Of a stretch of DNA of 64,000 nt, positions 1 through 64,000 are shown piece after piece (the stretch's first letter is position 1; each line of letters starts with the position of its first letter). The DNA comes from an uncultured Flavobacteriaceae bacterium. GTDB taxonomy: Bacteria; Bacteroidota; Bacteroidia; Flavobacteriales; Flavobacteriaceae. Made by a program: the position numbers and the translations under genes. Location: assembly GCA_947504035.1 (NCBI GenBank), contig CANNGA010000003.1:186001-250000 (forward strand), given 5' to 3'. Under the pieces are notes generated by a model. The model saw only the letters and a list, made by a program, of their open reading frames with translations, did not search any database and was not told the DNA's origin.

Positions 1-1
1 T

Positions 2-862
2 GCTTTAATGACCGCTTTTTACAGAGAAACGATCAAAAAGAGACGAAGAAACGCTTCTCTTTCTGAAGCTGTTGTTAAAATACATAAGCAGCCTTATAGT
101 AATCTTCGTAAAGACCATATAGAACTCATAAAATCCAGAAAAAATACAGATTACACAAAATTAGACACACTAGCTCTAAAATTACAAGGAGGTCCTTTTA
201 GTAATCTTTACACCGATTTGGTTAAATACCCTGAGTTCATTTTTAGTAACGAGCATATTGATTTTTATGATTTTAATTTCGAAAATTCAACCACCACAAA
301 TAAAAATTTAGTTTACGTTGTTAATTTTAAACAAAAGCCAAATATAAACTACCCGATGTACTACGGTAAGTTATATATTGATGCCAAAACATTGGCTTTA
401 ACCAGTGCAGAATACCGTCTAAATGTTGAAAACAAAGAACTGTCTAGCAAGATGTTTGTCAATAAAAAGCCAAGACAGGTAGAAGTATACCCTACTAATG
501 CCAGCTATAACGTAAAATACAGAACTCAAAATGGTAGGTGGCACTATGCCTACAGTAATATCAGCCTTACTTTTAAAGTAAATTGGGAAGGGAAATTATT
601 TAATAGCACCTATACTTTAAATAGTGAAATGGCAATTACCGATTGGAAAATACCACAAGCAAAACTTGTGAAAGCGAGAAAGAAAATGCTTAGACCTACC
701 TCCATACTTACAGAACAAACATCTGGGTTTACAGATCCTGAGTTCTGGGGGGCTTATAATATTATAGAACCTGAAAAGTCTATAGAAAATGCAATCAAAA
801 AAATAAACAAACAAATTAATAAGAAAAGAGAAAAACTTAAAGCCGACCCTAAAAGTTCTTAG
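2..862 (+). CDS. C-terminal part of a carboxypeptidase-regulatory-like / DUF5686-type outer-membrane-associated protein (5' end outside window)
   Basis: The reading frame is open to the first base of the window, so the Met at base 8 is probably internal and the gene starts upstream. The visible 286 residues begin with a segment containing TAFYRE followed by SLSEAVV, which I recognise from Bacteroidetes proteins that carry an N-terminal carboxypeptidase-like regulatory domain and a conserved FYRE...EAVV region before a beta-rich body. The C-terminus is lysine-rich and has no membrane anchor or T9SS domain. No catalytic motif is visible and no function can be assigned. A clear rho-independent terminator follows the stop. 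The family label is from memory of similar proteins; confidence in coding is high, in family moderate. Confidence 0.7.
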   Translation, partial: ALMTAFYRETIKKRRRNASLSEAVVKIHKQPYSNLRKDHIELIKSRKNTDYTKLDTLALKLQGGPFSNLYTDLVKYPEFIFSNEHIDFYDFNFENSTTTNKNLVYVVNFKQKPNINYPMYYGKLYIDAKTLALTSAEYRLNVENKELSSKMFVNKKPRQVEVYPTNASYNVKYRTQNGRWHYAYSNISLTFKVNWEGKLFNSTYTLNSEMAITDWKIPQAKLVKARKKMLRPTSILTEQTSGFTDPEFWGAYNIIEPEKSIENAIKKINKQINKKREKLKADPKSS

Positions 863-880
863 CAACCAACCTCATACTTA

Positions 881-918
881 AAGCCGATAAGCACTATTTT
901 GTTTATCGGCTTTTTTTA
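881..918 (+). terminator. Rho-independent terminator of the preceding gene
   Basis: An 11-bp perfect stem (bases 881-891 with 904-914, core AAGCCGATAA) encloses a 12-nt loop and is followed by a T run. It begins 18 bases after the stop codon at 862. Confidence 0.85.
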
Positions 919-1212
919 TAAGGTAACTTCGTTCTGTAAACTTTAACCCCCTCATATTACTTCTTATTAGTGCTTTATACATCTAGCTGCTTTTTTAGTG
1001 GAGTAGTTGGCGAGTCCTCCTTAAAAACACCATTTTACCTCTCTTCTAGTCGGCATTAAAACCTCAAATTTTATTTAGAGTTATTATCCGCCTTACTCCT
1101 GTTACTACTCAAACACTACGAAACCATTAAATCATACGACCTACTTTTGATTAAAACGTTAAACTAGAGGCCTATTTGTAATCAGAACATTAGGTCTACG
1201 ACATAGTTATCT
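919..1212. other. Gene-free intergenic region upstream of GH26
   Basis: After the terminator I see no ORF, tRNA or strong hairpin. A loose Bacteroidetes-like promoter may lie in the last 70 bases (TTTG near 1147, degenerate -7 box ending TTTG near 1178), but it has at least two mismatches to TAnnTTTG. Confidence 0.4.
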
Positions 1213-2364
1213 ATGAAAACATTTAATTGGATTGTATTAGCCTCAATTTTTATTTTATACAATTGTTCTAATGAAGAGGATCTGTTTGATGCGAATGCGA
1301 CAAGAGTACCCTTAGAAGTAACAACACCCGCTAACTTTGCAGATCGCAATTTAAATCAAGAAGCCAGAGCTTTACATAACCGATTGATTGCTTCAACGCA
1401 AAGAGGTATTGCTTTTGGACAGCAGCAACCTTTTGGAACAGGTAATAACTTTCCAGTCCCTAACGCTTTAGAAAACGATTTTTTAGACGTTACAGGAGAC
1501 CATCCTGCAATTGCTGGATTTGATCTTGAACTTATAAGTCTTCGATCGCGAGTTGATGCCGTTAATGGAAACCTCGATGGTTTTATAGAAAACTTTGTTA
1601 CTGATGTTGTAGCGGCACACGAAAATGGGAGTATTATTACCATAAGTTGGCATGTGGTTAACCCTAACCGTTCTGGTAATGGTGGTAATGGCGATGACAG
1701 TTTTAATAATGTTGTGCCTAGAATGCTTGAGGGTGGTGATTTACGAGATACGTATTTAGAAATTTTAGCTAGAGCGGCTCGGCTTTTTAATAGTTTAATA
1801 GATACTGAGGGCAACGCCATTCCAGTACTCTTTAGACCTTGGCATGAAATGAATGGTGATTTCTTTTTTTGGGGAGAGGGCTTTAGAACAACAGAAGACT
1901 ACATACAACTTTGGCGAGACACTGTTCGCATACTCTCTAACGATTTTAACGTTCACAACTTACTCTACGTATATGCCCCAAATTGGGTGTCTGATCGCTC
2001 TGAATACATGAGAAACTATCCTGGAGATGCCTTTGTAGATATGCTAGGCATAGATGTCTACGATTTTAGAAATGGTAATTTTTTAAATAGTGCACTTAAC
2101 AACCTTAGTATCGTAGAAACCATTGCTACTGAAAAAAATATGCTCTTCGCACTTACGGAAACAGGCTTAGAAAATGTGGTTGAAAATGACTGGTGGACAC
2201 AAAACTTGTACCGTGCGATTAGAAGTAGTAATATCTCGTATGCCATGGTATGGCGCAATGATATGACTACTTTTTTCCATGCTCCTTTTGTGGGACACCC
2301 TTCTGCACCTGATTTTAGAGCATTTTTAGAAAATGAAACCGTGTTATTGAGTAGTGATCTTTAA
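1213..2364 (+). CDS. GH26 family endo-beta-1,4-mannanase, lipoprotein
   Basis: Predicted secreted beta-mannanase that would cleave internal beta-1,4-mannosidic bonds. The N-terminus is a lipoprotein signal ending YNC at about residue 18, so the enzyme is probably anchored in a membrane, plausibly surface-exposed. The GH26 signatures are both present: the acid/base glutamate in RPWHEMNG (E212) and the nucleophile glutamate in LTETGLE (E316), with conserved aromatic residues such as the FFFWGEG segment between them. Length (383 aa) is normal for a single-domain GH26; no carbohydrate-binding module is attached. It stands alone, with no SusCD neighbours, no mannosidase, and its own upstream gap, so it is not part of an evident PUL. 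Substrate (mannan vs other) is family-level inference. Confidence 0.9.
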   Translation: MKTFNWIVLASIFILYNCSNEEDLFDANATRVPLEVTTPANFADRNLNQEARALHNRLIASTQRGIAFGQQQPFGTGNNFPVPNALENDFLDVTGDHPAIAGFDLELISLRSRVDAVNGNLDGFIENFVTDVVAAHENGSIITISWHVVNPNRSGNGGNGDDSFNNVVPRMLEGGDLRDTYLEILARAARLFNSLIDTEGNAIPVLFRPWHEMNGDFFFWGEGFRTTEDYIQLWRDTVRILSNDFNVHNLLYVYAPNWVSDRSEYMRNYPGDAFVDMLGIDVYDFRNGNFLNSALNNLSIVETIATEKNMLFALTETGLENVVENDWWTQNLYRAIRSSNISYAMVWRNDMTTFFHAPFVGHPSAPDFRAFLENETVLLSSDL

Positions 2365-2405
2365 ACGTTAAATTTTGAATTGTATACGAAATCGTCACTA
2401 ATTGT

Positions 2406-3425
2406 TTACGGTTCATCGCACCCCATTTCTTTCATAGAACTAAATAATTTTGAGAAATCTTCGACATATTTATACCCTTCATAGGTGTTTATATATTTAT
2501 TTGCAGCATTCCACCAACCAAAAGTCATAATTTGAACTTTTGCATGTTCTCTCCAATTTTGAGAATTTTTCATATATCGATAGTCTTCCCATACCTTCTC
2601 AGGCGAACCATTTTTTTCAGCTTGTTTAGATGTGAATCTTTCCCAAGTCTCTAGAAGCTCATCATCGGTCCCTTGTAATGCATTAGAATAGGCCTTTAAT
2701 AAATCATCTGTTTTCCAAAATCCATCAAGTACTTTAAAATCTAGAGTTGAATAGGCATCATAGCAAATTGAGTACATTTTATAACTTTCGTTTAAATAAA
2801 CAATTATATTTTGTTTATGTTCTTGCCATTTACTCTCTTTTGGCAATTTAAGTTTTTGAATGTCATTCATTTTCTTCAAATATTCGGTTGTGAGATCATT
2901 TTTATTTAAATCTTCAATATCTGAAATTTTATAAACCGATGGTGAATTTGAAAGGTAAAAATACTGTCCGTAAATAATTTTATAACAATTATCTATTTCG
3001 GTTTTAGTATATCTTTTAGTATCATAACGACCAAGATAAGAACACAATTCATCAACCCATTCATATGTGACCTCACTTAAAGTATCTGATAGAAAACCAC
3101 TAAAAACATAAACAGTATCCTTACTAAATCTAACCCCTAACCATTCTCCTTCGATGCTTTTTCCATCATCTACTATAGTTTCAAAAGCAGCAGTATGTTC
3201 AATTATCTCTAGTTTCTTTCCATATTCAAACTTACCCATAATTGCTTTTTGGGGATCTTTTCTATAATTTAAACCAGATCGAGCAATCACATATTTAGTT
3301 TCAACATTTAGTTCAACATCTTTTTTATGTTTTGTTTCAACTCTATGCTCTTCAGATACTTGCTTTTTAGGATCTGTTTTACAACCGATTACAACTAAGA
3401 TTATAAAAAACATTATTTTCCTCAT
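2406..3425 (-). CDS. SH3-domain-containing lipoprotein, function unknown
   Basis: A 339-residue lipoprotein with lipobox ending IGC at about residue 15. I start at the ATG at 3425 (MRKIMFF) because the signal peptide follows directly; an upstream in-frame GTG would add only MVS. Residues about 45-115 look like a bacterial SH3 (SH3b) fold, with the pattern LNYRKDP...GKFEYGKKLEI...GEWLGVRF typical of these wall- or peptide-binding domains. The remaining about 220 residues are charged, mostly helical in appearance and not recognised. It lies convergent to GH26 and upstream of nothing obvious; no operon partner is visible. Lower G/C and less biased codons than the adjacent rimO suggest an accessory gene. 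Confidence 0.75.
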   Translation of the reverse strand: MRKIMFFIILVVIGCKTDPKKQVSEEHRVETKHKKDVELNVETKYVIARSGLNYRKDPQKAIMGKFEYGKKLEIIEHTAAFETIVDDGKSIEGEWLGVRFSKDTVYVFSGFLSDTLSEVTYEWVDELCSYLGRYDTKRYTKTEIDNCYKIIYGQYFYLSNSPSVYKISDIEDLNKNDLTTEYLKKMNDIQKLKLPKESKWQEHKQNIIVYLNESYKMYSICYDAYSTLDFKVLDGFWKTDDLLKAYSNALQGTDDELLETWERFTSKQAEKNGSPEKVWEDYRYMKNSQNWREHAKVQIMTFGWWNAANKYINTYEGYKYVEDFSKLFSSMKEMGCDEP

Positions 3426-3522
3426 ACTTACCACTACAATTCATCTAGTCACTACTATTTCTCTTATGTAAAAAAACATGTTTGTTTTAAATAACCATAC
3501 ACCAAGCATTCCTTTTATCTCC

Positions 3523-4827
3523 CTAAGACACAACCTCGGCATACAGATCGAAATCCTCTGCTTCTGTTACCGTTACTGTTTCAAATGCACCCGTTTTCAA
3601 ATAGGTTGAAGTTGCATCTATCAACACTTCGTTATCCACATCTGGAGAATCGTATTCGGTGCGTCCTACAAAATAATTTCCCTCTTTACGGTCAATAACC
3701 ACTTTAAAGGTTTGTCCTATTTTTTGCTGATTCAGTTCCCAAGAAATTTGCGACTGTAGCTCCATAATTTGATTGGCTCTCTCTATTTTAACCGCTTCTG
3801 GAACATCATCCTCTAAGTTATAGGCATGCGTATTTTCTTCATGAGAATAGGTAAAACATCCTAAACGCTCAAAACGCATTGCCTTTACCCATTCCTTCAA
3901 AATTTGAAAATCAGCTTCAGTTTCCCCTGGATATCCTACAATAAGGGTCGTTCTTATGGTCATTTCTGGCACCTTAGCTCTAAAAGTCTCTATAAGCTTA
4001 GTCGTTTTAGCTTGTGTGGTACCACGGCGCATACTTTTTAAAATAGCATCAGAAATATGTTGTAAAGGAATGTCTAAATAATTACAAACCTTAGGTTCGC
4101 GCAACATGACATCCAACACATCTACAGGAAAACCTGTAGGGAATGCATAATGCAAACGAATCCATTCTATACCTTCTACTTTTACTAAAGCCTCTAACAG
4201 CTCTGCCAAATTACGTTTCTTATACAGGTCTAATCCGTAGTAAGTTAAATCTTGAGCTATTAATATAAGCTCTTTGACGCCACTAGCGGCTAACTTTTCG
4301 GCTTCTATAACCAAATCTTCTATGGGTGTCGATCTGTGTTTGCCACGCATTAATGGTATGGCACAAAAACTACAAGGACGGTCACAGCCTTCTGCTATTT
4401 TTAAATACGCGTAATTCTTGGGTGTCGTCGTTAAACGTTCGCCTATAAGCTCATGTTTATAATCGGCCCCCAAAGCTTTTAACAAACCTGGTAACTCGGT
4501 AGTGCCAAAATACTGATCTACATTTGGAATTTCTTTTTGTAAATCGGGCTTATAACGTTCACTTAAACATCCTGTTACAAAAACCTTATCGACTTCTCCT
4601 GCCTCCTTCTTTTGCATAAACTCTAAAATTGTGTTTACACTCTCTTCTTTCGCATTATTTATAAAACCACAGGTATTAATCACGACTACATTACCTTCTT
4701 CTTCGTGTACTACATCCTTACCATTAGCCTTAAGTTGCCCCATGAGCACTTCGCTATCATAAACATTTTTGCTACATCCTAAGGTAACAACGTTAATTCT
4801 ATTTTTTTTGAGTGATTTTGTACGCAT
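3523..4827 (-). CDS. rimO: Ribosomal protein S12 methylthiotransferase RimO
   Basis: Radical-SAM enzyme that methylthiolates the conserved aspartate of ribosomal protein S12. The N-terminal UPF0004/MTTase domain shows the three cluster cysteines in TLGCSKN, NTCGF and VTGCLSER. The radical-SAM motif CxxxCxxC appears as CDRPCSFC, followed by IPLMRGKHRS, which is characteristic of RimO and distinguishes it from MiaB. A TRAM domain occupies the C-terminal about 65 residues. Length (434 aa) is normal. It lies downstream of ftsY on the same strand, separated by a small membrane-protein gene and a decayed ORF; this order is common in Flavobacteriaceae. Confidence 0.97.
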   Translation of the reverse strand: MRTKSLKKNRINVVTLGCSKNVYDSEVLMGQLKANGKDVVHEEEGNVVVINTCGFINNAKEESVNTILEFMQKKEAGEVDKVFVTGCLSERYKPDLQKEIPNVDQYFGTTELPGLLKALGADYKHELIGERLTTTPKNYAYLKIAEGCDRPCSFCAIPLMRGKHRSTPIEDLVIEAEKLAASGVKELILIAQDLTYYGLDLYKKRNLAELLEALVKVEGIEWIRLHYAFPTGFPVDVLDVMLREPKVCNYLDIPLQHISDAILKSMRRGTTQAKTTKLIETFRAKVPEMTIRTTLIVGYPGETEADFQILKEWVKAMRFERLGCFTYSHEENTHAYNLEDDVPEAVKIERANQIMELQSQISWELNQQKIGQTFKVVIDRKEGNYFVGRTEYDSPDVDNEVLIDATSTYLKTGAFETVTVTEAEDFDLYAEVVS

Positions 4828-4911
4828 AGTCTTTATAAATCGATGGGCAAAGATACAACTAAATTAAACTCTTTTTATATTTAAAAGGCCTAAATTAAAC
4901 GCCTTAGCATT

Positions 4912-5340
4912 ATGAAACCTAAATGCCTATAGCTAGTAAAAATGTTATTAGCCTGTCTTAACTGTAATACTGTCAGTGGTATTGCTAACGCCACTGTTGT
5001 ACTAGAATTAGAAAATAATCCCGTTTTGAACGTACAGCCCGAATTTACAGAAGTTGATACTGTTAAAGTACCTATTTACTTTCTCGAACCTCATTTATAG
5101 GTTTGATAAGCTATTAATTCTAAATGTCCTCATGACTTATATAGTGTTTGGGGCAAAAGCGATTAAAAATAAAATACCGCAACTCTTAAAAATCTTGCTA
5201 CAGCACATATGGAAAAAGCCACTAAAAGTGAGGTGCTTACAAGATCTAATTTTAACATTACACTGTGGGAGAAAATTAATGTTCTAATGAACGCATACAT
5301 CTGTTTTAGCTTTCTAGACATAAGGCTTGTAATGCTTTAG
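4912..5340 (+). pseudogene. Possible decayed secreted-protein gene (one frame, several in-frame stops)
   Basis: One frame starting at ATG 4912 reads as a short signal-peptide-like stretch (MKPKCL, stop, LVKMLLACLNC), then a protein-like 52-residue open segment (4942-5100, ending FLEPHL), then further stops, then another protein-like open run from about 5180 (segment containing LATAHMEKATKSEVLTRSNF) to the stop at 5338-5340. All protein-like pieces are in the same frame, and five or more stops interrupt them, as in a gene decayed by point mutation. It could also be chance in AT-rich DNA. The different-frame 77-aa ORF at 5054-5287 has poor composition and I do not accept it. Function unknown. 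Confidence 0.3.
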
Positions 5341-5658
5341 AAGGGCTACAAAATGATCCTCAAATAAGACATGAGCACAGCATAACACAAGAAAAACGCA
5401 TACTAAAAATAGGTTATACCTCATTTGCTTGTAGTGCACGTATGTTATAATAGCAATACCACTACATACTGCTGCTGTAACCATATCGTAAAACGCGATA
5501 TGGTAGTATAAAAAATCTGGAATTAGTGGTTTTTTTTTAAACACAAAAAAATATGTCGCGCTTTTTATAAGGTGACAAACAGCAACAAAACTGCTGTACA
5601 CCAAACTCAATCGTAATAGTAATTTAAGACGGGATTGCGTTAAAAAGCGGCAGTGCAC
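5314..5658 (-). CDS. Small integral membrane protein, translationally coupled to ftsY
   Basis: A 114-residue hydrophobic protein with about three predicted transmembrane segments (near residues 13-35, 55-72 and 80-98) separated by short basic loops. I do not recognise a family. The start is GTG at 5658, sharing one base with the ftsY stop codon (TAGTG), a typical arrangement for coupled translation, so it is probably read from the ftsY mRNA. Its function cannot be inferred beyond being a membrane protein. The alternative, that it is a chance ORF in an AT-rich antisense stretch, is less likely given the exact overlap and the membrane-protein-like composition. Confidence 0.6.
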   Translation of the reverse strand: MHCRFLTQSRLKLLLRLSLVYSSFVAVCHLIKSATYFFVFKKKPLIPDFLYYHIAFYDMVTAAVCSGIAIITYVHYKQMRYNLFLVCVFLVLCCAHVLFEDHFVALLKHYKPYV

Positions 5659-6611
5659 TACTTGAAGAAGGAGTCTACAAATTCGTATTTATTGAACACT
5701 TGTAAATCGTCGATACCTTCACCAACACCAATATATTTTACAGGAATTTGAAACTGATCTGAAATACCAATCACTACACCACCTTTAGCGGTACCGTCTA
5801 ATTTTGTAACTGCTAAAGAGGTCACTTCTGTCGCCGCTGTAAACTGTTTGGCTTGTTCGAAGGCATTTTGCCCTGTAGAACCATCCAATACCAATAACAC
5901 ATCATGAGGAGCATCACCAACAACTTTTTGCATGACACGTTTTACTTTAGTAAGTTCATTCATTAAATTGACCTTATTATGTAAACGACCTGCAGTATCT
6001 ATAATAACCACATCGGCATCTTGTGTAACAGCACTGTTTAGTGTGTCGAATGCCACAGAAGCTGGGTCACTTCCCATAGATTGTTTTACAATAGGCACAT
6101 CCACACGGTCTGCCCATACTTGCAATTGGTCTATCGCAGCAGCTCTAAACGTATCTGCTGCACCTAAAACTACCTTAAGCCCTTGCTTTTTAAATTGACT
6201 GGCTAGCTTGCCTATAGTTGTGGTCTTCCCTACACCATTTACGCCTACGACCATAATCACATAAGGCTTTTTAGTTCTAGGTATGGTAAAATCGGTATCT
6301 TCTCCAGAATTAATTTCTGAAAGCAAACCCGCTATTTCTTCACGTAATATTTTGTTAAGTTCATCAGTACCTAAATACTTATCCTTTGCAACACGTGCTT
6401 CTATACGCTCTATAATTTTAAGCGTGGTATTTACGCCTACATCACTAGAGACTAAAACCTCTTCTAAGTTATCTAAAACTTCATCATCTACTTTAGATTT
6501 ACCCGCAACAGCTTTACTTAGCTTACCAAAAAAGCTAGACTTAGATTTCTCTAACCCTTTATCTAATGTTTCTTTTTTTTCTGAAGAAAATATTTTTTTA
6601 AAAAAGCTCAT
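5658..6611 (-). CDS. ftsY: Signal recognition particle receptor FtsY
   Basis: SRP-receptor GTPase that docks ribosome-SRP complexes at the inner membrane for co-translational insertion. The 317-residue protein has the short Bacteroidetes form: a basic N-terminal region, the four-helix N domain (about residues 20-105), then the G domain with GVNGVGKTTTIGKLA (G1, about 122-136), DTFRAAAIDQL, DTAGRLHNK (G3) and TKLDGTAKGG (G4). It lacks the long acidic A domain of Escherichia coli FtsY, which is normal for this phylum. It sits downstream of rpmB-rpmG-DUF4295, with a terminator in between, and is coupled to the small membrane-protein gene after it. Confidence 0.97.
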   Translation of the reverse strand: MSFFKKIFSSEKKETLDKGLEKSKSSFFGKLSKAVAGKSKVDDEVLDNLEEVLVSSDVGVNTTLKIIERIEARVAKDKYLGTDELNKILREEIAGLLSEINSGEDTDFTIPRTKKPYVIMVVGVNGVGKTTTIGKLASQFKKQGLKVVLGAADTFRAAAIDQLQVWADRVDVPIVKQSMGSDPASVAFDTLNSAVTQDADVVIIDTAGRLHNKVNLMNELTKVKRVMQKVVGDAPHDVLLVLDGSTGQNAFEQAKQFTAATEVTSLAVTKLDGTAKGGVVIGISDQFQIPVKYIGVGEGIDDLQVFNKYEFVDSFFK

Positions 6612-6834
6612 TTGATGTCGTTTATATGTTAAATCGTATCGTATTTACGAGTTATTGTATTTTATTTTGATGGAAGCCTAATCCAACTTAAAACAGGCTT
6701 CTGTTCACATTAGGGGGTTAAGGCTTTCGATCTAGGCCCTACCTATTGATCTTCTGCCCAGATATCTAATAACAAATTTCTTGCCTGTATGTAAAACCTG
6801 AAACATTGTCATAGTCTATTAAAGTAGTAAATAT

Positions 6835-6868
6835 AAAAAAAGCTACTATCTTTAAAGACAGTAGCTTA
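6835..6868 (-). terminator. Terminator of the rpmB-rpmG-DUF4295 operon
   Basis: Read on the minus strand, a 9-bp outer stem (AAGCTACT / AGTAGCTT) with an inner TCTTTAAAGA palindrome is followed by seven T residues. It lies 23 bases past the DUF4295 stop, so ftsY probably has its own promoter. Confidence 0.85.
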
Positions 6869-6890
6869 AAATATTGTAAAAAATAAACGC

Positions 6891-7043
6891 TTATTTCTTC
6901 TTCAAGAAATCGTTTACTAATTCTGGACTCATTACGGATTCTACAAACATGTAAGCTCCTGTTTTTGGAGACTTAACCATCTTTATAGCTTTAGTTAACC
7001 TTTTAGAACCTGTTTGTAACGATGCTACTGATTTCTTTGCCAT
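6891..7043 (-). CDS. DUF4295 family small ribosome-operon protein
   Basis: A 50-residue basic protein beginning MAKKSVASLQ and ending in three lysines. The composition, the MAKKS start and the position directly after rpmG match the DUF4295 family, which in Flavobacteriia is found almost always next to L28 and L33. The molecular role is not established; its size, basicity and strict gene neighbourhood suggest a ribosome-associated protein. Start at ATG 7043, 40 bases after the rpmG stop. It is too short for many ORF callers but its family match is clear. Confidence 0.9.
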   Translation of the reverse strand: MAKKSVASLQTGSKRLTKAIKMVKSPKTGAYMFVESVMSPELVNDFLKKK

Positions 7044-7083
7044 GGCTTTATACTTTTTGGTTTTACAAAAAAATGTAAAACAA

Positions 7084-7266
7084 TTACTTAATCTCTTTAT
7101 GAACCGTCATTTTCTTAAGAATTGGATTAAATTTCTTTAACTCCATTCTATCTGGCGTGTTCTTTTTGTTCTTTGTAGTAATGTATCTTGAAGTTCCTGG
7201 TTGACCAGTTCCTTTATGCTCAGTACATTCTAATATTACCTGTATTCTATTGCCTTTCTTTGCCAT
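7084..7266 (-). CDS. rpmG: 50S ribosomal protein L33
   Basis: Component of the large ribosomal subunit near the E site. The 60-residue sequence shows the L33 signature [13 protein letters not shown]...[19 protein letters not shown] and the usual basic C-terminus. It contains a single cysteine, so it is the zinc-free (C-minus) form. It lies 24 bases downstream of rpmB and upstream of DUF4295 in one operon. Confidence 0.97.
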
Positions 7267-7290
7267 TTTGTGCTACTTAAACTATGACTA

Positions 7291-7527
7291 TTATTTTAAA
7301 AATCCTTTAGATTTAGCCTCTTTGATAGCGGCTGAAATCCCTATTTTATTGATAGTTTTTAAAGCAGAAGTAGACACTTTTAAAGTTACCCATTTGTCCT
7401 CTTCTGGAATGTAAAAACGTTTTTTTACTAAGTTCGCGTTAAATTTGCGCTTAGTTCTATTTAATGCATGAGACACGTTGTTTCCAACCATTGCCTTCTT
7501 TCCTGTAAGTTCACAAACTCTTGACAT
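7291..7527 (-). CDS. rpmB: 50S ribosomal protein L28
   Basis: Large-subunit ribosomal protein. The 78-residue protein starts [21 protein letters not shown] and continues with the L28 core [16 protein letters not shown] and [12 protein letters not shown]. Only one cysteine is present, so the zinc-binding version is not used here. First gene of the rpmB-rpmG-DUF4295 operon, with a good promoter 42 bases upstream of the ATG. Confidence 0.97.
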
Positions 7528-7568
7528 TATTCTTAACTTTAAATTTCTTGTTGCTTAAAAACGAGGTG

Positions 7569-7598
7569 CAAATATATTAAAAATTCGGATTATGACAA
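7569..7598 (-). promoter_or_regulatory. Bacteroidetes-type promoter of the rpmB operon
   Basis: On the minus strand TTG (7598-7596) is followed by a 19-nt spacer and a perfect TAnnTTTG box, TATATTTG (7576-7569). This matches the primary sigma factor promoter described for Bacteroidetes. The predicted start point is about 36 nt upstream of the rpmB ATG. Confidence 0.7.
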
Positions 7599-7609
7599 TT
7601 AAAAAAAGA

Positions 7610-8860
7610 TCATTTTTTTAAAATTTCTTTTTCTAGCATCTGTAGCGCCTTATTTACGGCCCTTTCTATAACGCGCTTTCGTTCAGATCCCAAGCTAAAT
7701 TTTTCTGAAATAACCCTGTCTTTAGAGGCGACTGCGATGTATACTGTTCCTAAATCTTCATCTGAATCGCCTTTTAATGGTCCTGCATTTCCTGTTGTAG
7801 CCACACCATAATCGGCATCTAAAACAACACGTACTTGTTTTGCCATAGCTTCTACAACTGGAGCACTTACCACAGAATGCGTATTGATAAGCGCTTCTGG
7901 CACTTCTAATACCTTCGTTTTAGAGGCTGTTGCATAAGTAACCACTCCGCCTTTAAAATAAGCAGAAGCGCCTGCATTTTTTGTAAATTGTGCTGCTAAA
8001 GCCCCTCCTGTACAACTTTCGGCTATCGCTAATGTTTGCGTTGCTTCTGTTAAACGCGTTGCAATAAGTGCTTCTAAAGAGGTGATTTCATCTTCAAAAC
8101 CAATAAAAACATCCTCTATAAGCGGTAGTAATTCTTCAAGTTGTTTTTCTACTGTTGCCTTTACCGTTTCTGCATTGTATCCTTTCGATGACAACCGTAA
8201 ACGTACACTTCCCAAATTGGGCAGATAGGCTAATTTTATAGCATCTGGCAATGCCGCTTCCCAAACGTCTATACGTGCTGCCAATGTACTCTCTCCAATA
8301 CCACTTGTCAATAAAGTTTTATGTAAGATATACGGACAGGTATATTTGGCTTTAAGTGCTGGAATAACCGCTGTATCGATAAGTTGTTTCATCTCAAAAG
8401 GGACACCTGGTAAGGCTATAAATGTTTTATCTCCCTTTTCTAATAACATGCCTGGTGCTGTTCCACTCGTATTCATTAACACCTTCGCCTTAGAAGGTAC
8501 TAAAGCCTGATCTTTATTAACTTGTAATAAGCTTTGGCGTGCATGTCGTTTCCAGATTGCCTCTATATTTTGTAATACTGCGGCATCTCTCACCAATGTA
8601 TCTTGAAAATATTCGGCTATTGTTGTTTTGGTAATATCATCTTTTGTTGGGCCTAAACCTCCTGTAATGATAATGATATCTGCACGACTTTCAGCATCTG
8701 AAAACGCTTGCAAAATATGTGTTTTATCATCTTGAATCGAAGTAATTTGGTAAACAGACACCCCTATAGCATTTAATGCCTTTGCTGTAAATGCAGAGTT
8801 TGTATCCACAACCTGCCCTATAAGAAGTTCGTCTCCTATAGTTATGATTTCTGCTCGCAT
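7610..8860 (-). CDS. cinA: CinA family protein (nicotinamide-nucleotide amidase / competence-damage protein)
   Basis: Two-domain CinA protein of 416 residues. The N-terminal MoCF-like domain (about 1-170) contains GDELLIGQVVDTNS and TGGLGPTKDD; in characterised homologues it hydrolyses ADP-ribose-type substrates. The C-terminal domain (about 255-410) contains AESCTGGALAAQ and TTGNAGP, the amidase signatures that deamidate nicotinamide mononucleotide in pyridine-nucleotide recycling. Length is normal for the fused form. It is separated from the Hpt gene by three bases and probably co-transcribed with it. Its activity here is inferred from the family. Confidence 0.95.
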   Translation of the reverse strand: MRAEIITIGDELLIGQVVDTNSAFTAKALNAIGVSVYQITSIQDDKTHILQAFSDAESRADIIIITGGLGPTKDDITKTTIAEYFQDTLVRDAAVLQNIEAIWKRHARQSLLQVNKDQALVPSKAKVLMNTSGTAPGMLLEKGDKTFIALPGVPFEMKQLIDTAVIPALKAKYTCPYILHKTLLTSGIGESTLAARIDVWEAALPDAIKLAYLPNLGSVRLRLSSKGYNAETVKATVEKQLEELLPLIEDVFIGFEDEITSLEALIATRLTEATQTLAIAESCTGGALAAQFTKNAGASAYFKGGVVTYATASKTKVLEVPEALINTHSVVSAPVVEAMAKQVRVVLDADYGVATTGNAGPLKGDSDEDLGTVYIAVASKDRVISEKFSLGSERKRVIERAVNKALQMLEKEILKK

Positions 8861-8863
8861 GGT

Positions 8864-9205
8864 TTACAGTCCAAAATCAGATTTAATCTCTGCTACAGCA
8901 TTTTCTACCGAAGTGAGTACAATTTGTAATTGACTGCTAATGTCTTCGTCCTTCTTTAAAAATTTACCCCAATCTTGTACCTCTATTAAATCCGGTAGTA
9001 CACCCAACTCGAATAAATCGATTGTAGGTTTCATTTTATGTGCTGCTTGATAAGCGTTATGGTAATCGTTTTCTGCAACGGCTTGTTTTAAACGCGCGGC
9101 ATCTTCTGGTACTTCTTCCAAAAACGTGGAAGCCAAAGCCATGATAAAATCCTCATCATTGTCTGCTAACTCACGTACTCTATTTAATTTATAATGCTGT
9201 TCCAT
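8864..9205 (-). CDS. Histidine phosphotransfer (Hpt) domain protein
   Basis: A 113-residue stand-alone Hpt module. The phosphoacceptor histidine is H56 in AYQAAHKMKPT, embedded in the expected helical hairpin, and downstream residues DLFELG resemble the conserved stretch after the histidine in Hpt proteins. It would relay phosphate between receiver domains in a phosphorelay in the cytoplasm. No histidine kinase or response regulator gene is in the window, so its partners are encoded elsewhere. It is packed one base after the FAH-family gene and three bases before cinA, implying one transcript. Confidence 0.85.
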   Translation of the reverse strand: MEQHYKLNRVRELADNDEDFIMALASTFLEEVPEDAARLKQAVAENDYHNAYQAAHKMKPTIDLFELGVLPDLIEVQDWGKFLKKDEDISSQLQIVLTSVENAVAEIKSDFGL

Positions 9206-9206
9206 C

Positions 9207-9818
9207 TTATTTTACGGTAATGGAGAACAATTCCTTATCCTCTATGAATCCTTTTAGTTTATCATTGGCCTCCACCCTACCAACTCCAGCAGGGGTGCCT
9301 GTAAATATAATATCTCCAATCTTTAAAGTAAAATATTTAGAGATATATTCTATTAATGCATCTATTTTGTAGATCATCTGGCTGGTATTGCCACGCTGTA
9401 CTACCGTCCCATTTTTTTGCAATGAAAAATTAAGACTATTGCAATCTGTAATTTCTGACTTTGGCATCCATTTCCCAACAACTGCTGCACCATCGAATGC
9501 TTTTGCCGTTTCCCAAGGCAATCCCTTTGCTTTTAAAGCCTCTTGTACATCTCGCGCTGTAAAGTCAATACCTAGTCCTATTTCACTGTAATATTTGTGG
9601 GCAAATTTCTTATCGATATACTTCCCCACTCTATTTATTTTAACCAAAACTTCAACTTCATGTTGTACATTTTCTGAAAAATCTGGAATAAAAAAAGGTT
9701 GCTTTTTTAATAAAATAGCGGTGTCGGGCTTCAAAAAAAGAATAGGAGCTTCGGGGGTTGCATGTTCTAGTTCTTCTATATGTGCCGTATAATTTCTACC
9801 AATACAAATTAGCTTCAT
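9207..9818 (-). CDS. Fumarylacetoacetate hydrolase (FAH) family protein
   Basis: Single-domain FAH-family enzyme of 203 residues. It shows the family start KLICIGRNYTAHI, the metal-binding region HEVEVLVKIN (Glu ligands), the GLGIDFTARD stretch and the C-terminal IIFTGTPAGVG. Members hydrolyse or decarboxylate acylpyruvates and related 2-oxo compounds using a divalent metal; the short form resembles acylpyruvase/oxaloacetate decarboxylase-like members. Exact substrate cannot be told. It is immediately upstream of the Hpt gene on the same strand. Confidence 0.9.
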   Translation of the reverse strand: MKLICIGRNYTAHIEELEHATPEAPILFLKPDTAILLKKQPFFIPDFSENVQHEVEVLVKINRVGKYIDKKFAHKYYSEIGLGIDFTARDVQEALKAKGLPWETAKAFDGAAVVGKWMPKSEITDCNSLNFSLQKNGTVVQRGNTSQMIYKIDALIEYISKYFTLKIGDIIFTGTPAGVGRVEANDKLKGFIEDKELFSITVK

Positions 9819-9915
9819 AGGTCTGATTGGGTTTTACGCCAAGTATGCTTAACGCAAGGTTTTAACTTTTATTGTAACTACTAAAACATTTTAAATACTA
9901 AAATGCTTTGTAGCA

Positions 9916-10689
9916 TTAAAATTTGGTATTAAGACTACGTAACTTAATAGCCGTAAGCACCTTTTTAGTATACAACGGAAAATCGGCATTTAACAGCCAT
10001 CCAAAATACCCTGGTTCCTTCTCTAAAATTTCAGTAACCCGTTTTCCCTTATGCTTCCCAAAGGCAAAACACTCTTCGCCTTCTTTATCATAGGCTAAAA
10101 ACCCTGCAAAATCGGCAAATTTCTTTCTAGAACTAAACTCGGCTAAAAACTTCGTATCATTTTCTAAATCTTCATAACGCTCCAACTGCGATTTTAAAAC
10201 CTCGTAAGTCGCATGGGTATCTGCTGCTGCACTATGAGCATCTTCTAAACTTTTACCGCAATAAAATTTATAAGCTGCACTTAGAGTACGCTGTTCCATT
10301 TTATGAAAAATAGTTTGCACATCTACAGACTGTCTGTTTTTCATATCAAAATCCACATCGGCACGCAACATTTCTTCGGCCAATAAAGGAATATCAAATC
10401 GGTTAGAATTAAAGCCCCCTAAATCGGAGTCTTTTATCATATTATAAATCTCTTTAGCTAAAGCTTTAAATGTAGGCTTATCTGCTACATCTTCATCTGA
10501 AATACCATGAATAGCAGTCACCTCTTTAGGGATAGGCATTCCTGGATTTACAAGCCATGTTTTACGTTCTTCTTTCCCGTTAGGATGTACTTTTAAAATG
10601 GCAATCTCTACAATTCGATCGCTTGTAATACTAATACCCGTGGTTTCTAAATCGAAAAAACAAATAGGCTTTGTAAGGTTTAACTGCAT
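9916..10689 (-). CDS. DnaQ-like 3'-5' exonuclease
   Basis: DEDDh-type exonuclease of 257 residues. Motif ExoI is FFDLETTGI, ExoII lies in LGGFNSNRFDIPLL, and ExoIIIe is HSAAADTHAT, giving the four acidic residues and the histidine of the active site. The N-terminal about 175 residues form the exonuclease domain, like the epsilon subunit of DNA polymerase III. The C-terminal about 75 residues contain FGKHKGKRV and PGYFGWLL, a small conserved extension (also called a quorum-sensing-regulator-like or DUF3820-type region) seen in Bacteroidetes exonucleases. A perfect TAnnTTTG box (TATTTTTG, 10729-10722) sits 33 bases upstream of the ATG, though no matching -33 element is visible. Confidence 0.92.
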   Translation of the reverse strand: MQLNLTKPICFFDLETTGISITSDRIVEIAILKVHPNGKEERKTWLVNPGMPIPKEVTAIHGISDEDVADKPTFKALAKEIYNMIKDSDLGGFNSNRFDIPLLAEEMLRADVDFDMKNRQSVDVQTIFHKMEQRTLSAAYKFYCGKSLEDAHSAAADTHATYEVLKSQLERYEDLENDTKFLAEFSSRKKFADFAGFLAYDKEGEECFAFGKHKGKRVTEILEKEPGYFGWLLNADFPLYTKKVLTAIKLRSLNTKF

Positions 10690-10728
10690 GTATTAATTTT
10701 GATTGATTATTTGTATACTCACAAAAAT

Positions 10729-10755
10729 AAAAAAACCCAACCGTTTAAGGTTAGG
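10729..10755 (-). terminator. Terminator downstream of the E2 gene
   Basis: On the minus strand a 7-bp stem (CCTAACC with GGTTGGG, one G-T pair) and 6-nt loop precede a run of seven or more T. It lies about 170 bases after the stop of the E2 gene, and overlaps the promoter region of the next gene. Confidence 0.7.
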
Positions 10756-10925
10756 CTTTGCTTGTATTTTTTATGGATTATTTCGTTGTGTTAGCCCTTC
10801 TAAAGCTAGGGCTTGAATCGACGACACTTATAAATAGTCTGCTTTTTTAGTTTTCGCACCAAGGCATACTTAAAAAGCTAATGCATTTACATAGAGCATC
10901 GTAATGTATTCCGTTATGCGTTGGT

Positions 10926-12248
10926 TTAAACTTCCCTGTTAATGTCCCAAGCTTCTAGATAATCTTTTACCGTCTTGATGAACATACCACCTAAGGCACC
11001 ATTTACCACACGATGATCGAAGGAGTGGGATAAAAACATACGGTAACGGATGCCCACAAAATCACCTTGCGGCGTTTCTATTACAGCAGGAACTTTACGA
11101 ATGGCACCAATAGCCAATATACCTACCTGTGGCTGATTTATTATTGGTGTTCCCATAAGACTTCCAAAAGAGCCTACATTAGTCACAGTATAAGTACCAC
11201 CTTGTACCTCATCTGGTTTTAAATCTTGCATTCTTGCCCGATGCGCTAAATCGTTAACCTGCTTGGTCATCCCCACCAAATTAAGTTGGTCGGCATGTTT
11301 AATCACAGGAACAATTAAATCGCCATTGGGTAAAGCTGCTGCCATACTTAAATTAATGGCCTTTTTCTTTATGATTTTATCACCTTTTAAGACAATATTA
11401 AGCATAGGGTGTTCTCGTAATGCTTTAGCTACAGCCTCCATAAATATAGGGGTAAAGGTTAATTTCTCACCTTCACGCTGCTCAAACTCTGTTTTTACTT
11501 TAGCACGCCAATTCCAAACGTTTGTAACATCTACTTCTATAAAACTTTGCACATGTGCAGAGGTTTGAAGTGAATCTGTCATATGCTGAGAAATGAGTTT
11601 CCCCATTCGTGTCATTTCAATAATCTCATCTTCACCACTAAGAACCACAGGTGGCCCTACCTTTTCAGGAGTAGGTGTTTTAAGCTTAGTGTTTCCTTGC
11701 GTTTTTACTGCTGTAACTGTGCCATTTGTTCTTTTAGCTATGTAATCTAAAATGTCATTTTTAGTGACACGCCCTTCTTTTCCTGTGCCTAAAATACCGT
11801 CTAATTCTTCCTGACTAATACCTTCGGCTTTTGCTATATTTTTAACAAGTGGCGAATAAAAACGTTCCCCATTGGATACTACTGGAGTATTCGCTACGGC
11901 AATTGCCTTTGCGTGTTCTACGCTGTCACTCAATTGACTGATAATTTCTGGAGCCACAGTTTCAATTTGCGTGGTTTCTGTTGACGTTTCAGAAGCATCA
12001 TCACCATCTTCGGTTTCAATAACAGCTAGAACTTGTCCCACCTGTGCTATATCATCTATGTTAAATCTTTTCTCTATTAAGACACCTTCAACATCACTCG
12101 GTACTTCACTATCTACCTTATCGGTTGCAATTTCCAAAACAGCTTCATCCAACTCTACGGTATCCCCTACTTCTTTTAACCAAGACGTTATAGTTGCTTC
12201 TGCAACACTCTCTCCCATTTTTGGTAATGTCAATTCAAACTTTCCCAT
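10926..12248 (-). CDS. 2-oxo acid dehydrogenase E2 component (dihydrolipoamide acyltransferase)
   Basis: Core acyltransferase of a 2-oxo acid dehydrogenase complex, 440 residues. Domains in order: lipoyl domain (about 1-78) with the lipoylation lysine in EIATDKVDSEVPS, a linker, a peripheral-subunit-binding domain (about 130-167, SPLVKNIAKAEGI...GRVTKNDI), and the catalytic domain (about 210-435). The active-site motif reads SFDHRVVNGALGG: the usual HxxxDG has Asn instead of Asp, which is a notable change in a residue that normally positions the catalytic histidine. Which complex it belongs to (branched-chain or other) cannot be decided; no E1 or E3 is next to it. A perfect TAATTTTG box (12302-12295) lies 47 bases upstream of the start. 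Confidence 0.92.
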   Translation of the reverse strand: MGKFELTLPKMGESVAEATITSWLKEVGDTVELDEAVLEIATDKVDSEVPSDVEGVLIEKRFNIDDIAQVGQVLAVIETEDGDDASETSTETTQIETVAPEIISQLSDSVEHAKAIAVANTPVVSNGERFYSPLVKNIAKAEGISQEELDGILGTGKEGRVTKNDILDYIAKRTNGTVTAVKTQGNTKLKTPTPEKVGPPVVLSGEDEIIEMTRMGKLISQHMTDSLQTSAHVQSFIEVDVTNVWNWRAKVKTEFEQREGEKLTFTPIFMEAVAKALREHPMLNIVLKGDKIIKKKAINLSMAAALPNGDLIVPVIKHADQLNLVGMTKQVNDLAHRARMQDLKPDEVQGGTYTVTNVGSFGSLMGTPIINQPQVGILAIGAIRKVPAVIETPQGDFVGIRYRMFLSHSFDHRVVNGALGGMFIKTVKDYLEAWDINREV

Positions 12249-12423
12249 TTCTATAATTAAAGTCTTTGTTATTGTCGCTAAAAATGCGCGTTTTCAAAAT
12301 TAGTTAAATCTCTATGATTTTTTAATATGATTCACAAATAAAAATAACTACGGTTAGATCTTCTTTTTGTTGAGATACATTTCAAGGCAAGACCTAAATA
12401 TTACAACAGCGTACTTATCATTA

Positions 12424-13521
12424 TTAAAATTCGAGCACTTCGCCTCTACTCACAGAATTATCGCTTCCTAAGATAAAACGAGATTCATTTGGCCATATTT
12501 TATAGGTCCATTTTTTCGTATTCGCATAGGTACTCATAAAATCAATAATCCCTTTGTAAGTCAAAACTTTAGCATCTAAAATTATCTCTGTTTCATTGGC
12601 AAAGTTACTCATCTCACGCCTTAGGATTACTATTTTAGGAAGCACCGCTTTTAGGTCTTCATTTTCAGCATTAGAAATTAAAACATATTGAAATACATAT
12701 TTTAATTTTTCTATAGTGGTATTCCTAAAAAAATACACTGTTCGTATGCCCAACCAAACTAAAATATCAAAAAGTATATTTTTCTTAAAATGCTTTTTAT
12801 AAAAAATCTGCATGGCGCCATAAAACCGTCGTGCATATTTCTTGTCTTTTAATGTACTTTCACCTTTAAAATGAATAACACTGGTTGTTCCTAAATAATA
12901 ATTTTGATAGCCTGCTTTTAAAATTTTGTATGACAAATCAATATCTTCTCCATACATAAAGTAATCTTCATCAAAGCCTCCTACCTCATCATACACTGTT
13001 TTCTTTAAAAACATAAATGCCCCAACCAAAACATCTGTCTTGCCTGCTTCATTTTCCTTTAAATGATTTGCGTAATATTCTGAGGCATCTCCTATTAATT
13101 TTTTAAGCGCTGCCTTCACATAAGGCACATTGCGTTTGCTCTCTGGTAGAAAACGTCCTGCGCCATCTATCAATTTACATCCTATAGCACCTGGGGTCTC
13201 TAATGTTTCGTGATAAGCTAGTAATTTTTCAAACGTATCTTCCGCTACAACTGTATCTGGATTTAGAATACATAAATATTCGCCTTTAGCTTGAGCCACA
13301 CCTATATTATTGCCTTTAGAAAATCCTGAATTTATTGTATTCTCAATAAGTTTTACATTAGGAAACATGCGTTTCACCATGTCGCAACTCGTATCTTTAG
13401 AGTTATTATCTACTACGATAATTTCTGCATCTATATGTGCTATGGCTGCCTCTACACTCTTTATACAGAGTTCAAGAAAATATCGTACATTATAATTAAG
13501 TATAACTATTGAGAGCTTCAA
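12424..13521 (-). CDS. Family 2 glycosyltransferase
   Basis: Cytoplasmic-face GT-A glycosyltransferase of 365 residues. It has the GT2 start LSIVILNYNVRYFLELC, the nucleotide-sugar binding VVDNNSKDTS, the metal-binding DxD-type CILNPDTVV, and the acceptor-side GAFMFLKK...GGFDEDYFMYGEDIDLSYK. This pattern is closest to rhamnosyltransferase-like GT2 enzymes used in surface polysaccharide synthesis, but donor and acceptor are not determined. The C-terminal third is basic with an amphipathic stretch near residues 250-265. It lies 11 bases downstream of recR and is probably co-transcribed with it. Confidence 0.93.
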   Translation of the reverse strand: MKLSIVILNYNVRYFLELCIKSVEAAIAHIDAEIIVVDNNSKDTSCDMVKRMFPNVKLIENTINSGFSKGNNIGVAQAKGEYLCILNPDTVVAEDTFEKLLAYHETLETPGAIGCKLIDGAGRFLPESKRNVPYVKAALKKLIGDASEYYANHLKENEAGKTDVLVGAFMFLKKTVYDEVGGFDEDYFMYGEDIDLSYKILKAGYQNYYLGTTSVIHFKGESTLKDKKYARRFYGAMQIFYKKHFKKNILFDILVWLGIRTVYFFRNTTIEKLKYVFQYVLISNAENEDLKAVLPKIVILRREMSNFANETEIILDAKVLTYKGIIDFMSTYANTKKWTYKIWPNESRFILGSDNSVSRGEVLEF

Positions 13522-13532
13522 AAAATATCAAT

Positions 13533-14150
13533 TTACAGTTTAAGAGAGGATTCGAAAGGTACGCGATTTACAATACTTCTACCTAAGGTAACTTCATCGG
13601 TATATTCCAATTCATCACCAACAGAAATCCCTCGGGCTATCGTTGATGTTGTAACATCATAACTTTGAATTTGTTTAAAGATATAAAAATTAGTGGTATC
13701 GCCTTCCATTGTAGAACTTAAAGCAAAAATGAGCTCTTTAACCGTGCCGCCTTTTACCTTCTCTACCAAAGGTTCTATATTTAAATCATGAGGTCCTATT
13801 CCATCTATTGGAGAAATTTTACCGCCTAAAACATGATACAATCCTTTAAAAGAACTCGTACTTTCTATAGCCATCACATCGCGTATATCTTCTACCACGC
13901 AAATTACATCTGTGTGCCTATTAGGATTGGCACAAATTTCACAAAGGGCTACATCGCTTATATTATTACAGGATTTACAATACTTGATAGTCTGTCGCAT
14001 ATTAAGTAATGCTGACGTCAAGGTCTCTGTTTGTAATTTTGGTTGTCTTAGCATATGCAGTACCAATCGCAATGCCGTACGCTTACCAATACCTGGTAAT
14101 TGTGACATTTCATTAACTGCATTTTCTAAGAGTTTAGAAGAAAAATCCAT
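13533..14150 (-). CDS. recR: Recombination protein RecR
   Basis: DNA repair protein of the RecFOR pathway that helps load RecA at gaps. The 205-residue protein contains the helix-hairpin-helix region [12 protein letters not shown], the four-cysteine zinc finger [16 protein letters not shown], and the Toprim domain starting [14 protein letters not shown] with [15 protein letters not shown] near the end. Length and all motifs are standard. It is transcribed divergently from the solute symporter. Confidence 0.97.
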
Positions 14151-14273
14151 GATTGCGAAATTACTATTTACAGTGCAATTTCACTAATTTAAATCCAATC
14201 ATTTAAAATACTGAACATTGTATTTGGTTTTTGAAAGCGAATAGTTGTATTTTCAAAACTTGAATTAGAACCT

Positions 14274-15728
14274 ATGACTGCGACACAAATTCTGCTTTTA
14301 ATAGCTGCTTACTTTATCGTCCTTATTTTAATATCTTACGTTACTGGTAAAGAAGATTCTAACGACGCCTTTTTTAAAGCTAATAAATCTGCACCTTGGT
14401 ACCTTGTTGCATTTGGTATGATTGGCGCCTCGCTTTCTGGCGTTACGTTTATATCTGTTCCAGGCATGATTGAAGGACAGCAATTTGCTTACATGCAGGG
14501 TGTTTTCGGTTTCTTTGTAGGCTACTTATGCATTATCACCTTATTATTGCCCTTATACTACAAACTAAATGTAACCTCTATTTATGAGTATTTAGAACAG
14601 CGTTTTGGTACGGTAAGTTATAAAACAGGAGCCTTTTTCTTTTTATTATCGCGTGTTACAGGCGCTTCTTTTAGACTTTTTCTTGTGGCTTTAGCCATGC
14701 AATATATTGTATTTGAAAGCATAGGCGTGCCCTTTTGGGCTACTGTTGTTATTTCTATAGTATTGATATGGCTCTACACCAATAAAGGAGGGATTAAAAC
14801 TATTATTTGGACGGATACCATACAAACCTTAGCCATGCTTGTTTCGGTTTTAGTCGCTATTTACCTTATCAACACAAAATTAGAATGGTCTTTTATGGAA
14901 GCCATGAGTTCTGATACGTTTTCCAGTAAAAGTCAAATCTTCTTTTTTGATGATCCTAACAGTAAAACGTATTTCTGGAAATATTTTATTGGAGGTATTT
15001 TTATCGCAATTGCTATGACGGGATTAGACCAAGACATGATGCAAAAAAACTTAACCTGTAAAAACAAAAAAGAAGCTCAAAAAAACATGTTGACTATGGC
15101 CAGCTTAGTCGTTATTGTTAATTTTATTTTTTTGGCACTAGGCGCACTGCTATTTATTTACAGTCATAAATTTGGAGTAAACATCCCTGTTGTTGCAGGT
15201 AAAACACGAACAGATTTACTATTTCCCGAAATTGCCATGAACCAAGGCTTAGGTACCGCTTTAGCTGTTACTTTTATCATTGGTTTAATTGCTGCTGCCT
15301 ATTCTAGCGCAGACAGTGCTTTAACCTCTTTAACCACATCGTTTTCGGTAGATTTTCTAGATATTAAAAACAAGCCTGAAGCAGTTCAAAAACCACTTCG
15401 AAAAAAGGTGCATATTGCCGTATCTTTAGTACTTATTACTGTGGTCATTATCTTTAATGCTTTAGAAGGAAGTGTCGTTAGTAATTTATTTAAATTTGCA
15501 ACCTTTACCTACGGTCCCTTATTAGGGCTATTTGCTTTTGGTGTACTTACGCCTTTTAAAATCAAAGATAAATACTCGTGGATTGTCGCTTTAGCTTCAA
15601 TTTTATTAAGCTATGGAATCACTAACTTACCGCCTAAAATTATTGGTGCATATCAATTTCACTGGGAAATCCTACCACTTAACGGCCTTCTTACTTTTAT
15701 AGGTTTAATATTGATTCGTAGAAAGTAA
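14274..15728 (+). CDS. Sodium:solute symporter (SSS family)
   Basis: Inner-membrane secondary transporter of 484 residues with about 13 predicted transmembrane helices. Family features include the first helix with ISYVTGKEDSNDAFF, the FGMIGASLSGVTFISVPG stretch of TM2, and the AAYSSADSALTSLTTSFSVDF motif (Na+-site region of TM8) typical of the SSS family. The substrate could be a sugar, an amino acid or a vitamin; the sequence does not say. Its 3' end overlaps the convergent CoA-binding protein gene by 24 bases. Confidence 0.93.
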   Translation: MTATQILLLIAAYFIVLILISYVTGKEDSNDAFFKANKSAPWYLVAFGMIGASLSGVTFISVPGMIEGQQFAYMQGVFGFFVGYLCIITLLLPLYYKLNVTSIYEYLEQRFGTVSYKTGAFFFLLSRVTGASFRLFLVALAMQYIVFESIGVPFWATVVISIVLIWLYTNKGGIKTIIWTDTIQTLAMLVSVLVAIYLINTKLEWSFMEAMSSDTFSSKSQIFFFDDPNSKTYFWKYFIGGIFIAIAMTGLDQDMMQKNLTCKNKKEAQKNMLTMASLVVIVNFIFLALGALLFIYSHKFGVNIPVVAGKTRTDLLFPEIAMNQGLGTALAVTFIIGLIAAAYSSADSALTSLTTSFSVDFLDIKNKPEAVQKPLRKKVHIAVSLVLITVVIIFNALEGSVVSNLFKFATFTYGPLLGLFAFGVLTPFKIKDKYSWIVALASILLSYGITNLPPKIIGAYQFHWEILPLNGLLTFIGLILIRRK

Positions 15729-16067
15729 AACTAAGGTACAAGCCACCTCATAAGCAATACCATTTGCTTTTAAAATAGCGTAGAATTCTGGATTCTCTGT
15801 ACCGGGGTTAAAAATAACACGTTTTGGATGCAAACTTACAATGTAATCGTAATACGCAATTTGGCGTTTGGGGTTTAAATATAAGGTTACGGTATGCACA
15901 TCTTTATAAGGAACTAGCGTTGTCTCGATATCTACACCTGAAACTTGACCTGTACGCAACCCAAAAGCTACCGTCTCTACAGCATTGGCAACCAAACGCT
16001 GTACGGCATAATTGGAATATCTATTAGGTTTTAAAGATGCCCCTAATACGAGTGTTTTCTTTTCCAT
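15705..16067 (-). CDS. CoA-binding domain protein (YccU-like)
   Basis: A 120-residue single Rossmann-like CoA-binding domain. The TLVLGASLKPNRYSNYA motif at the N-terminus and KRVIFNPGTENPE near residue 85 match the small YccU-type family. These proteins bind CoA or a related nucleotide; the biological role is unknown. The gene converges on the symporter gene with a 24-base overlap of coding ends. Confidence 0.9.
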   Translation of the reverse strand: MEKKTLVLGASLKPNRYSNYAVQRLVANAVETVAFGLRTGQVSGVDIETTLVPYKDVHTVTLYLNPKRQIAYYDYIVSLHPKRVIFNPGTENPEFYAILKANGIAYEVACTLVLLSTNQY

Positions 16068-16313
16068 TCTCTATTTTTTTTATTTTTTTTAATTAAAAGT
16101 GTAACATTATAACCCCACAAGCGTCTCACCTGCAGAAAGTATTTAAGACGCAAAAGCACTTTAAGCCTTACCGCTAATGTAACTCGTAAAACAAGAGCTA
16201 CAGGATGAGGCCAAAAGTAAACCTTATACATAAAACGGTTAATTTTATGTTAGACATTTTAATAATTTGATATTAGTTGGTGGTTAGTGTTTTTTATCAC
16301 AATTATTAAAATA
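16068..16313. other. Gap with no accepted gene
   Basis: A 62-residue minus-strand ORF (16043-16231) lies here but overlaps the start of the CoA-binding gene, is mostly Leu/Val/Arg and has no recognisable motif; I do not annotate it. Nothing else is visible apart from the terminator to the right. Confidence 0.4.
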
Positions 16314-16342
16314 AAACCCCCAAAGTTTAACTTTGGGGGTTT
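16314..16342 (-). terminator. Terminator of the GH78 rhamnosidase gene (probably bidirectional)
   Basis: A perfect 12-bp stem (AAACCCCCAAAG / CTTTGGGGGTTT) with a 5-nt loop, followed on the minus strand by a T-rich tract. It is 28 bases past the stop of the minus-strand rhamnosidase gene. Confidence 0.85.
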
Positions 16343-16370
16343 ACTTTATAAACTCTAATACTACTTATAA

Positions 16371-19238
16371 CTATTTCGCTTTCTTATATGCAATGGTATA
16401 GGTACCTGATCCTAAAAGAACATAAGCGTTATCTACAACAGCTACATCATTAGCTTTTTGATAAGCACTAAACGCCATATCATTAATTTTAAGAGTTTCT
16501 AGTTCTTTAGGGGTTACTACAATTCTAGCTTTCGTATTAAAAGGTACATTTAACGTCATGCGCAATACCCCTTGCGATGCTGTCCAAGCATTTTCTATAG
16601 CGCCATAAGGTGTTGGCACACTCACTTCTGTATGTGTTATTTTACTAGGAAACTCTGGATTCACATTAAATTCTTTATAACCTGCATGGGTTTGTGTCGC
16701 TTTAATACCACCTAAAGCCTCGTAGAAATAAGCTGCAAAACCACTATGCATCGGGTGATTTAAGGAATTGGTAGGCCCCTCCATAGTTTCCCAAACAAAT
16801 TGACGTTCTGGCCATGTGGTAAATCCAGAATTCATCACATAAGTTTGACTTGGAAAATCTGGTGTTGTTAAGATGGCATGCGCCAAATCGCCTTTTCCAT
16901 ATTTGGTGAGTACAGTATAAATATAGCGGTTACCATGTATTCCTGTTGCGTGATGCCCTCCTTTTACCTCAACAATATCATAAGCTAAACCATCTACTAC
17001 TGTTGCTATAGCCGCATCTGGTACCATTCCAAATTGCAGCGCTTGAACCGTTGCTGTTTGGCTGCCGTACCATTTATAAGTTGTTTCTGGAATAGCCACT
17101 AGGTAGGCGGCATTAAATGCTGCTTTTAGGGCTTGCTTTTCTTTTTTCATTTTTTCGGCATAGGCAGCATCCTTATTCATCTTCGCAAACACTTCCATAA
17201 TACCTAATACATCATAAAAATAAGCATTTGCAGAAATAATAGGATCACACTCCATCGCCGAAGGGTTTTTACGTCTATCCCAACGTGGCGGACACCAATC
17301 GCCCATACCATCTTGCATAATACCATTTTCACCTTTATAATTCAGATAGTAATCTGTTAGGCCTTTCATAGCGTTATAATATTCTTTTACAATAGCATCA
17401 TCTCCATAATATAAATAATTGTACCATGGCAAATACATGGTTGCCACACCCCAATCAATTTTAGCATACGTTGATGTGCGCTTACCTGGCGCTATCATTG
17501 TAGGCACTTGGAATCTAATTTCTGGATTATTATGGCCTTTGGTCGGTCGCATTTGCGTGCGAATGTCTTCCATGTATTTTTTATAAAAATGATACATGTC
17601 GTAATTGTATAAGGCGTACTCACAAAACGCATGTGCATCGCCTAACCATCCACATTTTTCACGGTGTGGACAATCTTCTGGAATGCCATGTACATTATCT
17701 ACAATTGTCCATTTACTAATGGCATGCATCTTATTTAATAAGGCATCTGAAGACTTAAAACGTCCTGTTTCTTTAATATCGGTAGCGACTAAAACAGCTT
17801 TAATCATAGCGGCATCTGGTTTACGAGATATCCCTTTTAGCTTCGCATAACGAAACCCGTGGTAACTAAACTTAGGCTCCCAAGATTCTATTCCACTACC
17901 CTTAGCAATATAAGCATACACTTGTGTCATGCCGTTAGCACCACCACCTGTAGAACCTTTAAAAATATCTTTACCATTAGTAAGTAAAGCTTCTGTGGTG
18001 ATTACCTCTATAAGCTGTCCTTTTTTTGCTTTTACATTTAAGGTCACCCAACCGGCTATGTTTTGTCCAAAATCTACAATCCAATTACCATCGGCACCTT
18101 TAAACACCTTTTGTGGTTCTAAAGTTTTCAGCTTTTTTATGGCTGGCATTTGCTGCGCGCTCACTTTTTTCAACGCTGGGTTTGCCACTTTAACAGGGCC
18201 CCAATCACTATCATTATAGCCTACAGTATTCCAATCGCCCAATTCGTACCGTGCATCATAAGTATCACCGCCATAAATATTATTAAATACAATAGGTCCC
18301 GTAGCCTCTTTCCAATTTTCATCGGTATAAAAATCGGCCGTAGTTCCATCAGTATACTTTAATTTCACCAAACAACGCACTGTAGGCGGTCCATAAGACA
18401 CGCCTTTTTTTGCTCCTGGATCACGATTCCACGAAATATTTTGTCCGTAAAACCCATTTCCTAGTATAATTCCAAAGGCATTTTTACCAGACTGCATGGC
18501 TTCTGTAATATCGTAGTGCACATAATAGGCTTGTTTGTCATAATTAGATGGCGCTGGATCTAAAACATGATCTCCAACTTTATTCCCATTTAAATACAAT
18601 TCATAATAACCTAACCCACAGATATACACCTCTGCATTTTCAACCGCTTTATCCAAATTTATCTCATTTCTAAAATAACTGGCAGCAAAACCATCTACAG
18701 GTCTCGCTTTTTTCATATTGCCTTTTTTATAATCTCTAAAACGGTATTCTGAAGTTCGTGTATCTTTTGCGAGTGTAATCCATTTAGATGCTCCCCAATC
18801 GGTTGTTTTCAATAACCCCATTTTAAAATACTGAGGCTTAGACCACACAGTTTCTTGTTTCGATTCGTCCCAAACCTTAACCTTCCAAAAATAGGTCGTT
18901 AAGGTTTGCAAAGGTGTACCTTGGTACTTCACATATGCAGATTTATCATACGCTACTTTTCCCGAGTCCCAGACGTCGGCTGTATCTGCGTTAAGCAAGT
19001 CTAATTGGGAAGCAACGCGAATATGGTAAGCCGTCTGCGATTTATTCGTACCAGAAGCCTCCATTACCCATGAAAAAGTAGGCGTACTATCGTCTATCGC
19101 CGCGGGGTTAATTTTAGCATTACATGTTAGCGTTTTAAAGCTTAAGTCTGTGGTTACTGAAGCTGTTTCTCCCTTTTTACAAGACATGCTGATTAAAGCA
19201 AAACACAGTAAAAAAGTGGCAATAAATTTATGGAACAT
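16371..19238 (-). CDS. GH78 alpha-L-rhamnosidase, lipoprotein
   Basis: Exo-acting alpha-L-rhamnosidase of 955 residues with a lipoprotein signal (SMSC, cysteine at residue 20). Domain order follows GH78: an N-terminal fibronectin-like domain (about 30-145, PTFSWVMEA...YFWKVKVWDES), a rhamnosidase N-terminal beta domain (about 180-340), a further beta domain (about 360-475), the (alpha/alpha)6 catalytic domain (about 480-830) and a C-terminal beta domain. The inverting catalytic residues are recognisable: EDCPHREKCGWLGDAH near residue 519 (general acid Glu of REK and following Asp) and WETMEGPTNSLNH for the base. It stands outside the PUL but its promoter region carries the same CAGnn triple repeat as susC and the sulfatase-GH78 gene, so I infer co-regulation and the same substrate. 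Confidence 0.94.
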   Translation of the reverse strand: MFHKFIATFLLCFALISMSCKKGETASVTTDLSFKTLTCNAKINPAAIDDSTPTFSWVMEASGTNKSQTAYHIRVASQLDLLNADTADVWDSGKVAYDKSAYVKYQGTPLQTLTTYFWKVKVWDESKQETVWSKPQYFKMGLLKTTDWGASKWITLAKDTRTSEYRFRDYKKGNMKKARPVDGFAASYFRNEINLDKAVENAEVYICGLGYYELYLNGNKVGDHVLDPAPSNYDKQAYYVHYDITEAMQSGKNAFGIILGNGFYGQNISWNRDPGAKKGVSYGPPTVRCLVKLKYTDGTTADFYTDENWKEATGPIVFNNIYGGDTYDARYELGDWNTVGYNDSDWGPVKVANPALKKVSAQQMPAIKKLKTLEPQKVFKGADGNWIVDFGQNIAGWVTLNVKAKKGQLIEVITTEALLTNGKDIFKGSTGGGANGMTQVYAYIAKGSGIESWEPKFSYHGFRYAKLKGISRKPDAAMIKAVLVATDIKETGRFKSSDALLNKMHAISKWTIVDNVHGIPEDCPHREKCGWLGDAHAFCEYALYNYDMYHFYKKYMEDIRTQMRPTKGHNNPEIRFQVPTMIAPGKRTSTYAKIDWGVATMYLPWYNYLYYGDDAIVKEYYNAMKGLTDYYLNYKGENGIMQDGMGDWCPPRWDRRKNPSAMECDPIISANAYFYDVLGIMEVFAKMNKDAAYAEKMKKEKQALKAAFNAAYLVAIPETTYKWYGSQTATVQALQFGMVPDAAIATVVDGLAYDIVEVKGGHHATGIHGNRYIYTVLTKYGKGDLAHAILTTPDFPSQTYVMNSGFTTWPERQFVWETMEGPTNSLNHPMHSGFAAYFYEALGGIKATQTHAGYKEFNVNPEFPSKITHTEVSVPTPYGAIENAWTASQGVLRMTLNVPFNTKARIVVTPKELETLKINDMAFSAYQKANDVAVVDNAYVLLGSGTYTIAYKKAK

Positions 19239-19302
19239 AAGGTCGTGTTTATTATAAATGAGTTTTTTGATAATGATTTTTGTTTTTTAGTTTAAAACGG
19301 GT

Positions 19303-19347
19303 GAAAAGTAGTTTCTACAAGCGGTAATATTGTCCTGCACTGACCTG
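19303..19347 (-). promoter_or_regulatory. Putative activator site plus promoter of the GH78 gene (CAGnn triple repeat)
   Basis: Read on the minus strand, the 17-mer CAGGTCAGTGCAGGACA (19347-19331) is followed after exactly 20 nt by TACTTTTC (19310-19303), one mismatch from TAnnTTTG. The same layout occurs upstream of susC (61950-61906) and of the sulfatase-GH78 gene (54959-54915). The box is 65 bases upstream of the ATG. Confidence 0.6.
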
Positions 19348-19711
19348 TAGTAGCACCTCAAAACTACTATGGCTACTAGACCAGCTTTAAAAATATAGTT
19401 ACTGTTCTTGTATCTCAGAACTACTGCTACCTGACGAATGGTCTTCATAGACTCTTAAGCCAGTATAGGACCAATAATAGCCCTTGTTTGTTAAATCTTG
19501 TTAAAGTTTAAAACGCATTGCACTTTTCATTTAAATCGCACGTTACAATACTACACCTATAATTGTAATATTAGCACCAATTAAGTAGTGCTTCTTAACG
19601 TGCGATGTATTTGTTAAAAATTTTATGTCATGCCGTAATCACCTGAAAGGCTTTTAATAGCTTTACTTTCAAAATATGTGTTAATTGAGATTCCCGATTA
19701 CTGGCAAAGAC
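19348..19711. other. Gene-free spacer between the GH78 and fabH-like genes
   Basis: No ORF or RNA gene is supported on either strand here, apart from the GH78 promoter region at the left edge and the hairpin at the right edge. Confidence 0.45.
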
Positions 19712-19747
19712 AACCCGAAATTAAATCTATGTATTTAATTTCGGGTT
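19712..19747 (-). terminator. Hairpin terminator downstream of the fabH-like gene
   Basis: A perfect 15-bp stem (AACCCGAAATTAAAT with its complement) and 6-nt loop, 30 bases past the fabH-like stop. The T tract is weak on both strands, so termination is inferred mainly from the position and strength of the stem. Confidence 0.65.
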
Positions 19748-19776
19748 TCTAATTTTAAAGTTATTATTAAATGCTA

Positions 19777-20784
19777 CTACCATTTAATCATAACACTACC
19801 CCATGTAAAGCCACTACCAAAAGCAGCAAGTACAACGGTATCTCCTGTTTTTATTTTATCTGCTTCCCAAGCTTCTGTTAATGCAATAATCACAGATGCA
19901 GCAGTTGTATTTCCATACTTTTGAATATTATTAAATACTTGGTCATCCCGTAATCCAAATTTCTTTTGTATAAACTGTGAAATCCTCAAGTTGGCCTGAT
20001 GTGGAATTAGCATATCAATAGCTTCTTTTTCAAGCTTATTAGCAACTAAACCCTCCATAATAACCTCGCTAAATCGCACTACGGCATGCTTAAAAACATG
20101 TTGTCCGTTCATATAAGGGTAGTAAGAAATATCTTCAGGATCGTTTTCTGCTATAATAGCAGGCACCCAATGTTTAATATTAGGCCCCTCTACAATAAGC
20201 TCTTTGGCATATTTTCCTTCGGAATGCAAATGCGACGACAAAATTCCTTCTGTGCGGTCTTCCGTTCTGCTTAAAACAGCAGCTCCGGCACCATCTCCAA
20301 AAATAACAGAAACACTACGTCCTCTGGTGGTTTTATCTAAACCTCCAGAATGGTACTCTGCACCAATAACCAGTATGTTTTTATACATGCCTGTTTTGAT
20401 AAATTGATCTGCTACTGAGATTGCATAAATAAAACCCGAACATTGGTTACGCACATCTAAAGCACCTATTGTAGGCATATCCAATAGATCTTGAATCTGC
20501 ACACCACAGCCCGGAAAGTAATAATCGGGACTTAAAGTGGCAAACACAATAAAATCAATGTCATCTTTTGTCAGTCCAGCACGTTCTATCGCAATGCGCG
20601 CTGCTTTAGCCCCCATAACTGCCGAAGTGTCTTCAGAGCCTTCTGGTATCCAACGGCGCTCTTTTATTCCCGTTCGTTCTTGAATCCAAGCATCGTTGGT
20701 ATCCATTAATTGCGACAAATCATCGTTTGTCACGACCTGCTCTGGCACATATTTACCAAGACCTATTATTTTAGAATTATACAT
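19777..20784 (-). CDS. 3-oxoacyl-ACP synthase III (KAS III / FabH-like)
   Basis: Condensing enzyme of 335 residues that would join an acyl-CoA to malonyl-ACP. The catalytic triad is visible: cysteine C115 in DVRNQCSGFIYA, histidine in PHQANLRISQ, and asparagine in YGNTTAASV. The GIKERRW and FGSGFTWGS motifs are also typical. Bacteroidetes often have several FabH paralogues, some serving initiation and others special lipids; this one has the YYFPGCGVQIQ variant near residue 90, so I do not assign it as the sole initiating FabH. No fatty acid synthesis genes adjoin it. Confidence 0.9.
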   Translation of the reverse strand: MYNSKIIGLGKYVPEQVVTNDDLSQLMDTNDAWIQERTGIKERRWIPEGSEDTSAVMGAKAARIAIERAGLTKDDIDFIVFATLSPDYYFPGCGVQIQDLLDMPTIGALDVRNQCSGFIYAISVADQFIKTGMYKNILVIGAEYHSGGLDKTTRGRSVSVIFGDGAGAAVLSRTEDRTEGILSSHLHSEGKYAKELIVEGPNIKHWVPAIIAENDPEDISYYPYMNGQHVFKHAVVRFSEVIMEGLVANKLEKEAIDMLIPHQANLRISQFIQKKFGLRDDQVFNNIQKYGNTTAASVIIALTEAWEADKIKTGDTVVLAAFGSGFTWGSVMIKW

Positions 20785-21098
20785 GTTTGCTGTTTTGTAA
20801 AACTAAAGTACGAAAATATAACCTTTGGTGTATTTAAGATCTAAAAGTGTTGCTAACAAAATGCATTGGTTCTTAAAATACATGGCTAATTCACCCCCGT
20901 TTTATTCCGTTTTAATCCATTTTGGTTGTACGCGCATCTCCCCTCACGTTGCATTACCATTGCTTTTCACGACGCATACTACCTTTAAATTAAAAAGCAT
21001 TCCGCTTCACATGTTTTTTTTCCGCTTCATCATTCTTTTTTTAAAACCACTAGAGTTTTGCGGTAATTTTGTTCAAAACAATAATTAGATATACTATC
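20785..21098. other. Gap with a possible promoter and no accepted gene
   Basis: An 87-residue ORF (20825-21088) here has unnatural composition and crosses the likely promoter of the fabH-like gene, so I reject it. A perfect TAnnTTTG box, TAATTTTG, occurs at 21064-21071, 28 bases before the small ORF at 21099, without a convincing -33 element. Confidence 0.35.
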
Positions 21099-21194
21099 AT
21101 GGAAAACACAAAAATCAATACATTACTCATATACCTCTTAATGGTCGTTGTTATTTTTCAACTCAGTATCCTAGTATGCTGGCTAAATTACTAA
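21099..21194 (+). CDS. Possible 31-residue single-pass membrane peptide
   Basis: A short ORF starts ATGGAAAACACA and encodes a hydrophilic N-terminus (MENTKINT) followed by about 22 hydrophobic residues ending CWLNY. This is the composition of a small transmembrane peptide. A TAATTTTG box lies 28 bases upstream of the ATG. It stands alone between a fabH-like gene and htpG. I do not recognise it, and chance cannot be excluded for an ORF this short. Confidence 0.35.
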   Translation: MENTKINTLLIYLLMVVVIFQLSILVCWLNY

Positions 21195-21416
21195 AGCATT
21201 TATTACACCTTAATTATCACGGACTAAGATTGTACTCATAACTTCCTATTACAACACTACTTTCTAAACTTTTGCCTTAGTCCTAAATAGCTTATCATAC
21301 TGTAACTATAGCCTCATACCACTTACAAACAATGTCAGTTTGTCATATTTAAAGACTTGGTATTTTTTTTGTCTAGTAGTTTTATCTAAAATACAAACAG
21401 ATAAAATACATATATC

Positions 21417-23327
21417 ATGACAAAAGGAAGCATTAATGTATCGGTAGAGAATATCTTTCCGCTTATTAAAAAATTCTTATATAGTGACCACGAAATCTTT
21501 TTACGTGAGTTAATTAGTAATGCTACAGATGCAACGCTAAAATTAAAGCACCTTACCAACATAGGTGAAGCTAAAGTAGAATACGGCAATCCTCAAATTG
21601 AAATTAAAGTTGATAAAGAAGGTAAAAAACTTCATATTATAGATCAAGGTTTAGGTATGACGGCTGAAGAGGTTGAAAAATACATCAACCAAGTTGCCTT
21701 CTCTGGAGCTGAAGAATTCTTAGATAAATACAAAGATTCTGCTAAAGATTCTGGTATTATTGGTCACTTTGGTCTTGGGTTTTACTCTGCATTCATGGTG
21801 GCAGAAAAAGTAGAGATCATCACTAAATCTTTTAAGGACGAACCTGCTGCACATTGGACTTGTGATGGTTCTCCTGAATTCACTCTTGAAGCGTCTGAAA
21901 AAACAGAACGCGGAACAGAAATCATTTTACATATCGCTGAAGATTCAGTAGAGTTTTTAGAAGATGCACGTATTCGTGAATTGTTGAACAAGTACAACAA
22001 GTTCATGCCTGTGGCCATTAAATTTGGAACTAAAGAGGTAAACGACCCTACGCATGAGCCTAAAACAACTAAAGATGAAGAAGGCAAAGAGACTACAGAA
22101 CCACATAGACAAATTACTGTAGATGACATCATCAACAATCCTGATCCTGCTTGGTCTAAGCAACCAGCAGATTTAAAAGATGAGGATTACAGCAACTTCT
22201 ACAGAGAATTGTATCCAATGCAATTCGAAGAGCCTTTATTTAACATTCACCTCAATGTAGATTATCCTTTTAATTTAACAGGTATTTTATACTTCCCTAA
22301 AATGTCTAACGACATGCAAATACAGAAGGATAAAATTCAATTGTACCAAAACCAAGTATTCGTTACCGATAATGTAGAAGGTATCGTACCTGAGTTTTTA
22401 ACCATGCTACGTGGGGTTATCGATTCGCCAGACATTCCATTAAACGTATCGCGTTCTTACTTACAAGCTGACGGTGCTGTTAAAAAGATTTCGTCTTACA
22501 TTACAAGAAAAGTAGCCGATAAATTAAAATCATTATTTAATAACAGTCGTGAAGATTTCGAAGCCAAATGGAACGATATTAAAATTGTTATTGAATACGG
22601 TATGCTTTCTGAAGAAAAATTCTTTGAAAAAGCAGAGGCTTTCACATTATATCCTACTGTAGATGGGAAGTACTATACCTACCAAGAATTATACGATAAA
22701 ATAAAAGCCAATCAAACCGATAAAGATGACAAGCTTGTTATTCTTTACACTTCCGATCAAGATGCACAGCACAGTTATATTGAAGCTGCCAAAGCAAAAG
22801 GATATGAGGTATTGGTATTAGATTCGCCTATTGTATCGCATTTAATTCAGAAATTAGAAGGTTCTAAAGAAAAAATAGCATTTGCTAGAGTTGATGGCGA
22901 TCATATTGATAACCTTATCAAAAAAGAAGACACTGCGGTTTCGAAATTAGATGAAGACCAAACTAAAGTTTTAGATGAATTATTAAAAGACATCATTCCT
23001 TCTGATAAATTCATGGTACAATTAGAAGCTATGGACAGCAGTGCAAATCCGTTTATCATTACACAACCAGAGTTTATGCGTCGTATGAAAGAGATGCAGC
23101 AAACTGGTGGTGGCGGTATGTTTGGCATGGGGAATATGCCAGAAATGCACAATCTTATTGTAAACACAAATTCTGAATTGGTAAGCGACATTTTAAGTAC
23201 TGAAGCCAAAGAAGATAAAGAACGTTTAATTAATCAAAGTTTAGACCTTGCAAGATTATCGCAAGGCTTACTTAAAGGTGAAGAGTTAACCAACTTTATT
23301 AAACGCAGTTACGAGATGATAAAATAA
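21417..23327 (+). CDS. htpG: Chaperone protein HtpG (bacterial Hsp90)
   Basis: ATP-dependent Hsp90 chaperone of 636 residues. The N-terminal GHKL ATPase domain shows LRELISNATDATLK (the catalytic Glu and the Asn that binds Mg), DQGLGMT and GHFGLGFYSAFMVA (the lid and glycine-rich loops). The middle domain begins around residue 230 and includes PLNVSRSYLQ with the conserved arginine; the C-terminal dimerisation domain is shorter than in eukaryotes and has a Gly/Met-rich loop near residue 565. This is the form usual in Bacteroidetes. A strong terminator follows. Confidence 0.97.
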   Translation: MTKGSINVSVENIFPLIKKFLYSDHEIFLRELISNATDATLKLKHLTNIGEAKVEYGNPQIEIKVDKEGKKLHIIDQGLGMTAEEVEKYINQVAFSGAEEFLDKYKDSAKDSGIIGHFGLGFYSAFMVAEKVEIITKSFKDEPAAHWTCDGSPEFTLEASEKTERGTEIILHIAEDSVEFLEDARIRELLNKYNKFMPVAIKFGTKEVNDPTHEPKTTKDEEGKETTEPHRQITVDDIINNPDPAWSKQPADLKDEDYSNFYRELYPMQFEEPLFNIHLNVDYPFNLTGILYFPKMSNDMQIQKDKIQLYQNQVFVTDNVEGIVPEFLTMLRGVIDSPDIPLNVSRSYLQADGAVKKISSYITRKVADKLKSLFNNSREDFEAKWNDIKIVIEYGMLSEEKFFEKAEAFTLYPTVDGKYYTYQELYDKIKANQTDKDDKLVILYTSDQDAQHSYIEAAKAKGYEVLVLDSPIVSHLIQKLEGSKEKIAFARVDGDHIDNLIKKEDTAVSKLDEDQTKVLDELLKDIIPSDKFMVQLEAMDSSANPFIITQPEFMRRMKEMQQTGGGGMFGMGNMPEMHNLIVNTNSELVSDILSTEAKEDKERLINQSLDLARLSQGLLKGEELTNFIKRSYEMIK

Positions 23328-23353
23328 GAAGAACTTATTTTACACCCTATATT

Positions 23354-23389
23354 AAAAACCACTTTGTACCCACAAAGTGGTTTTTTTTT
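23354..23389 (+). terminator. Rho-independent terminator of htpG
   Basis: A 14-bp stem (AAAAACCACTTTGT with ACAAAGTGGTTTTT) closes a 4-nt loop and runs directly into nine T residues, 26 bases past the htpG stop. Confidence 0.93.
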
Positions 23390-23398
23390 GATGTTGTT

Positions 23399-23564
23399 AA
23401 TGAACTCATCTTGACGTTTTGTTTTTAACCGAAAATGAGTTGAAATTTAACCAGACGAGGCCCTTTTTGAAGCCCATGGCAGCGCTACGGACAAAAAAAT
23501 AACGAAATAGGGGTGAATTTTAGCCATTTTTTAGGAAATAGAAAACGTTAAGATGAGTTCAATT
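23399..23564. repeat. Non-coding element bounded by 20-bp inverted repeats (MITE-like or structured RNA)
   Basis: The left arm TGAACTCATCTTGACGTTTT (23401-23420) pairs with 23542-23561 over 20 positions, with a single G-T pair in the middle, so the arms would form an unbroken RNA stem. Between them lie about 120 bases with no ORF, including a palindromic CCATGG stretch. Terminal inverted repeats around a short non-coding body are typical of MITEs; the wobble pair instead of a mismatch also fits a selected RNA stem. I see no target-site duplication. It lies between the htpG terminator and the VOC gene. Confidence 0.6.
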
Positions 23565-23633
23565 ACCCCTGACACCTTTTGTCGCTTGCGCCAATATCTT
23601 TGTAGCTAAGTTTAACTCACAAATTAATTTAAA

Positions 23634-24011
23634 ATGAAAAATGCTATTAGCTGGTTTGAAATACCAGTAACAAACTACGAACGCGCAAAACAATTTTACA
23701 ACACGGTTTTGGACACCGAAATTAAAGACCACCACATGCCAGAACAAAATGCGAAGTACGGCATGTTTGCTTATGATAATGACAACAATGGTGTTGGCGG
23801 TGGCCTTATTGAAGCAGAAGACCAAACACCAAGCACTAAAGGGCCTACAATTTACCTTAACGGAGGTGACGACTTAAGTGCCCCTTTAGGAAAAGTAGAA
23901 ACTGCTGGCGGTAAAATCACCATGCCGAAAACAGATATTGGCGAAGGCGGCTTTGTGGCACAATTTATAGATACAGAAGGCAATCGTATCGCCTTACATT
24001 CTTGGATGTAA
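23634..24011 (+). CDS. VOC family protein (glyoxalase/bleomycin-resistance fold)
   Basis: A 125-residue protein of the vicinal-oxygen-chelate superfamily. The pattern ISWFEIPVTNYERAKQFYNTVL at the start and GFVAQFIDTEGNRIALHSW at the end match the short VOC family common in Bacteroidetes, related to PhnB/YdcJ-type proteins. These proteins use a divalent metal; the reaction of this member is unknown. It is followed by a stem-loop and a separate regulator gene, so it may be monocistronic. Confidence 0.92.
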   Translation: MKNAISWFEIPVTNYERAKQFYNTVLDTEIKDHHMPEQNAKYGMFAYDNDNNGVGGGLIEAEDQTPSTKGPTIYLNGGDDLSAPLGKVETAGGKITMPKTDIGEGGFVAQFIDTEGNRIALHSWM

Positions 24012-24041
24012 ACCTGCTTCCTTTTTTAACCAAACAACGAT

Positions 24042-24067
24042 AGTGATCCCTTTATTTAGGGGTCACT
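24042..24067 (+). terminator. Stem-loop after the VOC gene
   Basis: A 9-bp stem (AGTGATCCC / GGGGTCACT, one G-T pair) with an 8-nt loop 30 bases past the stop. The T-rich tract after it is interrupted (CTCTTTACTT), so termination is likely but not certain. Confidence 0.55.
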
Positions 24068-24232
24068 CTCTTTACTTCCAGCGTTTACAACCATAGCTTG
24101 TGTTAAAAGATGAGCTACAGTATATCACCATTATAGCATTTTAATTTTAACCTCTGTACCCTATAAAACTTAATAATCGCTTACATTTACAGTAGTTAAG
24201 AATCATAAAAACACGTTCTAATTCATAATGCC

Positions 24233-24925
24233 ATGTCTCAATTATCTCGACTCATAGCCATTCTCACAACACTTAGATCTAAGCGCCTCGTAACGGCACC
24301 ACAACTTGCCGACAAATACGATGTGAGCATAAGAACCATATATAGAGATATTAGAAAATTAGAAGCCGCAGGAGTTCCTGTTGTGACTATAGAGGGCAAA
24401 GGTTATGCGCTTATGGAAGGCTATAATGTCACCCCCATGCAGTTCTCTGAGAAAGAAGCTAATGCCTTAATTACTGCGCAACAGCTCGTAAAACAGACGA
24501 AAGACAGCTCCTTTGTTTCAGATTTTAACGATGCGCTTGTTAAAATAAAATCTGTTTTTAAAACGACCATACAAGAGAAAAGTGAATTACTAGAACGTAA
24601 AATTTATGTGTTTAATTCCGATTTCGAAAATACATCTAGCCATGCGCTATCCGATATTCAACTGGCCATAACACATTTTAATTATATCGAAATGCACTAT
24701 CTAAAAGCGCATGCCACAACCGCGACCCATCGTAAAATAGAACCCTATGCTTTATATGCTACAAATCATAAATGGATCTTAATTGCCTGGTGCCACCTTC
24801 GTGCTAGCTATCGGGCTTTTAGAATAGATCGCATTCAACACTTTAAAATTTTAACAGACACCTTCGAAGATCGCAACTTCGAATTGCAAGCTTATTTTCA
24901 ATCCTGTGATGCAATAAATGCCTAG
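24233..24925 (+). CDS. HTH and WYL domain transcriptional regulator (YafY family)
   Basis: A 230-residue DNA-binding regulator. Residues about 5-60 form an HTH_11 winged helix (ITAPQLADKYDVSIRTIYRDIRKLEAAGVPV pattern, here VTAPQLADK...RTIYRDIRK), and residues about 135-215 a WYL-type ligand-sensing domain with IEPYALYATNHKWILIAWCHLR...FRIDRIQ. Such proteins usually bind a small ligand or nucleic acid and act as repressors or activators. It lies downstream of the VOC gene on the same strand but after a stem-loop. Target genes are not evident; the adjacent 630-base gap and urea locus are possible but unproven targets. Confidence 0.92.
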   Translation: MSQLSRLIAILTTLRSKRLVTAPQLADKYDVSIRTIYRDIRKLEAAGVPVVTIEGKGYALMEGYNVTPMQFSEKEANALITAQQLVKQTKDSSFVSDFNDALVKIKSVFKTTIQEKSELLERKIYVFNSDFENTSSHALSDIQLAITHFNYIEMHYLKAHATTATHRKIEPYALYATNHKWILIAWCHLRASYRAFRIDRIQHFKILTDTFEDRNFELQAYFQSCDAINA

Positions 24926-25557
24926 AGCATAAGGATCTTCTTCAACCTGTTCAGTCTATGAAAAGTACCTAGGCACCCAATCTATACCTTATGATGGCGC
25001 GTACTTAACTTCAACTTGCTTAAAATACAATCTAAAAATAATAAGCCTTCCTTATACAACATACAGTGCTTAGGCTCCAGTATACGTCTAAGACGTTAAA
25101 AAAGCCCTCTAAATACTCTTAATTGCGACACATTAACCGTATATAGTTCATAAGTAAATCCCCCTTTATTAAGCCATCTCAAAATCTCAATACTTGAGAT
25201 AAACAGTCCTTTAATATCACAAAAAGTATCCCTATTAGAGCCTTATGCCCTTAAATAGAGTATTTAGCCTACAAAAAAACAAAACAAACCCATGTTACAA
25301 TAACACACAACAGCGTACAAAGCTATTCCCAATTTATCACCTACGTAATTCCACGTATTTCTAATGCAGTAAAACTAACATATCAATTTTATCTATGCAT
25401 TATTTTTAAGTATTTAACAAAAACACAAACAATATGACATTAAAATCACGTATTTAAAGCATTAATATGTAGATTTGAAACGTACTAGTACTTAGATTAA
25501 ACTCACCTTTCATTCCTTGATTGGTGCTGATAAACATTTAACTTAATTTTCTAAAGC
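24926..25557. other. Long gene-free region upstream of the urea locus
   Basis: No ORF of convincing composition is seen on either strand over 630 bases. It contains candidate operator palindromes at 25184-25200 and 25482-25491 (GTACTAGTAC) and is therefore probably the control region of the porin-urt-ure locus. I found no sigma-54 site or strong TAnnTTTG promoter. Confidence 0.45.
25184..25200. promoter_or_regulatory. Candidate operator palindrome upstream of the urea locus
   Basis: A perfect 7-bp inverted repeat with a 3-nt centre, ATCTCAA-TAC-TTGAGAT. A third half-site ATCTCAA lies at 25176-25182. The spacing and symmetry suit a dimeric regulator of CRP/FNR or similar size. It is about 360 bases from the porin ATG, so the promoter it would serve is not identified. 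Confidence 0.35.
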
Positions 25558-26853
25558 ATGAAAAAAAAATTAACTAACTCTTTAATCGTACTATTTATCA
25601 TAATATCTCATTTTGGCTATTCTCAAATAGTTTCAATTAACAAAAATGCAGATATGGAGCTTTTTAGAGAGGTTCCTAATGTAAAACGGTCTAAAAAAAC
25701 CTTAGAAGACACTACAGAAGAAGAGGAAGAAGAAAAAACCTTCAAGCCTTCCATACAAGTAGGGTCTATAGTACACATGTATGCTTCATACCAACAAAAT
25801 GGTTTTGGACCTGGAGGTAATAGAGAGACCATAGATAATGATCCTGATGCATGGAGCAAGGATTTTAATTTGTACCGTGCTAGAGTTTTAGTAGGTGGTA
25901 AATTATCTAAAAACGGGTCTTTCTTTTTAGAAACCGATCTTCCGTCTATAGTCGGCAGAGGGTCTGGCGATAGTAAAAACGTTAAGGTATCACCTATAAT
26001 TTTAGATGCCCAGTACGAACATACCTTTGGAAATCATATGTTAATTGCAGGACTACAGTTGGTATCGCACAACCGTAATGGTCTGCAAGGTGCAGCAGCG
26101 CTTATGGCTAATGATTTTACGTTTTTTCAATACCCTTTTAACCTATTTGCAGACCAGCCTTTACAAGGTAACTTTGGCCGTGACTTAGGGGTTAATGCCA
26201 GAGGGTTCTTTTTAGATGACAAACTAGAATACCGTTTTGGAATTTTCACAGGAAGAAACACGGGCGAATTTGTAAATGATGATCCTGCATTACGTTATGT
26301 AGGTAGAGTGGCTTATAACTTTTTCGATGCCGAAAAAGATTACTACTATGCAGGCACAAAACTTGGTGCAGGCAAAACATTGGCTTTAGCAGCTGGTTTT
26401 GATTTACAAGGAACCTATCAAAACTTTGGATTCGATTTCTTTTTAGACATGCCTCTAGGGTCTGCGGGTTCCATTACTGCTAACGGTGCTTTTTCTGCAC
26501 TTACAGGAGGTACGGACACCACTGGTACTTCTTTTGCTACTCTAATTCCTAGACAAACCACACAATTCTTAGAATTAGGTTATTACTTTAAAGCCTCTAA
26601 ATTACAACCTTGGATTCGTTATGAAAAGGCTGATGTTAACGCAGATGGCTTAGTACAAACCGAAGGTATCCCTGTTAATGCCTTTAACGATCTCAATACT
26701 GTTACTGTATTTGGCGGCGGATTAAATTATTGGTTTGCAGGTTATAACACCAACCTAAGACTGTCTTATACAACCTGGTCTCAAGAAAATGCGCTTGGTG
26801 AAAACCAAACGCAAGGCCAAATCTGGTTGCAAACACAATTCTTTATTTTTTAA
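25558..26853 (+). CDS. Outer-membrane porin of the urea uptake locus
   Basis: A 431-residue protein with a signal peptide (cleavage after GYSQ, about residue 22), an acidic segment (EEEEEEK) and then a beta-barrel-like body with alternating aromatic residues ending in a terminal phenylalanine, QTQFFIF. The pattern resembles phosphate-selective porin O/P-type barrels: FNLYRARVLVGGKL, FFLETDLP, FFQYPF. Its place directly upstream of urtA suggests that it admits urea or another small solute across the outer membrane; that role is inferred from context. Probably first gene of the locus. Confidence 0.85.
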   Translation: MKKKLTNSLIVLFIIISHFGYSQIVSINKNADMELFREVPNVKRSKKTLEDTTEEEEEEKTFKPSIQVGSIVHMYASYQQNGFGPGGNRETIDNDPDAWSKDFNLYRARVLVGGKLSKNGSFFLETDLPSIVGRGSGDSKNVKVSPIILDAQYEHTFGNHMLIAGLQLVSHNRNGLQGAAALMANDFTFFQYPFNLFADQPLQGNFGRDLGVNARGFFLDDKLEYRFGIFTGRNTGEFVNDDPALRYVGRVAYNFFDAEKDYYYAGTKLGAGKTLALAAGFDLQGTYQNFGFDFFLDMPLGSAGSITANGAFSALTGGTDTTGTSFATLIPRQTTQFLELGYYFKASKLQPWIRYEKADVNADGLVQTEGIPVNAFNDLNTVTVFGGGLNYWFAGYNTNLRLSYTTWSQENALGENQTQGQIWLQTQFFIF

Positions 26854-26855
26854 CC

Positions 26856-26932
26856 CCCTATTGTAGGGCAAAGGGGGCGTTATCAGTGCTGCCTTGTCAC
26901 AAGACAACAACGAATCACCACCTTTTGCCCTA
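26856..26932 (+). promoter_or_regulatory. Structured intercistronic region between porin and urtA with two competing hairpins
   Basis: A short hairpin CCCTA-TTG-TAGGG (26856-26868) shares its right half with a longer inverted repeat, TAGGGCAAAGG (26864-26874) with CCTTTTGCCCTA (26921-26932, one bulged base). The two cannot form together. Inside the long one is a small hairpin TTGTC-ACAA-GACAA. This could be an attenuator or an RNA-processing signal; no T run follows either hairpin. Confidence 0.35.
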
Positions 26933-26989
26933 AATAGATCTAACGCATTTACGAATTCAGTTCATAATTAACTTTATAAAATCATAAAA

Positions 26990-28321
26990 ATGACAATTAA
27001 ACGACTACAAAGAAAACCCCAAGGACTATTGGCTATTCTTTTATCTGCCACATTATTATTAGCGTCTTGTGGAAAAAAAGAAAAGACAGCAACCCCATCT
27101 AGTGCAACAGAAACCAGCAGTACTACCGAGGCTGAACCTATAAAAATAGGGGTTTTACATTCCTTAAGTGGTACTATGGCCATCTCTGAAGTGTCTCTAA
27201 AAGATGTCGTAGAAATGGCTGTAGAAGAAATTAATGCCGCAGGTGGCGTCTTAGGAAAACCTCTAAAAACGGAAGTTGTAGATCCTGCATCCGATTGGGA
27301 TTTATTTGCTGAAAAATCTAAAGAATTATTAATAGAGAAAAAAGTATCTGCTGTATTTGGATGTTGGACTTCTGTATCTCGTAAATCTGTTTTACCTGTA
27401 TTTGAAGAAAATAACGGCTTGTTATTTTACCCTGTACAGTACGAAGGTGAAGAATGTTCTAAAAGTGTGATCTACACAGGAGCAACACCAAACCAACAGC
27501 TTATTCCTGCTGCAGAATACATGATGAGCGAAGAAGGTGGTGGCTATAAAAAATTCTATTTATTAGGTACCGATTACGTTTTTCCACGTACAGCAAACAA
27601 AATCTTAAAAGCCTTTTTACTGGCTAAAGGTGTTCCTGAAAAAAATATTATTGAAGAGTACACGCCTTTTCACCACCAAGATTACCAAACTATTGTTTCT
27701 AAAATAAAGAAATTCTCTGCAGGTGGCAAAGCATGTGTATTGAGTACTGTAAATGGCGATTCTAACGTACCATTCTACAAAGAATTCGCAAACCAAGGTT
27801 TAACAGCTACCTCTTGCCCAATTATGGCATTCTCTGTAGCTGAAGATGAATTAAGAGCTATGGATACCGAATTTTTAGCAGGACACTTAGCGGCTTGGAA
27901 CTACTACCAATCTGCCGCATCTCCTGCCAACGATACCTTTGTAAAAAACTTTAAAGCATTTTGTGCCAAAAACAACCTACCTGGTGGAAGTGCTCGTGTA
28001 ACAGACGATCCTATCTGTTGGGCTTATACAGGGGTTTATTTATGGAAACAAGCTGTAGAAAAAGCAGGTTCTGTTGCTGTAGATCAAGTACGTCCTGCAT
28101 TATATGGCATGTCGTTTAACTCTCCAGGAGGCCTCGTAAAAATGGATCCTAGAAACCATCACCTTGCCAAACCTGTTAAAATAGGAGAAATAAAAGTCGA
28201 TGGACAGTTTGATGTCATTTGGGAAACCGAAGGCTTGGTAGACCCAGAACCTTGGTCTAAATATACCTCACCAAATAAAAGTTGTGACCACGTTAACCAT
28301 GGCGGTACATACACAAAGTAA
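26990..28321 (+). CDS. urtA: Urea ABC transporter substrate-binding protein UrtA, lipoprotein
   Basis: Periplasmic binding component of the UrtABCDE urea importer. The 443-residue protein has a lipobox LLASC (C27), a low-complexity Ser/Thr linker, and then a branched-chain amino acid-type binding fold (KIGVLHSLSGTMAISE, VFGCWTSVSRKSVLPVFE, FYPVQYEGEE, GTDYVFPRTAN), all UrtA signatures. Conserved YPVQYEGEECS and AWNYYQS help separate UrtA from amide-binding AmiC relatives. The gene is followed by a perfect 17-bp hairpin before urtB, which may protect its mRNA. Confidence 0.96.
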   Translation: MTIKRLQRKPQGLLAILLSATLLLASCGKKEKTATPSSATETSSTTEAEPIKIGVLHSLSGTMAISEVSLKDVVEMAVEEINAAGGVLGKPLKTEVVDPASDWDLFAEKSKELLIEKKVSAVFGCWTSVSRKSVLPVFEENNGLLFYPVQYEGEECSKSVIYTGATPNQQLIPAAEYMMSEEGGGYKKFYLLGTDYVFPRTANKILKAFLLAKGVPEKNIIEEYTPFHHQDYQTIVSKIKKFSAGGKACVLSTVNGDSNVPFYKEFANQGLTATSCPIMAFSVAEDELRAMDTEFLAGHLAAWNYYQSAASPANDTFVKNFKAFCAKNNLPGGSARVTDDPICWAYTGVYLWKQAVEKAGSVAVDQVRPALYGMSFNSPGGLVKMDPRNHHLAKPVKIGEIKVDGQFDVIWETEGLVDPEPWSKYTSPNKSCDHVNHGGTYTK

Positions 28322-28360
28322 GCCTATGACGTATACCATCCCTTGTTATTAATTCAATTT

Positions 28361-28398
28361 GAAGACTATTGCATGAGAGCACTCATGCAATAGTCTTC
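28361..28398 (+). promoter_or_regulatory. Perfect 17-bp hairpin between urtA and urtB
   Basis: GAAGACTATTGCATGAG (28361-28377), a 4-nt loop AGCA, and the exact complement (28382-28398). No T run follows, so it is a poor terminator; a stabilising or partial-readthrough hairpin that raises urtA mRNA relative to urtB-E is more likely. Confidence 0.6.
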
Positions 28399-28432
28399 AC
28401 TTTATGAACCTTTTCAATTCACATTCCAAAAA

Positions 28433-30082
28433 ATGGTAAAAAGAAAAACAGTTCTATACATTAGACTACTACTAGCACTACTCCCCTTGATAACATGTGC
28501 TACTAATGATGGTGATATTCGTTTATTAATGTCTCCAGATAAAGCCACTAAATCAGACGCTTTTTCACGCTTACTGGCCGCTAAGCAAGTCGCTACTTTC
28601 CCTGTATTAAATGCCATTAACAGCAAAAAGTTATTTGCATACAATGGCCAACTGGTAAGCATTGGAGAAAAAAACAGCACAGCAGACCAAGTAACTTACG
28701 ACGTGTTTCTACTTTTTCCCGAAATAAAAACACTAACTGATAAGAACAATACGCCTTTAAAAGTACCGCTAAGTGCGCTGCAACCTATAAAATTTTCTAG
28801 GAAAGAACGCCTCAGTCTTATTCCTTTACTTCCCTATATTAACCTTACCTCTACCGATAAAGACTTACGAAAATTAGCTTACACCCAATTTCAAAACACC
28901 CCAAAACTCGAAGATATTTCTATTTTAGAAGCGGCTTCTGCTAAAGAAACAGACACCGAGTTAATGCGTTTTGCCGCTGAGACTATCGCCACTGTAAAAC
29001 TGCTAAATGCAACGACTCCAGAAGCTCAAATCGCTCAAATAAGACGCTTAGAAGCTAACAAAGGCGACAATACTGTCTTCTTATTAAACAGCTATTTAGA
29101 AAATACAACACCGCTAACGCCCAACGTACAAAAAAGAACCCGCGAAGCCATTACCAACCTTAATGACAGAGCTACGCGTATCGATTGGATACAAAATTTA
29201 TTTAGTGGTTTAAGCTTAGGCAGCATATTAATTCTTATCGCACTAGGCCTTTCCATTATTTACGGTTTAGCAGGCGTTATTAATATGGCACATGGCGAAT
29301 TTATGATGATTGGTGCTTACACTACATTTTGTGTGCAAGAACTTTTTAAAATAAGTAATGGTGGTGCACTTAGCGATGCCTTCTTCTGGCTGTCCATTCC
29401 TATAGCATTTCTAGTTTCTGGCACCTTTGGTTTGGTCATAGAACGTTTAATAATTCGTAAACTTTACGGTAGCCCGCTGCAAAGCCTTTTGGCAACATGG
29501 GGGGTGAGTTTAGTCTTTATACAATTGGCGCGTACTATTTTTGGAGACTTAACCTCTGTAAAAGCACCTGCTTTACTCTCTGGAGGTTGGCATGTAGCGC
29601 CACAATTAGTATTGCCTTACAATCGAATTTTCATCATCATCATTACCACTGTAATGATTATTCTCACCTTCCTATTTTTATACAAATCTAGGTTAGGGTT
29701 ACGCATTCGCGCTGTTACTCAAAATAGAAACATGAGTGCCTGTTTGGGCATTTCTACTAAAAAAATTGATGCCATGACCTTCTTTATTGGTTCGGGTATC
29801 GCAGGTATTGCAGGTTGCTGTATGACTTTAATTGGCAATATTGTTCCAGACATGGGGCAAACCTATATTGTAGATTCCTTTTTAGTTGTAGTTACTGGTG
29901 GTGTAGGCAACCTATTCGGTACCATAGTCGCAGGCTTAGGCATAGGGCAATTTACCAAAATTTTAGAACCCATATTCCATGCTGTATATGGTAAAGTTAT
30001 CATCTTAGGCATCATTATTTTCTTTTTACAATTTAAGCCTAGAGGCTTGTTTCCTCCTAAAGGCAGAATCGCAGACGATTAA
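28433..30082 (+). CDS. urtB: Urea ABC transporter permease UrtB
   Basis: First inner-membrane permease of the urea transporter, 549 residues. Like other UrtB proteins it has a long N-terminal non-membrane part (about residues 1-250, after a hydrophobic signal-like helix) followed by the LivH-type permease domain. The permease part starts GLSLGSILILIALGLSIIYGLAGVINMAHGEFMMIGAY and includes GLVIERLIIRKLYG and TGGVGNLFGTIVAGLGIG, which are diagnostic. It forms a tight cluster with urtC (2 bases apart). Confidence 0.95.
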   Translation: MVKRKTVLYIRLLLALLPLITCATNDGDIRLLMSPDKATKSDAFSRLLAAKQVATFPVLNAINSKKLFAYNGQLVSIGEKNSTADQVTYDVFLLFPEIKTLTDKNNTPLKVPLSALQPIKFSRKERLSLIPLLPYINLTSTDKDLRKLAYTQFQNTPKLEDISILEAASAKETDTELMRFAAETIATVKLLNATTPEAQIAQIRRLEANKGDNTVFLLNSYLENTTPLTPNVQKRTREAITNLNDRATRIDWIQNLFSGLSLGSILILIALGLSIIYGLAGVINMAHGEFMMIGAYTTFCVQELFKISNGGALSDAFFWLSIPIAFLVSGTFGLVIERLIIRKLYGSPLQSLLATWGVSLVFIQLARTIFGDLTSVKAPALLSGGWHVAPQLVLPYNRIFIIIITTVMIILTFLFLYKSRLGLRIRAVTQNRNMSACLGISTKKIDAMTFFIGSGIAGIAGCCMTLIGNIVPDMGQTYIVDSFLVVVTGGVGNLFGTIVAGLGIGQFTKILEPIFHAVYGKVIILGIIIFFLQFKPRGLFPPKGRIADD

Positions 30083-30084
30083 TT

Positions 30085-31164
30085 ATGAAAGCACTTTTAA
30101 AAAACAGGTCGTACGACTATATTATTTTTATCGCACTATTTTTACTTATACTCCCATTAGGGCATCTTCTTGGGGTTATTTCTGTAAATACCATTTCATT
30201 ATGGGGGCGCTATTTTTGTTTTACCATTGCTGCTATTGGACTAGATATGCTTTGGGGCTACACGGGTATTTTATGCATGTGTCAAGCCCTATTTTTTTGT
30301 ATGGGTGGCTATGGTATCGCCATGCACATGCTTTTGTCTGCTTCTGGAGAAGGCACCTATGGCAAAGCCATTCCAGATTTCATGGTATGGAATCAAGTTA
30401 CAGAACTCCCTTTTTTCTGGGAACCCTTTCATTATTTTCCTCTAGCCCTTATATGTGCTTTAATAGTTCCTGGGCTTTTTGCAGGGGTCTTTGGTTATTT
30501 TATTTTTAGAAGTCGCCTTAAAGGCGTGTATTTTGCCATTATAACCCAAGCATTAGCATTGGCGATGTGGCTTATTTTTTTAAGAAATGAAACCATGCTA
30601 GGTGGCACGAATGGGCTTACCGACTTTAAACAACTTGCAGGACTAGATCTTACAGCAGCATCTACCAAACTGTTATTATACATTACGTCCTGTTTGGTAC
30701 TTATTGGTGTGTATATAGGTTCTAAAAAATTAGTCAACTCTAAATTTGGGAAAGTTTTAGTTGCCATTAGAGATAGTGAATCGCGTATTCGATACACCTC
30801 GTATGAAATTAAAAATTACCAAGTCACCATTTTCGTTATAGCTGCTGTTATAGCTGCTATTGGGGGTATACTCTACGTACCCCAAACGGGAATTATAACC
30901 CCTGGCCGGATGGATGTCAAGGCCTCTATAGAGATGATCATCTGGGTCGCTCTAGGAGGAAGAGGCAAACTAAAAGGAGCTGTGTTTGGCACACTATTAG
31001 TCAATTTTTTATACAGTATATTCACCTCAGCCCTTCCCGGGTCTTGGTTATATGTTATTGGTATTTTATTTATCGTTACCGTACTGTATTTAGACCAAGG
31101 TGTTATTGGCTTGCCGCAACAGATCAAAACCTATTTTGCAAAACGAAAATCTGCTAAACTATGA
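30085..31164 (+). CDS. urtC: Urea ABC transporter permease UrtC
   Basis: Second permease (LivM-type), 359 residues with about ten transmembrane helices. Family signatures include AAIGLDMLWGYTGILCMCQALFF, YGIAMHM, the cytoplasmic loop AIRDSESRIRYTSYEIKNYQV, and GGRGKLKGAVFGTLLVNFLYS. The gene starts 2 bases after urtB and its stop overlaps the urtD ATG (ATGA), indicating coupled translation. Confidence 0.95.
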   Translation: MKALLKNRSYDYIIFIALFLLILPLGHLLGVISVNTISLWGRYFCFTIAAIGLDMLWGYTGILCMCQALFFCMGGYGIAMHMLLSASGEGTYGKAIPDFMVWNQVTELPFFWEPFHYFPLALICALIVPGLFAGVFGYFIFRSRLKGVYFAIITQALALAMWLIFLRNETMLGGTNGLTDFKQLAGLDLTAASTKLLLYITSCLVLIGVYIGSKKLVNSKFGKVLVAIRDSESRIRYTSYEIKNYQVTIFVIAAVIAAIGGILYVPQTGIITPGRMDVKASIEMIIWVALGGRGKLKGAVFGTLLVNFLYSIFTSALPGSWLYVIGILFIVTVLYLDQGVIGLPQQIKTYFAKRKSAKL

Positions 31165-31916
31165 CTACAGTAAGACCATTAATATTACAAGCACAAAATC
31201 TAAAAGTAGCGTTTGGAGGCGTACAAGCCTTAGATTTAGCCTTGTTCAAACTCAAAGAAAACGAACTCCGCGTTATTATAGGCCCTAACGGTGCTGGTAA
31301 ATCGACATTTATGGATTTAATTTGTGGTAAGACCAAAGCCGACTCAGGGAAAATTTTATTTAAAGATGAAGATATTTTAGGTAAAAAGGAAGTAGAAATC
31401 GCGCAGATGGGCATTGGTAGAAAATTTCAAAAACCCTCTGTATTCACTAGCTTATCGGTATTTGACAATTTACTTTTAGCCTATAAAATGCCTAAAAATG
31501 TATGGCATTCCATGCGCTTTAAACTAAACTCAGAAATTACAGACCGCATCCACGAAGTCGCTAAAAAAGTAGGCTTAGAAGCTGTTTTAAATAGTGAAGC
31601 AGGCAGTTTATCTCACGGTCAAAAACAATGGTTAGAGATCGGGATTGTGGTGATTCAAAATCCCAAATTGATGCTCATTGATGAGCCTGCTGCTGGAATG
31701 TCGGATACCGAAACCGCTAAAACGGGAGATTTAATTTTAAGCTTGGTAGAAGATCATTCGGTAATTGTGATCGAACATGATATGAATTTCGTAGAACAAA
31801 TTGCTATCGAAAATGTGAGCGTTCTAGTTGGCGGAAAACTGCTCACAGAAGGCCCTTTTCAAGACGTAAGAGCAGACGAAAGAGTAATTAATAGCTATTT
31901 AGGTAAAGCCGTTTAA
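31161..31916 (+). CDS. urtD: Urea ABC transporter ATP-binding protein UrtD
   Basis: LivG-type ATPase of 251 residues. Walker A is GPNGAGKSTFMDL, signature motif SHGQKQWLEIG, Walker B LMLIDEPAAGM, and the H-loop is in IVIEHDMNFVE. The SHGQKQ form of the signature, in place of LSGGQ, is characteristic of UrtD. Start overlaps the urtC stop by 4 bases; urtE follows after 10 bases. Confidence 0.96.
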   Translation: MTTVRPLILQAQNLKVAFGGVQALDLALFKLKENELRVIIGPNGAGKSTFMDLICGKTKADSGKILFKDEDILGKKEVEIAQMGIGRKFQKPSVFTSLSVFDNLLLAYKMPKNVWHSMRFKLNSEITDRIHEVAKKVGLEAVLNSEAGSLSHGQKQWLEIGIVVIQNPKLMLIDEPAAGMSDTETAKTGDLILSLVEDHSVIVIEHDMNFVEQIAIENVSVLVGGKLLTEGPFQDVRADERVINSYLGKAV

Positions 31917-31926
31917 AAACAAAACC

Positions 31927-32622
31927 ATGGTATTAGAAACAAAAGATATTACTGCAGCCTATGGGGAAAGCCAAATTCTTTGGGGCGTTAATTTAAAAGT
32001 TGAACCCGCTACAATTACAACCATTATGGGCCGTAACGGTGTTGGTAAAACCACCTTACTAAAAACCGTTATTGGCCTTTTAAAAAATCCTGAAGGGAGC
32101 ATTCTATACGAAGGTCAAGATATTTCTAGATTAGCACCGCATAAACGTGCCAAACTAGGCATTGGATACGTGCCGCAAGGTCGAGAAATCATTCCTAAAC
32201 TAACCGTATATGAAAATCTAAAGCTAGGCCTAGAAAGTACTACTGAAACTACAATTCCTGAAGAAGAAATTTACGAGTTATTTCCTATTTTAAAAGATTT
32301 TAGAAAGCGTCTTGGCGGCAATTTAAGTGGAGGACAACAGCAGCAATTAGCCATTGCTCGTGCCATAACGGGACGTCCAAAATTATTATTATTAGACGAG
32401 CCTACTGAAGGGATACAACCTTCGATAAGCCAAGAAATCGCAAAAATTTTATTACGTTTGAAGGAAGAGAAAAACATCGCAACTTTGCTTGTCGAACAAA
32501 AAATAGATTTTGCAAAAGGCATAACAGACTATTACTATTTTATGAATAGAGGAAAAGTCGTTGCGGCCTCTAAAGCTTCAGACATAAGTATAGAAGAAAT
32601 AAACGCTCATAACGCCATATAA
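31927..32622 (+). CDS. urtE: Urea ABC transporter ATP-binding protein UrtE
   Basis: LivF-type ATPase of 231 residues. Walker [15 protein letters not shown]-loop [10 protein letters not shown], signature [14 protein letters not shown], Walker [14 protein letters not shown] and H-loop LLVEQKIDF are all present; the GIQPSI stretch is typical of UrtE. It pairs with UrtD to power urea import. The fused urease gamma-beta gene starts 8 bases downstream, so transporter and enzyme are likely one transcript. Confidence 0.96.
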
Positions 32623-32629
32623 AATCCCA

Positions 32630-33379
32630 ATGAGACTAACACCAAGAGATATTGAAAAATTAATGTTGCATCAAGCAGGTTTTGTTGCACAAAAACGCTA
32701 TGCAAGGGGGCTTAAATTAAATTATCCCGAAACCATCGCTTTAATTAGCACGCAACTTTTAGAATTGATTCGAGAAGGCTATTCTGTTGCGGCATTAATG
32801 AATTTAGGCAAACAGATTATAGGCATTGATGATGTGATGGAAGGCGTTGAAAAAATGATTCATGACGTGCAGGTAGAAGGCACGTTCCCTGATGGCACAA
32901 AGCTTGTTACAGTACACCATCCCATATGTCAAAAAAACATTAGCAATGGTCTAGCCCTCTATGGTTCTGGATTGACAAAAAGCGACCAAAACATTGAAGT
33001 AGACAATACCTCTAATCCACATCCCGGTAATTACGAGGTGATAGACGCGGCTATAGAACTTAACAAAAACAGAAAAACCATAACGCTTATGGTAATTAAT
33101 AAAGGGGATCGCCCTATACAAGTAGGCTCTCATTACCCTTTTGCTGAAACCAATCCATGTTTAGAATTTGATAGAGCATTAGCCTTGACCTACCGTTTAA
33201 ACATTCCTGCTGGAACTGCTGTACGTTTCGAGCCCGGAGAAGAAAAACAAGTAGAACTGGTTGAAATAGCAGGCGCTATGAAAATCTATGGCGGTAATGG
33301 ATTAATAAATGGGACGGTTAAAGGCCGAGAATCCGAAATTATAGCCAAGATGAAACAACACAACTATTTAAAATCTTAA
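32630..33379 (+). CDS. Fused urease gamma-beta subunit UreAB
   Basis: A 249-residue natural fusion of the two small urease subunits. Residues 1-100 are the gamma chain ([23 protein letters not shown], then [18 protein letters not shown]), and about 125-249 the beta chain ([52 protein letters not shown]). Helicobacter has the same fusion order, whereas most bacteria and plants differ. Urease hydrolyses urea to ammonia and carbamate in the cytoplasm. Followed 7 bases later by ureC. Confidence 0.96.
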
Positions 33380-33386
33380 CCCTACT

Positions 33387-35099
33387 ATGAGCAAAAAAAT
33401 ACATCGCGATGCTTATGCTGATATGTATGGCATTACAACAGGAGACTTATTAACCTTAGGAGACACCAACCTTAAAATTCGTATTGAAAATGATTTTACG
33501 GTATATGGTGAAGAATGTAAATTTGGAGGCGGAAAAGTATTAAGAGATGGCATGGGGCAAGCTACAGGCATACCTCAAGAAGAGGCCCTAGATTTGATCT
33601 TTACGAATGCTATTATTATTGATTACACAGGTATTTACAAAGCAGATATTGGCCTTAAAAACGGACGTATTCATGCCATAGGCAAAGGTGGTAATCCACA
33701 TATTATGGAAGGCGTACATCCAGATATGATTGTAGGTGCAACAACCGAAGTTATCGCAGCAGAAGGCGCTATAGTAACCGCTGCGGGTATCGACAATCAT
33801 ATTCATTACATCTGTCCACAGCAAATAGATGAGGCCATCGCTTCTGGCATAACGACCTTTGTGGGCGGGGGAACTGGCCCTACAACAGGCACTAACGCCA
33901 CCACCTGCACACCTGGTGCTTTTCATATTGAAATGATGTTAAAAGCAACAGATCATTTTCCTATGAATTTTGGGTTTTTAGCCAAAGGGAACTCTTCACA
34001 CCCTAAGGCCTTAGAACAACAAATAGAAGCTGGAGCTTTAGGGCTTAAATTACATGAAGATTGGGGGTCTACGCCTACAGCTATAGACACCTGCCTTAGT
34101 GTTGCGGATGCTTATGATGTACAAGTTTGTATTCATACAGATACCCTAAACGAAAGTGGTTTTGTAGAAGTGACTAAAGCAGCTTTAAAAGGCAGAACTA
34201 TACACACCTATCATACTGAAGGTGCTGGAGGTGGCCATGCTCCAGATATCATCACTTTATGTGGTGTTTCTAATGTATTGCCTTCTTCTACAAACCCTAC
34301 CAGACCTTACACGCATAATACGATAGACGAACACTTAGACATGCTTATGGTATGTCATCATTTAGATAAAAACATTCCCGAAGACGTGGCTTTTGCCGAA
34401 AGTAGAATTAGAGGCGAAACCATTGCTGCCGAAGATATTTTACATGATAGAGGCGCGCTGTCTATGATTGCTTCAGACTCTCAGGCCATGGGCCGTGTTG
34501 GAGAGGTTATTTGCAGAACATGGCAAACGGCTCATAAAATGAAATTGCAACGCGGAGCTTTACCTGAAGACGAAGGCACAGGAAGTGATAATTTTAGAGT
34601 GAAACGCTATATCTCTAAGTACACCATTAATTCTGCACTTGCCCATGGTTTTGCTCATGAAATTGGCTCTATCGAGGTGGGGAAATTAGCAGATTTAGTG
34701 CTTTGGAAACCTCAATTTTTTGGTGTAAAACCAGAATTAATTATCAAAGGAGGTGTTATAGCACAGGCACAAATGGGAGACCCCAACGCCTCTATACCTA
34801 CCCCCCAACCCTATTATTCCAGACCAATGTTTGGTGCCCTAGGCAAGGCTGTTGGTGACACCTCTAGAGTGTTTGTCTCTAAAGCGTCTTTAGAAAACGT
34901 AAAAACATACGGCCTAAGTAAAAAAGCCGTAGCTGTAAAAGACTGTAGAAACATCAGTAAAAAAGACATGCATTTTAATGATGAATTGCCTCGTATAAAA
35001 GTAGACCCCGAGCGTTATAAAGTTACCATAGACGGTGTTCATTTAACCTGCGATCCTGTAAAGAAAGTACCTTTAGCCCAACTATACCATTTATTTTAA
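33387..35099 (+). CDS. ureC: Urease alpha subunit UreC
   Basis: Catalytic subunit of urease, 570 residues. All active-site residues can be located: the nickel ligands H138 and H140 in DNHIHYI, the carbamylated lysine K221 in GLKLHEDWG with substrate-binding H223, the nickel ligands H250 (CIHTD) and H276 ([14 protein letters not shown]), the flap cysteine C323 and histidine H324 in MVCHHLD, and nickel ligand D364 in [10 protein letters not shown]. Length is standard. The stop codon overlaps the ureF start (TAATG). Confidence 0.98.
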
Positions 35100-35773
35100 T
35101 GACGCATTTATTACAATTATTTCAATTCGTTGACGCCTCATTACCAACTGGTGGCTTTGTCTATTCCATGGGTATGGAGTCTGCCATTAAGAGTAAACTA
35201 TTACAAAATGAAGACGACTTAAAGCGCTACTTATTAGCTTATACAGATCAACTTATTGCGTTTGATTTTCCATTTCTAGATGCAGGATATACCGCTAGAA
35301 GTACCCCGCAAGATTGGTTACAAATAACCGACACCTATCGCGCTATGCTTATGAATCCTAATTTAGAAAAAAGCGCTCTAGTACTCGGGAAAAACTGGAC
35401 ACGATTGTGTTTTTCTTTATACCAAACAGAAACGGTAACACAATTGAAACAGGAACTCCAACACCAACGTATTCCTTTATATTACACCATTGTTTTTGGC
35501 ATGTGCATGTCTGCGCTTCGTATAGATATGCTTGCTATGCGGTCTATGTTTCTGTATACAGCTTTAAGAGATCAAATTACGGCATTAACACGTTTAGGAA
35601 TTGTAGGGCCTAATGGAGGCCAAGGTTTACTCACCTATGTGTTAGACTACGCTAATACAAAAACCAATGCATACAAAACAACGCCTTATCATAAAGCGAC
35701 AAAATCAGCCTACATTATGGAAATTGTACAGCTGAATCATCATAAAATTTATTCAAAATTATTTCAGAACTAA
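35099..35773 (+). CDS. ureF: Urease accessory protein UreF
   Basis: Accessory protein of 224 residues that acts with UreD and UreG to insert nickel into apo-urease. UreF features seen: LQLFQFVDASLPTGGFVYSMGME at the N-terminus and RLGIVGPNGGQGLL near the C-terminus, on an all-helical fold. It starts inside the ureC stop codon (TAATG), so translation is coupled. Confidence 0.93.
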   Translation: MTHLLQLFQFVDASLPTGGFVYSMGMESAIKSKLLQNEDDLKRYLLAYTDQLIAFDFPFLDAGYTARSTPQDWLQITDTYRAMLMNPNLEKSALVLGKNWTRLCFSLYQTETVTQLKQELQHQRIPLYYTIVFGMCMSALRIDMLAMRSMFLYTALRDQITALTRLGIVGPNGGQGLLTYVLDYANTKTNAYKTTPYHKATKSAYIMEIVQLNHHKIYSKLFQN

Positions 35774-35785
35774 TAAAAATAAGAT

Positions 35786-36505
35786 ATGTTTTTTCAATTC
35801 CCACACCTCATAGAACACAAAATGGATCTGGATAGTCCGGGCTCGTTTTCGCATCGTGAATTTATACGAGAAGATAGAGATTTTAGCAAACGTCCTTTTA
35901 CAATTGGTATAGGTGGTCCTGTAGGCACAGGTAAAACCGCTTTAATTCGTCAATTGTGTATGGCCTTACGCGATAAGCATTCTATAGCTGTAGTTACCAA
36001 TGACATATTTACTAAGGAAGACGCCGAATTCTTGACAAAAAACAAAGCATTAGATCCAGAACGCATCGTTGGCGTAGAAACAGGAGGCTGCCCGCACTCT
36101 GCCATTCGCGAAGACATTTCTGCAAACATACATGCGCTTGAAGCTTTGTATGACAAATTTCCAGACATCGAATTGCTTATTGTTGAAAGTGGTGGCGATA
36201 ATTTAGCTGCACACTTTAGCAGAGAATTAGCCGATTATTCCATTTATGTGATAGATGTTTCAGGAGGAGACAAAATACCGCGTAAGGGTGGTCCTGGTAT
36301 TACGCAATCTGATTTGCTTATCATTAATAAAATTGATTTGGCAGAAATTGTTGGAGCAGACCTAGAGGTCATGGATCGAGATTCTAAAAAAATGCGAGGT
36401 AATGGCCCTTTTGTATTTGCTAAGGTTAAGGAAGACTATGGCTTAGACACCATAATAGATCATATTTTTCATGCCAAAGCACATGCCTTAGAAGAAGTCC
36501 ATTAA
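35786..36505 (+). CDS. ureG: Urease accessory GTPase UreG
   Basis: SIMIBI-class GTPase of 239 residues that drives nickel delivery to urease. P-loop [12 protein letters not shown] (about residues 43-54), switch region [14 protein letters not shown], the metal-binding CPH motif in [11 protein letters not shown], and NKIDLA are present. The N-terminus has a few histidines but no long His tract, so nickel storage by UreG is unlikely. It is the last plus-strand gene of the cluster and is convergent with ureD 28 bases away. Confidence 0.96.
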
Positions 36506-36533
36506 TAGGCGCAACACGAACCTCATACTTCAT

Positions 36534-37370
36534 TTAATACTTACGCTCTAAATGGTCGTAGTTCAATAATGTGGGATGGGCTAAAATTTGAGACATTTTT
36601 GTCATCACTTCTTTAAGAGTCGTCATTTTTTCGGCGCTAAACCGTCCCACAAATGCGTGATCGTTAATTCGTGTAAGGTTAGACTGTATGGTTGTTTCGG
36701 TAGACGCTTCTAACCCTTCCAGCATCTGCGTTTCTAGTAATTTAACTTTGCTTAGCGCTTTATCTCCTACTAAAAAAACATTTAAAAAAGACGTATGATC
36801 CCCAAACACACCAGGAGCATGCACGTCCATCTCTTCTGGCGTAATCTTTAAATTATCCCACACTACAGTTTGCGTTTCAACTTCAATTTTTGTCGATGAT
36901 TCAAAAGCTTTAAAAGCAAAGGTTTCTCCATTAGCAGTTCTACCTGCCGAAAACCAATCTATAAACAGCAAAACACTATCGGTTTCTAAAGTTATGCTAT
37001 TCTCTTGAACAAAATTTCCGCCTTGGTGCATCACCAATGGATCATTAAAAAACACATGAAACGCATTGGCTCTTAGTTTTAAATGTAACTCTTGACGGCA
37101 TTGTACACCATGACTTTCGTACACGCGTGTGTTGGCTTGAGAACTAATAATAGACGTTGTATTAGGGTTACAAACCACATCTAATGTAACAGTGTCTCCT
37201 TGTACAAAACCGCCACCGTAACTCGTTAACATACACACCCCTGTTTGTTTTTGTGTTTTAGGATTTACAATTTTTAAGGGTTTTATACTCAGCTGTTCCG
37301 TTACTATCGTGGTGTTATTATGACAATCGAAAGTAATTTTAGACGCCTCTGTTAGTGTATTCGTAATCAT
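36534..37370 (-). CDS. ureD: Urease accessory protein UreD (encoded on the opposite strand)
   Basis: Scaffold protein of 278 residues that binds apo-urease together with UreF and UreG. UreD/UreH motifs are seen in TSYGGGFVQGD, SIISSQANTRVYES and IDWFSAGRTANGE. Unlike the other accessory genes it is on the minus strand, convergent with ureG, with its own promoter to the right. No ureE (nickel chaperone) gene is present in the locus, so nickel delivery may rely on UreG/UreD alone or on a distant chaperone. Confidence 0.93.
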   Translation of the reverse strand: MITNTLTEASKITFDCHNNTTIVTEQLSIKPLKIVNPKTQKQTGVCMLTSYGGGFVQGDTVTLDVVCNPNTTSIISSQANTRVYESHGVQCRQELHLKLRANAFHVFFNDPLVMHQGGNFVQENSITLETDSVLLFIDWFSAGRTANGETFAFKAFESSTKIEVETQTVVWDNLKITPEEMDVHAPGVFGDHTSFLNVFLVGDKALSKVKLLETQMLEGLEASTETTIQSNLTRINDHAFVGRFSAEKMTTLKEVMTKMSQILAHPTLLNYDHLERKY

Positions 37371-37563
37371 TTTTTAGTTGAAATTTTAGTTATATGAACG
37401 CGCTGTATTCATGTGTTATAAAAATAATACTATTGCTCATATTTTGCACTATTAAGCTGTAATGATTTTCCAATATATCGTATTGAAAAGCATTCTAAAA
37501 CACCAATCACATTACCGCCTTTAGTGTTGATTTTAGAAAATTTCAAATAAAAAATAGTATGCT

Positions 37564-37571
37564 TATATTTG
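37564..37571 (+). promoter_or_regulatory. TAnnTTTG -7 box upstream of the FKBP gene
   Basis: TATATTTG matches the Bacteroidetes -7 consensus exactly; TTTC lies 19 nt upstream as a near-match for the -33 element. It overlaps an in-frame upstream ATG at 37559, which argues that translation starts at 37589 instead. Confidence 0.5.
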
Positions 37572-37588
37572 TCTTAAAACAATTCACT

Positions 37589-38065
37589 ATGAAATCCTTA
37601 TTACTAATTGCTAGCTTTCTTTTAATATGTTCTTGTTCTGAAGATGACACCAACGATACTCCAAATACCAATACTGCAGAACAGGTTAGAGCGGCTAACG
37701 ACGAAGAAATCACAACATTTATTGCTGCTAATAATTTAGAGGCTCAAAAAACAGACTCTGGGCTTTATTATGTGATTGATGAAGAAGGTACTGGTGCACG
37801 TCCAACAGCTACAGCTAATGTTACTGTAGGCTATAGAGGGTATTATACAAACAATGTTGCTTTTGATGAAGGTACAGAAACAGGGTTTTCGACGAACTTA
37901 CAAAATGTAATCCCTGGATGGACCGAAGGTATCCCTTTGTTTAGAGAAGGTGGCCGCGGCATGCTTTTAATCCCCTCACATCTTGCTTATGGTCTTAATG
38001 GTTTTAGAAGCATACCAGGTGGTGCTGTACTTATCTTTGACATCAACTTAATTTCAGTAAATTAG
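37589..38065 (+). CDS. FKBP-type peptidyl-prolyl cis-trans isomerase, lipoprotein
   Basis: A 158-residue periplasmic or surface prolyl isomerase. I start at ATG 37589 (MKSLLLIASFLLICSC): a lipoprotein signal follows directly, and the promoter box sits over the earlier ATG. The FKBP domain (about residues 55-158) shows VTVGYRGYYTNNVAFDEG, NVIPGWTEGIPLFREGGRGMLLIPSHLAYG and GAVLIFDINLI, the classical ligand-pocket residues. It would assist folding of exported proteins. Confidence 0.93.
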   Translation: MKSLLLIASFLLICSCSEDDTNDTPNTNTAEQVRAANDEEITTFIAANNLEAQKTDSGLYYVIDEEGTGARPTATANVTVGYRGYYTNNVAFDEGTETGFSTNLQNVIPGWTEGIPLFREGGRGMLLIPSHLAYGLNGFRSIPGGAVLIFDINLISVN

Positions 38066-38247
38066 ATGTAGATCTGTTCTTGTTCTTCCTCAAATAAGCG
38101 CTCGTAATTTTTTTTAGAAGCACCTTAATTTTCTCCTTTGATGAAATCATTTGAAGATCGCTTATAAATTTTAAGATGTTTTACAAACATCGTATTTGAA
38201 AGCGGTTATCAACTAAATGCGTTACCTTTGCCTGTAAAATAAAATGC

Positions 38248-39489
38248 ATGTCCTTTAAAGACTTAAAAATAAACAAACCCATCTTAAGAGCCATTGCCGA
38301 GGCGGGTTACGACAACCCCACACTCGTTCAAGAAAAAGCGATACCCTTAATTTTAAACAGAAATGATGTTATTGTTTCTGCACAAACAGGTACTGGTAAA
38401 ACTGCTGCATTTGCACTTCCTATTTTGCAGTTACTATTCGATAAACAGGATACGCCTAAAAAAGGAAAAAAGGTTAAGGCGTTAATTATAAGTCCTACTC
38501 GAGAACTTGCATTACAAATTGGCGAAAATTTTAAAACCTATAGCACATATACCAATTTAAGGTCTACTGTTATTTATGGGGGGACTTCCATAGAACCTCA
38601 AAAAGAGGTGCTTAAAAAGGGGGTTGATATTTTAATTGCTACGCCTGGTCGTCTTTTAGATTTACACAAACAAGATTGTGTAAACTTAGATTATGTAGAG
38701 ACATTTGTTCTCGATGAAGCCGATTTAATGTTAGACATGGGCTTTGTGGATGATGTTAAAAAAGTAGAACGCTTATGCCCTTCCAGCAAGCAAACCCTTT
38801 TGTTTTCTGCTACTATTCCTTATAAGGTAGAGCAACTTGCTAACGCGCTATTAGAAGCGCCACACCGTATAGATGTTACCCCTAACAAAACAACCTCTAA
38901 AAATATACATCAGTTAGCGTACTATGTTCCTAAACGCAATAAAATTGAATTGTGTTTACATTTATTACGTAACACCATAAAAGGACATATTATCATATTT
39001 AGGCGTACCAAATTTGGTGTCGACAAATTGGAAAAAACACTATTAAAGAATGGCTATAAAGTAGATAGTATTCATGGTGATAAAAGTCAAACAGCCAGAC
39101 AAGAAGCCCTAAAGCGGTTTAAAAGCAAAGATGTTACCATTTTAATTGCTACCGATGTAGCTGCTAGAGGTATAGATATTGATGCCCTAGATGCTGTTGT
39201 TAATTTTGACCTTCCTAGCGTTCCCGAAACCTATGTACATCGTATTGGTAGAACGGCTCGTGCTGGACATACTGGGGTTGCACATACGTTTTGTTCTGCA
39301 GATGAGAAAAATTATATTAAAGCTATACAGCAGCTTATACAGTTACAATTAGATGTTATAGAAGACCATCCCTATCCTTTAGATCCTAAGGCAAAACCGA
39401 TTATACATACCTCTAAAAAAACAGGAAGTAAACACAAAAAAGGACGAAAAAGTGTCGCTTCTAAAAAGAAAAAGAAACGTTGGTATTAA
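38248..39489 (+). CDS. DEAD-box RNA helicase (RhlE-like)
   Basis: ATP-dependent RNA helicase of 413 residues. Motif Q and motif I AQTGTGKTAAF, Ia PTRELALQIG, Ib TPGRLLDL, motif II LDEADLMLD, motif III SAT, and motif VI HRIGRTARAGH are present in order. The C-terminus is a lysine-rich tail ending KKKKKRWY, common in Bacteroidetes RhlE-type helicases acting in ribosome assembly or cold adaptation. The stop overlaps the start of the DUF985 cupin gene (TAATG). Confidence 0.95.
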   Translation: MSFKDLKINKPILRAIAEAGYDNPTLVQEKAIPLILNRNDVIVSAQTGTGKTAAFALPILQLLFDKQDTPKKGKKVKALIISPTRELALQIGENFKTYSTYTNLRSTVIYGGTSIEPQKEVLKKGVDILIATPGRLLDLHKQDCVNLDYVETFVLDEADLMLDMGFVDDVKKVERLCPSSKQTLLFSATIPYKVEQLANALLEAPHRIDVTPNKTTSKNIHQLAYYVPKRNKIELCLHLLRNTIKGHIIIFRRTKFGVDKLEKTLLKNGYKVDSIHGDKSQTARQEALKRFKSKDVTILIATDVAARGIDIDALDAVVNFDLPSVPETYVHRIGRTARAGHTGVAHTFCSADEKNYIKAIQQLIQLQLDVIEDHPYPLDPKAKPIIHTSKKTGSKHKKGRKSVASKKKKKRWY

Positions 39490-40001
39490 TGGACACTGAA
39501 ATTCAACAACTTATAGAGACTCTAGATCTCAAAGCGCATCCTGAAGGCGGCTATTATAAAGAGACTTACAGGAGTACAGGTTATATTGCTCAAGGCTATT
39601 TAGGGTCTCAGTTTTCGGGAGATAGGCATTATTGTACGGGCATCTATTTTTTATTGACCAGTAAAACATTTTCAGCATTTCATCGCATACAACAAGACGA
39701 AATGTGGCATTTTTATAAAGGAAGCACTTTAAAATTACATATCATTTCTAAAACAGGGGTGTACTCTTGCATTCTTATAGGCAACAATATTGTTAAAGGT
39801 GAACAGCCCCAATATGTAGTGCCTGCAGGGGATTGGTTTGCAGCAGAAGTAGTACAGCCTAACACATATGTATTAGCAGGTTGTACAGTAGCTCCTGGTT
39901 TTGATTTTGATGATTTTGAAATGCCAAACCGCAGCACTTTAATCTCTCAGTTTCCTCAACATGCTGCTATTATTACAAAGCTAACCAGAAGTGCATCTTA
40001 A
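39489..40001 (+). CDS. Cupin-fold protein of the DUF985 family
   Basis: A 170-residue single-domain cupin. I start at ATG 39489, which overlaps the helicase stop (TAATG), in preference to the upstream TTG. Family residues: LKAHPEGGYYKETYRS, YFLLTSKTFSAFHRIQQDEMWHFYKGS and GCTVAPGFDFDDFEM. These proteins are beta-barrels that may bind a sugar nucleotide or other small ligand; the function is unknown. Translation is probably coupled to the helicase. Confidence 0.92.
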   Translation: MDTEIQQLIETLDLKAHPEGGYYKETYRSTGYIAQGYLGSQFSGDRHYCTGIYFLLTSKTFSAFHRIQQDEMWHFYKGSTLKLHIISKTGVYSCILIGNNIVKGEQPQYVVPAGDWFAAEVVQPNTYVLAGCTVAPGFDFDDFEMPNRSTLISQFPQHAAIITKLTRSAS

Positions 40002-40061
40002 GAAAACAGAGTATTCAAAGCTTAGATTCCTCATTATGCTGTTATCATACACCAACGTGCT

Positions 40062-40214
40062 TTAGAAAAAATGCTCTGTATAAATTTCTTTTAAAATCTC
40101 TAAACTTTCCAATGCGTCTGCTTGCGAACGCTCGTTACTTAATGCATCGCGTTGTACAGACGTACTATTGTAACAATAAAACCCCTTCCCACAGGCCTCT
40201 TGGTAAAAATTCAT
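40062..40214 (-). CDS. Possible 50-residue protein, or remnant of a longer gene
   Basis: A minus-strand ORF starting MNFYQEACGKGFYCYN and ending TEHFF has natural-looking composition, with an acidic-helical second half (NERSQADALESLEILKEIY). A stop codon lies immediately upstream in the same frame, and the adjacent frame upstream reads SNKIALDNLESHE, so a frameshifted longer gene is possible. I do not recognise it. It occupies the only part of the 277-base gap between the cupin and M15 genes that looks coding. Confidence 0.35.
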   Translation of the reverse strand: MNFYQEACGKGFYCYNSTSVQRDALSNERSQADALESLEILKEIYTEHFF

Positions 40215-40278
40215 GAGACTCTAAATTATCTAATGCTATTTTATTTGAATTTGTAATTTAAGTATTAAGAATGTTGCA

Positions 40279-40944
40279 TTACTCTATTGGAAAATCAAAA
40301 TAGGTCTTTGGAAACGGTTCTCCCCGCAATGTAAAATGCCACCATTCTCTAGCATAGTTTCTAAAACCATACTTTAGCATCACTTCCTGTAACACCATTC
40401 TATTTTTAGATTGCACCTTTGTTAGGCCTTTATAAGCGACCCAAGATTCTACTCCAAAAAAATCGTACGCACTGCCCATATCTAATTCTTTTTTAGTTGC
40501 TAAATCTATAAGAGTAAGATCTATTGTACTCCCTTTGGTATGGCCTGAATGTGATGCAATATAACCTTCTTTAAATAGGTCTTTTTTCTTTACATTTGGG
40601 TAAAAATCAGGTTTGCGAAGCGTATCATGTAATACCCTAGCCCATCTCACAAAATGATTTACAGCCTGTTGCGGCCTGTACCCATCGTACACCTTTAAAC
40701 CTAAACCTCTTTTTTTAAGCTCTTGTTGTACTTTATGGAGCGCTCGTGCCGTTTGTTCTGTAACTATTAAACAATCGTTTTTATAGCCATCAACAGATGT
40801 TCCTACGAAATTATTAGAGGTAAAATATCTTAAATCAACTTCAACCTCTGGAACAACAGATCTAAGATACACGAAACCTTTGGGGAATTGCCCATAACTA
40901 AAAGCAACTATATTTAAGAAAAAAAAGAGAAACCTATATTTCAT
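40279..40944 (-). CDS. D-alanyl-D-alanine dipeptidase-like M15 peptidase (VanX family)
   Basis: A secreted 221-residue zinc peptidase of family M15D. A signal peptide covers about residues 1-18 (cleavage after SYGQ). The zinc site is recognisable as SHSGHTKGSTIDLTLI (His and Asp ligands) and EWWHFTLRGE (Glu catalytic, His ligand). The family cleaves D-Ala-D-Ala dipeptides; outside vancomycin resistance it is thought to serve in cell-wall peptide recycling. There is no VanRS, VanA or VanH neighbour, so I do not infer resistance. Confidence 0.92.
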   Translation of the reverse strand: MKYRFLFFFLNIVAFSYGQFPKGFVYLRSVVPEVEVDLRYFTSNNFVGTSVDGYKNDCLIVTEQTARALHKVQQELKKRGLGLKVYDGYRPQQAVNHFVRWARVLHDTLRKPDFYPNVKKKDLFKEGYIASHSGHTKGSTIDLTLIDLATKKELDMGSAYDFFGVESWVAYKGLTKVQSKNRMVLQEVMLKYGFRNYAREWWHFTLRGEPFPKTYFDFPIE

Positions 40945-40981
40945 TTAAAAATCATTTGTGCTAATTTAGAAAATAAAAACG

Positions 40982-41581
40982 ATGGACTTATCGCAAACTA
41001 AACATTTAGATTTAAAAGATGCTGATGTATCTTACTACCCTGCTTTTTTCTGTGTAAAAGATGCCGATCTTTATTTTAAGAATTTACTAAAAGCGCTACC
41101 ATGGCAACAAGATAAAATTAAAGTGTTTGGAACCGTATATGACCAACCTAGATTAACTGCTTTTTTTGGCAACAACGCTATCGCTTATACTTATAGCTCT
41201 ATTACGATGCACCCTAATCCCTTTGAAGGCGATCTCTTAACCATAAAACAAAGTATTGAAAACGTATTAAATGTAACATTTACAAGTTGTTTGGCAAACT
41301 TATATAGAACAGGGAAAGATAGTAACGGTTGGCATGCTGATAATGAAAAGGTCTTAGGCAAACACCCTATAATTGCATCGGTAACTTTTGGAGAGGAACG
41401 TCCTTTCCATCTTAAACACAGAAAAGACAAAACTCTTAAAGAAAAATTGATACTCCAACATGGTAGTTTACTCGTAATGCAAGGTGCTACTCAAGAGCAT
41501 TGGCTACATCAAATTCCAAAAACTAAAAAAGACATAGGCCCTCGAATCAACCTTACATTTCGTATTCTACCTGATAGGTGA
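40982..41581 (+). CDS. AlkB-like 2-oxoglutarate/Fe(II) dioxygenase
   Basis: A 199-residue AlkB-family dioxygenase. The iron ligands lie in NGWHADNEKVLG (HxD) and in the C-terminal His of QEHWLHQIPKT, and the 2-oxoglutarate-binding arginines in PRINLTFR. Related enzymes remove alkyl groups from nucleic-acid bases by oxidative demethylation. The TVYDQPRLTAFFG stretch fits DNA-repair-type AlkB2/3-like members. It is divergent from the M15 peptidase gene and followed by a strong terminator. Confidence 0.93.
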   Translation: MDLSQTKHLDLKDADVSYYPAFFCVKDADLYFKNLLKALPWQQDKIKVFGTVYDQPRLTAFFGNNAIAYTYSSITMHPNPFEGDLLTIKQSIENVLNVTFTSCLANLYRTGKDSNGWHADNEKVLGKHPIIASVTFGEERPFHLKHRKDKTLKEKLILQHGSLLVMQGATQEHWLHQIPKTKKDIGPRINLTFRILPDR

Positions 41582-41597
41582 CTAAAAGACACAAAAA

Positions 41598-41628
41598 AAC
41601 CGAGTTCCCTCAAACTCGGTTCTTTTTT
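41598..41628 (+). terminator. Terminator of the AlkB-like gene
   Basis: A perfect 9-bp stem (AACCGAGTT / AACTCGGTT) with a 6-nt loop, followed by a T run, 16 bases past the stop. Confidence 0.9.
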
Positions 41629-41630
41629 AA

Positions 41631-41659
41631 TTTGCTTTTTATATTATGTGTTAGATTTG
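41631..41659 (+). promoter_or_regulatory. Candidate plus-strand promoter of an unannotated transcript
   Basis: TTTG (41631-41634), a 17-nt spacer and TAGATTTG (41652-41659), an exact TAnnTTTG. It lies just after the AlkB terminator and points into a gene-free stretch that ends at the orphan terminator at 41872-41904, suggesting an about 240-nt RNA with only tiny ORFs. AT-rich DNA makes chance matches common. Confidence 0.3.
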
Positions 41660-41871
41660 GGGTCTCCACATCGTCAACATAATGCAAATATTAATTAATT
41701 AATCCATTGAACTAAAAAGTATATCATTTAGTACACTTCAAATATAAAAAGCTTATTCTATATTCACGATAAAAAACACTAAAATTCGATGAAATGCATT
41801 ATTTTTTACTCTTAATCGATAAAAAGTAGAAATAGACGACGTAAAACACTCCTATTAAAACTAATTGGCAT

Positions 41872-41904
41872 AAAAAAAGCACCCAAAAATAGGGTGCTTT
41901 TTTT
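41872..41904 (-). terminator. Orphan bidirectional terminator
   Basis: A 13-bp stem including six G-C/C-G pairs (GCACCC / GGGTGC flanked by seven A and seven T) and a 7-nt loop. T runs follow on both strands. No protein gene ends into it from either side, as the AlkB gene already has its own terminator 270 bases earlier and the DUF4369 gene starts on the far side. Confidence 0.85.
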
Positions 41905-41984
41905 CTAACTAACCAACCAAAATATGAAATTACACTTCAAAGTTTAAAGTAACCACTCAATAAACTTTTACTAAAATGTAACTT
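41872..41984 (-). ncRNA. Predicted sigma-54-dependent small RNA, about 113 nt
   Basis: The minus-strand interval from the predicted start of the sigma-54 promoter (about 41984) to the orphan terminator has no ATG-initiated ORF; the only short frame is an 8-codon GTG ORF. A transcript here would be about 113 nt and end in the GCACCC hairpin and U run. The existence of the RNA is inferred from promoter plus terminator alone; I do not recognise a known RNA family. Confidence 0.45.
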
Positions 41985-41993
41985 TATATGTAG

Positions 41994-42011
41994 TAGCAAG
42001 TTTTGTGCCAA
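41994..42011 (-). promoter_or_regulatory. Sigma-54 (RpoN) promoter
   Basis: On the minus strand TTGGCAC-AAAAC-TTGCTA carries the GG at -24 and GC at -12 exactly 12 bases apart, matching the consensus YTGGCACRNNNNTTGCW at all defined positions except the purine-G preference. It is in non-coding DNA. A bEBP binding site upstream (towards 42100) is not obvious. Confidence 0.65.
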
Positions 42012-42123
42012 ACTAACACAAAAGAGTCTTTTTTTTAAGAAAACCATCTTTTTATCTTTATTTCGTGTTTCATGCTCTAATGTATTTAAATAGGTATTTT
42101 AAAATTAAGTCTAGCTGGTAGTT

Positions 42124-42131
42124 TATATTTG
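42124..42131 (+). promoter_or_regulatory. TAnnTTTG box upstream of the DUF4369 gene
   Basis: TATATTTG, an exact match to the -7 consensus, 39 bases before the ATG at 42171; no clear -33 TTTG at the expected distance. Confidence 0.4.
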
Positions 42132-42170
42132 ATAATTATAAGATATTTGTGATCTAATTAAAACCTATAG

Positions 42171-42866
42171 ATGAAAAAAATTTCCTTACTTCTTTTAATT
42201 TTAGTTGCATTTAATTGCTCCAAAACGCAAAAGGATTTAACCGTTAAAGTACATGTAAAAGGATTGCAAAAAGGTACAGTATACCTTAAACGCCTTCAGG
42301 ATAGTACGCTAATTAATGTAGATTCTGTTGTTGTATCTGGCGACTCACCCATAGAATTATACAGCGATTTGGAAGAACCAGATATATTCTTTCTTTATTT
42401 AGACAAAGCTTCTAAAACAAAAGAGACCATTAGTTTTTTTGCGCACAAGGGTCTTGTATCTGTACAAACAAATGTAAAACAGTTTGTCGCAGATGCTAAA
42501 ATAGAAGGTTCAAAACAGCATGACGTTCTTAAAGATTACCAAAAGTTAATGTCGCGTTTAAACAACAGGAACCTAGACCTTATTAAGGAAAAGTTTGAGG
42601 CGCAGCAAGCTGCCGATACAAATGCCCTTAAAGCGATTGCTAAACGACAAGAAAACCTTATTAAAAATAGGTACTTACAGACGGTAAACTTTGCCATTAA
42701 TCATAAAGATAGTGAAGCTGCACCATACCTCACACTTTCTAAAATTTATGATGCTAATACCAAATTTTTAGACACCATTTACAAGGCATTAACACCACAA
42801 GTTAAAGCGTCTAAATACGGTAAAAAACTAAATGCATTTTTGGCAGACCGTAAGGCTAACGACTAA
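42171..42866 (+). CDS. DUF4369 domain lipoprotein
   Basis: A 231-residue lipoprotein (lipobox FNC, C16). Residues about 24-125 match the DUF4369 domain, a small beta-rich region often placed before thioredoxin-like AhpC/TSA domains in Bacteroidetes (VKVHVKGLQKGTVYLKRLQDSTLINVDSV pattern). Here no thioredoxin domain follows; the rest is helical and charged (LNNRNLDLIKEKFEAQQAADTNALKAI). The function is unknown; it is probably at a membrane surface. It ends at a bidirectional terminator shared with the tRNA-Thr gene. Confidence 0.85.
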   Translation: MKKISLLLLILVAFNCSKTQKDLTVKVHVKGLQKGTVYLKRLQDSTLINVDSVVVSGDSPIELYSDLEEPDIFFLYLDKASKTKETISFFAHKGLVSVQTNVKQFVADAKIEGSKQHDVLKDYQKLMSRLNNRNLDLIKEKFEAQQAADTNALKAIAKRQENLIKNRYLQTVNFAINHKDSEAAPYLTLSKIYDANTKFLDTIYKALTPQVKASKYGKKLNAFLADRKAND

Positions 42867-42894
42867 TTTTCGTAGACAGCATATTAGAAAACAC

Positions 42895-42929
42895 AAAAAA
42901 GCCTCAAAAATTAATTTGAGGCTTTTTTT
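42895..42929 (+). terminator. Shared terminator between DUF4369 gene and tRNA-Thr
   Basis: A perfect 14-bp stem (six A, GCCTCAAA with TTTGAGGC, six T) and a 6-nt loop. T runs on both strands mean it can also end the minus-strand tRNA transcript, whose 3' end is 6 bases away. Confidence 0.9.
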
Positions 42930-42934
42930 ATTTG

Positions 42935-43008
42935 AGCCGATGGAGGGACTCGAACCCACGACCTGCTGATTACAAATCAGCTGCTCTAGCCAGCTGAGCT
43001 ACATCGGC
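42935..43008 (-). tRNA. tRNA-Thr (anticodon TGT)
   Basis: A 74-base cloverleaf on the minus strand. Acceptor stem GCCGATG/CATCGGC with discriminator T, D arm GCTCAGCTGGCTAGAGC, anticodon stem GCTGA with loop TTTGTAA (anticodon TGT, reads ACA and related Thr codons), and TTCGAGT T loop. The T stem has one mismatch. CCA is not encoded. Confidence 0.95.
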
Positions 43009-43068
43009 GATTTAGCGGTTGCAAATATAATTTCTAAAATCGAAATTACAAGCGTTACGCTAAAAAAA

Positions 43069-43335
43069 TTATAAATTATTTACTTTTTCTATTAAGGCCT
43101 TTCCTGTTTCTTCTAATTCGTTGCTTACTGCTTTAAGATGTGCCTTCCTATTTGCAACACTTTTATCATTTACTTTTACTATTAAAGCATCAAAAGTTGC
43201 GATAGCTTCATCTATAATGGCTTCACTTGATTTGGTATCCTTATCTGTATTTTGGTATTCCCAAACATATACAGCTTCAATAATATCTCCTAAAACGTTA
43301 TTTATATCTTTTTTTAATTCTCTTAAACTTGCCAT
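43069..43335 (-). CDS. Conserved small helical hypothetical protein
   Basis: An 88-residue, largely alpha-helical and charged protein with no cysteine, signal peptide or membrane segment (starts MASLRELKKDINNVLGDI). It looks cytoplasmic and could dimerise as a helical bundle. I recall similar short proteins in Flavobacteriaceae but cannot assign a family or function. It lies 27 bases downstream of the mannose-6-phosphate isomerase gene on the same strand and is probably co-transcribed. Confidence 0.75.
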   Translation of the reverse strand: MASLRELKKDINNVLGDIIEAVYVWEYQNTDKDTKSSEAIIDEAIATFDALIVKVNDKSVANRKAHLKAVSNELEETGKALIEKVNNL

Positions 43336-43362
43336 AATTCTAATTTTTATTGGGTTACAAAA

Positions 43363-44337
43363 CTACACATAAACTTCTAATAAAGTAGCATCTTTAGCTT
43401 TAATATTATACGCTTTAATTCCCGCTGGTATTAACAACGTTTCTCCTTTAGACAAGACTTCGGTTACCCCATTGGCGACGATCTCTGCAGTACCTTCTAC
43501 GCACATGTATATAAAAAAAGAGTCTGTCGTGTTTTCTTTATGTAACTCTGTAGAAACTTTTAAATAGTTGGTTGTAAAATAAGGACAACTCACCATGGCA
43601 TTAGAGGTGTTTTCTATTTGAGAATAGTCTACCCTAAAATTATCTGGCATATCAAAATCAATGGCATCTATAGCCAAATCATTGTGCAACTCTCTTTCGT
43701 TTCCTTGAGCATCTACACGATCCCAATCGTAAACACGGTAGGTCACATCACTTGTTTGCTGTATTTCTGCCACCATAACACCTGCGCCAATAGCATGAAC
43801 ACGACCTACTTCTATAAAATACGTATCCCCTGTATTGACAGTATCGACATTGAGAATTTCAGTAAGTGTTTTGGCTTCTAAATGTTTTAAATACACCTCT
43901 GGAGTGACTTTTTGATTAAAACCAACTATCAGGTTGGAAGCCGCGTCTGCTTGTAATACGTACCACATTTCTGTTTTACCAAAAGAATCGTGTCGTTGTG
44001 CTGCCAATTCATCATTAGGATGTAGCTGTATAGACAAATCCTGTTTGGCATCGATAAACTTAATAAGCAGTGGAAACTTGTCTCCAAATGTCTTATAGTT
44101 CTTTTTCCCTATCAAATCTGCCTTAAGCGTTTCTTGCAATTCTTTAAGTGAGCGTCCTTTAAATGCTCCATTAGAAACTATAGATGTATCCCCTTTTACA
44201 TCACTAATTTCCCAACTTTCACCGATTTGAGTAAGATTAGATTGCTTATTTAATACCGTTTTTAACTTCTCACCACCCCATATTTTAGTTTTAAGTATAG
44301 GGGTGAATTTTATAGGATATAAGGGGGTCTGTTTCAT
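43363..44337 (-). CDS. manA: Mannose-6-phosphate isomerase, type I
   Basis: Zinc-dependent isomerase of 324 residues that interconverts mannose 6-phosphate and fructose 6-phosphate. Type-I PMI motifs: PIKFTPILKTKIWGGEKL, the zinc site SIQLHPNDELAAQRH, KTEMWYVLQ, and RVHAIGAGVMVAEIQQTSDVTYR. The cupin-like beta body and length are standard for the short bacterial form. It sits after the PTPS gene (3 bases between them) in an operon idi-PTPS-manA-hypothetical. It could supply GDP-mannose precursors for surface glycans or allow mannose use. Confidence 0.94.
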   Translation of the reverse strand: MKQTPLYPIKFTPILKTKIWGGEKLKTVLNKQSNLTQIGESWEISDVKGDTSIVSNGAFKGRSLKELQETLKADLIGKKNYKTFGDKFPLLIKFIDAKQDLSIQLHPNDELAAQRHDSFGKTEMWYVLQADAASNLIVGFNQKVTPEVYLKHLEAKTLTEILNVDTVNTGDTYFIEVGRVHAIGAGVMVAEIQQTSDVTYRVYDWDRVDAQGNERELHNDLAIDAIDFDMPDNFRVDYSQIENTSNAMVSCPYFTTNYLKVSTELHKENTTDSFFIYMCVEGTAEIVANGVTEVLSKGETLLIPAGIKAYNIKAKDATLLEVYV

Positions 44338-44340
44338 AGT

Positions 44341-44751
44341 TTATGAGCCTGAATAAGTTACGAAGTTACGAGGTGTTTCATAGAGTGTGATTTCAAGATC
44401 TAATGCCGCACTTAATTTGGGTTTCATTTTATTGTAAATGACTACGGCAATATGTTCGGCTGTTGGATTTAAATTTTCAAATTCAGGAACCTGCTCATTT
44501 AAATTTTTGTGATCAAAAGCATCTTCTACTTCATTTTTTATAATGTCTTTTAATATTTTCATATCGATAACATAACCTGTATCCTTATCTACCTCTCCAG
44601 TAACACTAACAATAAGTTCATAATTATGTCCATGATAGTTAGGATTATTACACTTGCCAAAAACAGTTTCATTCTGCTCGAAGCTCCAATCCTTTCTATA
44701 CAATCTGTGCGCTGCATTAAAATGCGCTTTTCTACTAACAGTTACTCTCAT
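44341..44751 (-). CDS. 6-pyruvoyl/6-carboxy-tetrahydropterin synthase family protein (QueD-like)
   Basis: A 136-residue PTPS-fold enzyme. Zinc ligands are the histidines in AHFNAAHRL and GHNYEL (YHGHNY), and the catalytic cysteine lies in KCNNPNYHGHNY. Either queuosine-precursor synthesis (QueD) or pterin chemistry is possible; the short form with CNNPNYHGHNY is shared by both. The gene start overlaps the end of idi by 4 bases (ATGA), so translation is coupled. Confidence 0.92.
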   Translation of the reverse strand: MRVTVSRKAHFNAAHRLYRKDWSFEQNETVFGKCNNPNYHGHNYELIVSVTGEVDKDTGYVIDMKILKDIIKNEVEDAFDHKNLNEQVPEFENLNPTAEHIAVVIYNKMKPKLSAALDLEITLYETPRNFVTYSGS

Positions 44752-45278
44752 GAATTTATTTTTAAGTTAATGTGCTCGTAGAATTTATCAAAAATCACTT
44801 TAAACCAAGCGGTATATACTTCTGGTTGTTTTGCTATATCTTGCTTTACTGCTTCTAAAGGCATCCATTTCCAATCGGCAACTTCAGCGGGATTAATTTC
44901 TGGCTTTCCTTCGTAATTTCCAATCAAAACATGATCGTATTCATGCTCTGTTAATCCATTATCAAATGGTGCCTTGTACATAAAAGAAATACTTTCTTTC
45001 AAATCTACAACAAAGCCCATTTCTTCTTGAAGCCTACGTTTCCCTGCAGCTATATTCGTTTCACCTTCCCGTTGGTGACTGCAACAGGTATTGGTCCACA
45101 GTCCTGGAGAATGGTATTTATCTAACGCGCGTTGCTGCAACATTAATTCATTTTTAGCATTAAAAACAAATACAGAAAATGCCCGATGCAATACTGCTTT
45201 TTCATGAGCTTCCATTTTTGGCATGGTGCCAATTTGCTCATCATTTTCATTCACTAAAATTACTTTTTCTTCTATCAT
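44748..45278 (-). CDS. idi: Isopentenyl-diphosphate delta-isomerase, type 1
   Basis: Nudix-fold enzyme of 176 residues that interconverts IPP and DMAPP for isoprenoid synthesis. The catalytic cysteine is in TNTCCSHQREGE and the Nudix-like glutamates in RRLQEEMGF; WLWT-type end is seen as VADWKWMPLEAVKQDI. Cytoplasmic, metal-dependent. An exact TATTTTTG box (45293-45286) lies only 8-15 bases before the ATG, so the mRNA leader may be extremely short. First gene of a four-gene operon. Confidence 0.94.
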   Translation of the reverse strand: MIEEKVILVNENDEQIGTMPKMEAHEKAVLHRAFSVFVFNAKNELMLQQRALDKYHSPGLWTNTCCSHQREGETNIAAGKRRLQEEMGFVVDLKESISFMYKAPFDNGLTEHEYDHVLIGNYEGKPEINPAEVADWKWMPLEAVKQDIAKQPEVYTAWFKVIFDKFYEHINLKINS

Positions 45279-45478
45279 AGTTTAACAAAAATAGCAACAA
45301 AAATTCAGACGAAACAGGAAAAGCTTACTTAATTAAGCTTGTCTTTAATGCTTTACTAATACCTTATCATTGCTATATTTCAACCTATTCCTGGAGAGGA
45401 TTGTAGTACAATTAGACTTTACAGTCTTAAATACACAATAAAATCGATAACTTTAACGCACATTTCAATTCTCTAATT

Positions 45479-47116
45479 TTGAAAACGATAACATTTATAG
45501 TCTTCCTTTTTTTAGGTATTAGTCCAGCATTTAGTAATGGTGACCTAGATTCTTTGCTTATTGCCTTAGAAATACATATGGACAAAAGGCAACACTATGA
45601 TACATCGAAACAGCTTAGAATTAAAAACCTCTCTAAACTCCTTCATGATAAAACAGCTACTCTTGAAAATGCCTACTTTATCAACAATGAAATTATTAAC
45701 GAATATGAAAAATACAGTTTTGATAGTACACTCGTGTACATAGAGAAGAACATTGAAATTGCAAATCGTTTAAAAAACCCCAAATACGTTAAAGCCTCTA
45801 AACTTAAACTTTCTAAATTACTTGTACAGTCTGGACGGTATAAAGAAGCCATTGATGTTTTACAAGCACTGCATAGACACCAACTGGATGGTGGTATCTT
45901 AAATCTATATTATTATATTTTTAAAGAAAGTTACTCTGGATTAAGCTTTTATACTTCAGTAAAAAAAAATAAAGAAAAATATACAGCACTTTACAAAGCT
46001 TACCAAGATTCACTTTCACTTCGGTTAGATATTAACTCTAATGCATCTCTGGCTCTAATTGAAAAAAAATACAGGGATGCGTATCGTATAAAAGAAGCTT
46101 TAACGCTAAATTCTAAACGCTTAGACAACGTTTCTATCGGAACTCTAGACTATTCATTAATAACTTTCGAAAGAGCCTTATTGTATCAACTAAGCGGTGA
46201 TGTATACCAACAAAAACGTTTTTTAGCGTTATCTGCCATTTCAGACATCAAATCCTCTGTAAAAGATAATGCCTCTTTAACAGAACTAGCCATGTTACTC
46301 TTTAAAGAGAAGGCTATTGATAAAGCTCATAAATATATTGTCTTCTCTGTTGAAGATGCCGAACTTTATAATTCTAAGTTGCGCTTTGTAAATATTTCAA
46401 ACAAACTATCTGTTATATCTAAAGCTTATGAAGCGAGACGTTTAGAGCAAAACAATACCTTACAAAGCTTGCTTTTCTTTATAAGTATTCTTGTTTTAAT
46501 TTTAATAATTACCATTTATTACATCTACAAACAGATTAAAAAATTATCTGCTGCTAGAAAGAGCCTAAAACAAGCTAATATGCAATTACAGCATTTAAAT
46601 GCTAAATTAAAATTCACAAATGAAGATTTGAACAGATTGTATAATGAACTTTCCAACTCTGATAAGATAAAGGAACAATATATTGGTACCTTTTTAAATT
46701 TATATTCGGATTACATCAATAAGTTAGATACCTACCGTAAAATGGTTCGGAAATACATCATGGCCAATAAAACAAAAGCGTTGTTAGATTTCACCAAATC
46801 TAAACAGCTCATTGATAATGAACTTAATATTTTTTATCAAAATTTTGACAAATCGTTTCTTCATATCTATCCGAATTTTGTAGACGATTTCAATGCACTT
46901 TTAAAAGCCGAACACCGTATTGTACTTGTGGAAGAACAGGCTTTAAATACAGAATTAAGAATTTTTGCTCTCATTCGTTTAGGCATCACGAGCAGTTCTA
47001 AAATCTCTAAAATTTTACGTTACTCTGTAAACACCATTTACAACTATAGAGTCAAGGTTAAAAATGCAGCAAAAAACAGAAATACATTTGAAGATGCTGT
47101 AAAAAATATATCGTGA
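45479..47116 (+). CDS. DUF6377 family membrane-bound transcriptional regulator next to the PUL
   Basis: A 545-residue predicted regulator. It has a signal peptide (residues 1-19, TTG start at 45479), a periplasmic helical-repeat region resembling TPRs (about 20-320), one transmembrane helix (about 325-346, LFFISILVLILIITIYY), a coiled coil, and a C-terminal LuxR-like HTH (ALIRLGITSSSKISKILRYSVNTIYNYRVKVKN). This layout matches the DUF6377 family, which lies beside SusCD-type loci in Bacteroidetes and probably senses a polysaccharide-derived signal in the periplasm. A palindrome ATTGTAGTACAAT (45400-45412) lies 67 bases upstream, a possible autoregulatory site. Its targets are inferred. Confidence 0.88.
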   Translation: MKTITFIVFLFLGISPAFSNGDLDSLLIALEIHMDKRQHYDTSKQLRIKNLSKLLHDKTATLENAYFINNEIINEYEKYSFDSTLVYIEKNIEIANRLKNPKYVKASKLKLSKLLVQSGRYKEAIDVLQALHRHQLDGGILNLYYYIFKESYSGLSFYTSVKKNKEKYTALYKAYQDSLSLRLDINSNASLALIEKKYRDAYRIKEALTLNSKRLDNVSIGTLDYSLITFERALLYQLSGDVYQQKRFLALSAISDIKSSVKDNASLTELAMLLFKEKAIDKAHKYIVFSVEDAELYNSKLRFVNISNKLSVISKAYEARRLEQNNTLQSLLFFISILVLILIITIYYIYKQIKKLSAARKSLKQANMQLQHLNAKLKFTNEDLNRLYNELSNSDKIKEQYIGTFLNLYSDYINKLDTYRKMVRKYIMANKTKALLDFTKSKQLIDNELNIFYQNFDKSFLHIYPNFVDDFNALLKAEHRIVLVEEQALNTELRIFALIRLGITSSSKISKILRYSVNTIYNYRVKVKNAAKNRNTFEDAVKNIS

Positions 47117-47299
47117 TACGAATAAGAAGTGCATTATAATAGCTCTTTTTCTTATAAATATTACTTTTCCTTAAAGTCATAAATCACTTTTCGTCTACTT
47201 TTTTGAAAATCAAAAAACCAATTAATACACTGTAAAACAGTTTTTTAAATAAAATACAATCTCAAAACAATCTACTTTTCATCGACTTCAATTTGTGCC

Positions 47300-47439
47300 T
47301 TGATTGTTATTGATTGTAAATTTGGTAGCATCCAAATCATTGGACTTTTTGCAAATCGATTTATAAATAACCCATTAAACCTAACATTGCACATACTCCT
47401 AATTTTAGACTTTTTCTAAAATACGTTTTACAATCAATA
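47300..47439. repeat. Tandem 8-bp repeats with a 13-bp inverted copy upstream of the beta-trefoil-like gene
   Basis: TTGATTGT occurs twice at exactly 10-bp spacing (47300-47307, 47310-47317), on one face of the helix. The 13-mer TATTGATTGTAAA (47308-47320) recurs as its exact reverse complement at 47427-47439. Another small palindrome, ATTTGG-N6-CCAAAT, is at 47320-47337. Together they look like protein-binding sites in the control region of the gene at 47586. Confidence 0.5.
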
Positions 47440-47585
47440 GTCGCCTTCTTAAATCATTCTATTTAATACGTACTGGTGATGACTAATTATGAATCGTAAT
47501 TATAAGCCCTAATTAGCAGTTGTTGTAATGGCTAAAATAAAACCTAAGTGGTTTACATTCTAAATTAATTTTAAACATAATAATC

Positions 47586-48419
47586 ATGAAAAACCTTTAC
47601 CTTAAAGTATTTCTATTCACAATTCATTTTTGCTACGCATTAATAAGCAATGCTCAAATTATTGCAGATGGTACTTACATTATACACAATACAACTTTAG
47701 ATGAAGTTATTAGTGTAAATACCGTAGCGCAGGGGCAACCAGATAATCCACAAGACATCATTATAGGGCGTGCCCGAATGGAAGCCTTGAATACTAACAA
47801 TAATTTACAACAATGGGTTTTCACACATCAGGGTGATGATGTATACATTATCACAAATGTTGGAGATGATTCTATCTTAGGCGTTAAAGATGGTTGGTGC
47901 GGTGACTTTGGGGACGTACAAGTTGGTTTCGATAACACAAGTACTTCTACATTATTTAAGGTTGTTAATGGCGTATCAGCCAATACTTTTGTTTTACAAA
48001 TAGCTTTTGATGAAAATTGCAACTTTGGTTCGATGAACGATCCTATTAAAGTTTTTGATATTGATGGCGGTAATTCTGGCTCTAAAATAAACACATTTAC
48101 TGCAGATGCTGGTAATGCAAATCAAGAATTTCAAATTGTTTTACCAAGTACATTGAGTGCTGTTGAGCGTTCACTTGAAAATTCGCTTGATGTATTTTTC
48201 TCTAAAAATGAAGGCTTAGTGCTTCGAGGTGCACAACAACTATCTGAGTCCTTAAACGTGTCTTTATACGATGTCACAGGAAAAACGATACGTTCTCATA
48301 CAATTAACACTAAGGCTTCACACGCACTAGCACTACCACATTTAAAACAAGGCATGTATATTGTTAGAGTTCAAACTAAAACAGGCGTTACTGTCATCAA
48401 AAAATTTGTCATTGAATAG
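47586..48419 (+). CDS. Secreted T9SS protein with a ricin-B-like beta-trefoil domain
   Basis: A 277-residue secreted protein. Signal peptide about residues 1-23 (cleavage after SNAQ). Residues about 25-185 have the repeated (ADGTYIIHN...NNLQQWVF, DVYIITNVGDDSILGVKDGW, NANQEFQIV) QxW-type pattern of ricin B lectin-like beta-trefoils, which bind sugars. Residues about 205-277 are a T9SS type A sorting domain (LYDVTGKTIRSHTI...LKQGMYIVRVQTKTGVTVIKKFVIE). No enzyme domain is attached. It is a plausible surface or released carbohydrate-binding protein of the adjacent PUL; the ligand is unknown. Confidence 0.8.
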   Translation: MKNLYLKVFLFTIHFCYALISNAQIIADGTYIIHNTTLDEVISVNTVAQGQPDNPQDIIIGRARMEALNTNNNLQQWVFTHQGDDVYIITNVGDDSILGVKDGWCGDFGDVQVGFDNTSTSTLFKVVNGVSANTFVLQIAFDENCNFGSMNDPIKVFDIDGGNSGSKINTFTADAGNANQEFQIVLPSTLSAVERSLENSLDVFFSKNEGLVLRGAQQLSESLNVSLYDVTGKTIRSHTINTKASHALALPHLKQGMYIVRVQTKTGVTVIKKFVIE

Positions 48420-48549
48420 CACCATTATTTAAAATAGGATCTATATACACTACATTCCCCTCTTTATATTAAAAAAAGAGGGGGATGGATGTATCATAGA
48501 ATAACAACAATCTGCTTTACTAGATCCTTATATTGATGCTGTGCCTCAC

Positions 48550-48720
48550 TTATTCTAATACCAGCTTTTTCAAAACGCGCTTGGTATTAGATTTCAATTC
48601 TAGGAAATAAATACCTTGAGGGTAACTAGACAGATCTAATTGTTCACTATTTAACGTCCCATTTTTAAAGACCTGTCCTTGTATGTTAACGATAGCATAA
48701 GCAGGTGCGACAAAAAACAT
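48550..48720 (-). pseudogene. Remnant of a T9SS sorting domain
   Basis: A 56-codon minus-strand stretch reads AIVNIQGQVFKNGTLNSE...LDLSSYPQGIYFLELKSNTKRVLKKLVLE and stop, which is the last about 55 residues of a T9SS type A C-terminal domain. Upstream of it the frame continues into a few hydrophobic residues and then a terminator hairpin; no enzyme domain remains. It is the truncated 3' end of a lost secreted PUL protein. A start at ATG 48718-48720 is possible but unlikely to be functional. Confidence 0.65.
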
Positions 48721-48741
48721 ACGTAAAAATAAAAGGCATAA

Positions 48742-48775
48742 AAAAACGGCTTAGATTACAATCTAAGCCGTTTTT
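48742..48775 (-). terminator. Terminator of the BNR_4 lyase-like gene (bidirectional)
   Basis: A perfect 15-bp stem (AAAAACGGCTTAGAT and its complement) with a 4-nt loop, T runs on both strands, 22 bases past the stop of the minus-strand gene. Confidence 0.9.
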
Positions 48776-48797
48776 AATTTTAAAACTTGTTATTTTA

Positions 48798-51044
48798 CTA
48801 TCGAATTACAATTTTCTCAACAAAATTCACACCTGTTGAATTCGTCAATTCTAAAAAGTAAATTCCAGTTGTAAATGAGGAAAAATTAACTTGATTATTA
48901 GACACGTTACCTCTGTCGATAAGTTGTCCTTGTATATTTCTTAATACGTATTCTAATCCTGTACTTTTTGATTTGATATTAAAAATACCTTCACTTGGAT
49001 TCGGGAATATGGCGATACTGTTATTAAGTTCAACATCAGTATCACTTAAAGTTGATAAACTCGCAAATTCTAATTTATCTGGTCTACTAGATTGCGATCT
49101 ACGCTGTGTTATTCTCACCGTATTCTCACCGGCATTTAAAGTCACATCCGAGATGATGTTTTCTTTAAAAACATCCCAATCTCCTGTTCTTTCAATTGGT
49201 ACATTTTCAAACACTTCTCCATTAATTTCGACATCCATTATAGAATCGTCTCTGCTTCTTACCGATGCTGTTAATATGAAATCATATTGCCCCGCTGTTT
49301 CTACGTTAAACGTATAGACCATATATTCTGTACCTTCAAAGATGGTAACTACACGACCTCCAGATGCTGTAGGTGAAGACTCAATATCTACGCCTTCAGT
49401 TGTTCTATACCCTGCATTTCCTGTGTTTTCAGGTGTTCTGTCTGAATAAGACACATCCTGTCCGCCATTATCATAATCTTCTGCTTCAATACTTACTACA
49501 ATATTTCGTACAGGCTCTTCTGGTTCTTCTGGTGTTTCAATAACATCTGGATCCCTAACTACAGCTGGATTATCATCTGCTTCTGTAGACAATGAAAATT
49601 CCTGAAAGAAAAGCGGTCTAGAATCACCTTCACCTGCAACATTACTCCCACGTTCCATTAAATAGACATATAATTTATCGCCTTCTACTATCGCATTAAA
49701 ATGTTGGTAAAGCGTACTCTCTGAACCCGTATATACTATTTTCCAAGCATCTTTCCCTTCTGGAGTTGTTAATACATTCACTCTACCGCCTAATAACTCT
49801 ACCATGAACACCTGATCTTCATAGCTAAACATTTTTCCTCTAACCTGCGGATTTGGTATACGCCCACCATTGTTACTAGAAAATTCGGTAGCTTCAGCAC
49901 CTCTATAGTAATGTACATTTCTACCATCTACACGATTCACAAAATGTATTGCACCACTAGCCGTAACAGTCCACGCTGGGTCGAAAGTTGTACGAGGTAA
50001 ATCGTCTGTACCATAATCATCTGATGGTTCTGCTACTTTTATAGATACGCCTGGTGCAACTTCGTTATCTGGGTTTTGGAATGGCAAATCAAATTCTTGA
50101 TTGTTTGCATTAACCCACTGACTCTCGGCTGTTGGCACGCCATCATTAGTAAATGCAAAATAAAAACCACTATTTGCGAAATAATTTCTAAACACATTAA
50201 ATCTTATAGAGAAGCATGCATAAAATTTGCCATTTATAAATCGCTCTCCCCCATACAGACTTTGCGTATTTGGTTCACTTAAAGTACCATCATGAAAGGT
50301 CCAGTGGTCTGACCATTCTGTACCGTCATAACGCGCAAATAAGATATCGCCTTCTCCAGATCCACCTTGCCTGTATCTCACTATTAAACTACCATCTGTC
50401 GCTCTCATCAAAAATGGATATGTCATACGCTCATAATTTTCGCGATTGTTCAACATATTTTGCTTGTACTGAGTATCTGCATTTAAGAATTTATCAATCG
50501 TAAATTCTTCGTCAGGAACAAATGCAGCATCTGCCATAGATACTGTATAATTAAAGAAGCTTGTCTCTAAAAAAGGTGCGCTTGTGTTTCTTGCATAAGA
50601 ATGCATATCATAAATAATATGAATTGTATTATCAATAGTACTTATACCTATTGCTGCTGTATTATGAGAATCACCTCGTGCCGGATTAGTACCGTTAACA
50701 AACTCCCCACGTATACCCACATGTTGATGTGGGAACTCTATAGTCACCCATTCTGAATTCGGATCGCTTAAATTCTTTCTGGATAACATTAAATTTCTAA
50801 ACTCAACACCTCCCTTGTACCATGTCACAAAAGCATATCCATTTACAACATCTATACAATCACCATGGGGTGTGATACGCTGTGAGAATCTAAATTGCTG
50901 ATTTCTATTTCCAGCAAAATAAAGCCCCCCTTCGCCTTCTCCTGATACTTGCGTTGCATTATCTAATTCTACAGCTAACACATTTTGTGCTCTCATAGCA
51001 GTAACTGCCAAAAAAGCAAACATTAAAACATAAATTTTCCTCAT
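48798..51044 (-). CDS. Secreted BNR_4-fold putative polysaccharide lyase (PL24/PL25-like) with C-terminal CBM6-like and T9SS domains
   Basis: A 748-residue exported protein. Signal peptide about residues 1-20 (AMRAQ). The N-terminal about 500 residues match the BNR_4 seven-bladed propeller: HGDCIDV, FPHQHVG, ARGDSHNTAAIGI (H127), IYDMHSY (H148), YERMTYPFLMR and FARYDG. Ulvan lyases of families PL24 and PL25 use this fold with paired histidines in these places, so a lyase acting on uronic-acid-containing polysaccharide is my best guess, but sequence alone cannot prove it. Residues about 515-670 form a CBM6-like carbohydrate-binding domain (VVSIEAEDYDNGGQDVSYSD...GENTVRITQRR). The last about 75 are a T9SS sorting domain (IAIFPNPSEGIFNIK...IYFLELTN). 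Confidence 0.82.
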   Translation of the reverse strand: MRKIYVLMFAFLAVTAMRAQNVLAVELDNATQVSGEGEGGLYFAGNRNQQFRFSQRITPHGDCIDVVNGYAFVTWYKGGVEFRNLMLSRKNLSDPNSEWVTIEFPHQHVGIRGEFVNGTNPARGDSHNTAAIGISTIDNTIHIIYDMHSYARNTSAPFLETSFFNYTVSMADAAFVPDEEFTIDKFLNADTQYKQNMLNNRENYERMTYPFLMRATDGSLIVRYRQGGSGEGDILFARYDGTEWSDHWTFHDGTLSEPNTQSLYGGERFINGKFYACFSIRFNVFRNYFANSGFYFAFTNDGVPTAESQWVNANNQEFDLPFQNPDNEVAPGVSIKVAEPSDDYGTDDLPRTTFDPAWTVTASGAIHFVNRVDGRNVHYYRGAEATEFSSNNGGRIPNPQVRGKMFSYEDQVFMVELLGGRVNVLTTPEGKDAWKIVYTGSESTLYQHFNAIVEGDKLYVYLMERGSNVAGEGDSRPLFFQEFSLSTEADDNPAVVRDPDVIETPEEPEEPVRNIVVSIEAEDYDNGGQDVSYSDRTPENTGNAGYRTTEGVDIESSPTASGGRVVTIFEGTEYMVYTFNVETAGQYDFILTASVRSRDDSIMDVEINGEVFENVPIERTGDWDVFKENIISDVTLNAGENTVRITQRRSQSSRPDKLEFASLSTLSDTDVELNNSIAIFPNPSEGIFNIKSKSTGLEYVLRNIQGQLIDRGNVSNNQVNFSSFTTGIYFLELTNSTGVNFVEKIVIR

Positions 51045-51118
51045 TTCTTTTTCTTAATTTAATTTTACTTATTATTTAGTTTAGTTTGTAGGTTTTGAAA
51101 ACAGATAGATGGTGCTAG

Positions 51119-51148
51119 TACAAATTGGCTTGTGTTAACCAATTTGTA
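51119..51148 (-). promoter_or_regulatory. Operator-like palindrome upstream of the lyase-like gene
   Basis: Perfect 10-bp arms TACAAATTGG and CCAATTTGTA separated by 10 bases, about 75-104 bases before the ATG at 51044. The arm length and spacing suit a homodimeric regulator. The CAGnn triple repeat found before neighbouring PUL genes is absent here, so this gene may be controlled differently. Confidence 0.45.
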
Positions 51149-51261
51149 GCAAAAACTTTATATATATAAAATACATTAAAAGCTTAATTTCGTGAAGATT
51201 GGTTTTAGTATAGTTGGATTACGTGTTCTATAAAAATACTTAAATTATTTCTTTTTTAACA

Positions 51262-51317
51262 TAAATCAGCGATAAGAAAAAATAATATATAGATTGTTTT
51301 TTCTTATCGCTGATTTA
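51262..51317 (-). repeat. Perfect 21-bp inverted repeat after the sulfatase-GH78 gene
   Basis: Bases 51262-51282 (TAAATCAGCGATAAGAAAAAA) are the exact reverse complement of 51297-51317, with a 14-base AT loop. It begins 20 bases after the stop of the minus-strand gene. There is no uninterrupted T run after the stem, so it may be a terminator with an unusually long A/T-rich stem, or an mRNA-stabilising hairpin. Confidence 0.7.
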
Positions 51318-51336
51318 CTAATGTTATGGTATTCAG

Positions 51337-54300
51337 TTAAAAAGAATTAATCTTTAGCTGAATAGTGTGTTTTCCTGGTTCTAATCGTATTGTTTCAAAT
51401 GCTGAAGGTACTTTTTTACCATTATGGATCAAGTCTTTTCCATTAAGGTTATTTAACGAAAATTCTGCTACCATATTCCCTGGTATTTGAATTGTGTACG
51501 TTTGCAACCTTGGACCATTAAATTTATAGTCTGCACTAATAGTACCTCTAACCGTTGGTACTTTTATACTACTCGATTTTAACTTACTCATCTGTGGTTT
51601 AATTCGTGCTATTCCAAAACCTGGCGTTTGTGGTTGAATACCCCATAACCCTCTAGGAATTACATTAGCAGGAACTGCACCCCATGCATGATTCCAATCT
51701 AAATTGTTTTTATATTTATTATCCCAAGCTTCTAATGTTATGGTAGAACCAATACGAATCATATTGTACCAACTTCTATCAGTCTTACTTTTTAACAACT
51801 CTAATGCGTAATCGGCTTCTCCTGCATTATACAATCCATCCATTAAAAATTGAGCTCCATAAACACTACATGCCATTTTACGCGATTTCACATAATTCAC
51901 TACAGTTTCATAATGTTCCTCTGGTACTAAACCAAAAGCTAAAGGCATCATATTGGCGTGTAAAGAGGCATGATCTGTACCAATACCATCTACATAGATA
52001 CCACGTTCTTTATCGAACATTTGTGCGTTAACAGCTTTCTTAGCTTTGGCTGCTCTCAATTCAAAATCTAAAACTTCTTGAGTTTTTCCTAAAATTTGAG
52101 CAAACTGGGCCATTATTTTCATGTTTTCATAAAAGAAAGCATTGATGACTGTACTGTAAGGTTTAAAGACAAAACCATCACGTTCACCTTTAGTTTTACT
52201 CCCATTGAAATTAGCAGAAGGCCAATCTACGATATCTGTTAATGGTTTTTTATAACCATCTTTGAAGCCTAATTTTCTCATAAACGCTTGATCCACTTTG
52301 GTAGAAGTGATTAAACCATCTTCATTAGACAATTCAAAAAGTGTTTTATGTTTTAGGGCTTCATAATAACGCTCTATAAGCTCTGTATTTCCTGTATACA
52401 TATAATCGGCATGTATAAGCAAAGCCACGTGTTGTTGCCATTCTGTAGGCCATGTTGGATTTTTCATGAAATACTCTATAGTACGCCTTGCTATGGCGAA
52501 TTCTCTATCTGTAGTATAATGACTCAACTGGTTCAAATAAGCATCTGCCTCATAAGGTATACGTTCTCTATCTCCATCTACGTATAAGCCATTAAATGTG
52601 GTAGCTTTAATAGAGTATTTACACAAATCCCACACTTGATTTAAAATATCATTGTTACTTGTAAAGCTACTCGCGGTCTCATCCCAATAGGTATGAAAAG
52701 CCAACTGTTCGAAATCGTCTGCTTTAAGTGTTTCCTGTGCACCTTCAACCTCTGCGTATCTAAATGGTACAAGAGCAGGAAAACCTTTTGGTAAAGGAAT
52801 AGCCTTATTAGGTCTTGTATTTCTTTCGTCTGTTTGTACTGGTATTTGATACTTTGTTTGTCCCGGCTTAACGTCTACTTTAAGCTCTTGGTAACGAATA
52901 TTACTCTTCTTTGGAGGCGTTCTATTAACACGTCCTTTAGCATCTGCCATTTCACCTACTCGAATTGTTAAAGTATGTGCTGTTTTAGCATTATATGTAA
53001 AGTCCATTGTAGCAAATGCAGCTTTTCCAAAATCCATCACATAGCTATCGCCTTGTTTTAAAAACGTTTTAGGCTTGATGCGATCGATTTGAAATTGATT
53101 TTCTGTAGAAGTGATATAACTAGCGCTCTTTCCTGTCGTAAACTTTTGAACTTTAGAGTAATCTACTAGTCGATTTGCTTCATCCCATATACGTACTTTC
53201 CAAAAATAGGTTTTACCTAACTCTAAATCGTTTCCTGCATATTCTACATCAGTCGATGCAGAACTGCGTATTTGTCCACTATCCCAAACATCTCCATTAT
53301 TCGTGTTAATTTGTGCTTCTGTCGAAGCTAACAATATCTGATAAGCAGATTGAAATTTTGATCCTAAAGGCACCGTCCAACCAAATTCTGGTTTTGTATC
53401 ATATATTTTAACATCTTTACCTGGCGCTCTGATTAATTCAACGGTAAGATCTGTAGGCGCTGCTCTATAGGCATTACTATTCTTTTTTATAAGTGCTTCT
53501 AACTTAAGACGAAGTTCGTCTGCAACCTTCTTGTACTTTTTCTTGCCTATCAAATTTTTCAATTCTTTAGGGTCCTTCTCTAAATCGTAAAGCTCTTCTA
53601 ATGTTTTGTCATTAACATATCTAAAATACTTCCACTTTTTAGTTCTCACACCTTCACTTGGTGCTATATTTTTAAAATCCCAAATATGCTCAATTAGAAT
53701 AGCGTCTCTACCTATTGTATTTGTTTCTTGCTTTACAACAGGCATTAAACTTTTACCTTGCCATGTCTCTGGTGCTTCAACACCTGCAATATCTGCAATA
53801 GTATAAGGCACATCTATATTTAATGCCATATCATTAACATCACCATGCTTATTAACTCTAGGATCGAAAACAATTAAAGGCACACGAATAGAATTCTCAT
53901 ACATAAGCCACTTTCCTGCAAATTGGCGTTCTCCTAAAAAATAACCATTATCCCCCATGACAATGATAACTGTATTTTTATCTAATCCTTTTGCCTTTAG
54001 CTTCTCACGTATTTTCTTGATTTCTAAATCTACTCCCGAAATCATTCTGTAATACCCCTTTAAACTGTGTTGGTATTTTTCTGGGGTATCATATCGCCAC
54101 GTCCAACGCAATCTGTTAAATCCATCTCTAACAATTTTTGGTTGGGCTTCAAAATACTTGTCATCTGCCAATTCTGGCCCTGGAATCGTTGTATTTTGTA
54201 ATAGGCCGTCTGTAGTATTTTGCCAAAAGTATTGATCTACAGCTTTATCATGTGCGTGTGGTGCACTAAAACTTAAAGACAAGCAAAATGGCGCTTCATT

Positions 54301-54864
54301 TTTACCGTTAGCTTCTATGAAATCTAAGGCTTTCTGCCCTGTATAACGCGTTAAGTGTACCGTATCTTTACCTAAAGTTTTGTAATAATACCCTCTTCTA
54401 TCTTTGTAATTGTTATTTCTATCGTATGATTCATATTCGTGAAATTGCTTCTCTAAATCATTATAGCGTACGCCATATTTTCCGTAAAATCCTGTATAGT
54501 AGCCATTGTTTTTTAACAATGCAGGATAGGAATTGGCCATATATTCTTCTCTAACATTTCCTGTTTGAAAATTAAAATTATGAGAACGTTCATGTAAACC
54601 TGTTAAGATACTTGCTCTACTGGCTGCACAAATAGGCGTTGTTACAATAGCAGTATTAAAATAGGTGCCTTTACGTGCTAAATCGTCCATTTCAGGAGTT
54701 TGTACATATTTGTTACCGACGTAACCAATGGCATCAAAACGTTGATCATCGGTTAAAATAAATATGATATTAGGCTTTTCTTTATGACTTGCCTTTTGGG
54801 CTTTCATTAAATTTAAACTACATACAGTAATTAATAAGGCTACTAAAAAAGTGTGTTTGCGCAT
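51337..54864 (-). CDS. Bimodular sulfatase (family S1) and GH78 alpha-L-rhamnosidase fusion
   Basis: A 1175-residue exported two-enzyme protein with an N-terminal signal peptide (cleavage about residue 22, MKAQ). Residues about 28-470 are an S1 sulfatase: calcium ligands DD39-40 ([12 protein letters not shown]), formylglycine motif [11 protein letters not shown] (C79, Ala in place of the usual Pro), and [10 protein letters not shown] near residue 303. Residues about 480-1175 are GH78: a fibronectin-like domain ([10 protein letters not shown]...[11 protein letters not shown]), then the catalytic (alpha/alpha)6 domain with [12 protein letters not shown] near residue 765 (acid Glu and Asp) and [12 protein letters not shown]...WNHAW (base Glu). 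The same combination is known from ulvan PULs of marine flavobacteria, where one protein removes sulfate and rhamnose. It has its own promoter with the CAGnn repeat. Confidence 0.92.
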
Positions 54865-54914
54865 GATCGCTTTGTTATTTTTTAAAGAGAATTTTTATTT
54901 TTTTTCACAAGCAC

Positions 54915-54959
54915 TAAAAATAATTCTTTAGAAGCGCAGTTCTATCCTGTTCTGTCCTG
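54915..54959 (-). promoter_or_regulatory. Putative activator site plus promoter of the sulfatase-GH78 gene
   Basis: On the minus strand CAGGACAGAACAGGATA (54959-54943), 20 nt, then TATTTTTA (54922-54915), one mismatch from TAnnTTTG. It is 51 bases before the ATG. Identical layout to the sites before susC and the stand-alone GH78. Confidence 0.6.
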
Positions 54960-54982
54960 ACATATTTTAAGTATGTATCAAA

Positions 54983-55010
54983 AAAAAGACCACTAAAAAG
55001 CGGTCTTTTT
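54983..55010 (-). terminator. Terminator of the susC-susD-fasciclin operon
   Basis: A 9-bp stem (AAAAAGACC / GGTCTTTTT) with an AT-rich loop and T runs on both strands, 22 bases past the second fasciclin gene's stop. It separates that operon from the sulfatase-GH78 gene. Confidence 0.8.
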
Positions 55011-55032
55011 TATTAGTAAAAGTATAAAATCA

Positions 55033-56121
55033 CTATTCGGTTACTTCTGGTAATTGAAGTACTGCATTTATAATATGCATTGTTCCATTAGAAGCCGTAA
55101 TGTCTGAAAACTGTTCGTCTAAACTAACGTTATTACCTAACGCATCTGTTATGACAACGCTATCAAAAACTATGATAGGATCTCCTGCTTCATCAACTCC
55201 ATCAGCAGCTGTTGTAACATTAAACTCTAATTCCTCCCCTGCAATCGTGTCTTCTGTAAAAGGATTACCTACTCGAGTTGTTGTTAAGCGCGCCATCTCT
55301 GGAGTACTTAAAAGATCAACAACTACGTGATTATTAAGCGTATTAACAAGGTTAACACGTACTAAAGAATCTATTTCCTGACCAGCTTCGGGCAAATCTA
55401 AAGTTGCAGCAAAAGCATTGAAGGCAGCATTATTTGGAACAAAAACTGTTCTTTGTGCAATCTGGCCTATTATAGGTCTAATTCCTAAATCTATAACCGT
55501 ACTATGAAAGCCAGATAAGTTAGGATCTTGACCAGTAAATGTTGCTATTGTAGGTATGTTAATAACACCACTTATGATATGTATCACACCATTATTAGCT
55601 TCTATATCGGCCTCTACTACGCTAGGACCACCATTTAAAACCACCCCTTCAGTAGTACTTACATACATATTGACATTAATATCTGAATCATCATTAACTA
55701 AAAATGTTTGTAGATATCCAGATTGCAAATTAGCTGACGTAAATTCTGAAGTCACTACATGATTTTGCATAAGATTTGATAATTCATTGACGTCAAGATC
55801 ATCAATAGATGCAATCCCATTGCTCTCCAAAAAATTCGTGAATGCATCGTTATTGGGAGCGAAAATTGTTGATCCTCCAGGAACATTCAAAGTGGTAATT
55901 ATCTTTGTATCTGTTTCAGATTCTACCCTTCTTAAAGCCTGTTCTAAAAGTGAAAGCTCAGGGTTAGCGATAATCAATTGAGAAATAGTTACTGGGTTTT
56001 CAACTATACCAGTTGGTACAGTAGGTATTACAGCTGTGCTATCGTCTTCTATATTACAAGAAGTTAGTAAACTAATACTAACAACCGTTAAAAAACAATT
56101 CTTTATAAACTTTATTTTCAT
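55033..56121 (-). CDS. Fasciclin-domain lipoprotein with two domains (PUL surface protein)
   Basis: A 362-residue lipoprotein. I start at ATG 56121 (MKIKFIKNCFL...TSC, C22), since the lipobox follows directly; the longer ORF to 56214 would overlap the upstream fasciclin gene by 71 bases. Two fasciclin (FAS1) domains follow: about 60-195 (STIFAPNNDAFTNFLES, LMQNHVVTSEF, GVIHIISGVINIP) and about 205-362 (TVFVPNNAAFNAFAATL, NNHVVVDLL, GTMHIINAVLQLPE). FAS1 domains mediate adhesion or carbohydrate binding. The position after SusD suggests a SusE/F-like accessory surface glycan-binding role, which is inference. Confidence 0.9.
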   Translation of the reverse strand: MKIKFIKNCFLTVVSISLLTSCNIEDDSTAVIPTVPTGIVENPVTISQLIIANPELSLLEQALRRVESETDTKIITTLNVPGGSTIFAPNNDAFTNFLESNGIASIDDLDVNELSNLMQNHVVTSEFTSANLQSGYLQTFLVNDDSDINVNMYVSTTEGVVLNGGPSVVEADIEANNGVIHIISGVINIPTIATFTGQDPNLSGFHSTVIDLGIRPIIGQIAQRTVFVPNNAAFNAFAATLDLPEAGQEIDSLVRVNLVNTLNNHVVVDLLSTPEMARLTTTRVGNPFTEDTIAGEELEFNVTTAADGVDEAGDPIIVFDSVVITDALGNNVSLDEQFSDITASNGTMHIINAVLQLPEVTE

Positions 56122-56143
56122 TTGTTTAAATATTAATAGATTA

Positions 56144-56971
56144 TTAGTTATTAGGTATACTAAGGTCAAAATTATTGTATAGAGAATATTCTTGAGCACG
56201 AGCAGTTCCTTCAATTACGTGTCCTATACCATTATTGAAAACAAAATTGTGTTGAACAACTGTTTGCTCAAAATCAGAAGTTGTTATCCCTGGATTAACA
56301 CCTGATCTCAAAGGGTTTATTACTAAAACAAGTCTCTCCCTTAGTTCTACAAATATAGGGTTAACTTCGTCACTTAAACCAATTATTTCTTGTGTTCTTT
56401 GATTAACATCTACTCTAGGTAATAACGAATTAAATTCTCTGAACACATTTATCCTTGGTATAGAAGTAGCTTGGTTAACTTGCTCTCCATCAATAATATG
56501 ATATCTAATCATAGCGCGCAATCTGTTCATTTCCTCAGTAGTTAGGTCATCAAAAAATGTATCTAGATTAACGTTTCTGGGCGCAGCTCCTAAAGAGCCA
56601 TTTATAATAACATTTGGATTTCTTTCATTATTTCCATTTATAAAAGCTCTATTTGAAAATAATAGATATGTGCGATCCTCTGTATTTGTTTGCATATACA
56701 AACTTTCTAAACCTGCTGCTTGTACTGCTGCTCTAAAGTAGTCTAGATTATTTTCATTAAACCCTCCAAGGTCTCTAGCACCAGTGTCTGGATCAACAAT
56801 AGAGTTTGATCTTCTTGACCCTATAAATTCCCAAGCAGTCATATTTTGAAAAGGGTCGTCGGGACTTATTAAGTCAGGCTGGAAATTAAATTCATCCTGA
56901 ACATCAAGAGTACAAGATGAAATCAAAAGCGCAATTAAGAATGTTATAGATAATTTAAAATATAATTTCAT
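56144..56971 (-). CDS. Fasciclin-like domain lipoprotein (PUL surface protein)
   Basis: A 275-residue lipoprotein (LISSC, C20) with a degenerate fasciclin fold: MTAWEFIGSRR and NLDYFRAAVQAAGLESLY for the first helices, TYLLFSNRAFINGN, IRYHIIDGEQV and NGIGHVIEGT for the conserved H box. I read it as one FAS1-like domain with long insertions. It lies 21 bases downstream of susD and 22 bases upstream of the second fasciclin gene, on the same strand. Confidence 0.82.
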   Translation of the reverse strand: MKLYFKLSITFLIALLISSCTLDVQDEFNFQPDLISPDDPFQNMTAWEFIGSRRSNSIVDPDTGARDLGGFNENNLDYFRAAVQAAGLESLYMQTNTEDRTYLLFSNRAFINGNNERNPNVIINGSLGAAPRNVNLDTFFDDLTTEEMNRLRAMIRYHIIDGEQVNQATSIPRINVFREFNSLLPRVDVNQRTQEIIGLSDEVNPIFVELRERLVLVINPLRSGVNPGITTSDFEQTVVQHNFVFNNGIGHVIEGTARAQEYSLYNNFDLSIPNN

Positions 56972-56992
56972 GATTTTTATCGTATTAAATTA

Positions 56993-58576
56993 TTACCATT
57001 CAGGGTTCTGAGATAGTAATGGATTAGCTGTAAGGTGATTGTTAAATATTGGCCAGAGTACTCGAGCTTCTGTTAGAGGTATAAACCCTTCATCACCACT
57101 TCGGGCGCTTAAAAGTGGATTTAACGTTTGAACAGCTCTATCATTTCTTACCAAATCCCACCAACGCTTACCTTCTGCAAACAATTCGAATTGTCTTTCA
57201 TCTAACAAATAATCTAAACGACTATCAAAATCGTTACCAAAATCTGTTGCAGTAGCTGTAGGTAATTGTCTAGCTACTCGTATTTCATTTATTCTAGCTA
57301 AAGCTTGCTCGGTATTACCCAATTTTAATTCGGCTTCCGCTATCATCAAAATAATATCTGCATATCGATATACAACAATGTCTGTATCATCTTGTCCATT
57401 TGATAAACCACTACGTTCTTCTTGCCATTTTTCTATACGGGCTTCTCCAATATCTATATTACCAAAACCTTCTTCAAAGGTACCGTTTTCTCTAGTTGCA
57501 AAATGACGCCAATCACCATATAAAGGTACTTCTGCATTACTTCCATCACTTTGTCTTTCTGTAATTGTAAATACTGGAGGTGTATCTGGATATAAATCTT
57601 CCCACGTAGAATCAATTGGAAAACGCTCTAACCATTTCTCCTCTACATCAGTAGACATTACAGTAACTCTAGCGCCTCCAGCATATAAAGAAAGAACAGA
57701 TGAAGATATTTCTCCTACTGGATCATTAAACGGTATAGAAAATATTAATTCTGGACCTCTTTGTAACTTTCCTCTTCCTTGAAGGAAACGAGGAACCATT
57801 GCCTGATTAGAAAATAATTCTTCCCATGCTTCAGGTGTTGTTACCAAACTATGCGTTCCAAGCTCTTCTAATTCAGTTAGAGCTTCTAGTGCTAATTCAT
57901 TTTCACCTAACCATAAATACACTTCACCTCGTAAAGCTAAAATGCTCGATTTAGAAAAACGAAATTCACTTGACATTTCTGTATCTGGCACTAATCTATT
58001 TGCTAAATTCATATCAGGGATAATCACTTCAGAAAAAACTCGTGCAGCTGGTGTTACGTTTTGAAAAACGTCGCCAACAATGGTAGATGGTTCTGTAAAT
58101 ACTGGTATGTTTCCCCAAACACGTACCAAATCAAAATATAGCTTTGCTCGCATGGCATAAGCTTGCGCTAATATATAATCATCTGCATCAGGAATATCAG
58201 CCGATTCTAATATAACTCTATTTAAACCATCAATAGCTTTATAAGGATCATTCCAACTTAACAGCCCTCCATTAGCTGGATCCATAACACTATTATGGAG
58301 TAGTCTACGCTCATTGTCTGAATCGGGCGCAAAACTATCAGACCTAAGATCACCCCATTGGAAATAACGATTTCTATAAGTTACCCTTAAAAAAGCATAA
58401 GCAGCTGTTAAAGAGCCTTCTAAAGCGTCATTTGAAGTAAAAAAAGTATCATTTGTCGTAAAGCTTTCTGGAGTTTCATCTAGAAAGTCTTCACAAGAAA
58501 ATAACGATGTAGCAGCTATTAAAGATAGCGTTACAGCTCGTTTTAGGGTTTTATTTTTATTAAAAAACATCATCAT
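56993..58576 (-). CDS. SusD/RagB family surface glycan-binding lipoprotein
   Basis: A 527-residue lipoprotein (signal ending LFSC, C28) of the SusD family. Features are the N-terminal CEDFLDETPESFTTNDTFF, TPR-like helices (AYAMRAKLYFDLVRVWGNIPVFTEPS), and the C-terminal RYADIILMIAEAELKLGNTEQALARINEIRVAR and ERQFELFAEGKRWWDLVR segments. It forms the lid that captures oligosaccharides for the TonB-dependent channel encoded just upstream (13 bases). Three consecutive Met codons start the ORF; any of these could be used. Confidence 0.97.
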   Translation of the reverse strand: MMMFFNKNKTLKRAVTLSLIAATSLFSCEDFLDETPESFTTNDTFFTSNDALEGSLTAAYAFLRVTYRNRYFQWGDLRSDSFAPDSDNERRLLHNSVMDPANGGLLSWNDPYKAIDGLNRVILESADIPDADDYILAQAYAMRAKLYFDLVRVWGNIPVFTEPSTIVGDVFQNVTPAARVFSEVIIPDMNLANRLVPDTEMSSEFRFSKSSILALRGEVYLWLGENELALEALTELEELGTHSLVTTPEAWEELFSNQAMVPRFLQGRGKLQRGPELIFSIPFNDPVGEISSSVLSLYAGGARVTVMSTDVEEKWLERFPIDSTWEDLYPDTPPVFTITERQSDGSNAEVPLYGDWRHFATRENGTFEEGFGNIDIGEARIEKWQEERSGLSNGQDDTDIVVYRYADIILMIAEAELKLGNTEQALARINEIRVARQLPTATATDFGNDFDSRLDYLLDERQFELFAEGKRWWDLVRNDRAVQTLNPLLSARSGDEGFIPLTEARVLWPIFNNHLTANPLLSQNPEW

Positions 58577-58589
58577 AAAAAATTTAAAT

Positions 58590-61500
58590 TTAAAATCTAA
58601 CTTGTAAACCTAGAAGAAACTCTCTGTCATTTGGAAATCTAAGGTTATCCAGACCTGGAGTTAGAGGGTTACCTCTTGTTCCAAATTCAGGGTTAAATCC
58701 TTGATAATTCGTCCAAGTTAAAACATTATTAACTGCAAAATTGAAGTTTACCTTTTTTAAGCCTATTTTCAAGTTATTAACAATTTTTTTAGGTAAATCA
58801 TAACCAAAACGCGCATAACGCCATTTTATAAAGCTACCATCTTCAACGTAAAGACTATTTGCTGTAGATGAGAAAACATCACTACGGTCTATGGTATTGG
58901 TCTGTCTATCTCTTCTATCTAAAATTGGAAAAACGGCTATATCACCAGGATTAGTCCATGCATTCTCAATTCTATCAGGGCTTGGCGTAAACGTTGTAGA
59001 TCTTACATTACGTTCTTGATCGTACTCTCTAAAAATATCATTACCAAAACTATAATCGAATAAAACTCCAAAAGTGAAATTTTTGTATTTAAAATCACTT
59101 GTAAAACCACCAAATGTAGTAGCAATTCCATTACCTAATATTTCTTGTCCGTCACCTTCTTCATCAATTACAAAATCACCGTTAACATCCTCCCAGAAAA
59201 CATCTCCTCCACGAAGTGGATTTCCTTCAACCCCTATTATTCTTCTTATGTTCTCAACTTCTTCTTGCGGGAACGCAGACCCGTCTGCTCTATTATATGT
59301 CCCTAAGAAAAAACCATTTTGATCAAAATTAGGAAATAATTGCTCACCTTCTTCTGTAAATGCATTAGACTCATCGTATTGGAAAACCCCGTTATTTCTA
59401 AATCCTACAATATTACCTATTGGTTGACCTTCTTCTACACGGTACTGTAGTTCTGAATCATTAGCTGGTCGCAAAGGTCTAAAACTATCTGCTCCTCCAT
59501 CTAATAAAGTCAAGCTCACAACTTCATTTCTCGTAAATCCAATATTAAACCCTGCATCCCAAGAAAAATCATTCGTTTTTAAAACCGTTCCACTTATTGC
59601 AATATCGATACCTTCGTTTCTTATTGTACCTACATTTGCTCGTATTGAAGAGAAACCAGACTCAGGAGGTAAAGTTAAATCTTGTAATAAATCATCAGTA
59701 TCATTACGGTAAACATCAAATACAAACTTTAATCTATTTTTAAAGAGTGCTAGATCTAAACCTAAATTTATTGATGTCGTTTCCTCCCACTTAAGATCTC
59801 CATTAGCAATACTAATCGCTTCAAAACCACTATTTGCATTAAAAACAGCACTATTACTAGGTTGTAATAAGGCAAATCTATCATTTGGTGGTATACGGTC
59901 ATTCCCCGTAATACCATAACTACCACGTAATAATAAGTTATTTATAACATTACTATTTTTAAGAAAATTTTCTTTACTAATATTCCATCCTAACGAACCT
60001 GATGGGAAATAACCAAATTGATTATTATCAGAAAACCTAGAAGAACCATCTCGTCGTACTGTAGCACTAAATAAATACTTGCCTTTATAGTCATAACTAA
60101 AACCAGAGAATAAAGAAAATAAAGTAGTAACTTGATCAAAAGTATTATCTTGTACAACCACCCGCTCAGGAGCAGTGTTACCAAATGTTCTAATGAAATT
60201 ATTATTGAAATCTGCTGCTAAATTCAATCTTTCAGTCCAATTTCTTTGTAATTGCATACCTGCAAATGCAGAAAAATTATGTTCTCCCCATTTATTCTTG
60301 TAATTCACAAAATTTTCTTGCTGAATTGCATAAGTAAATTCGTTTATTTCCGTACCACGGGTAGGATTGTTACTGTCGGACAATGGATTAAATTGTCTCC
60401 CTAGAAAATCAGGTGTAAAAGTACGGTTCTTATTAAAAGCAAAATCTAAACCTAATGTAGACTTAACCGATAACTGTGGAGTAATTTTAAGCTCTGCATA
60501 ATTAAAAACATTACCTCTTAAACGACGTCGGTTTCTTGTTTCCGATTCAAGAACTGCTAAAGGATTAACCGTACCACGTCCCGATATTGTAGTAGCAAGA
60601 GAACCATCTGGTTCAAAAACAGGAGCAAAAGATAAACGACGAACAACCTGAGTTAAAATCTGACCTATATTAGCACCATTAATATCTTCGAAAGATAAAT
60701 TTGCTAAAGTTCCTAATTTAAATTTATCTGAAGGTGTTACATCTATTTTTAAACGCGTGTTTATACGTCTAAAATCAGCCCTATTAACAACACTTTCTTC
60801 ATCTATGATTCCAGTACCCCAATAAAAACGAGCTTTTTCACTTCCACCGCTTATTGCTATATTAGTTTGTGTTCTTACACCTGGTCGTGTTAACAAATCT
60901 AATAAATCTGGATTAGTTCTAAATTGTTGACTTAACGTGTCTCTAATTGATGGATCTCTACCTGGTACTAGTGGGTTATTTCCAGCTCTAGCAAGTTGTT
61001 CTATTCTAACACCCTGCGCACTAGTAGCTACAGGTACTTGACCTACTAACGTATTGATTCCTGTACTTGTATTGATGCTTACATTAAGTTTTCCTGCTTT
61101 TCCACTTTTAGTCTTAATAATAACTACACCATTACCTGCCCTAGATCCATAAATTGCTGCTGTTGCTCCATCTTTAATAACTTCTAAAGACGCGATATCT
61201 GCAGGATCTAAATTATCAATATTAAACGTTTGCTGTCCATCTACAACATATAAAGGCCCTGTAGCTCCCGCATTAAAAGTAGAGATACCACGAATTCGAA
61301 TATCGAATCCTTCTCCAGGCCCATTGTTAGATAGTACTTGAACACCTGACAATTTACCTTGAACACCTTGTAATGCATCTACTGGTGCTGCCTGAACTAT
61401 AGATTCTGCTTTAACAGAACCAACAGATCCTAGTATTTTTTCACGTTCTACTGCAGCGTATCCAATTACAACTACAGCTTCAAGACTTTCAACATCCTCT

Positions 61501-61838
61501 TCTAAAACAACGTCTACATTGTTATCGGCTCCTACAGTAACTTCCTTGGTTTGAAATCCTATATACGAAAACACCAAAGTTTTAGCACCAGAACCTAATA
61601 GTAATGTGAATTTACCATCAAAATCAGTCACGGCTCCTTTAGAGGTTCCTTTTTGTAAGACATTTACACCTGGCAATGGAATACCATCTTGACCTGCCAC
61701 CTTACCTGTAACACGATCTTGAGCTTGAAGCGTCATAGAAGTAAAACTGGAAAAGACCAGTACTAATACTAACATCAAGCTCGAAACAGGAAATTTGTTT
61801 TTCAATTTTTGTTTCATTTTGAGTTTAAGTTTTAACAT
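58590..61838 (-). CDS. SusC/RagA family TonB-linked outer-membrane transporter
   Basis: TonB-dependent channel for oligosaccharides, 1082 residues. After the signal peptide (cleavage about residue 39, TLQAQ) there is a carboxypeptidase-regulatory-like (beta-sandwich) domain (about 42-125, VTGKVAGQDGIPLPGVNV), the plug domain (about 135-250, with GFDIRIRGISTF and YVVDGQQTF...NLDPADIASLEVIKDGATAAIYGSRAGNGVVIIKTKSG), and the 22-strand barrel ending in LLGLQVRF. All SusC signatures are present. The first ATG (61838) gives MLKLKLKMKQ; ATG 61817 (MKQKLKNKF) is an alternative start. It lies 430 bases downstream of the GH2 gene and 13 bases upstream of susD. Confidence 0.97.
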   Translation of the reverse strand: MLKLKLKMKQKLKNKFPVSSLMLVLVLVFSSFTSMTLQAQDRVTGKVAGQDGIPLPGVNVLQKGTSKGAVTDFDGKFTLLLGSGAKTLVFSYIGFQTKEVTVGADNNVDVVLEEDVESLEAVVVIGYAAVEREKILGSVGSVKAESIVQAAPVDALQGVQGKLSGVQVLSNNGPGEGFDIRIRGISTFNAGATGPLYVVDGQQTFNIDNLDPADIASLEVIKDGATAAIYGSRAGNGVVIIKTKSGKAGKLNVSINTSTGINTLVGQVPVATSAQGVRIEQLARAGNNPLVPGRDPSIRDTLSQQFRTNPDLLDLLTRPGVRTQTNIAISGGSEKARFYWGTGIIDEESVVNRADFRRINTRLKIDVTPSDKFKLGTLANLSFEDINGANIGQILTQVVRRLSFAPVFEPDGSLATTISGRGTVNPLAVLESETRNRRRLRGNVFNYAELKITPQLSVKSTLGLDFAFNKNRTFTPDFLGRQFNPLSDSNNPTRGTEINEFTYAIQQENFVNYKNKWGEHNFSAFAGMQLQRNWTERLNLAADFNNNFIRTFGNTAPERVVVQDNTFDQVTTLFSLFSGFSYDYKGKYLFSATVRRDGSSRFSDNNQFGYFPSGSLGWNISKENFLKNSNVINNLLLRGSYGITGNDRIPPNDRFALLQPSNSAVFNANSGFEAISIANGDLKWEETTSINLGLDLALFKNRLKFVFDVYRNDTDDLLQDLTLPPESGFSSIRANVGTIRNEGIDIAISGTVLKTNDFSWDAGFNIGFTRNEVVSLTLLDGGADSFRPLRPANDSELQYRVEEGQPIGNIVGFRNNGVFQYDESNAFTEEGEQLFPNFDQNGFFLGTYNRADGSAFPQEEVENIRRIIGVEGNPLRGGDVFWEDVNGDFVIDEEGDGQEILGNGIATTFGGFTSDFKYKNFTFGVLFDYSFGNDIFREYDQERNVRSTTFTPSPDRIENAWTNPGDIAVFPILDRRDRQTNTIDRSDVFSSTANSLYVEDGSFIKWRYARFGYDLPKKIVNNLKIGLKKVNFNFAVNNVLTWTNYQGFNPEFGTRGNPLTPGLDNLRFPNDREFLLGLQVRF

Positions 61839-61905
61839 ACAATTTAGTTTTATTTAATATGAATATGAAATGTACGTATTTTCAATAATCATAAATATAT
61901 GTTAA

Positions 61906-61950
61906 CAATTTTACGAATTGCGGCTTGGTTCCGTATCCTGTACTGTACTG
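61906..61950 (-). promoter_or_regulatory. Putative activator site plus promoter of susC
   Basis: On the minus strand CAGTACAGTACAGGATA (61950-61934), 20 nt, then TAAAATTG (61913-61906), one mismatch from TAnnTTTG. The box is 68 bases before the ATG at 61838. The three CAGTA/CAGTA/CAGGA units are head-to-tail with a 5-bp period. Confidence 0.6.
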
Positions 61951-62269
61951 CACAGAAGTATTTTTTCCAGAACAATTCTAAAATTTAACAATTATTTACC
62001 TATCGAAAAGACCCACATATGCTTTTTTTTATTCATATTATGAGCGTTTGAGGGCACAAAGTAATAAAAATTGTGAGAAAACAATAAGGAGTGAGGTACT
62101 TTTTGAAAAAGGCAGCTCCTACTTTAGAAAGATTTTAAATTATTAAGTATAAAATAAAAACGTATTTTTTTTAACAATTACAAAATAATTATACATATTT
62201 ATTAGAATAATCAAATTAGATCGTAGGATTTATACCTGCATCTTATTTTACTAAAATGTAATACGTGTT
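61951..62269. other. Gene-free leader between the GH2 gene and the susC promoter
   Basis: No ORF or strong hairpin seen; AT-rich. Read-through from GH2 into susC is possible, but the internal promoter makes separate transcription likely. Confidence 0.4.
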
Positions 62270-64000
62270 TTATTTAATAGTCAAATAAGTGCCTTTAAAA
62301 CTTTGATTCAAAACCATGACTTGTATTTCATGGTGTCCAGAATCGCGTTTCACTTCTATAGAAGCCTGTCCATTAGCCATTTCTAATGTTGAACTTCCTG
62401 TTGGCGTCCCTAAATTTTCTAGTAAAGTACCTCCGTTTAAACACTGAAAATAGACACGCTTTTCATAATCTAAACACCTTAAATTATTTTTATCTAAAGC
62501 TGTAGCAGTTAATAAATAATTTCCATTAGCTAACTTCTCGTAGGCTAAATGCAATTTCGTGGCTTTCGTATTTTTAACGAATCGATAATTGATTTTCAAT
62601 GTATCTGAAACATTTGTTTCTGCTGTTAGTCCCTTAGCGATTAATATATTAGCACCTTCTTCAAAATTTAAATTCCAATTTAAACCAGACGCAGGAAATT
62701 CTTGTGTGTTCCTTTGTTTTACACCTAAGCTATTTCCATTTAAAAACAATTCTACTTTTGGACAATTACTATATACACTTACTGTACGTTTTTTATCTTT
62801 AGGCCCTTGACGCGTTGTCCAAGTATGTGACTCTATGTACGTAAATGGTTCTGTGCTCCAATAACTTTTAAAAACATAATAGGCATCTTTAGGGTGCCCT
62901 GCTCTATCCACCAGTCCTTTTTGATTCATGTAGGGGATTGCATTTTCTGGTCTTAAGGGGGTTCCAAAATCTTTAAATGCCCATTGTATATTACCTGTAA
63001 ATGTAGAATCGTTTTCTGAAATACGTAAATGCCAATCAAACAAGTCTACAATATAGTTTTCACTCCAATCGCCTATCTGTGCAATATTTGCCACATTGGT
63101 TTGTACAATGGCTTCTTCCCATCCTTCTGACTTGATTTTACCTTCGCCCGTTATAGGGGTTTCTGTATGCCTTCCTAAGTGACTAGAGCCTCCGTATTCT
63201 GCATGCAAGAATCGGGGATACAGCGCTTTATAAGTGTCAATTGCTTTCTGATAACTTTTGTAACTTCCCGAATACCAACCAGACCAAATTGAAGGTGAAA
63301 ACACATCTACAATATCTGCGCCCTCGTAATATTTTCGAATCGCTGTTTTTCGGGACGGGTCTAGCTCATGTGCATAGGCATTAAGCGTTTTTAAAAATGC
63401 ATTAATTTTAGTGGTATCGTCACCGTCCTCAAAATCAGGCAACCAAAAAATTTCATTTCCTAAAGACCATATAATAATACTTGGGTGGTTGTAATTTTGA
63501 GTAATCATCTCTTTAAGCATATTTTTGGTATGCTGCTTCCAATTAGCATTCCCTACGCCTCCCCGGCACCAAGGTAACTCATCCCAGACCAATAACCCCA
63601 ATTCGTTACAGGCTTTATAAACTTCTGGATCTTGAGGGTAATGTGCTAATCTCACAAAATTAGCCCCCATAGCCTTAATTTGCTTCATATCTGCAAAATG
63701 CTGCGCATTACTCATTGCTGCTCCCACACCTGCATGCTCTTCGTGCCGGTGTGTTCCTCTTAGCAATAAGCGTTCTCCATTGAGATAAAACGCACCGTGA
63801 TCTTTAAATTCAAACCATCTAAATCCTACGTTTTCAGATATTTGATCTCTGATAATTTCACCATCTACAAGAGCCACGTCGAGTGTGTATAAATTAGGTG
63901 ATTTTGGGTGCCATAATTCAGGGTAAGTTATAGCCTTAAATACAATGCTACTTTTTCCATCTGTGATATCAAAAACAGAAGTTGCTATGGTATCGCCTTT
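62270..64000 (-). CDS. GH2 family glycoside hydrolase, 5' end outside window
   Basis: The frame stays open to base 64000, so the gene starts beyond the right edge; the GTG at 63877 is internal. Visible residues (about 576) begin with KGDTIATSVFDITDGK, then the immunoglobulin-like domain end ELWHPKSPNLYTLDVALVDGE, followed by the TIM-barrel: GFRWFEFKDHGAFYLNGERLLLRGTHRHEEHAG, acid/base glutamate in IWSLGNEIFW (near 63460) and nucleophile glutamate in FLHAEYGG (near 63205). The C-terminal about 180 residues form GH2 domains 4/5 (Ig-like, VSVYSNCPKVELFLNGNSLG). Substrate could be a beta-galactoside, beta-glucuronide or related; no closer call is justified. It belongs to the PUL by position. Confidence 0.93.
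   Translation of the reverse strand, partial: KGDTIATSVFDITDGKSSIVFKAITYPELWHPKSPNLYTLDVALVDGEIIRDQISENVGFRWFEFKDHGAFYLNGERLLLRGTHRHEEHAGVGAAMSNAQHFADMKQIKAMGANFVRLAHYPQDPEVYKACNELGLLVWDELPWCRGGVGNANWKQHTKNMLKEMITQNYNHPSIIIWSLGNEIFWLPDFEDGDDTTKINAFLKTLNAYAHELDPSRKTAIRKYYEGADIVDVFSPSIWSGWYSGSYKSYQKAIDTYKALYPRFLHAEYGGSSHLGRHTETPITGEGKIKSEGWEEAIVQTNVANIAQIGDWSENYIVDLFDWHLRISENDSTFTGNIQWAFKDFGTPLRPENAIPYMNQKGLVDRAGHPKDAYYVFKSYWSTEPFTYIESHTWTTRQGPKDKKRTVSVYSNCPKVELFLNGNSLGVKQRNTQEFPASGLNWNLNFEEGANILIAKGLTAETNVSDTLKINYRFVKNTKATKLHLAYEKLANGNYLLTATALDKNNLRCLDYEKRVYFQCLNGGTLLENLGTPTGSSTLEMANGQASIEVKRDSGHHEIQVMVLNQSFKGTYLTIK

Follow-up and report, generated by a model that had tools for sequence, protein, structure and literature searches.

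The 64-kb window, by which we mean the whole stretch of DNA analysed here, contains a 17-bp element upstream of three genes, which raises the question of which protein reads the element and how many genes are under its control. We consider it likely that the element serves as operator for a regulon of rhamnose/ulvan genes and would be bound by GntR_rha, a GntR/LacI-type regulator, acting as a class II activator with a rhamnose-derived ligand. Ulvan degradation by marine flavobacteria is a sizeable flow of seaweed carbon, and the open-licence literature that we searched yielded no description of its control in these bacteria, nor of this operator or regulon.

Results

Copies of the operator in the window and in the genome

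The first copy, CAGGTCAGTGCAGGACA (19331..19347, minus strand), lies upstream of the stand-alone GH78 gene, which encodes an alpha-L-rhamnosidase of 955 aa (16371..19238, minus strand; Bac_rhamnosid6H, 9.4e-72), and is followed 20 nt 3' by the -7 box TACTTTTC (19303..19310, minus strand). The second, CAGGACAGAACAGGATA (54943..54959, minus strand), has its -7 box TATTTTTA (54915..54922, minus strand) at the same distance and precedes a sulfatase-GH78 fusion of 1175 aa (51337..54864, minus strand), whose domain order resembles that given in PMC8511951 for P36 (S1_25-GH78), a characterised ulvan enzyme from Formosa agariphila. The third, CAGTACAGTACAGGATA (61934..61950, minus strand), again with a -7 box 20 nt 3' (TAAAATTG, 61906..61913, minus strand), precedes the gene for a SusC-like TonB-dependent transporter of 1082 aa (58590..61838, minus strand), which is followed by SusD (56993-58576). 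The original prediction had given the letters and coordinates of the three sites exactly and had assigned the three target genes correctly; by inspection 12 of the 17 columns are identical among the sites, and each of the three 8-mers is one mismatch from TAnnTTTG.

The pattern CAGnnCAGnnCAG has exactly three matches on both strands of the window, all at these copies, and no further copy was found there with the long pattern CAGNNNAGNNCAGGAYA-N20-TANNTTTG at up to four mismatches, with no more than one of these falling in CAGGA. The earlier statement that no copy exists elsewhere thus holds for the window but not for the genome, where the long pattern has 23 matches at up to three mismatches, as against 2 in the control. 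Exact CAGNNCAGNNCAGGAYA has three matches in the 4.23-Mb genome, all within the window, and none when reversed; with one mismatch the numbers are 12 and 1. Sites found with the long pattern precede the rhamnose operon and three PL28 ulvan lyases, as well as GH78, GH43, GH2, GH39-like, SusC and uronate genes, so that the proposed rhamnoside/ulvan operator stands while its three promoters become about twenty. All 13 long-pattern matches with at most two mismatches are outside ORFs, each upstream of a co-oriented gene, and three of the 23 (C1:454901, C11:44238 and C14:40548) are within ORFs. A chance origin of the motif can be rejected, given its excess over the reversed controls and a single spacing peak at offset 20. 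As side observations, the long-pattern match C9:102233 is in no long open frame, and three one-mismatch matches look unrelated, namely C4:186735 and C4:212065, within ORFs, and C7:218186, near an ORF that is transposase-like by eye.

Architecture of the operator and geometry of the promoter

The core alone occurs 126 times in 1.38 Mb. TANNTTTG stands exactly 20 nt downstream in 55 of the 126 instances and at any other offset from 0 to 59 in at most 2, which bears out the claim of a shared operator with rigid spacing to the -7 box, positioned as for a class II activator. The predicted operator is a non-palindromic 8-bp direct repeat with a 10-bp period, CAGKAYAG-N2-CAGGAYAS; the three CAGnn units described earlier are visible as a 5-bp sub-repeat, but the 8-bp repeat is the better description. 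Read directly, the two 8-mers of the 126 cores have a mean identity of 5.73 of 8, whereas the best among 25 inverted registers reaches 4.86; the pattern used for the search gives the direct form an advantage in this comparison. The cores do not have the palindromic form of operator known from AraR-like chimeras, and additional copies on the upstream side occurred at 5, 10, 15, 20 and 30 bp and at no other distance.

In a flavobacterium TAnnTTTG has been placed at -12 to -5 (PMC9723704), and because of this the centre of the operator would fall at -41. On that published position, the operator would span about -49 to -33, where a class II activator binds. The 126 cores have no conserved -33 element, and TTTG shows no peak in the stretch that separates operator from -7 box, so that a centre near -41, a fixed distance to the core promoter and an absent -33 element, the marks of a class II site, occur together.

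The motif and GntR_rha across genomes

The gene for GntR_rha is at C11:23675-24712 of the same genome, beside rhaD and the rhamnose operon, and it adjoins the rhamnose operon in most genomes. The protein has an N-terminal winged helix of the GntR type (PF00392, 40.7 bits, cut-off 27) and a C-terminal LacI/periplasmic-binding-protein domain (Peripla_BP_3, 36.8 bits, cut-off 26.5), with a low-confidence linker at 81-85 between them. Its top Foldseek matches are LacI, RbsR and CcpA, and its best NCBIfam match, PdxR, covers the HTH segment only and is far below cut-off.

In a family sample of 199 genomes from 198 genera, at least four motif matches were found in 34 of the 42 genomes with a close GntR_rha and in none of the 157 others, where "close" means at least 54% identity, a threshold chosen after viewing the list, at the gap where the best score per genome drops from 427 to 272 bits. 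Relative to the control, the 42 genomes hold 347 matches to 13 and the other 157 hold 54 to 43. In a phylum sample of 296 genomes, all 12 with GntR_rha have at least two matches, 5 of the 12 being already in the family set. The background there is higher, with at least one match in 100 of the 284 genomes that have no close GntR_rha; four of these have at least four matches, which on single reading we judge to be scattered or repeat-borne. Taken together, the predicted regulon is conserved over the family Flavobacteriaceae and beyond.

Since GntR_rha and rhaD are tightly linked, rhaD alone co-occurs with the motif almost as strongly: at least four matches are found in 34 of the 47 genomes with rhaD and in 0 of the 152 without. 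Only five genomes separate the two genes. These have RhaD at 63-83% identity but GntR at only 36-45%, they carry 0-2 motif matches, and their rhaD sites are weaker or lost, two of them (G064 and G108) still keeping 3-mismatch sites. The promoters of rhaD have the site with its 20-nt spacing at up to three mismatches in 40 of 41 testable genomes with a close GntR (G002 was left out because of a contig end); in the remaining one, G127, the site lies upstream of a permease-like gene preceding rhaD. The reversed pattern has at least four mismatches in all 46 regions examined. As far as sequence comparison can tell, the motif follows GntR rather than the rhamnose pathway. Consensus-like sites also lie upstream of SusC genes in G340 and G205 despite a GntR at only 38% and 45%. 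In the 21 kb of the Anditalea locus L171, where the GntR is at 49%, neither a site at up to three mismatches nor any rhamnose gene was recognised.

Discussion

The proposed mechanism is as follows. Rhamnose or an early catabolite of it would likely bind the LacI-type domain of GntR_rha, and two winged helices could then occupy -49/-42 and -39/-32 in head-to-tail order on the same face of the DNA. Standing in place of the -33 element, GntR_rha would act as a class II activator through contact with RNA polymerase and jointly turn on rhamnose catabolism, ulvan lyases, rhamnosidases, the sulfatase-GH78 and SusC/D.

The regulator named in the original prediction was the DUF6377 protein of the window (45479..47116, plus strand), whose gene lies within the polysaccharide utilization locus (PUL) and which NCBIfam calls "SusR family glycan utilization regulator" (531.8 bits, cut-off 480). 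SusR-like proteins do regulate glycan PULs (PMC3878776), and counted alone DUF6377 goes with the motif, at least four matches being found in 7 of 10 genomes with an orthologue (at least 54%) and in 27 of 189 without (p = 0.0002, a Fisher value that overstates significance because the genomes are related). Once GntR is counted, DUF6377 does not track the motif, whereas GntR_rha does: such orthologues are present in only 10 of the 199 genomes (14 match at E<=1e-60) and absent from 27 of the 34 with at least four matches, and the three genomes that have DUF6377 but no close GntR_rha (G014, G175 and G179) have 1, 0 and 0. The SusR motifs predicted in PMC3878776 are, moreover, repeats 67 or 77 bp apart, and a second copy at either distance was found at none of the 126 cores at up to three mismatches. 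We have rejected DUF6377 for this operator and regard its binding to the motif as scarcely credible. Another factor co-inherited with the rhamnose operon, such as a protein of the HTCS/AraC type or an alternative sigma factor, is a less remote candidate, though still a very improbable one. GntR_rha and rhaD are nearly inseparable across genomes, and a site with three mismatches (C20:56335) lies 238 bp upstream of an HTCS gene. Motifs of the HTCS/AraC type, however, are repeats of about 21-bp period (PMC3878776, PMC3870299), and a second copy at 21 bp was found at 0 of 126 cores; the -7 box, for its part, is of the ordinary sigma-A type. In five compact site clusters, compared only with a small reference set of proteins from the genome analysed here, GntR_rha was present in all five; DUF6377 was absent throughout, and an HTCS-like match (28.7%) came up in G143 alone.

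It is also conceivable, although unlikely, that operator and protein are as proposed but that GntR_rha is a repressor that blocks polymerase until released by its ligand, as many sugar-responsive GntR/LacI proteins do. AraR, of the same build, has been deposited as "arabinose metabolism transcriptional repressor", the top fold matches of GntR_rha (LacI, RbsR and CcpA-type proteins) count as repressor relatives, and an alginate regulator of Zobellia is a GntR-family repressor according to a title cited in PMC9296495. For a repressor site the distance to the -7 box need not be fixed, but the 20 nt are kept across promoters and genera, and the operator occupies the place of a -33 element that is itself not conserved. 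GntR_rha is therefore probably best regarded, from its domains and its putative sites, as a GntR-LacI chimera that activates from a direct repeat of 10-bp period.

Several known systems share parts of this arrangement. AraR has a C-terminal LacI/PBP sensor like that of GntR_rha, and its operators are palindromic. It also shares the winged helix of GntR type (PDB 4egy, 4egz, 4h0e) but is a repressor, whereas the operator here is a direct repeat at a fixed distance from the -7 box. Most GntR-family proteins bind palindromes (PMC5320631), and the operator here is none. In the MocR-type regulators GabR, PdxR and TauR a winged helix of the GntR type binds direct repeats, frequently with a divergent gene and with activation reported, but these repeats are 2-3 helical turns apart rather than one (PMC5320631), and the sensor domain is aminotransferase-like, unlike the LacI-like one of GntR_rha. 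The Bacteroides rhamnose activator RhaR (AraC family, BT3768) likewise controls a rhamnose operon in Bacteroidota, but belongs to another protein family and has a 21-bp repeat motif (PMC3870299, PMC3878776). The motifs of DeoR-type RhaR are, as here, direct repeats of 10-11 bp period upstream of rhamnose genes (PMC3870299); the protein is of the DeoR family, unlike GntR_rha. Regulons of the SusR-like and HTCS kinds in Bacteroides PULs also have direct-repeat operators upstream of PUL genes, but with 67/77-bp or about 21-bp periods and with membrane sensors, which most of the Bacteroides PUL regulators described in PMC3878776 are.

A named candidate regulator, an operator and a promoter geometry make the question of ulvan control directly testable. 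With the operator, rhamnose/ulvan genes can be predicted across whole genomes, among them those for proteins of unknown function, and the geometry suggests a ready design for inducible promoters in flavobacteria. More tentatively, and with rather less than even confidence, we suggest that GntR-LacI class II activators acting on head-to-tail 10-bp repeats in place of the -33 element may occur throughout the Bacteroidota in paralogue-specific variants (rhamnose, CAGKAYAG-N2-CAGGAYAS; uronate, CAGGAYAGAGCAGGACGG), of which the rhamnose member would place scattered ulvan loci under the control of an intracellular monosaccharide and not of an oligosaccharide sensor in the membrane. In several genomes two or more paralogues resembling GntR_rha are present, any of which may bind a given site.

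An operator shared by dispersed ulvan and rhamnose genes

The three 17-mers of the original prediction, each followed 20 nt downstream by its 8-mer, are present in the sequence exactly as described, and CAGnnCAGnnCAG, scanned on both strands of the window, has three matches, which are these same sites. The whole assembly (4,230,986 bases in 73 contigs, the window being C3:186001-250000) contains three exact matches to CAGNNCAGNNCAGGAYA, all within the window, and none to the reversed control. With one mismatch allowed there were 12 matches against 1 in the control, and since these agreed on a tighter consensus and, judged by eye, kept the 20-nt distance to TAnnTTTG, the long pattern of operator core, N20 and -7 box was chosen for searching. 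The whole-genome search that the original prediction had called for, run as CAGNNNAGNNCAGGAYA-N20-TANNTTTG with up to three mismatches, gave 23 matches against 2 in the control. All 13 matches with at most two mismatches lie outside ORFs, each ahead of a co-oriented gene at a box-to-start-codon distance of 24-320 bp, while the ten with three mismatches comprise six ahead of a co-oriented gene, three inside ORFs and one without a gene assignment. An extra site on contig C6, ahead of a GH39-like gene, has a 21-nt spacer.

Among the site-bearing genes is that of the bifunctional rhamnulose-phosphate aldolase (RhaD), which scores above its NCBIfam cut-off and heads a rhamnose cluster whose other names (RhaI, RhaK, LldD, permease) are based on below-cut-off matches and gene order. 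The others encode three PL28 ulvan lyases, a BNR_4 lyase-like protein, GH43, GH5, GH39-like, GH39/GH53-like and GH2 proteins, a second SusC-like protein recognised by a look at its sequence, a D-mannonate oxidoreductase with UxuA downstream, and an HTCS. In composition these genes are similar to the ulvan locus characterised in Formosa agariphila, whose enzymes, according to the excerpted text of PMC8511951, include PL28, GH2, GH3, GH39, GH43, GH78, GH105 and S1_25-GH78. Three proteins encoded behind operator sites have no Pfam match (C1:90342-90866, C12:96844-97611 and C11:109963-110877) and may serve new functions linked to ulvan or rhamnose.

The anatomy of the operator was examined in 126 distinct cores with at most one mismatch. 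They came from 107 fetched sequences totalling 1,379,490 bases (the window and loci L036-L051 and L082-L171), in a search that made no demand for a -7 box. Their consensus, CAGKAYAGTACAGGAYAS, is an 8-bp direct repeat with a 10-bp period, with which 20 sites of the own genome agree, varying at the two middle positions. Of the 126 cores, 55 carry TANNTTTG at an offset of 20, and no other offset in the range 0-59 has more than two; TANNTTTR is found for 72. These counts are not independent, since many of the cores belong to the rhaD promoters of genomes that are related. Across the 126 cores TTTG shows no peak in the stretch that separates the operator from the -7 box, and therefore no -33 element is conserved. 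As TAnnTTTG has been mapped to -12 to -5 in Flavobacterium psychrophilum, in the excerpted text of PMC9723704, the 17-mer would span -49 to -33, with its centre at -41. Arrays of four CAGGA-like units in 10-bp steps occur at C6:142543 of the own genome and at C6:208935 of genome G184, which suggests head-to-tail oligomer binding.

The operator is inherited with a GntR-family regulator

Our results favour GntR_rha (C11:23675-24712), encoded beside rhaD, as the regulator. Every compact site cluster in five genomes (G143, G190, G110, G184 and G125) contains the rhamnose genes together with a GntR-family gene that shares 59-76% identity with GntR_rha, and none gave a DUF6377 match when compared with reference proteins from the own genome. 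The GntR gene lies directly beside rhaD in four of the five; in G110 the rhaD-adjacent copy is truncated (C32:38343-38708, 121 aa) and a full-length one is located some 11 kb away.

Among 199 genomes of the family, from 198 genera, 88 match the long pattern (W allowed, at most two mismatches) and 90 have a GntR_rha match at E<=1e-30. We call GntR_rha close at 54% identity or more, which holds for 42 genomes (best score at least 427 bits, the next genome having 272). At least one operator match is present in 42/42 of these versus 46/157 of the others, and at least four in 34/42 versus 0/157, statistics that are limited by tight GntR_rha-rhaD linkage, kinship of the genomes and the post hoc identity threshold. 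Total matches are 347 versus 13 in the control for the 42, and 54 versus 43 for the 157, so that without a close GntR_rha operator matches are near background. These analyses show the operator, its spacing and its regulon, and the co-inheritance of operator and GntR_rha. RhaD, found in 47 family genomes at 63% or more (a 48th match, at 32%, was excluded), gives a similar division, with at least four matches in 34/47 versus 0/152; five genomes with RhaD (63-83%) and a distant GntR (36-45%) have 0, 0, 1, 2 and 0 matches. The original prediction had named the DUF6377 protein of the window (45479-47116) as a candidate. DUF6377 occurs in 14 family genomes at E<=1e-60 and in 10 at 54% identity or more, and taken alone it does associate with the motif (at least four matches in 7/10 versus 27/189, p = 0.0002); the seven that have GntR_rha, however, carry 4-18 matches and the three that lack it 1, 0 and 0, which argues against this candidate. 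A sample of 296 genomes from the phylum includes 12 with GntR_rha at E<=1e-90 (5 of them also in the family set), all with at least two operator matches. The other 284 include 100 with at least one match and four with at least four (G261, G271, G311 and G373), and the matches in these four, like the three of G077, are scattered or repeated non-consensus sequences.

The window DUF6377 protein passes the NCBIfam SusR-family equivalog cut-off, by which the window carries a predicted SusR-family regulator.

The rhaD promoter

We scanned 300 bp upstream of rhaD in 46 genomes (41 with close and 5 with distant GntR), allowing spacers of 19-21 with ties going to 20. The best match has at most three mismatches in 42/46 (11, 18, 10 and 3 genomes at 0, 1, 2 and 3), always with spacer 20, and the reversed pattern at a fixed spacer of 20 never fell below four mismatches in the 46 regions, nor did shuffles. 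On the opposite strand 5/46 regions match at one mismatch, which may mark a further site facing the divergently transcribed GntR gene. The site precedes rhaD in 40 of the 41 testable close-GntR genomes (rhaD of G002 begins at a contig end); in G127 it precedes the permease-like gene ahead of rhaD. The distant-GntR genomes G064 and G108 retain rhaD sites at three mismatches, and G020, G024 and G037 have 5-7.

A set of 36 named loci, several of them family-set genomes under their names, contains 29 with the rhaD start, and 27 of these have a spacer-20 site when spacers of 18-22 are allowed; the remaining two, from Flavobacterium, have one at two mismatches ahead of a permease-like gene. Two loci of Echinicola, a genus of another order, also have the site ahead of a permease-like gene, and none was found in the Anditalea locus L171. 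Genomes G368 and G210, of other families, have a site ahead of rhaD, G205 (GntR only 45%) ahead of SusC-like and permease-like genes, and G340 (GntR only 38%) ahead of SusC.

The regulator and its paralogues

The best-supported reading is that GntR_rha is a rhamnose-linked regulator, predicted to bind the direct repeat and to activate transcription from a class II position. It combines PF00392 with Peripla_BP_3, and in an alignment of 50 GntR sequences the close orthologues show almost no variation in the presumed recognition helix, LSRDTVEKAY, which reads SRDTVVKAY or SRDTIVRAY in G108 and G037. An AlphaFold2 model, built with 32 named orthologues, has a mean pLDDT of 88.8 with a low-confidence hinge at 81-85, and Foldseek groups it with LacI, RbsR and CcpA. 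A profile search of PDB sequences gave 20 winged-helix matches, including AraR and GabR, and one weak match for the sensor domain. We infer that a LacI-type dimer carrying its winged helix on a hinge could recognise a direct repeat. In the open-licence literature searched, no prior description of GntR_rha or its operator was found.

A second, distant GntR-LacI paralogue (35%; C20:4066-5067) lies directly before a variant operator, CAGGATAGAGCAGGACGG (whole site C20:5307-5351), which is followed by the D-mannonate oxidoreductase/UxuA cluster with genes to C20:13920 (locus L045). In G044, G145 and G169 a 33-34% GntR likewise precedes a similar site, and these arrangements suggest that a regulon for uronate is organised in this way too. 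On contig C20 as well, locus L046 (C20:53234-60708) combines a sulfatase-like gene, a paralogue of GntR_rha at 55% and an HTCS gene with a three-mismatch site upstream, an arrangement in which cross-talk between a membrane sensor and a cytoplasmic regulator is possible.
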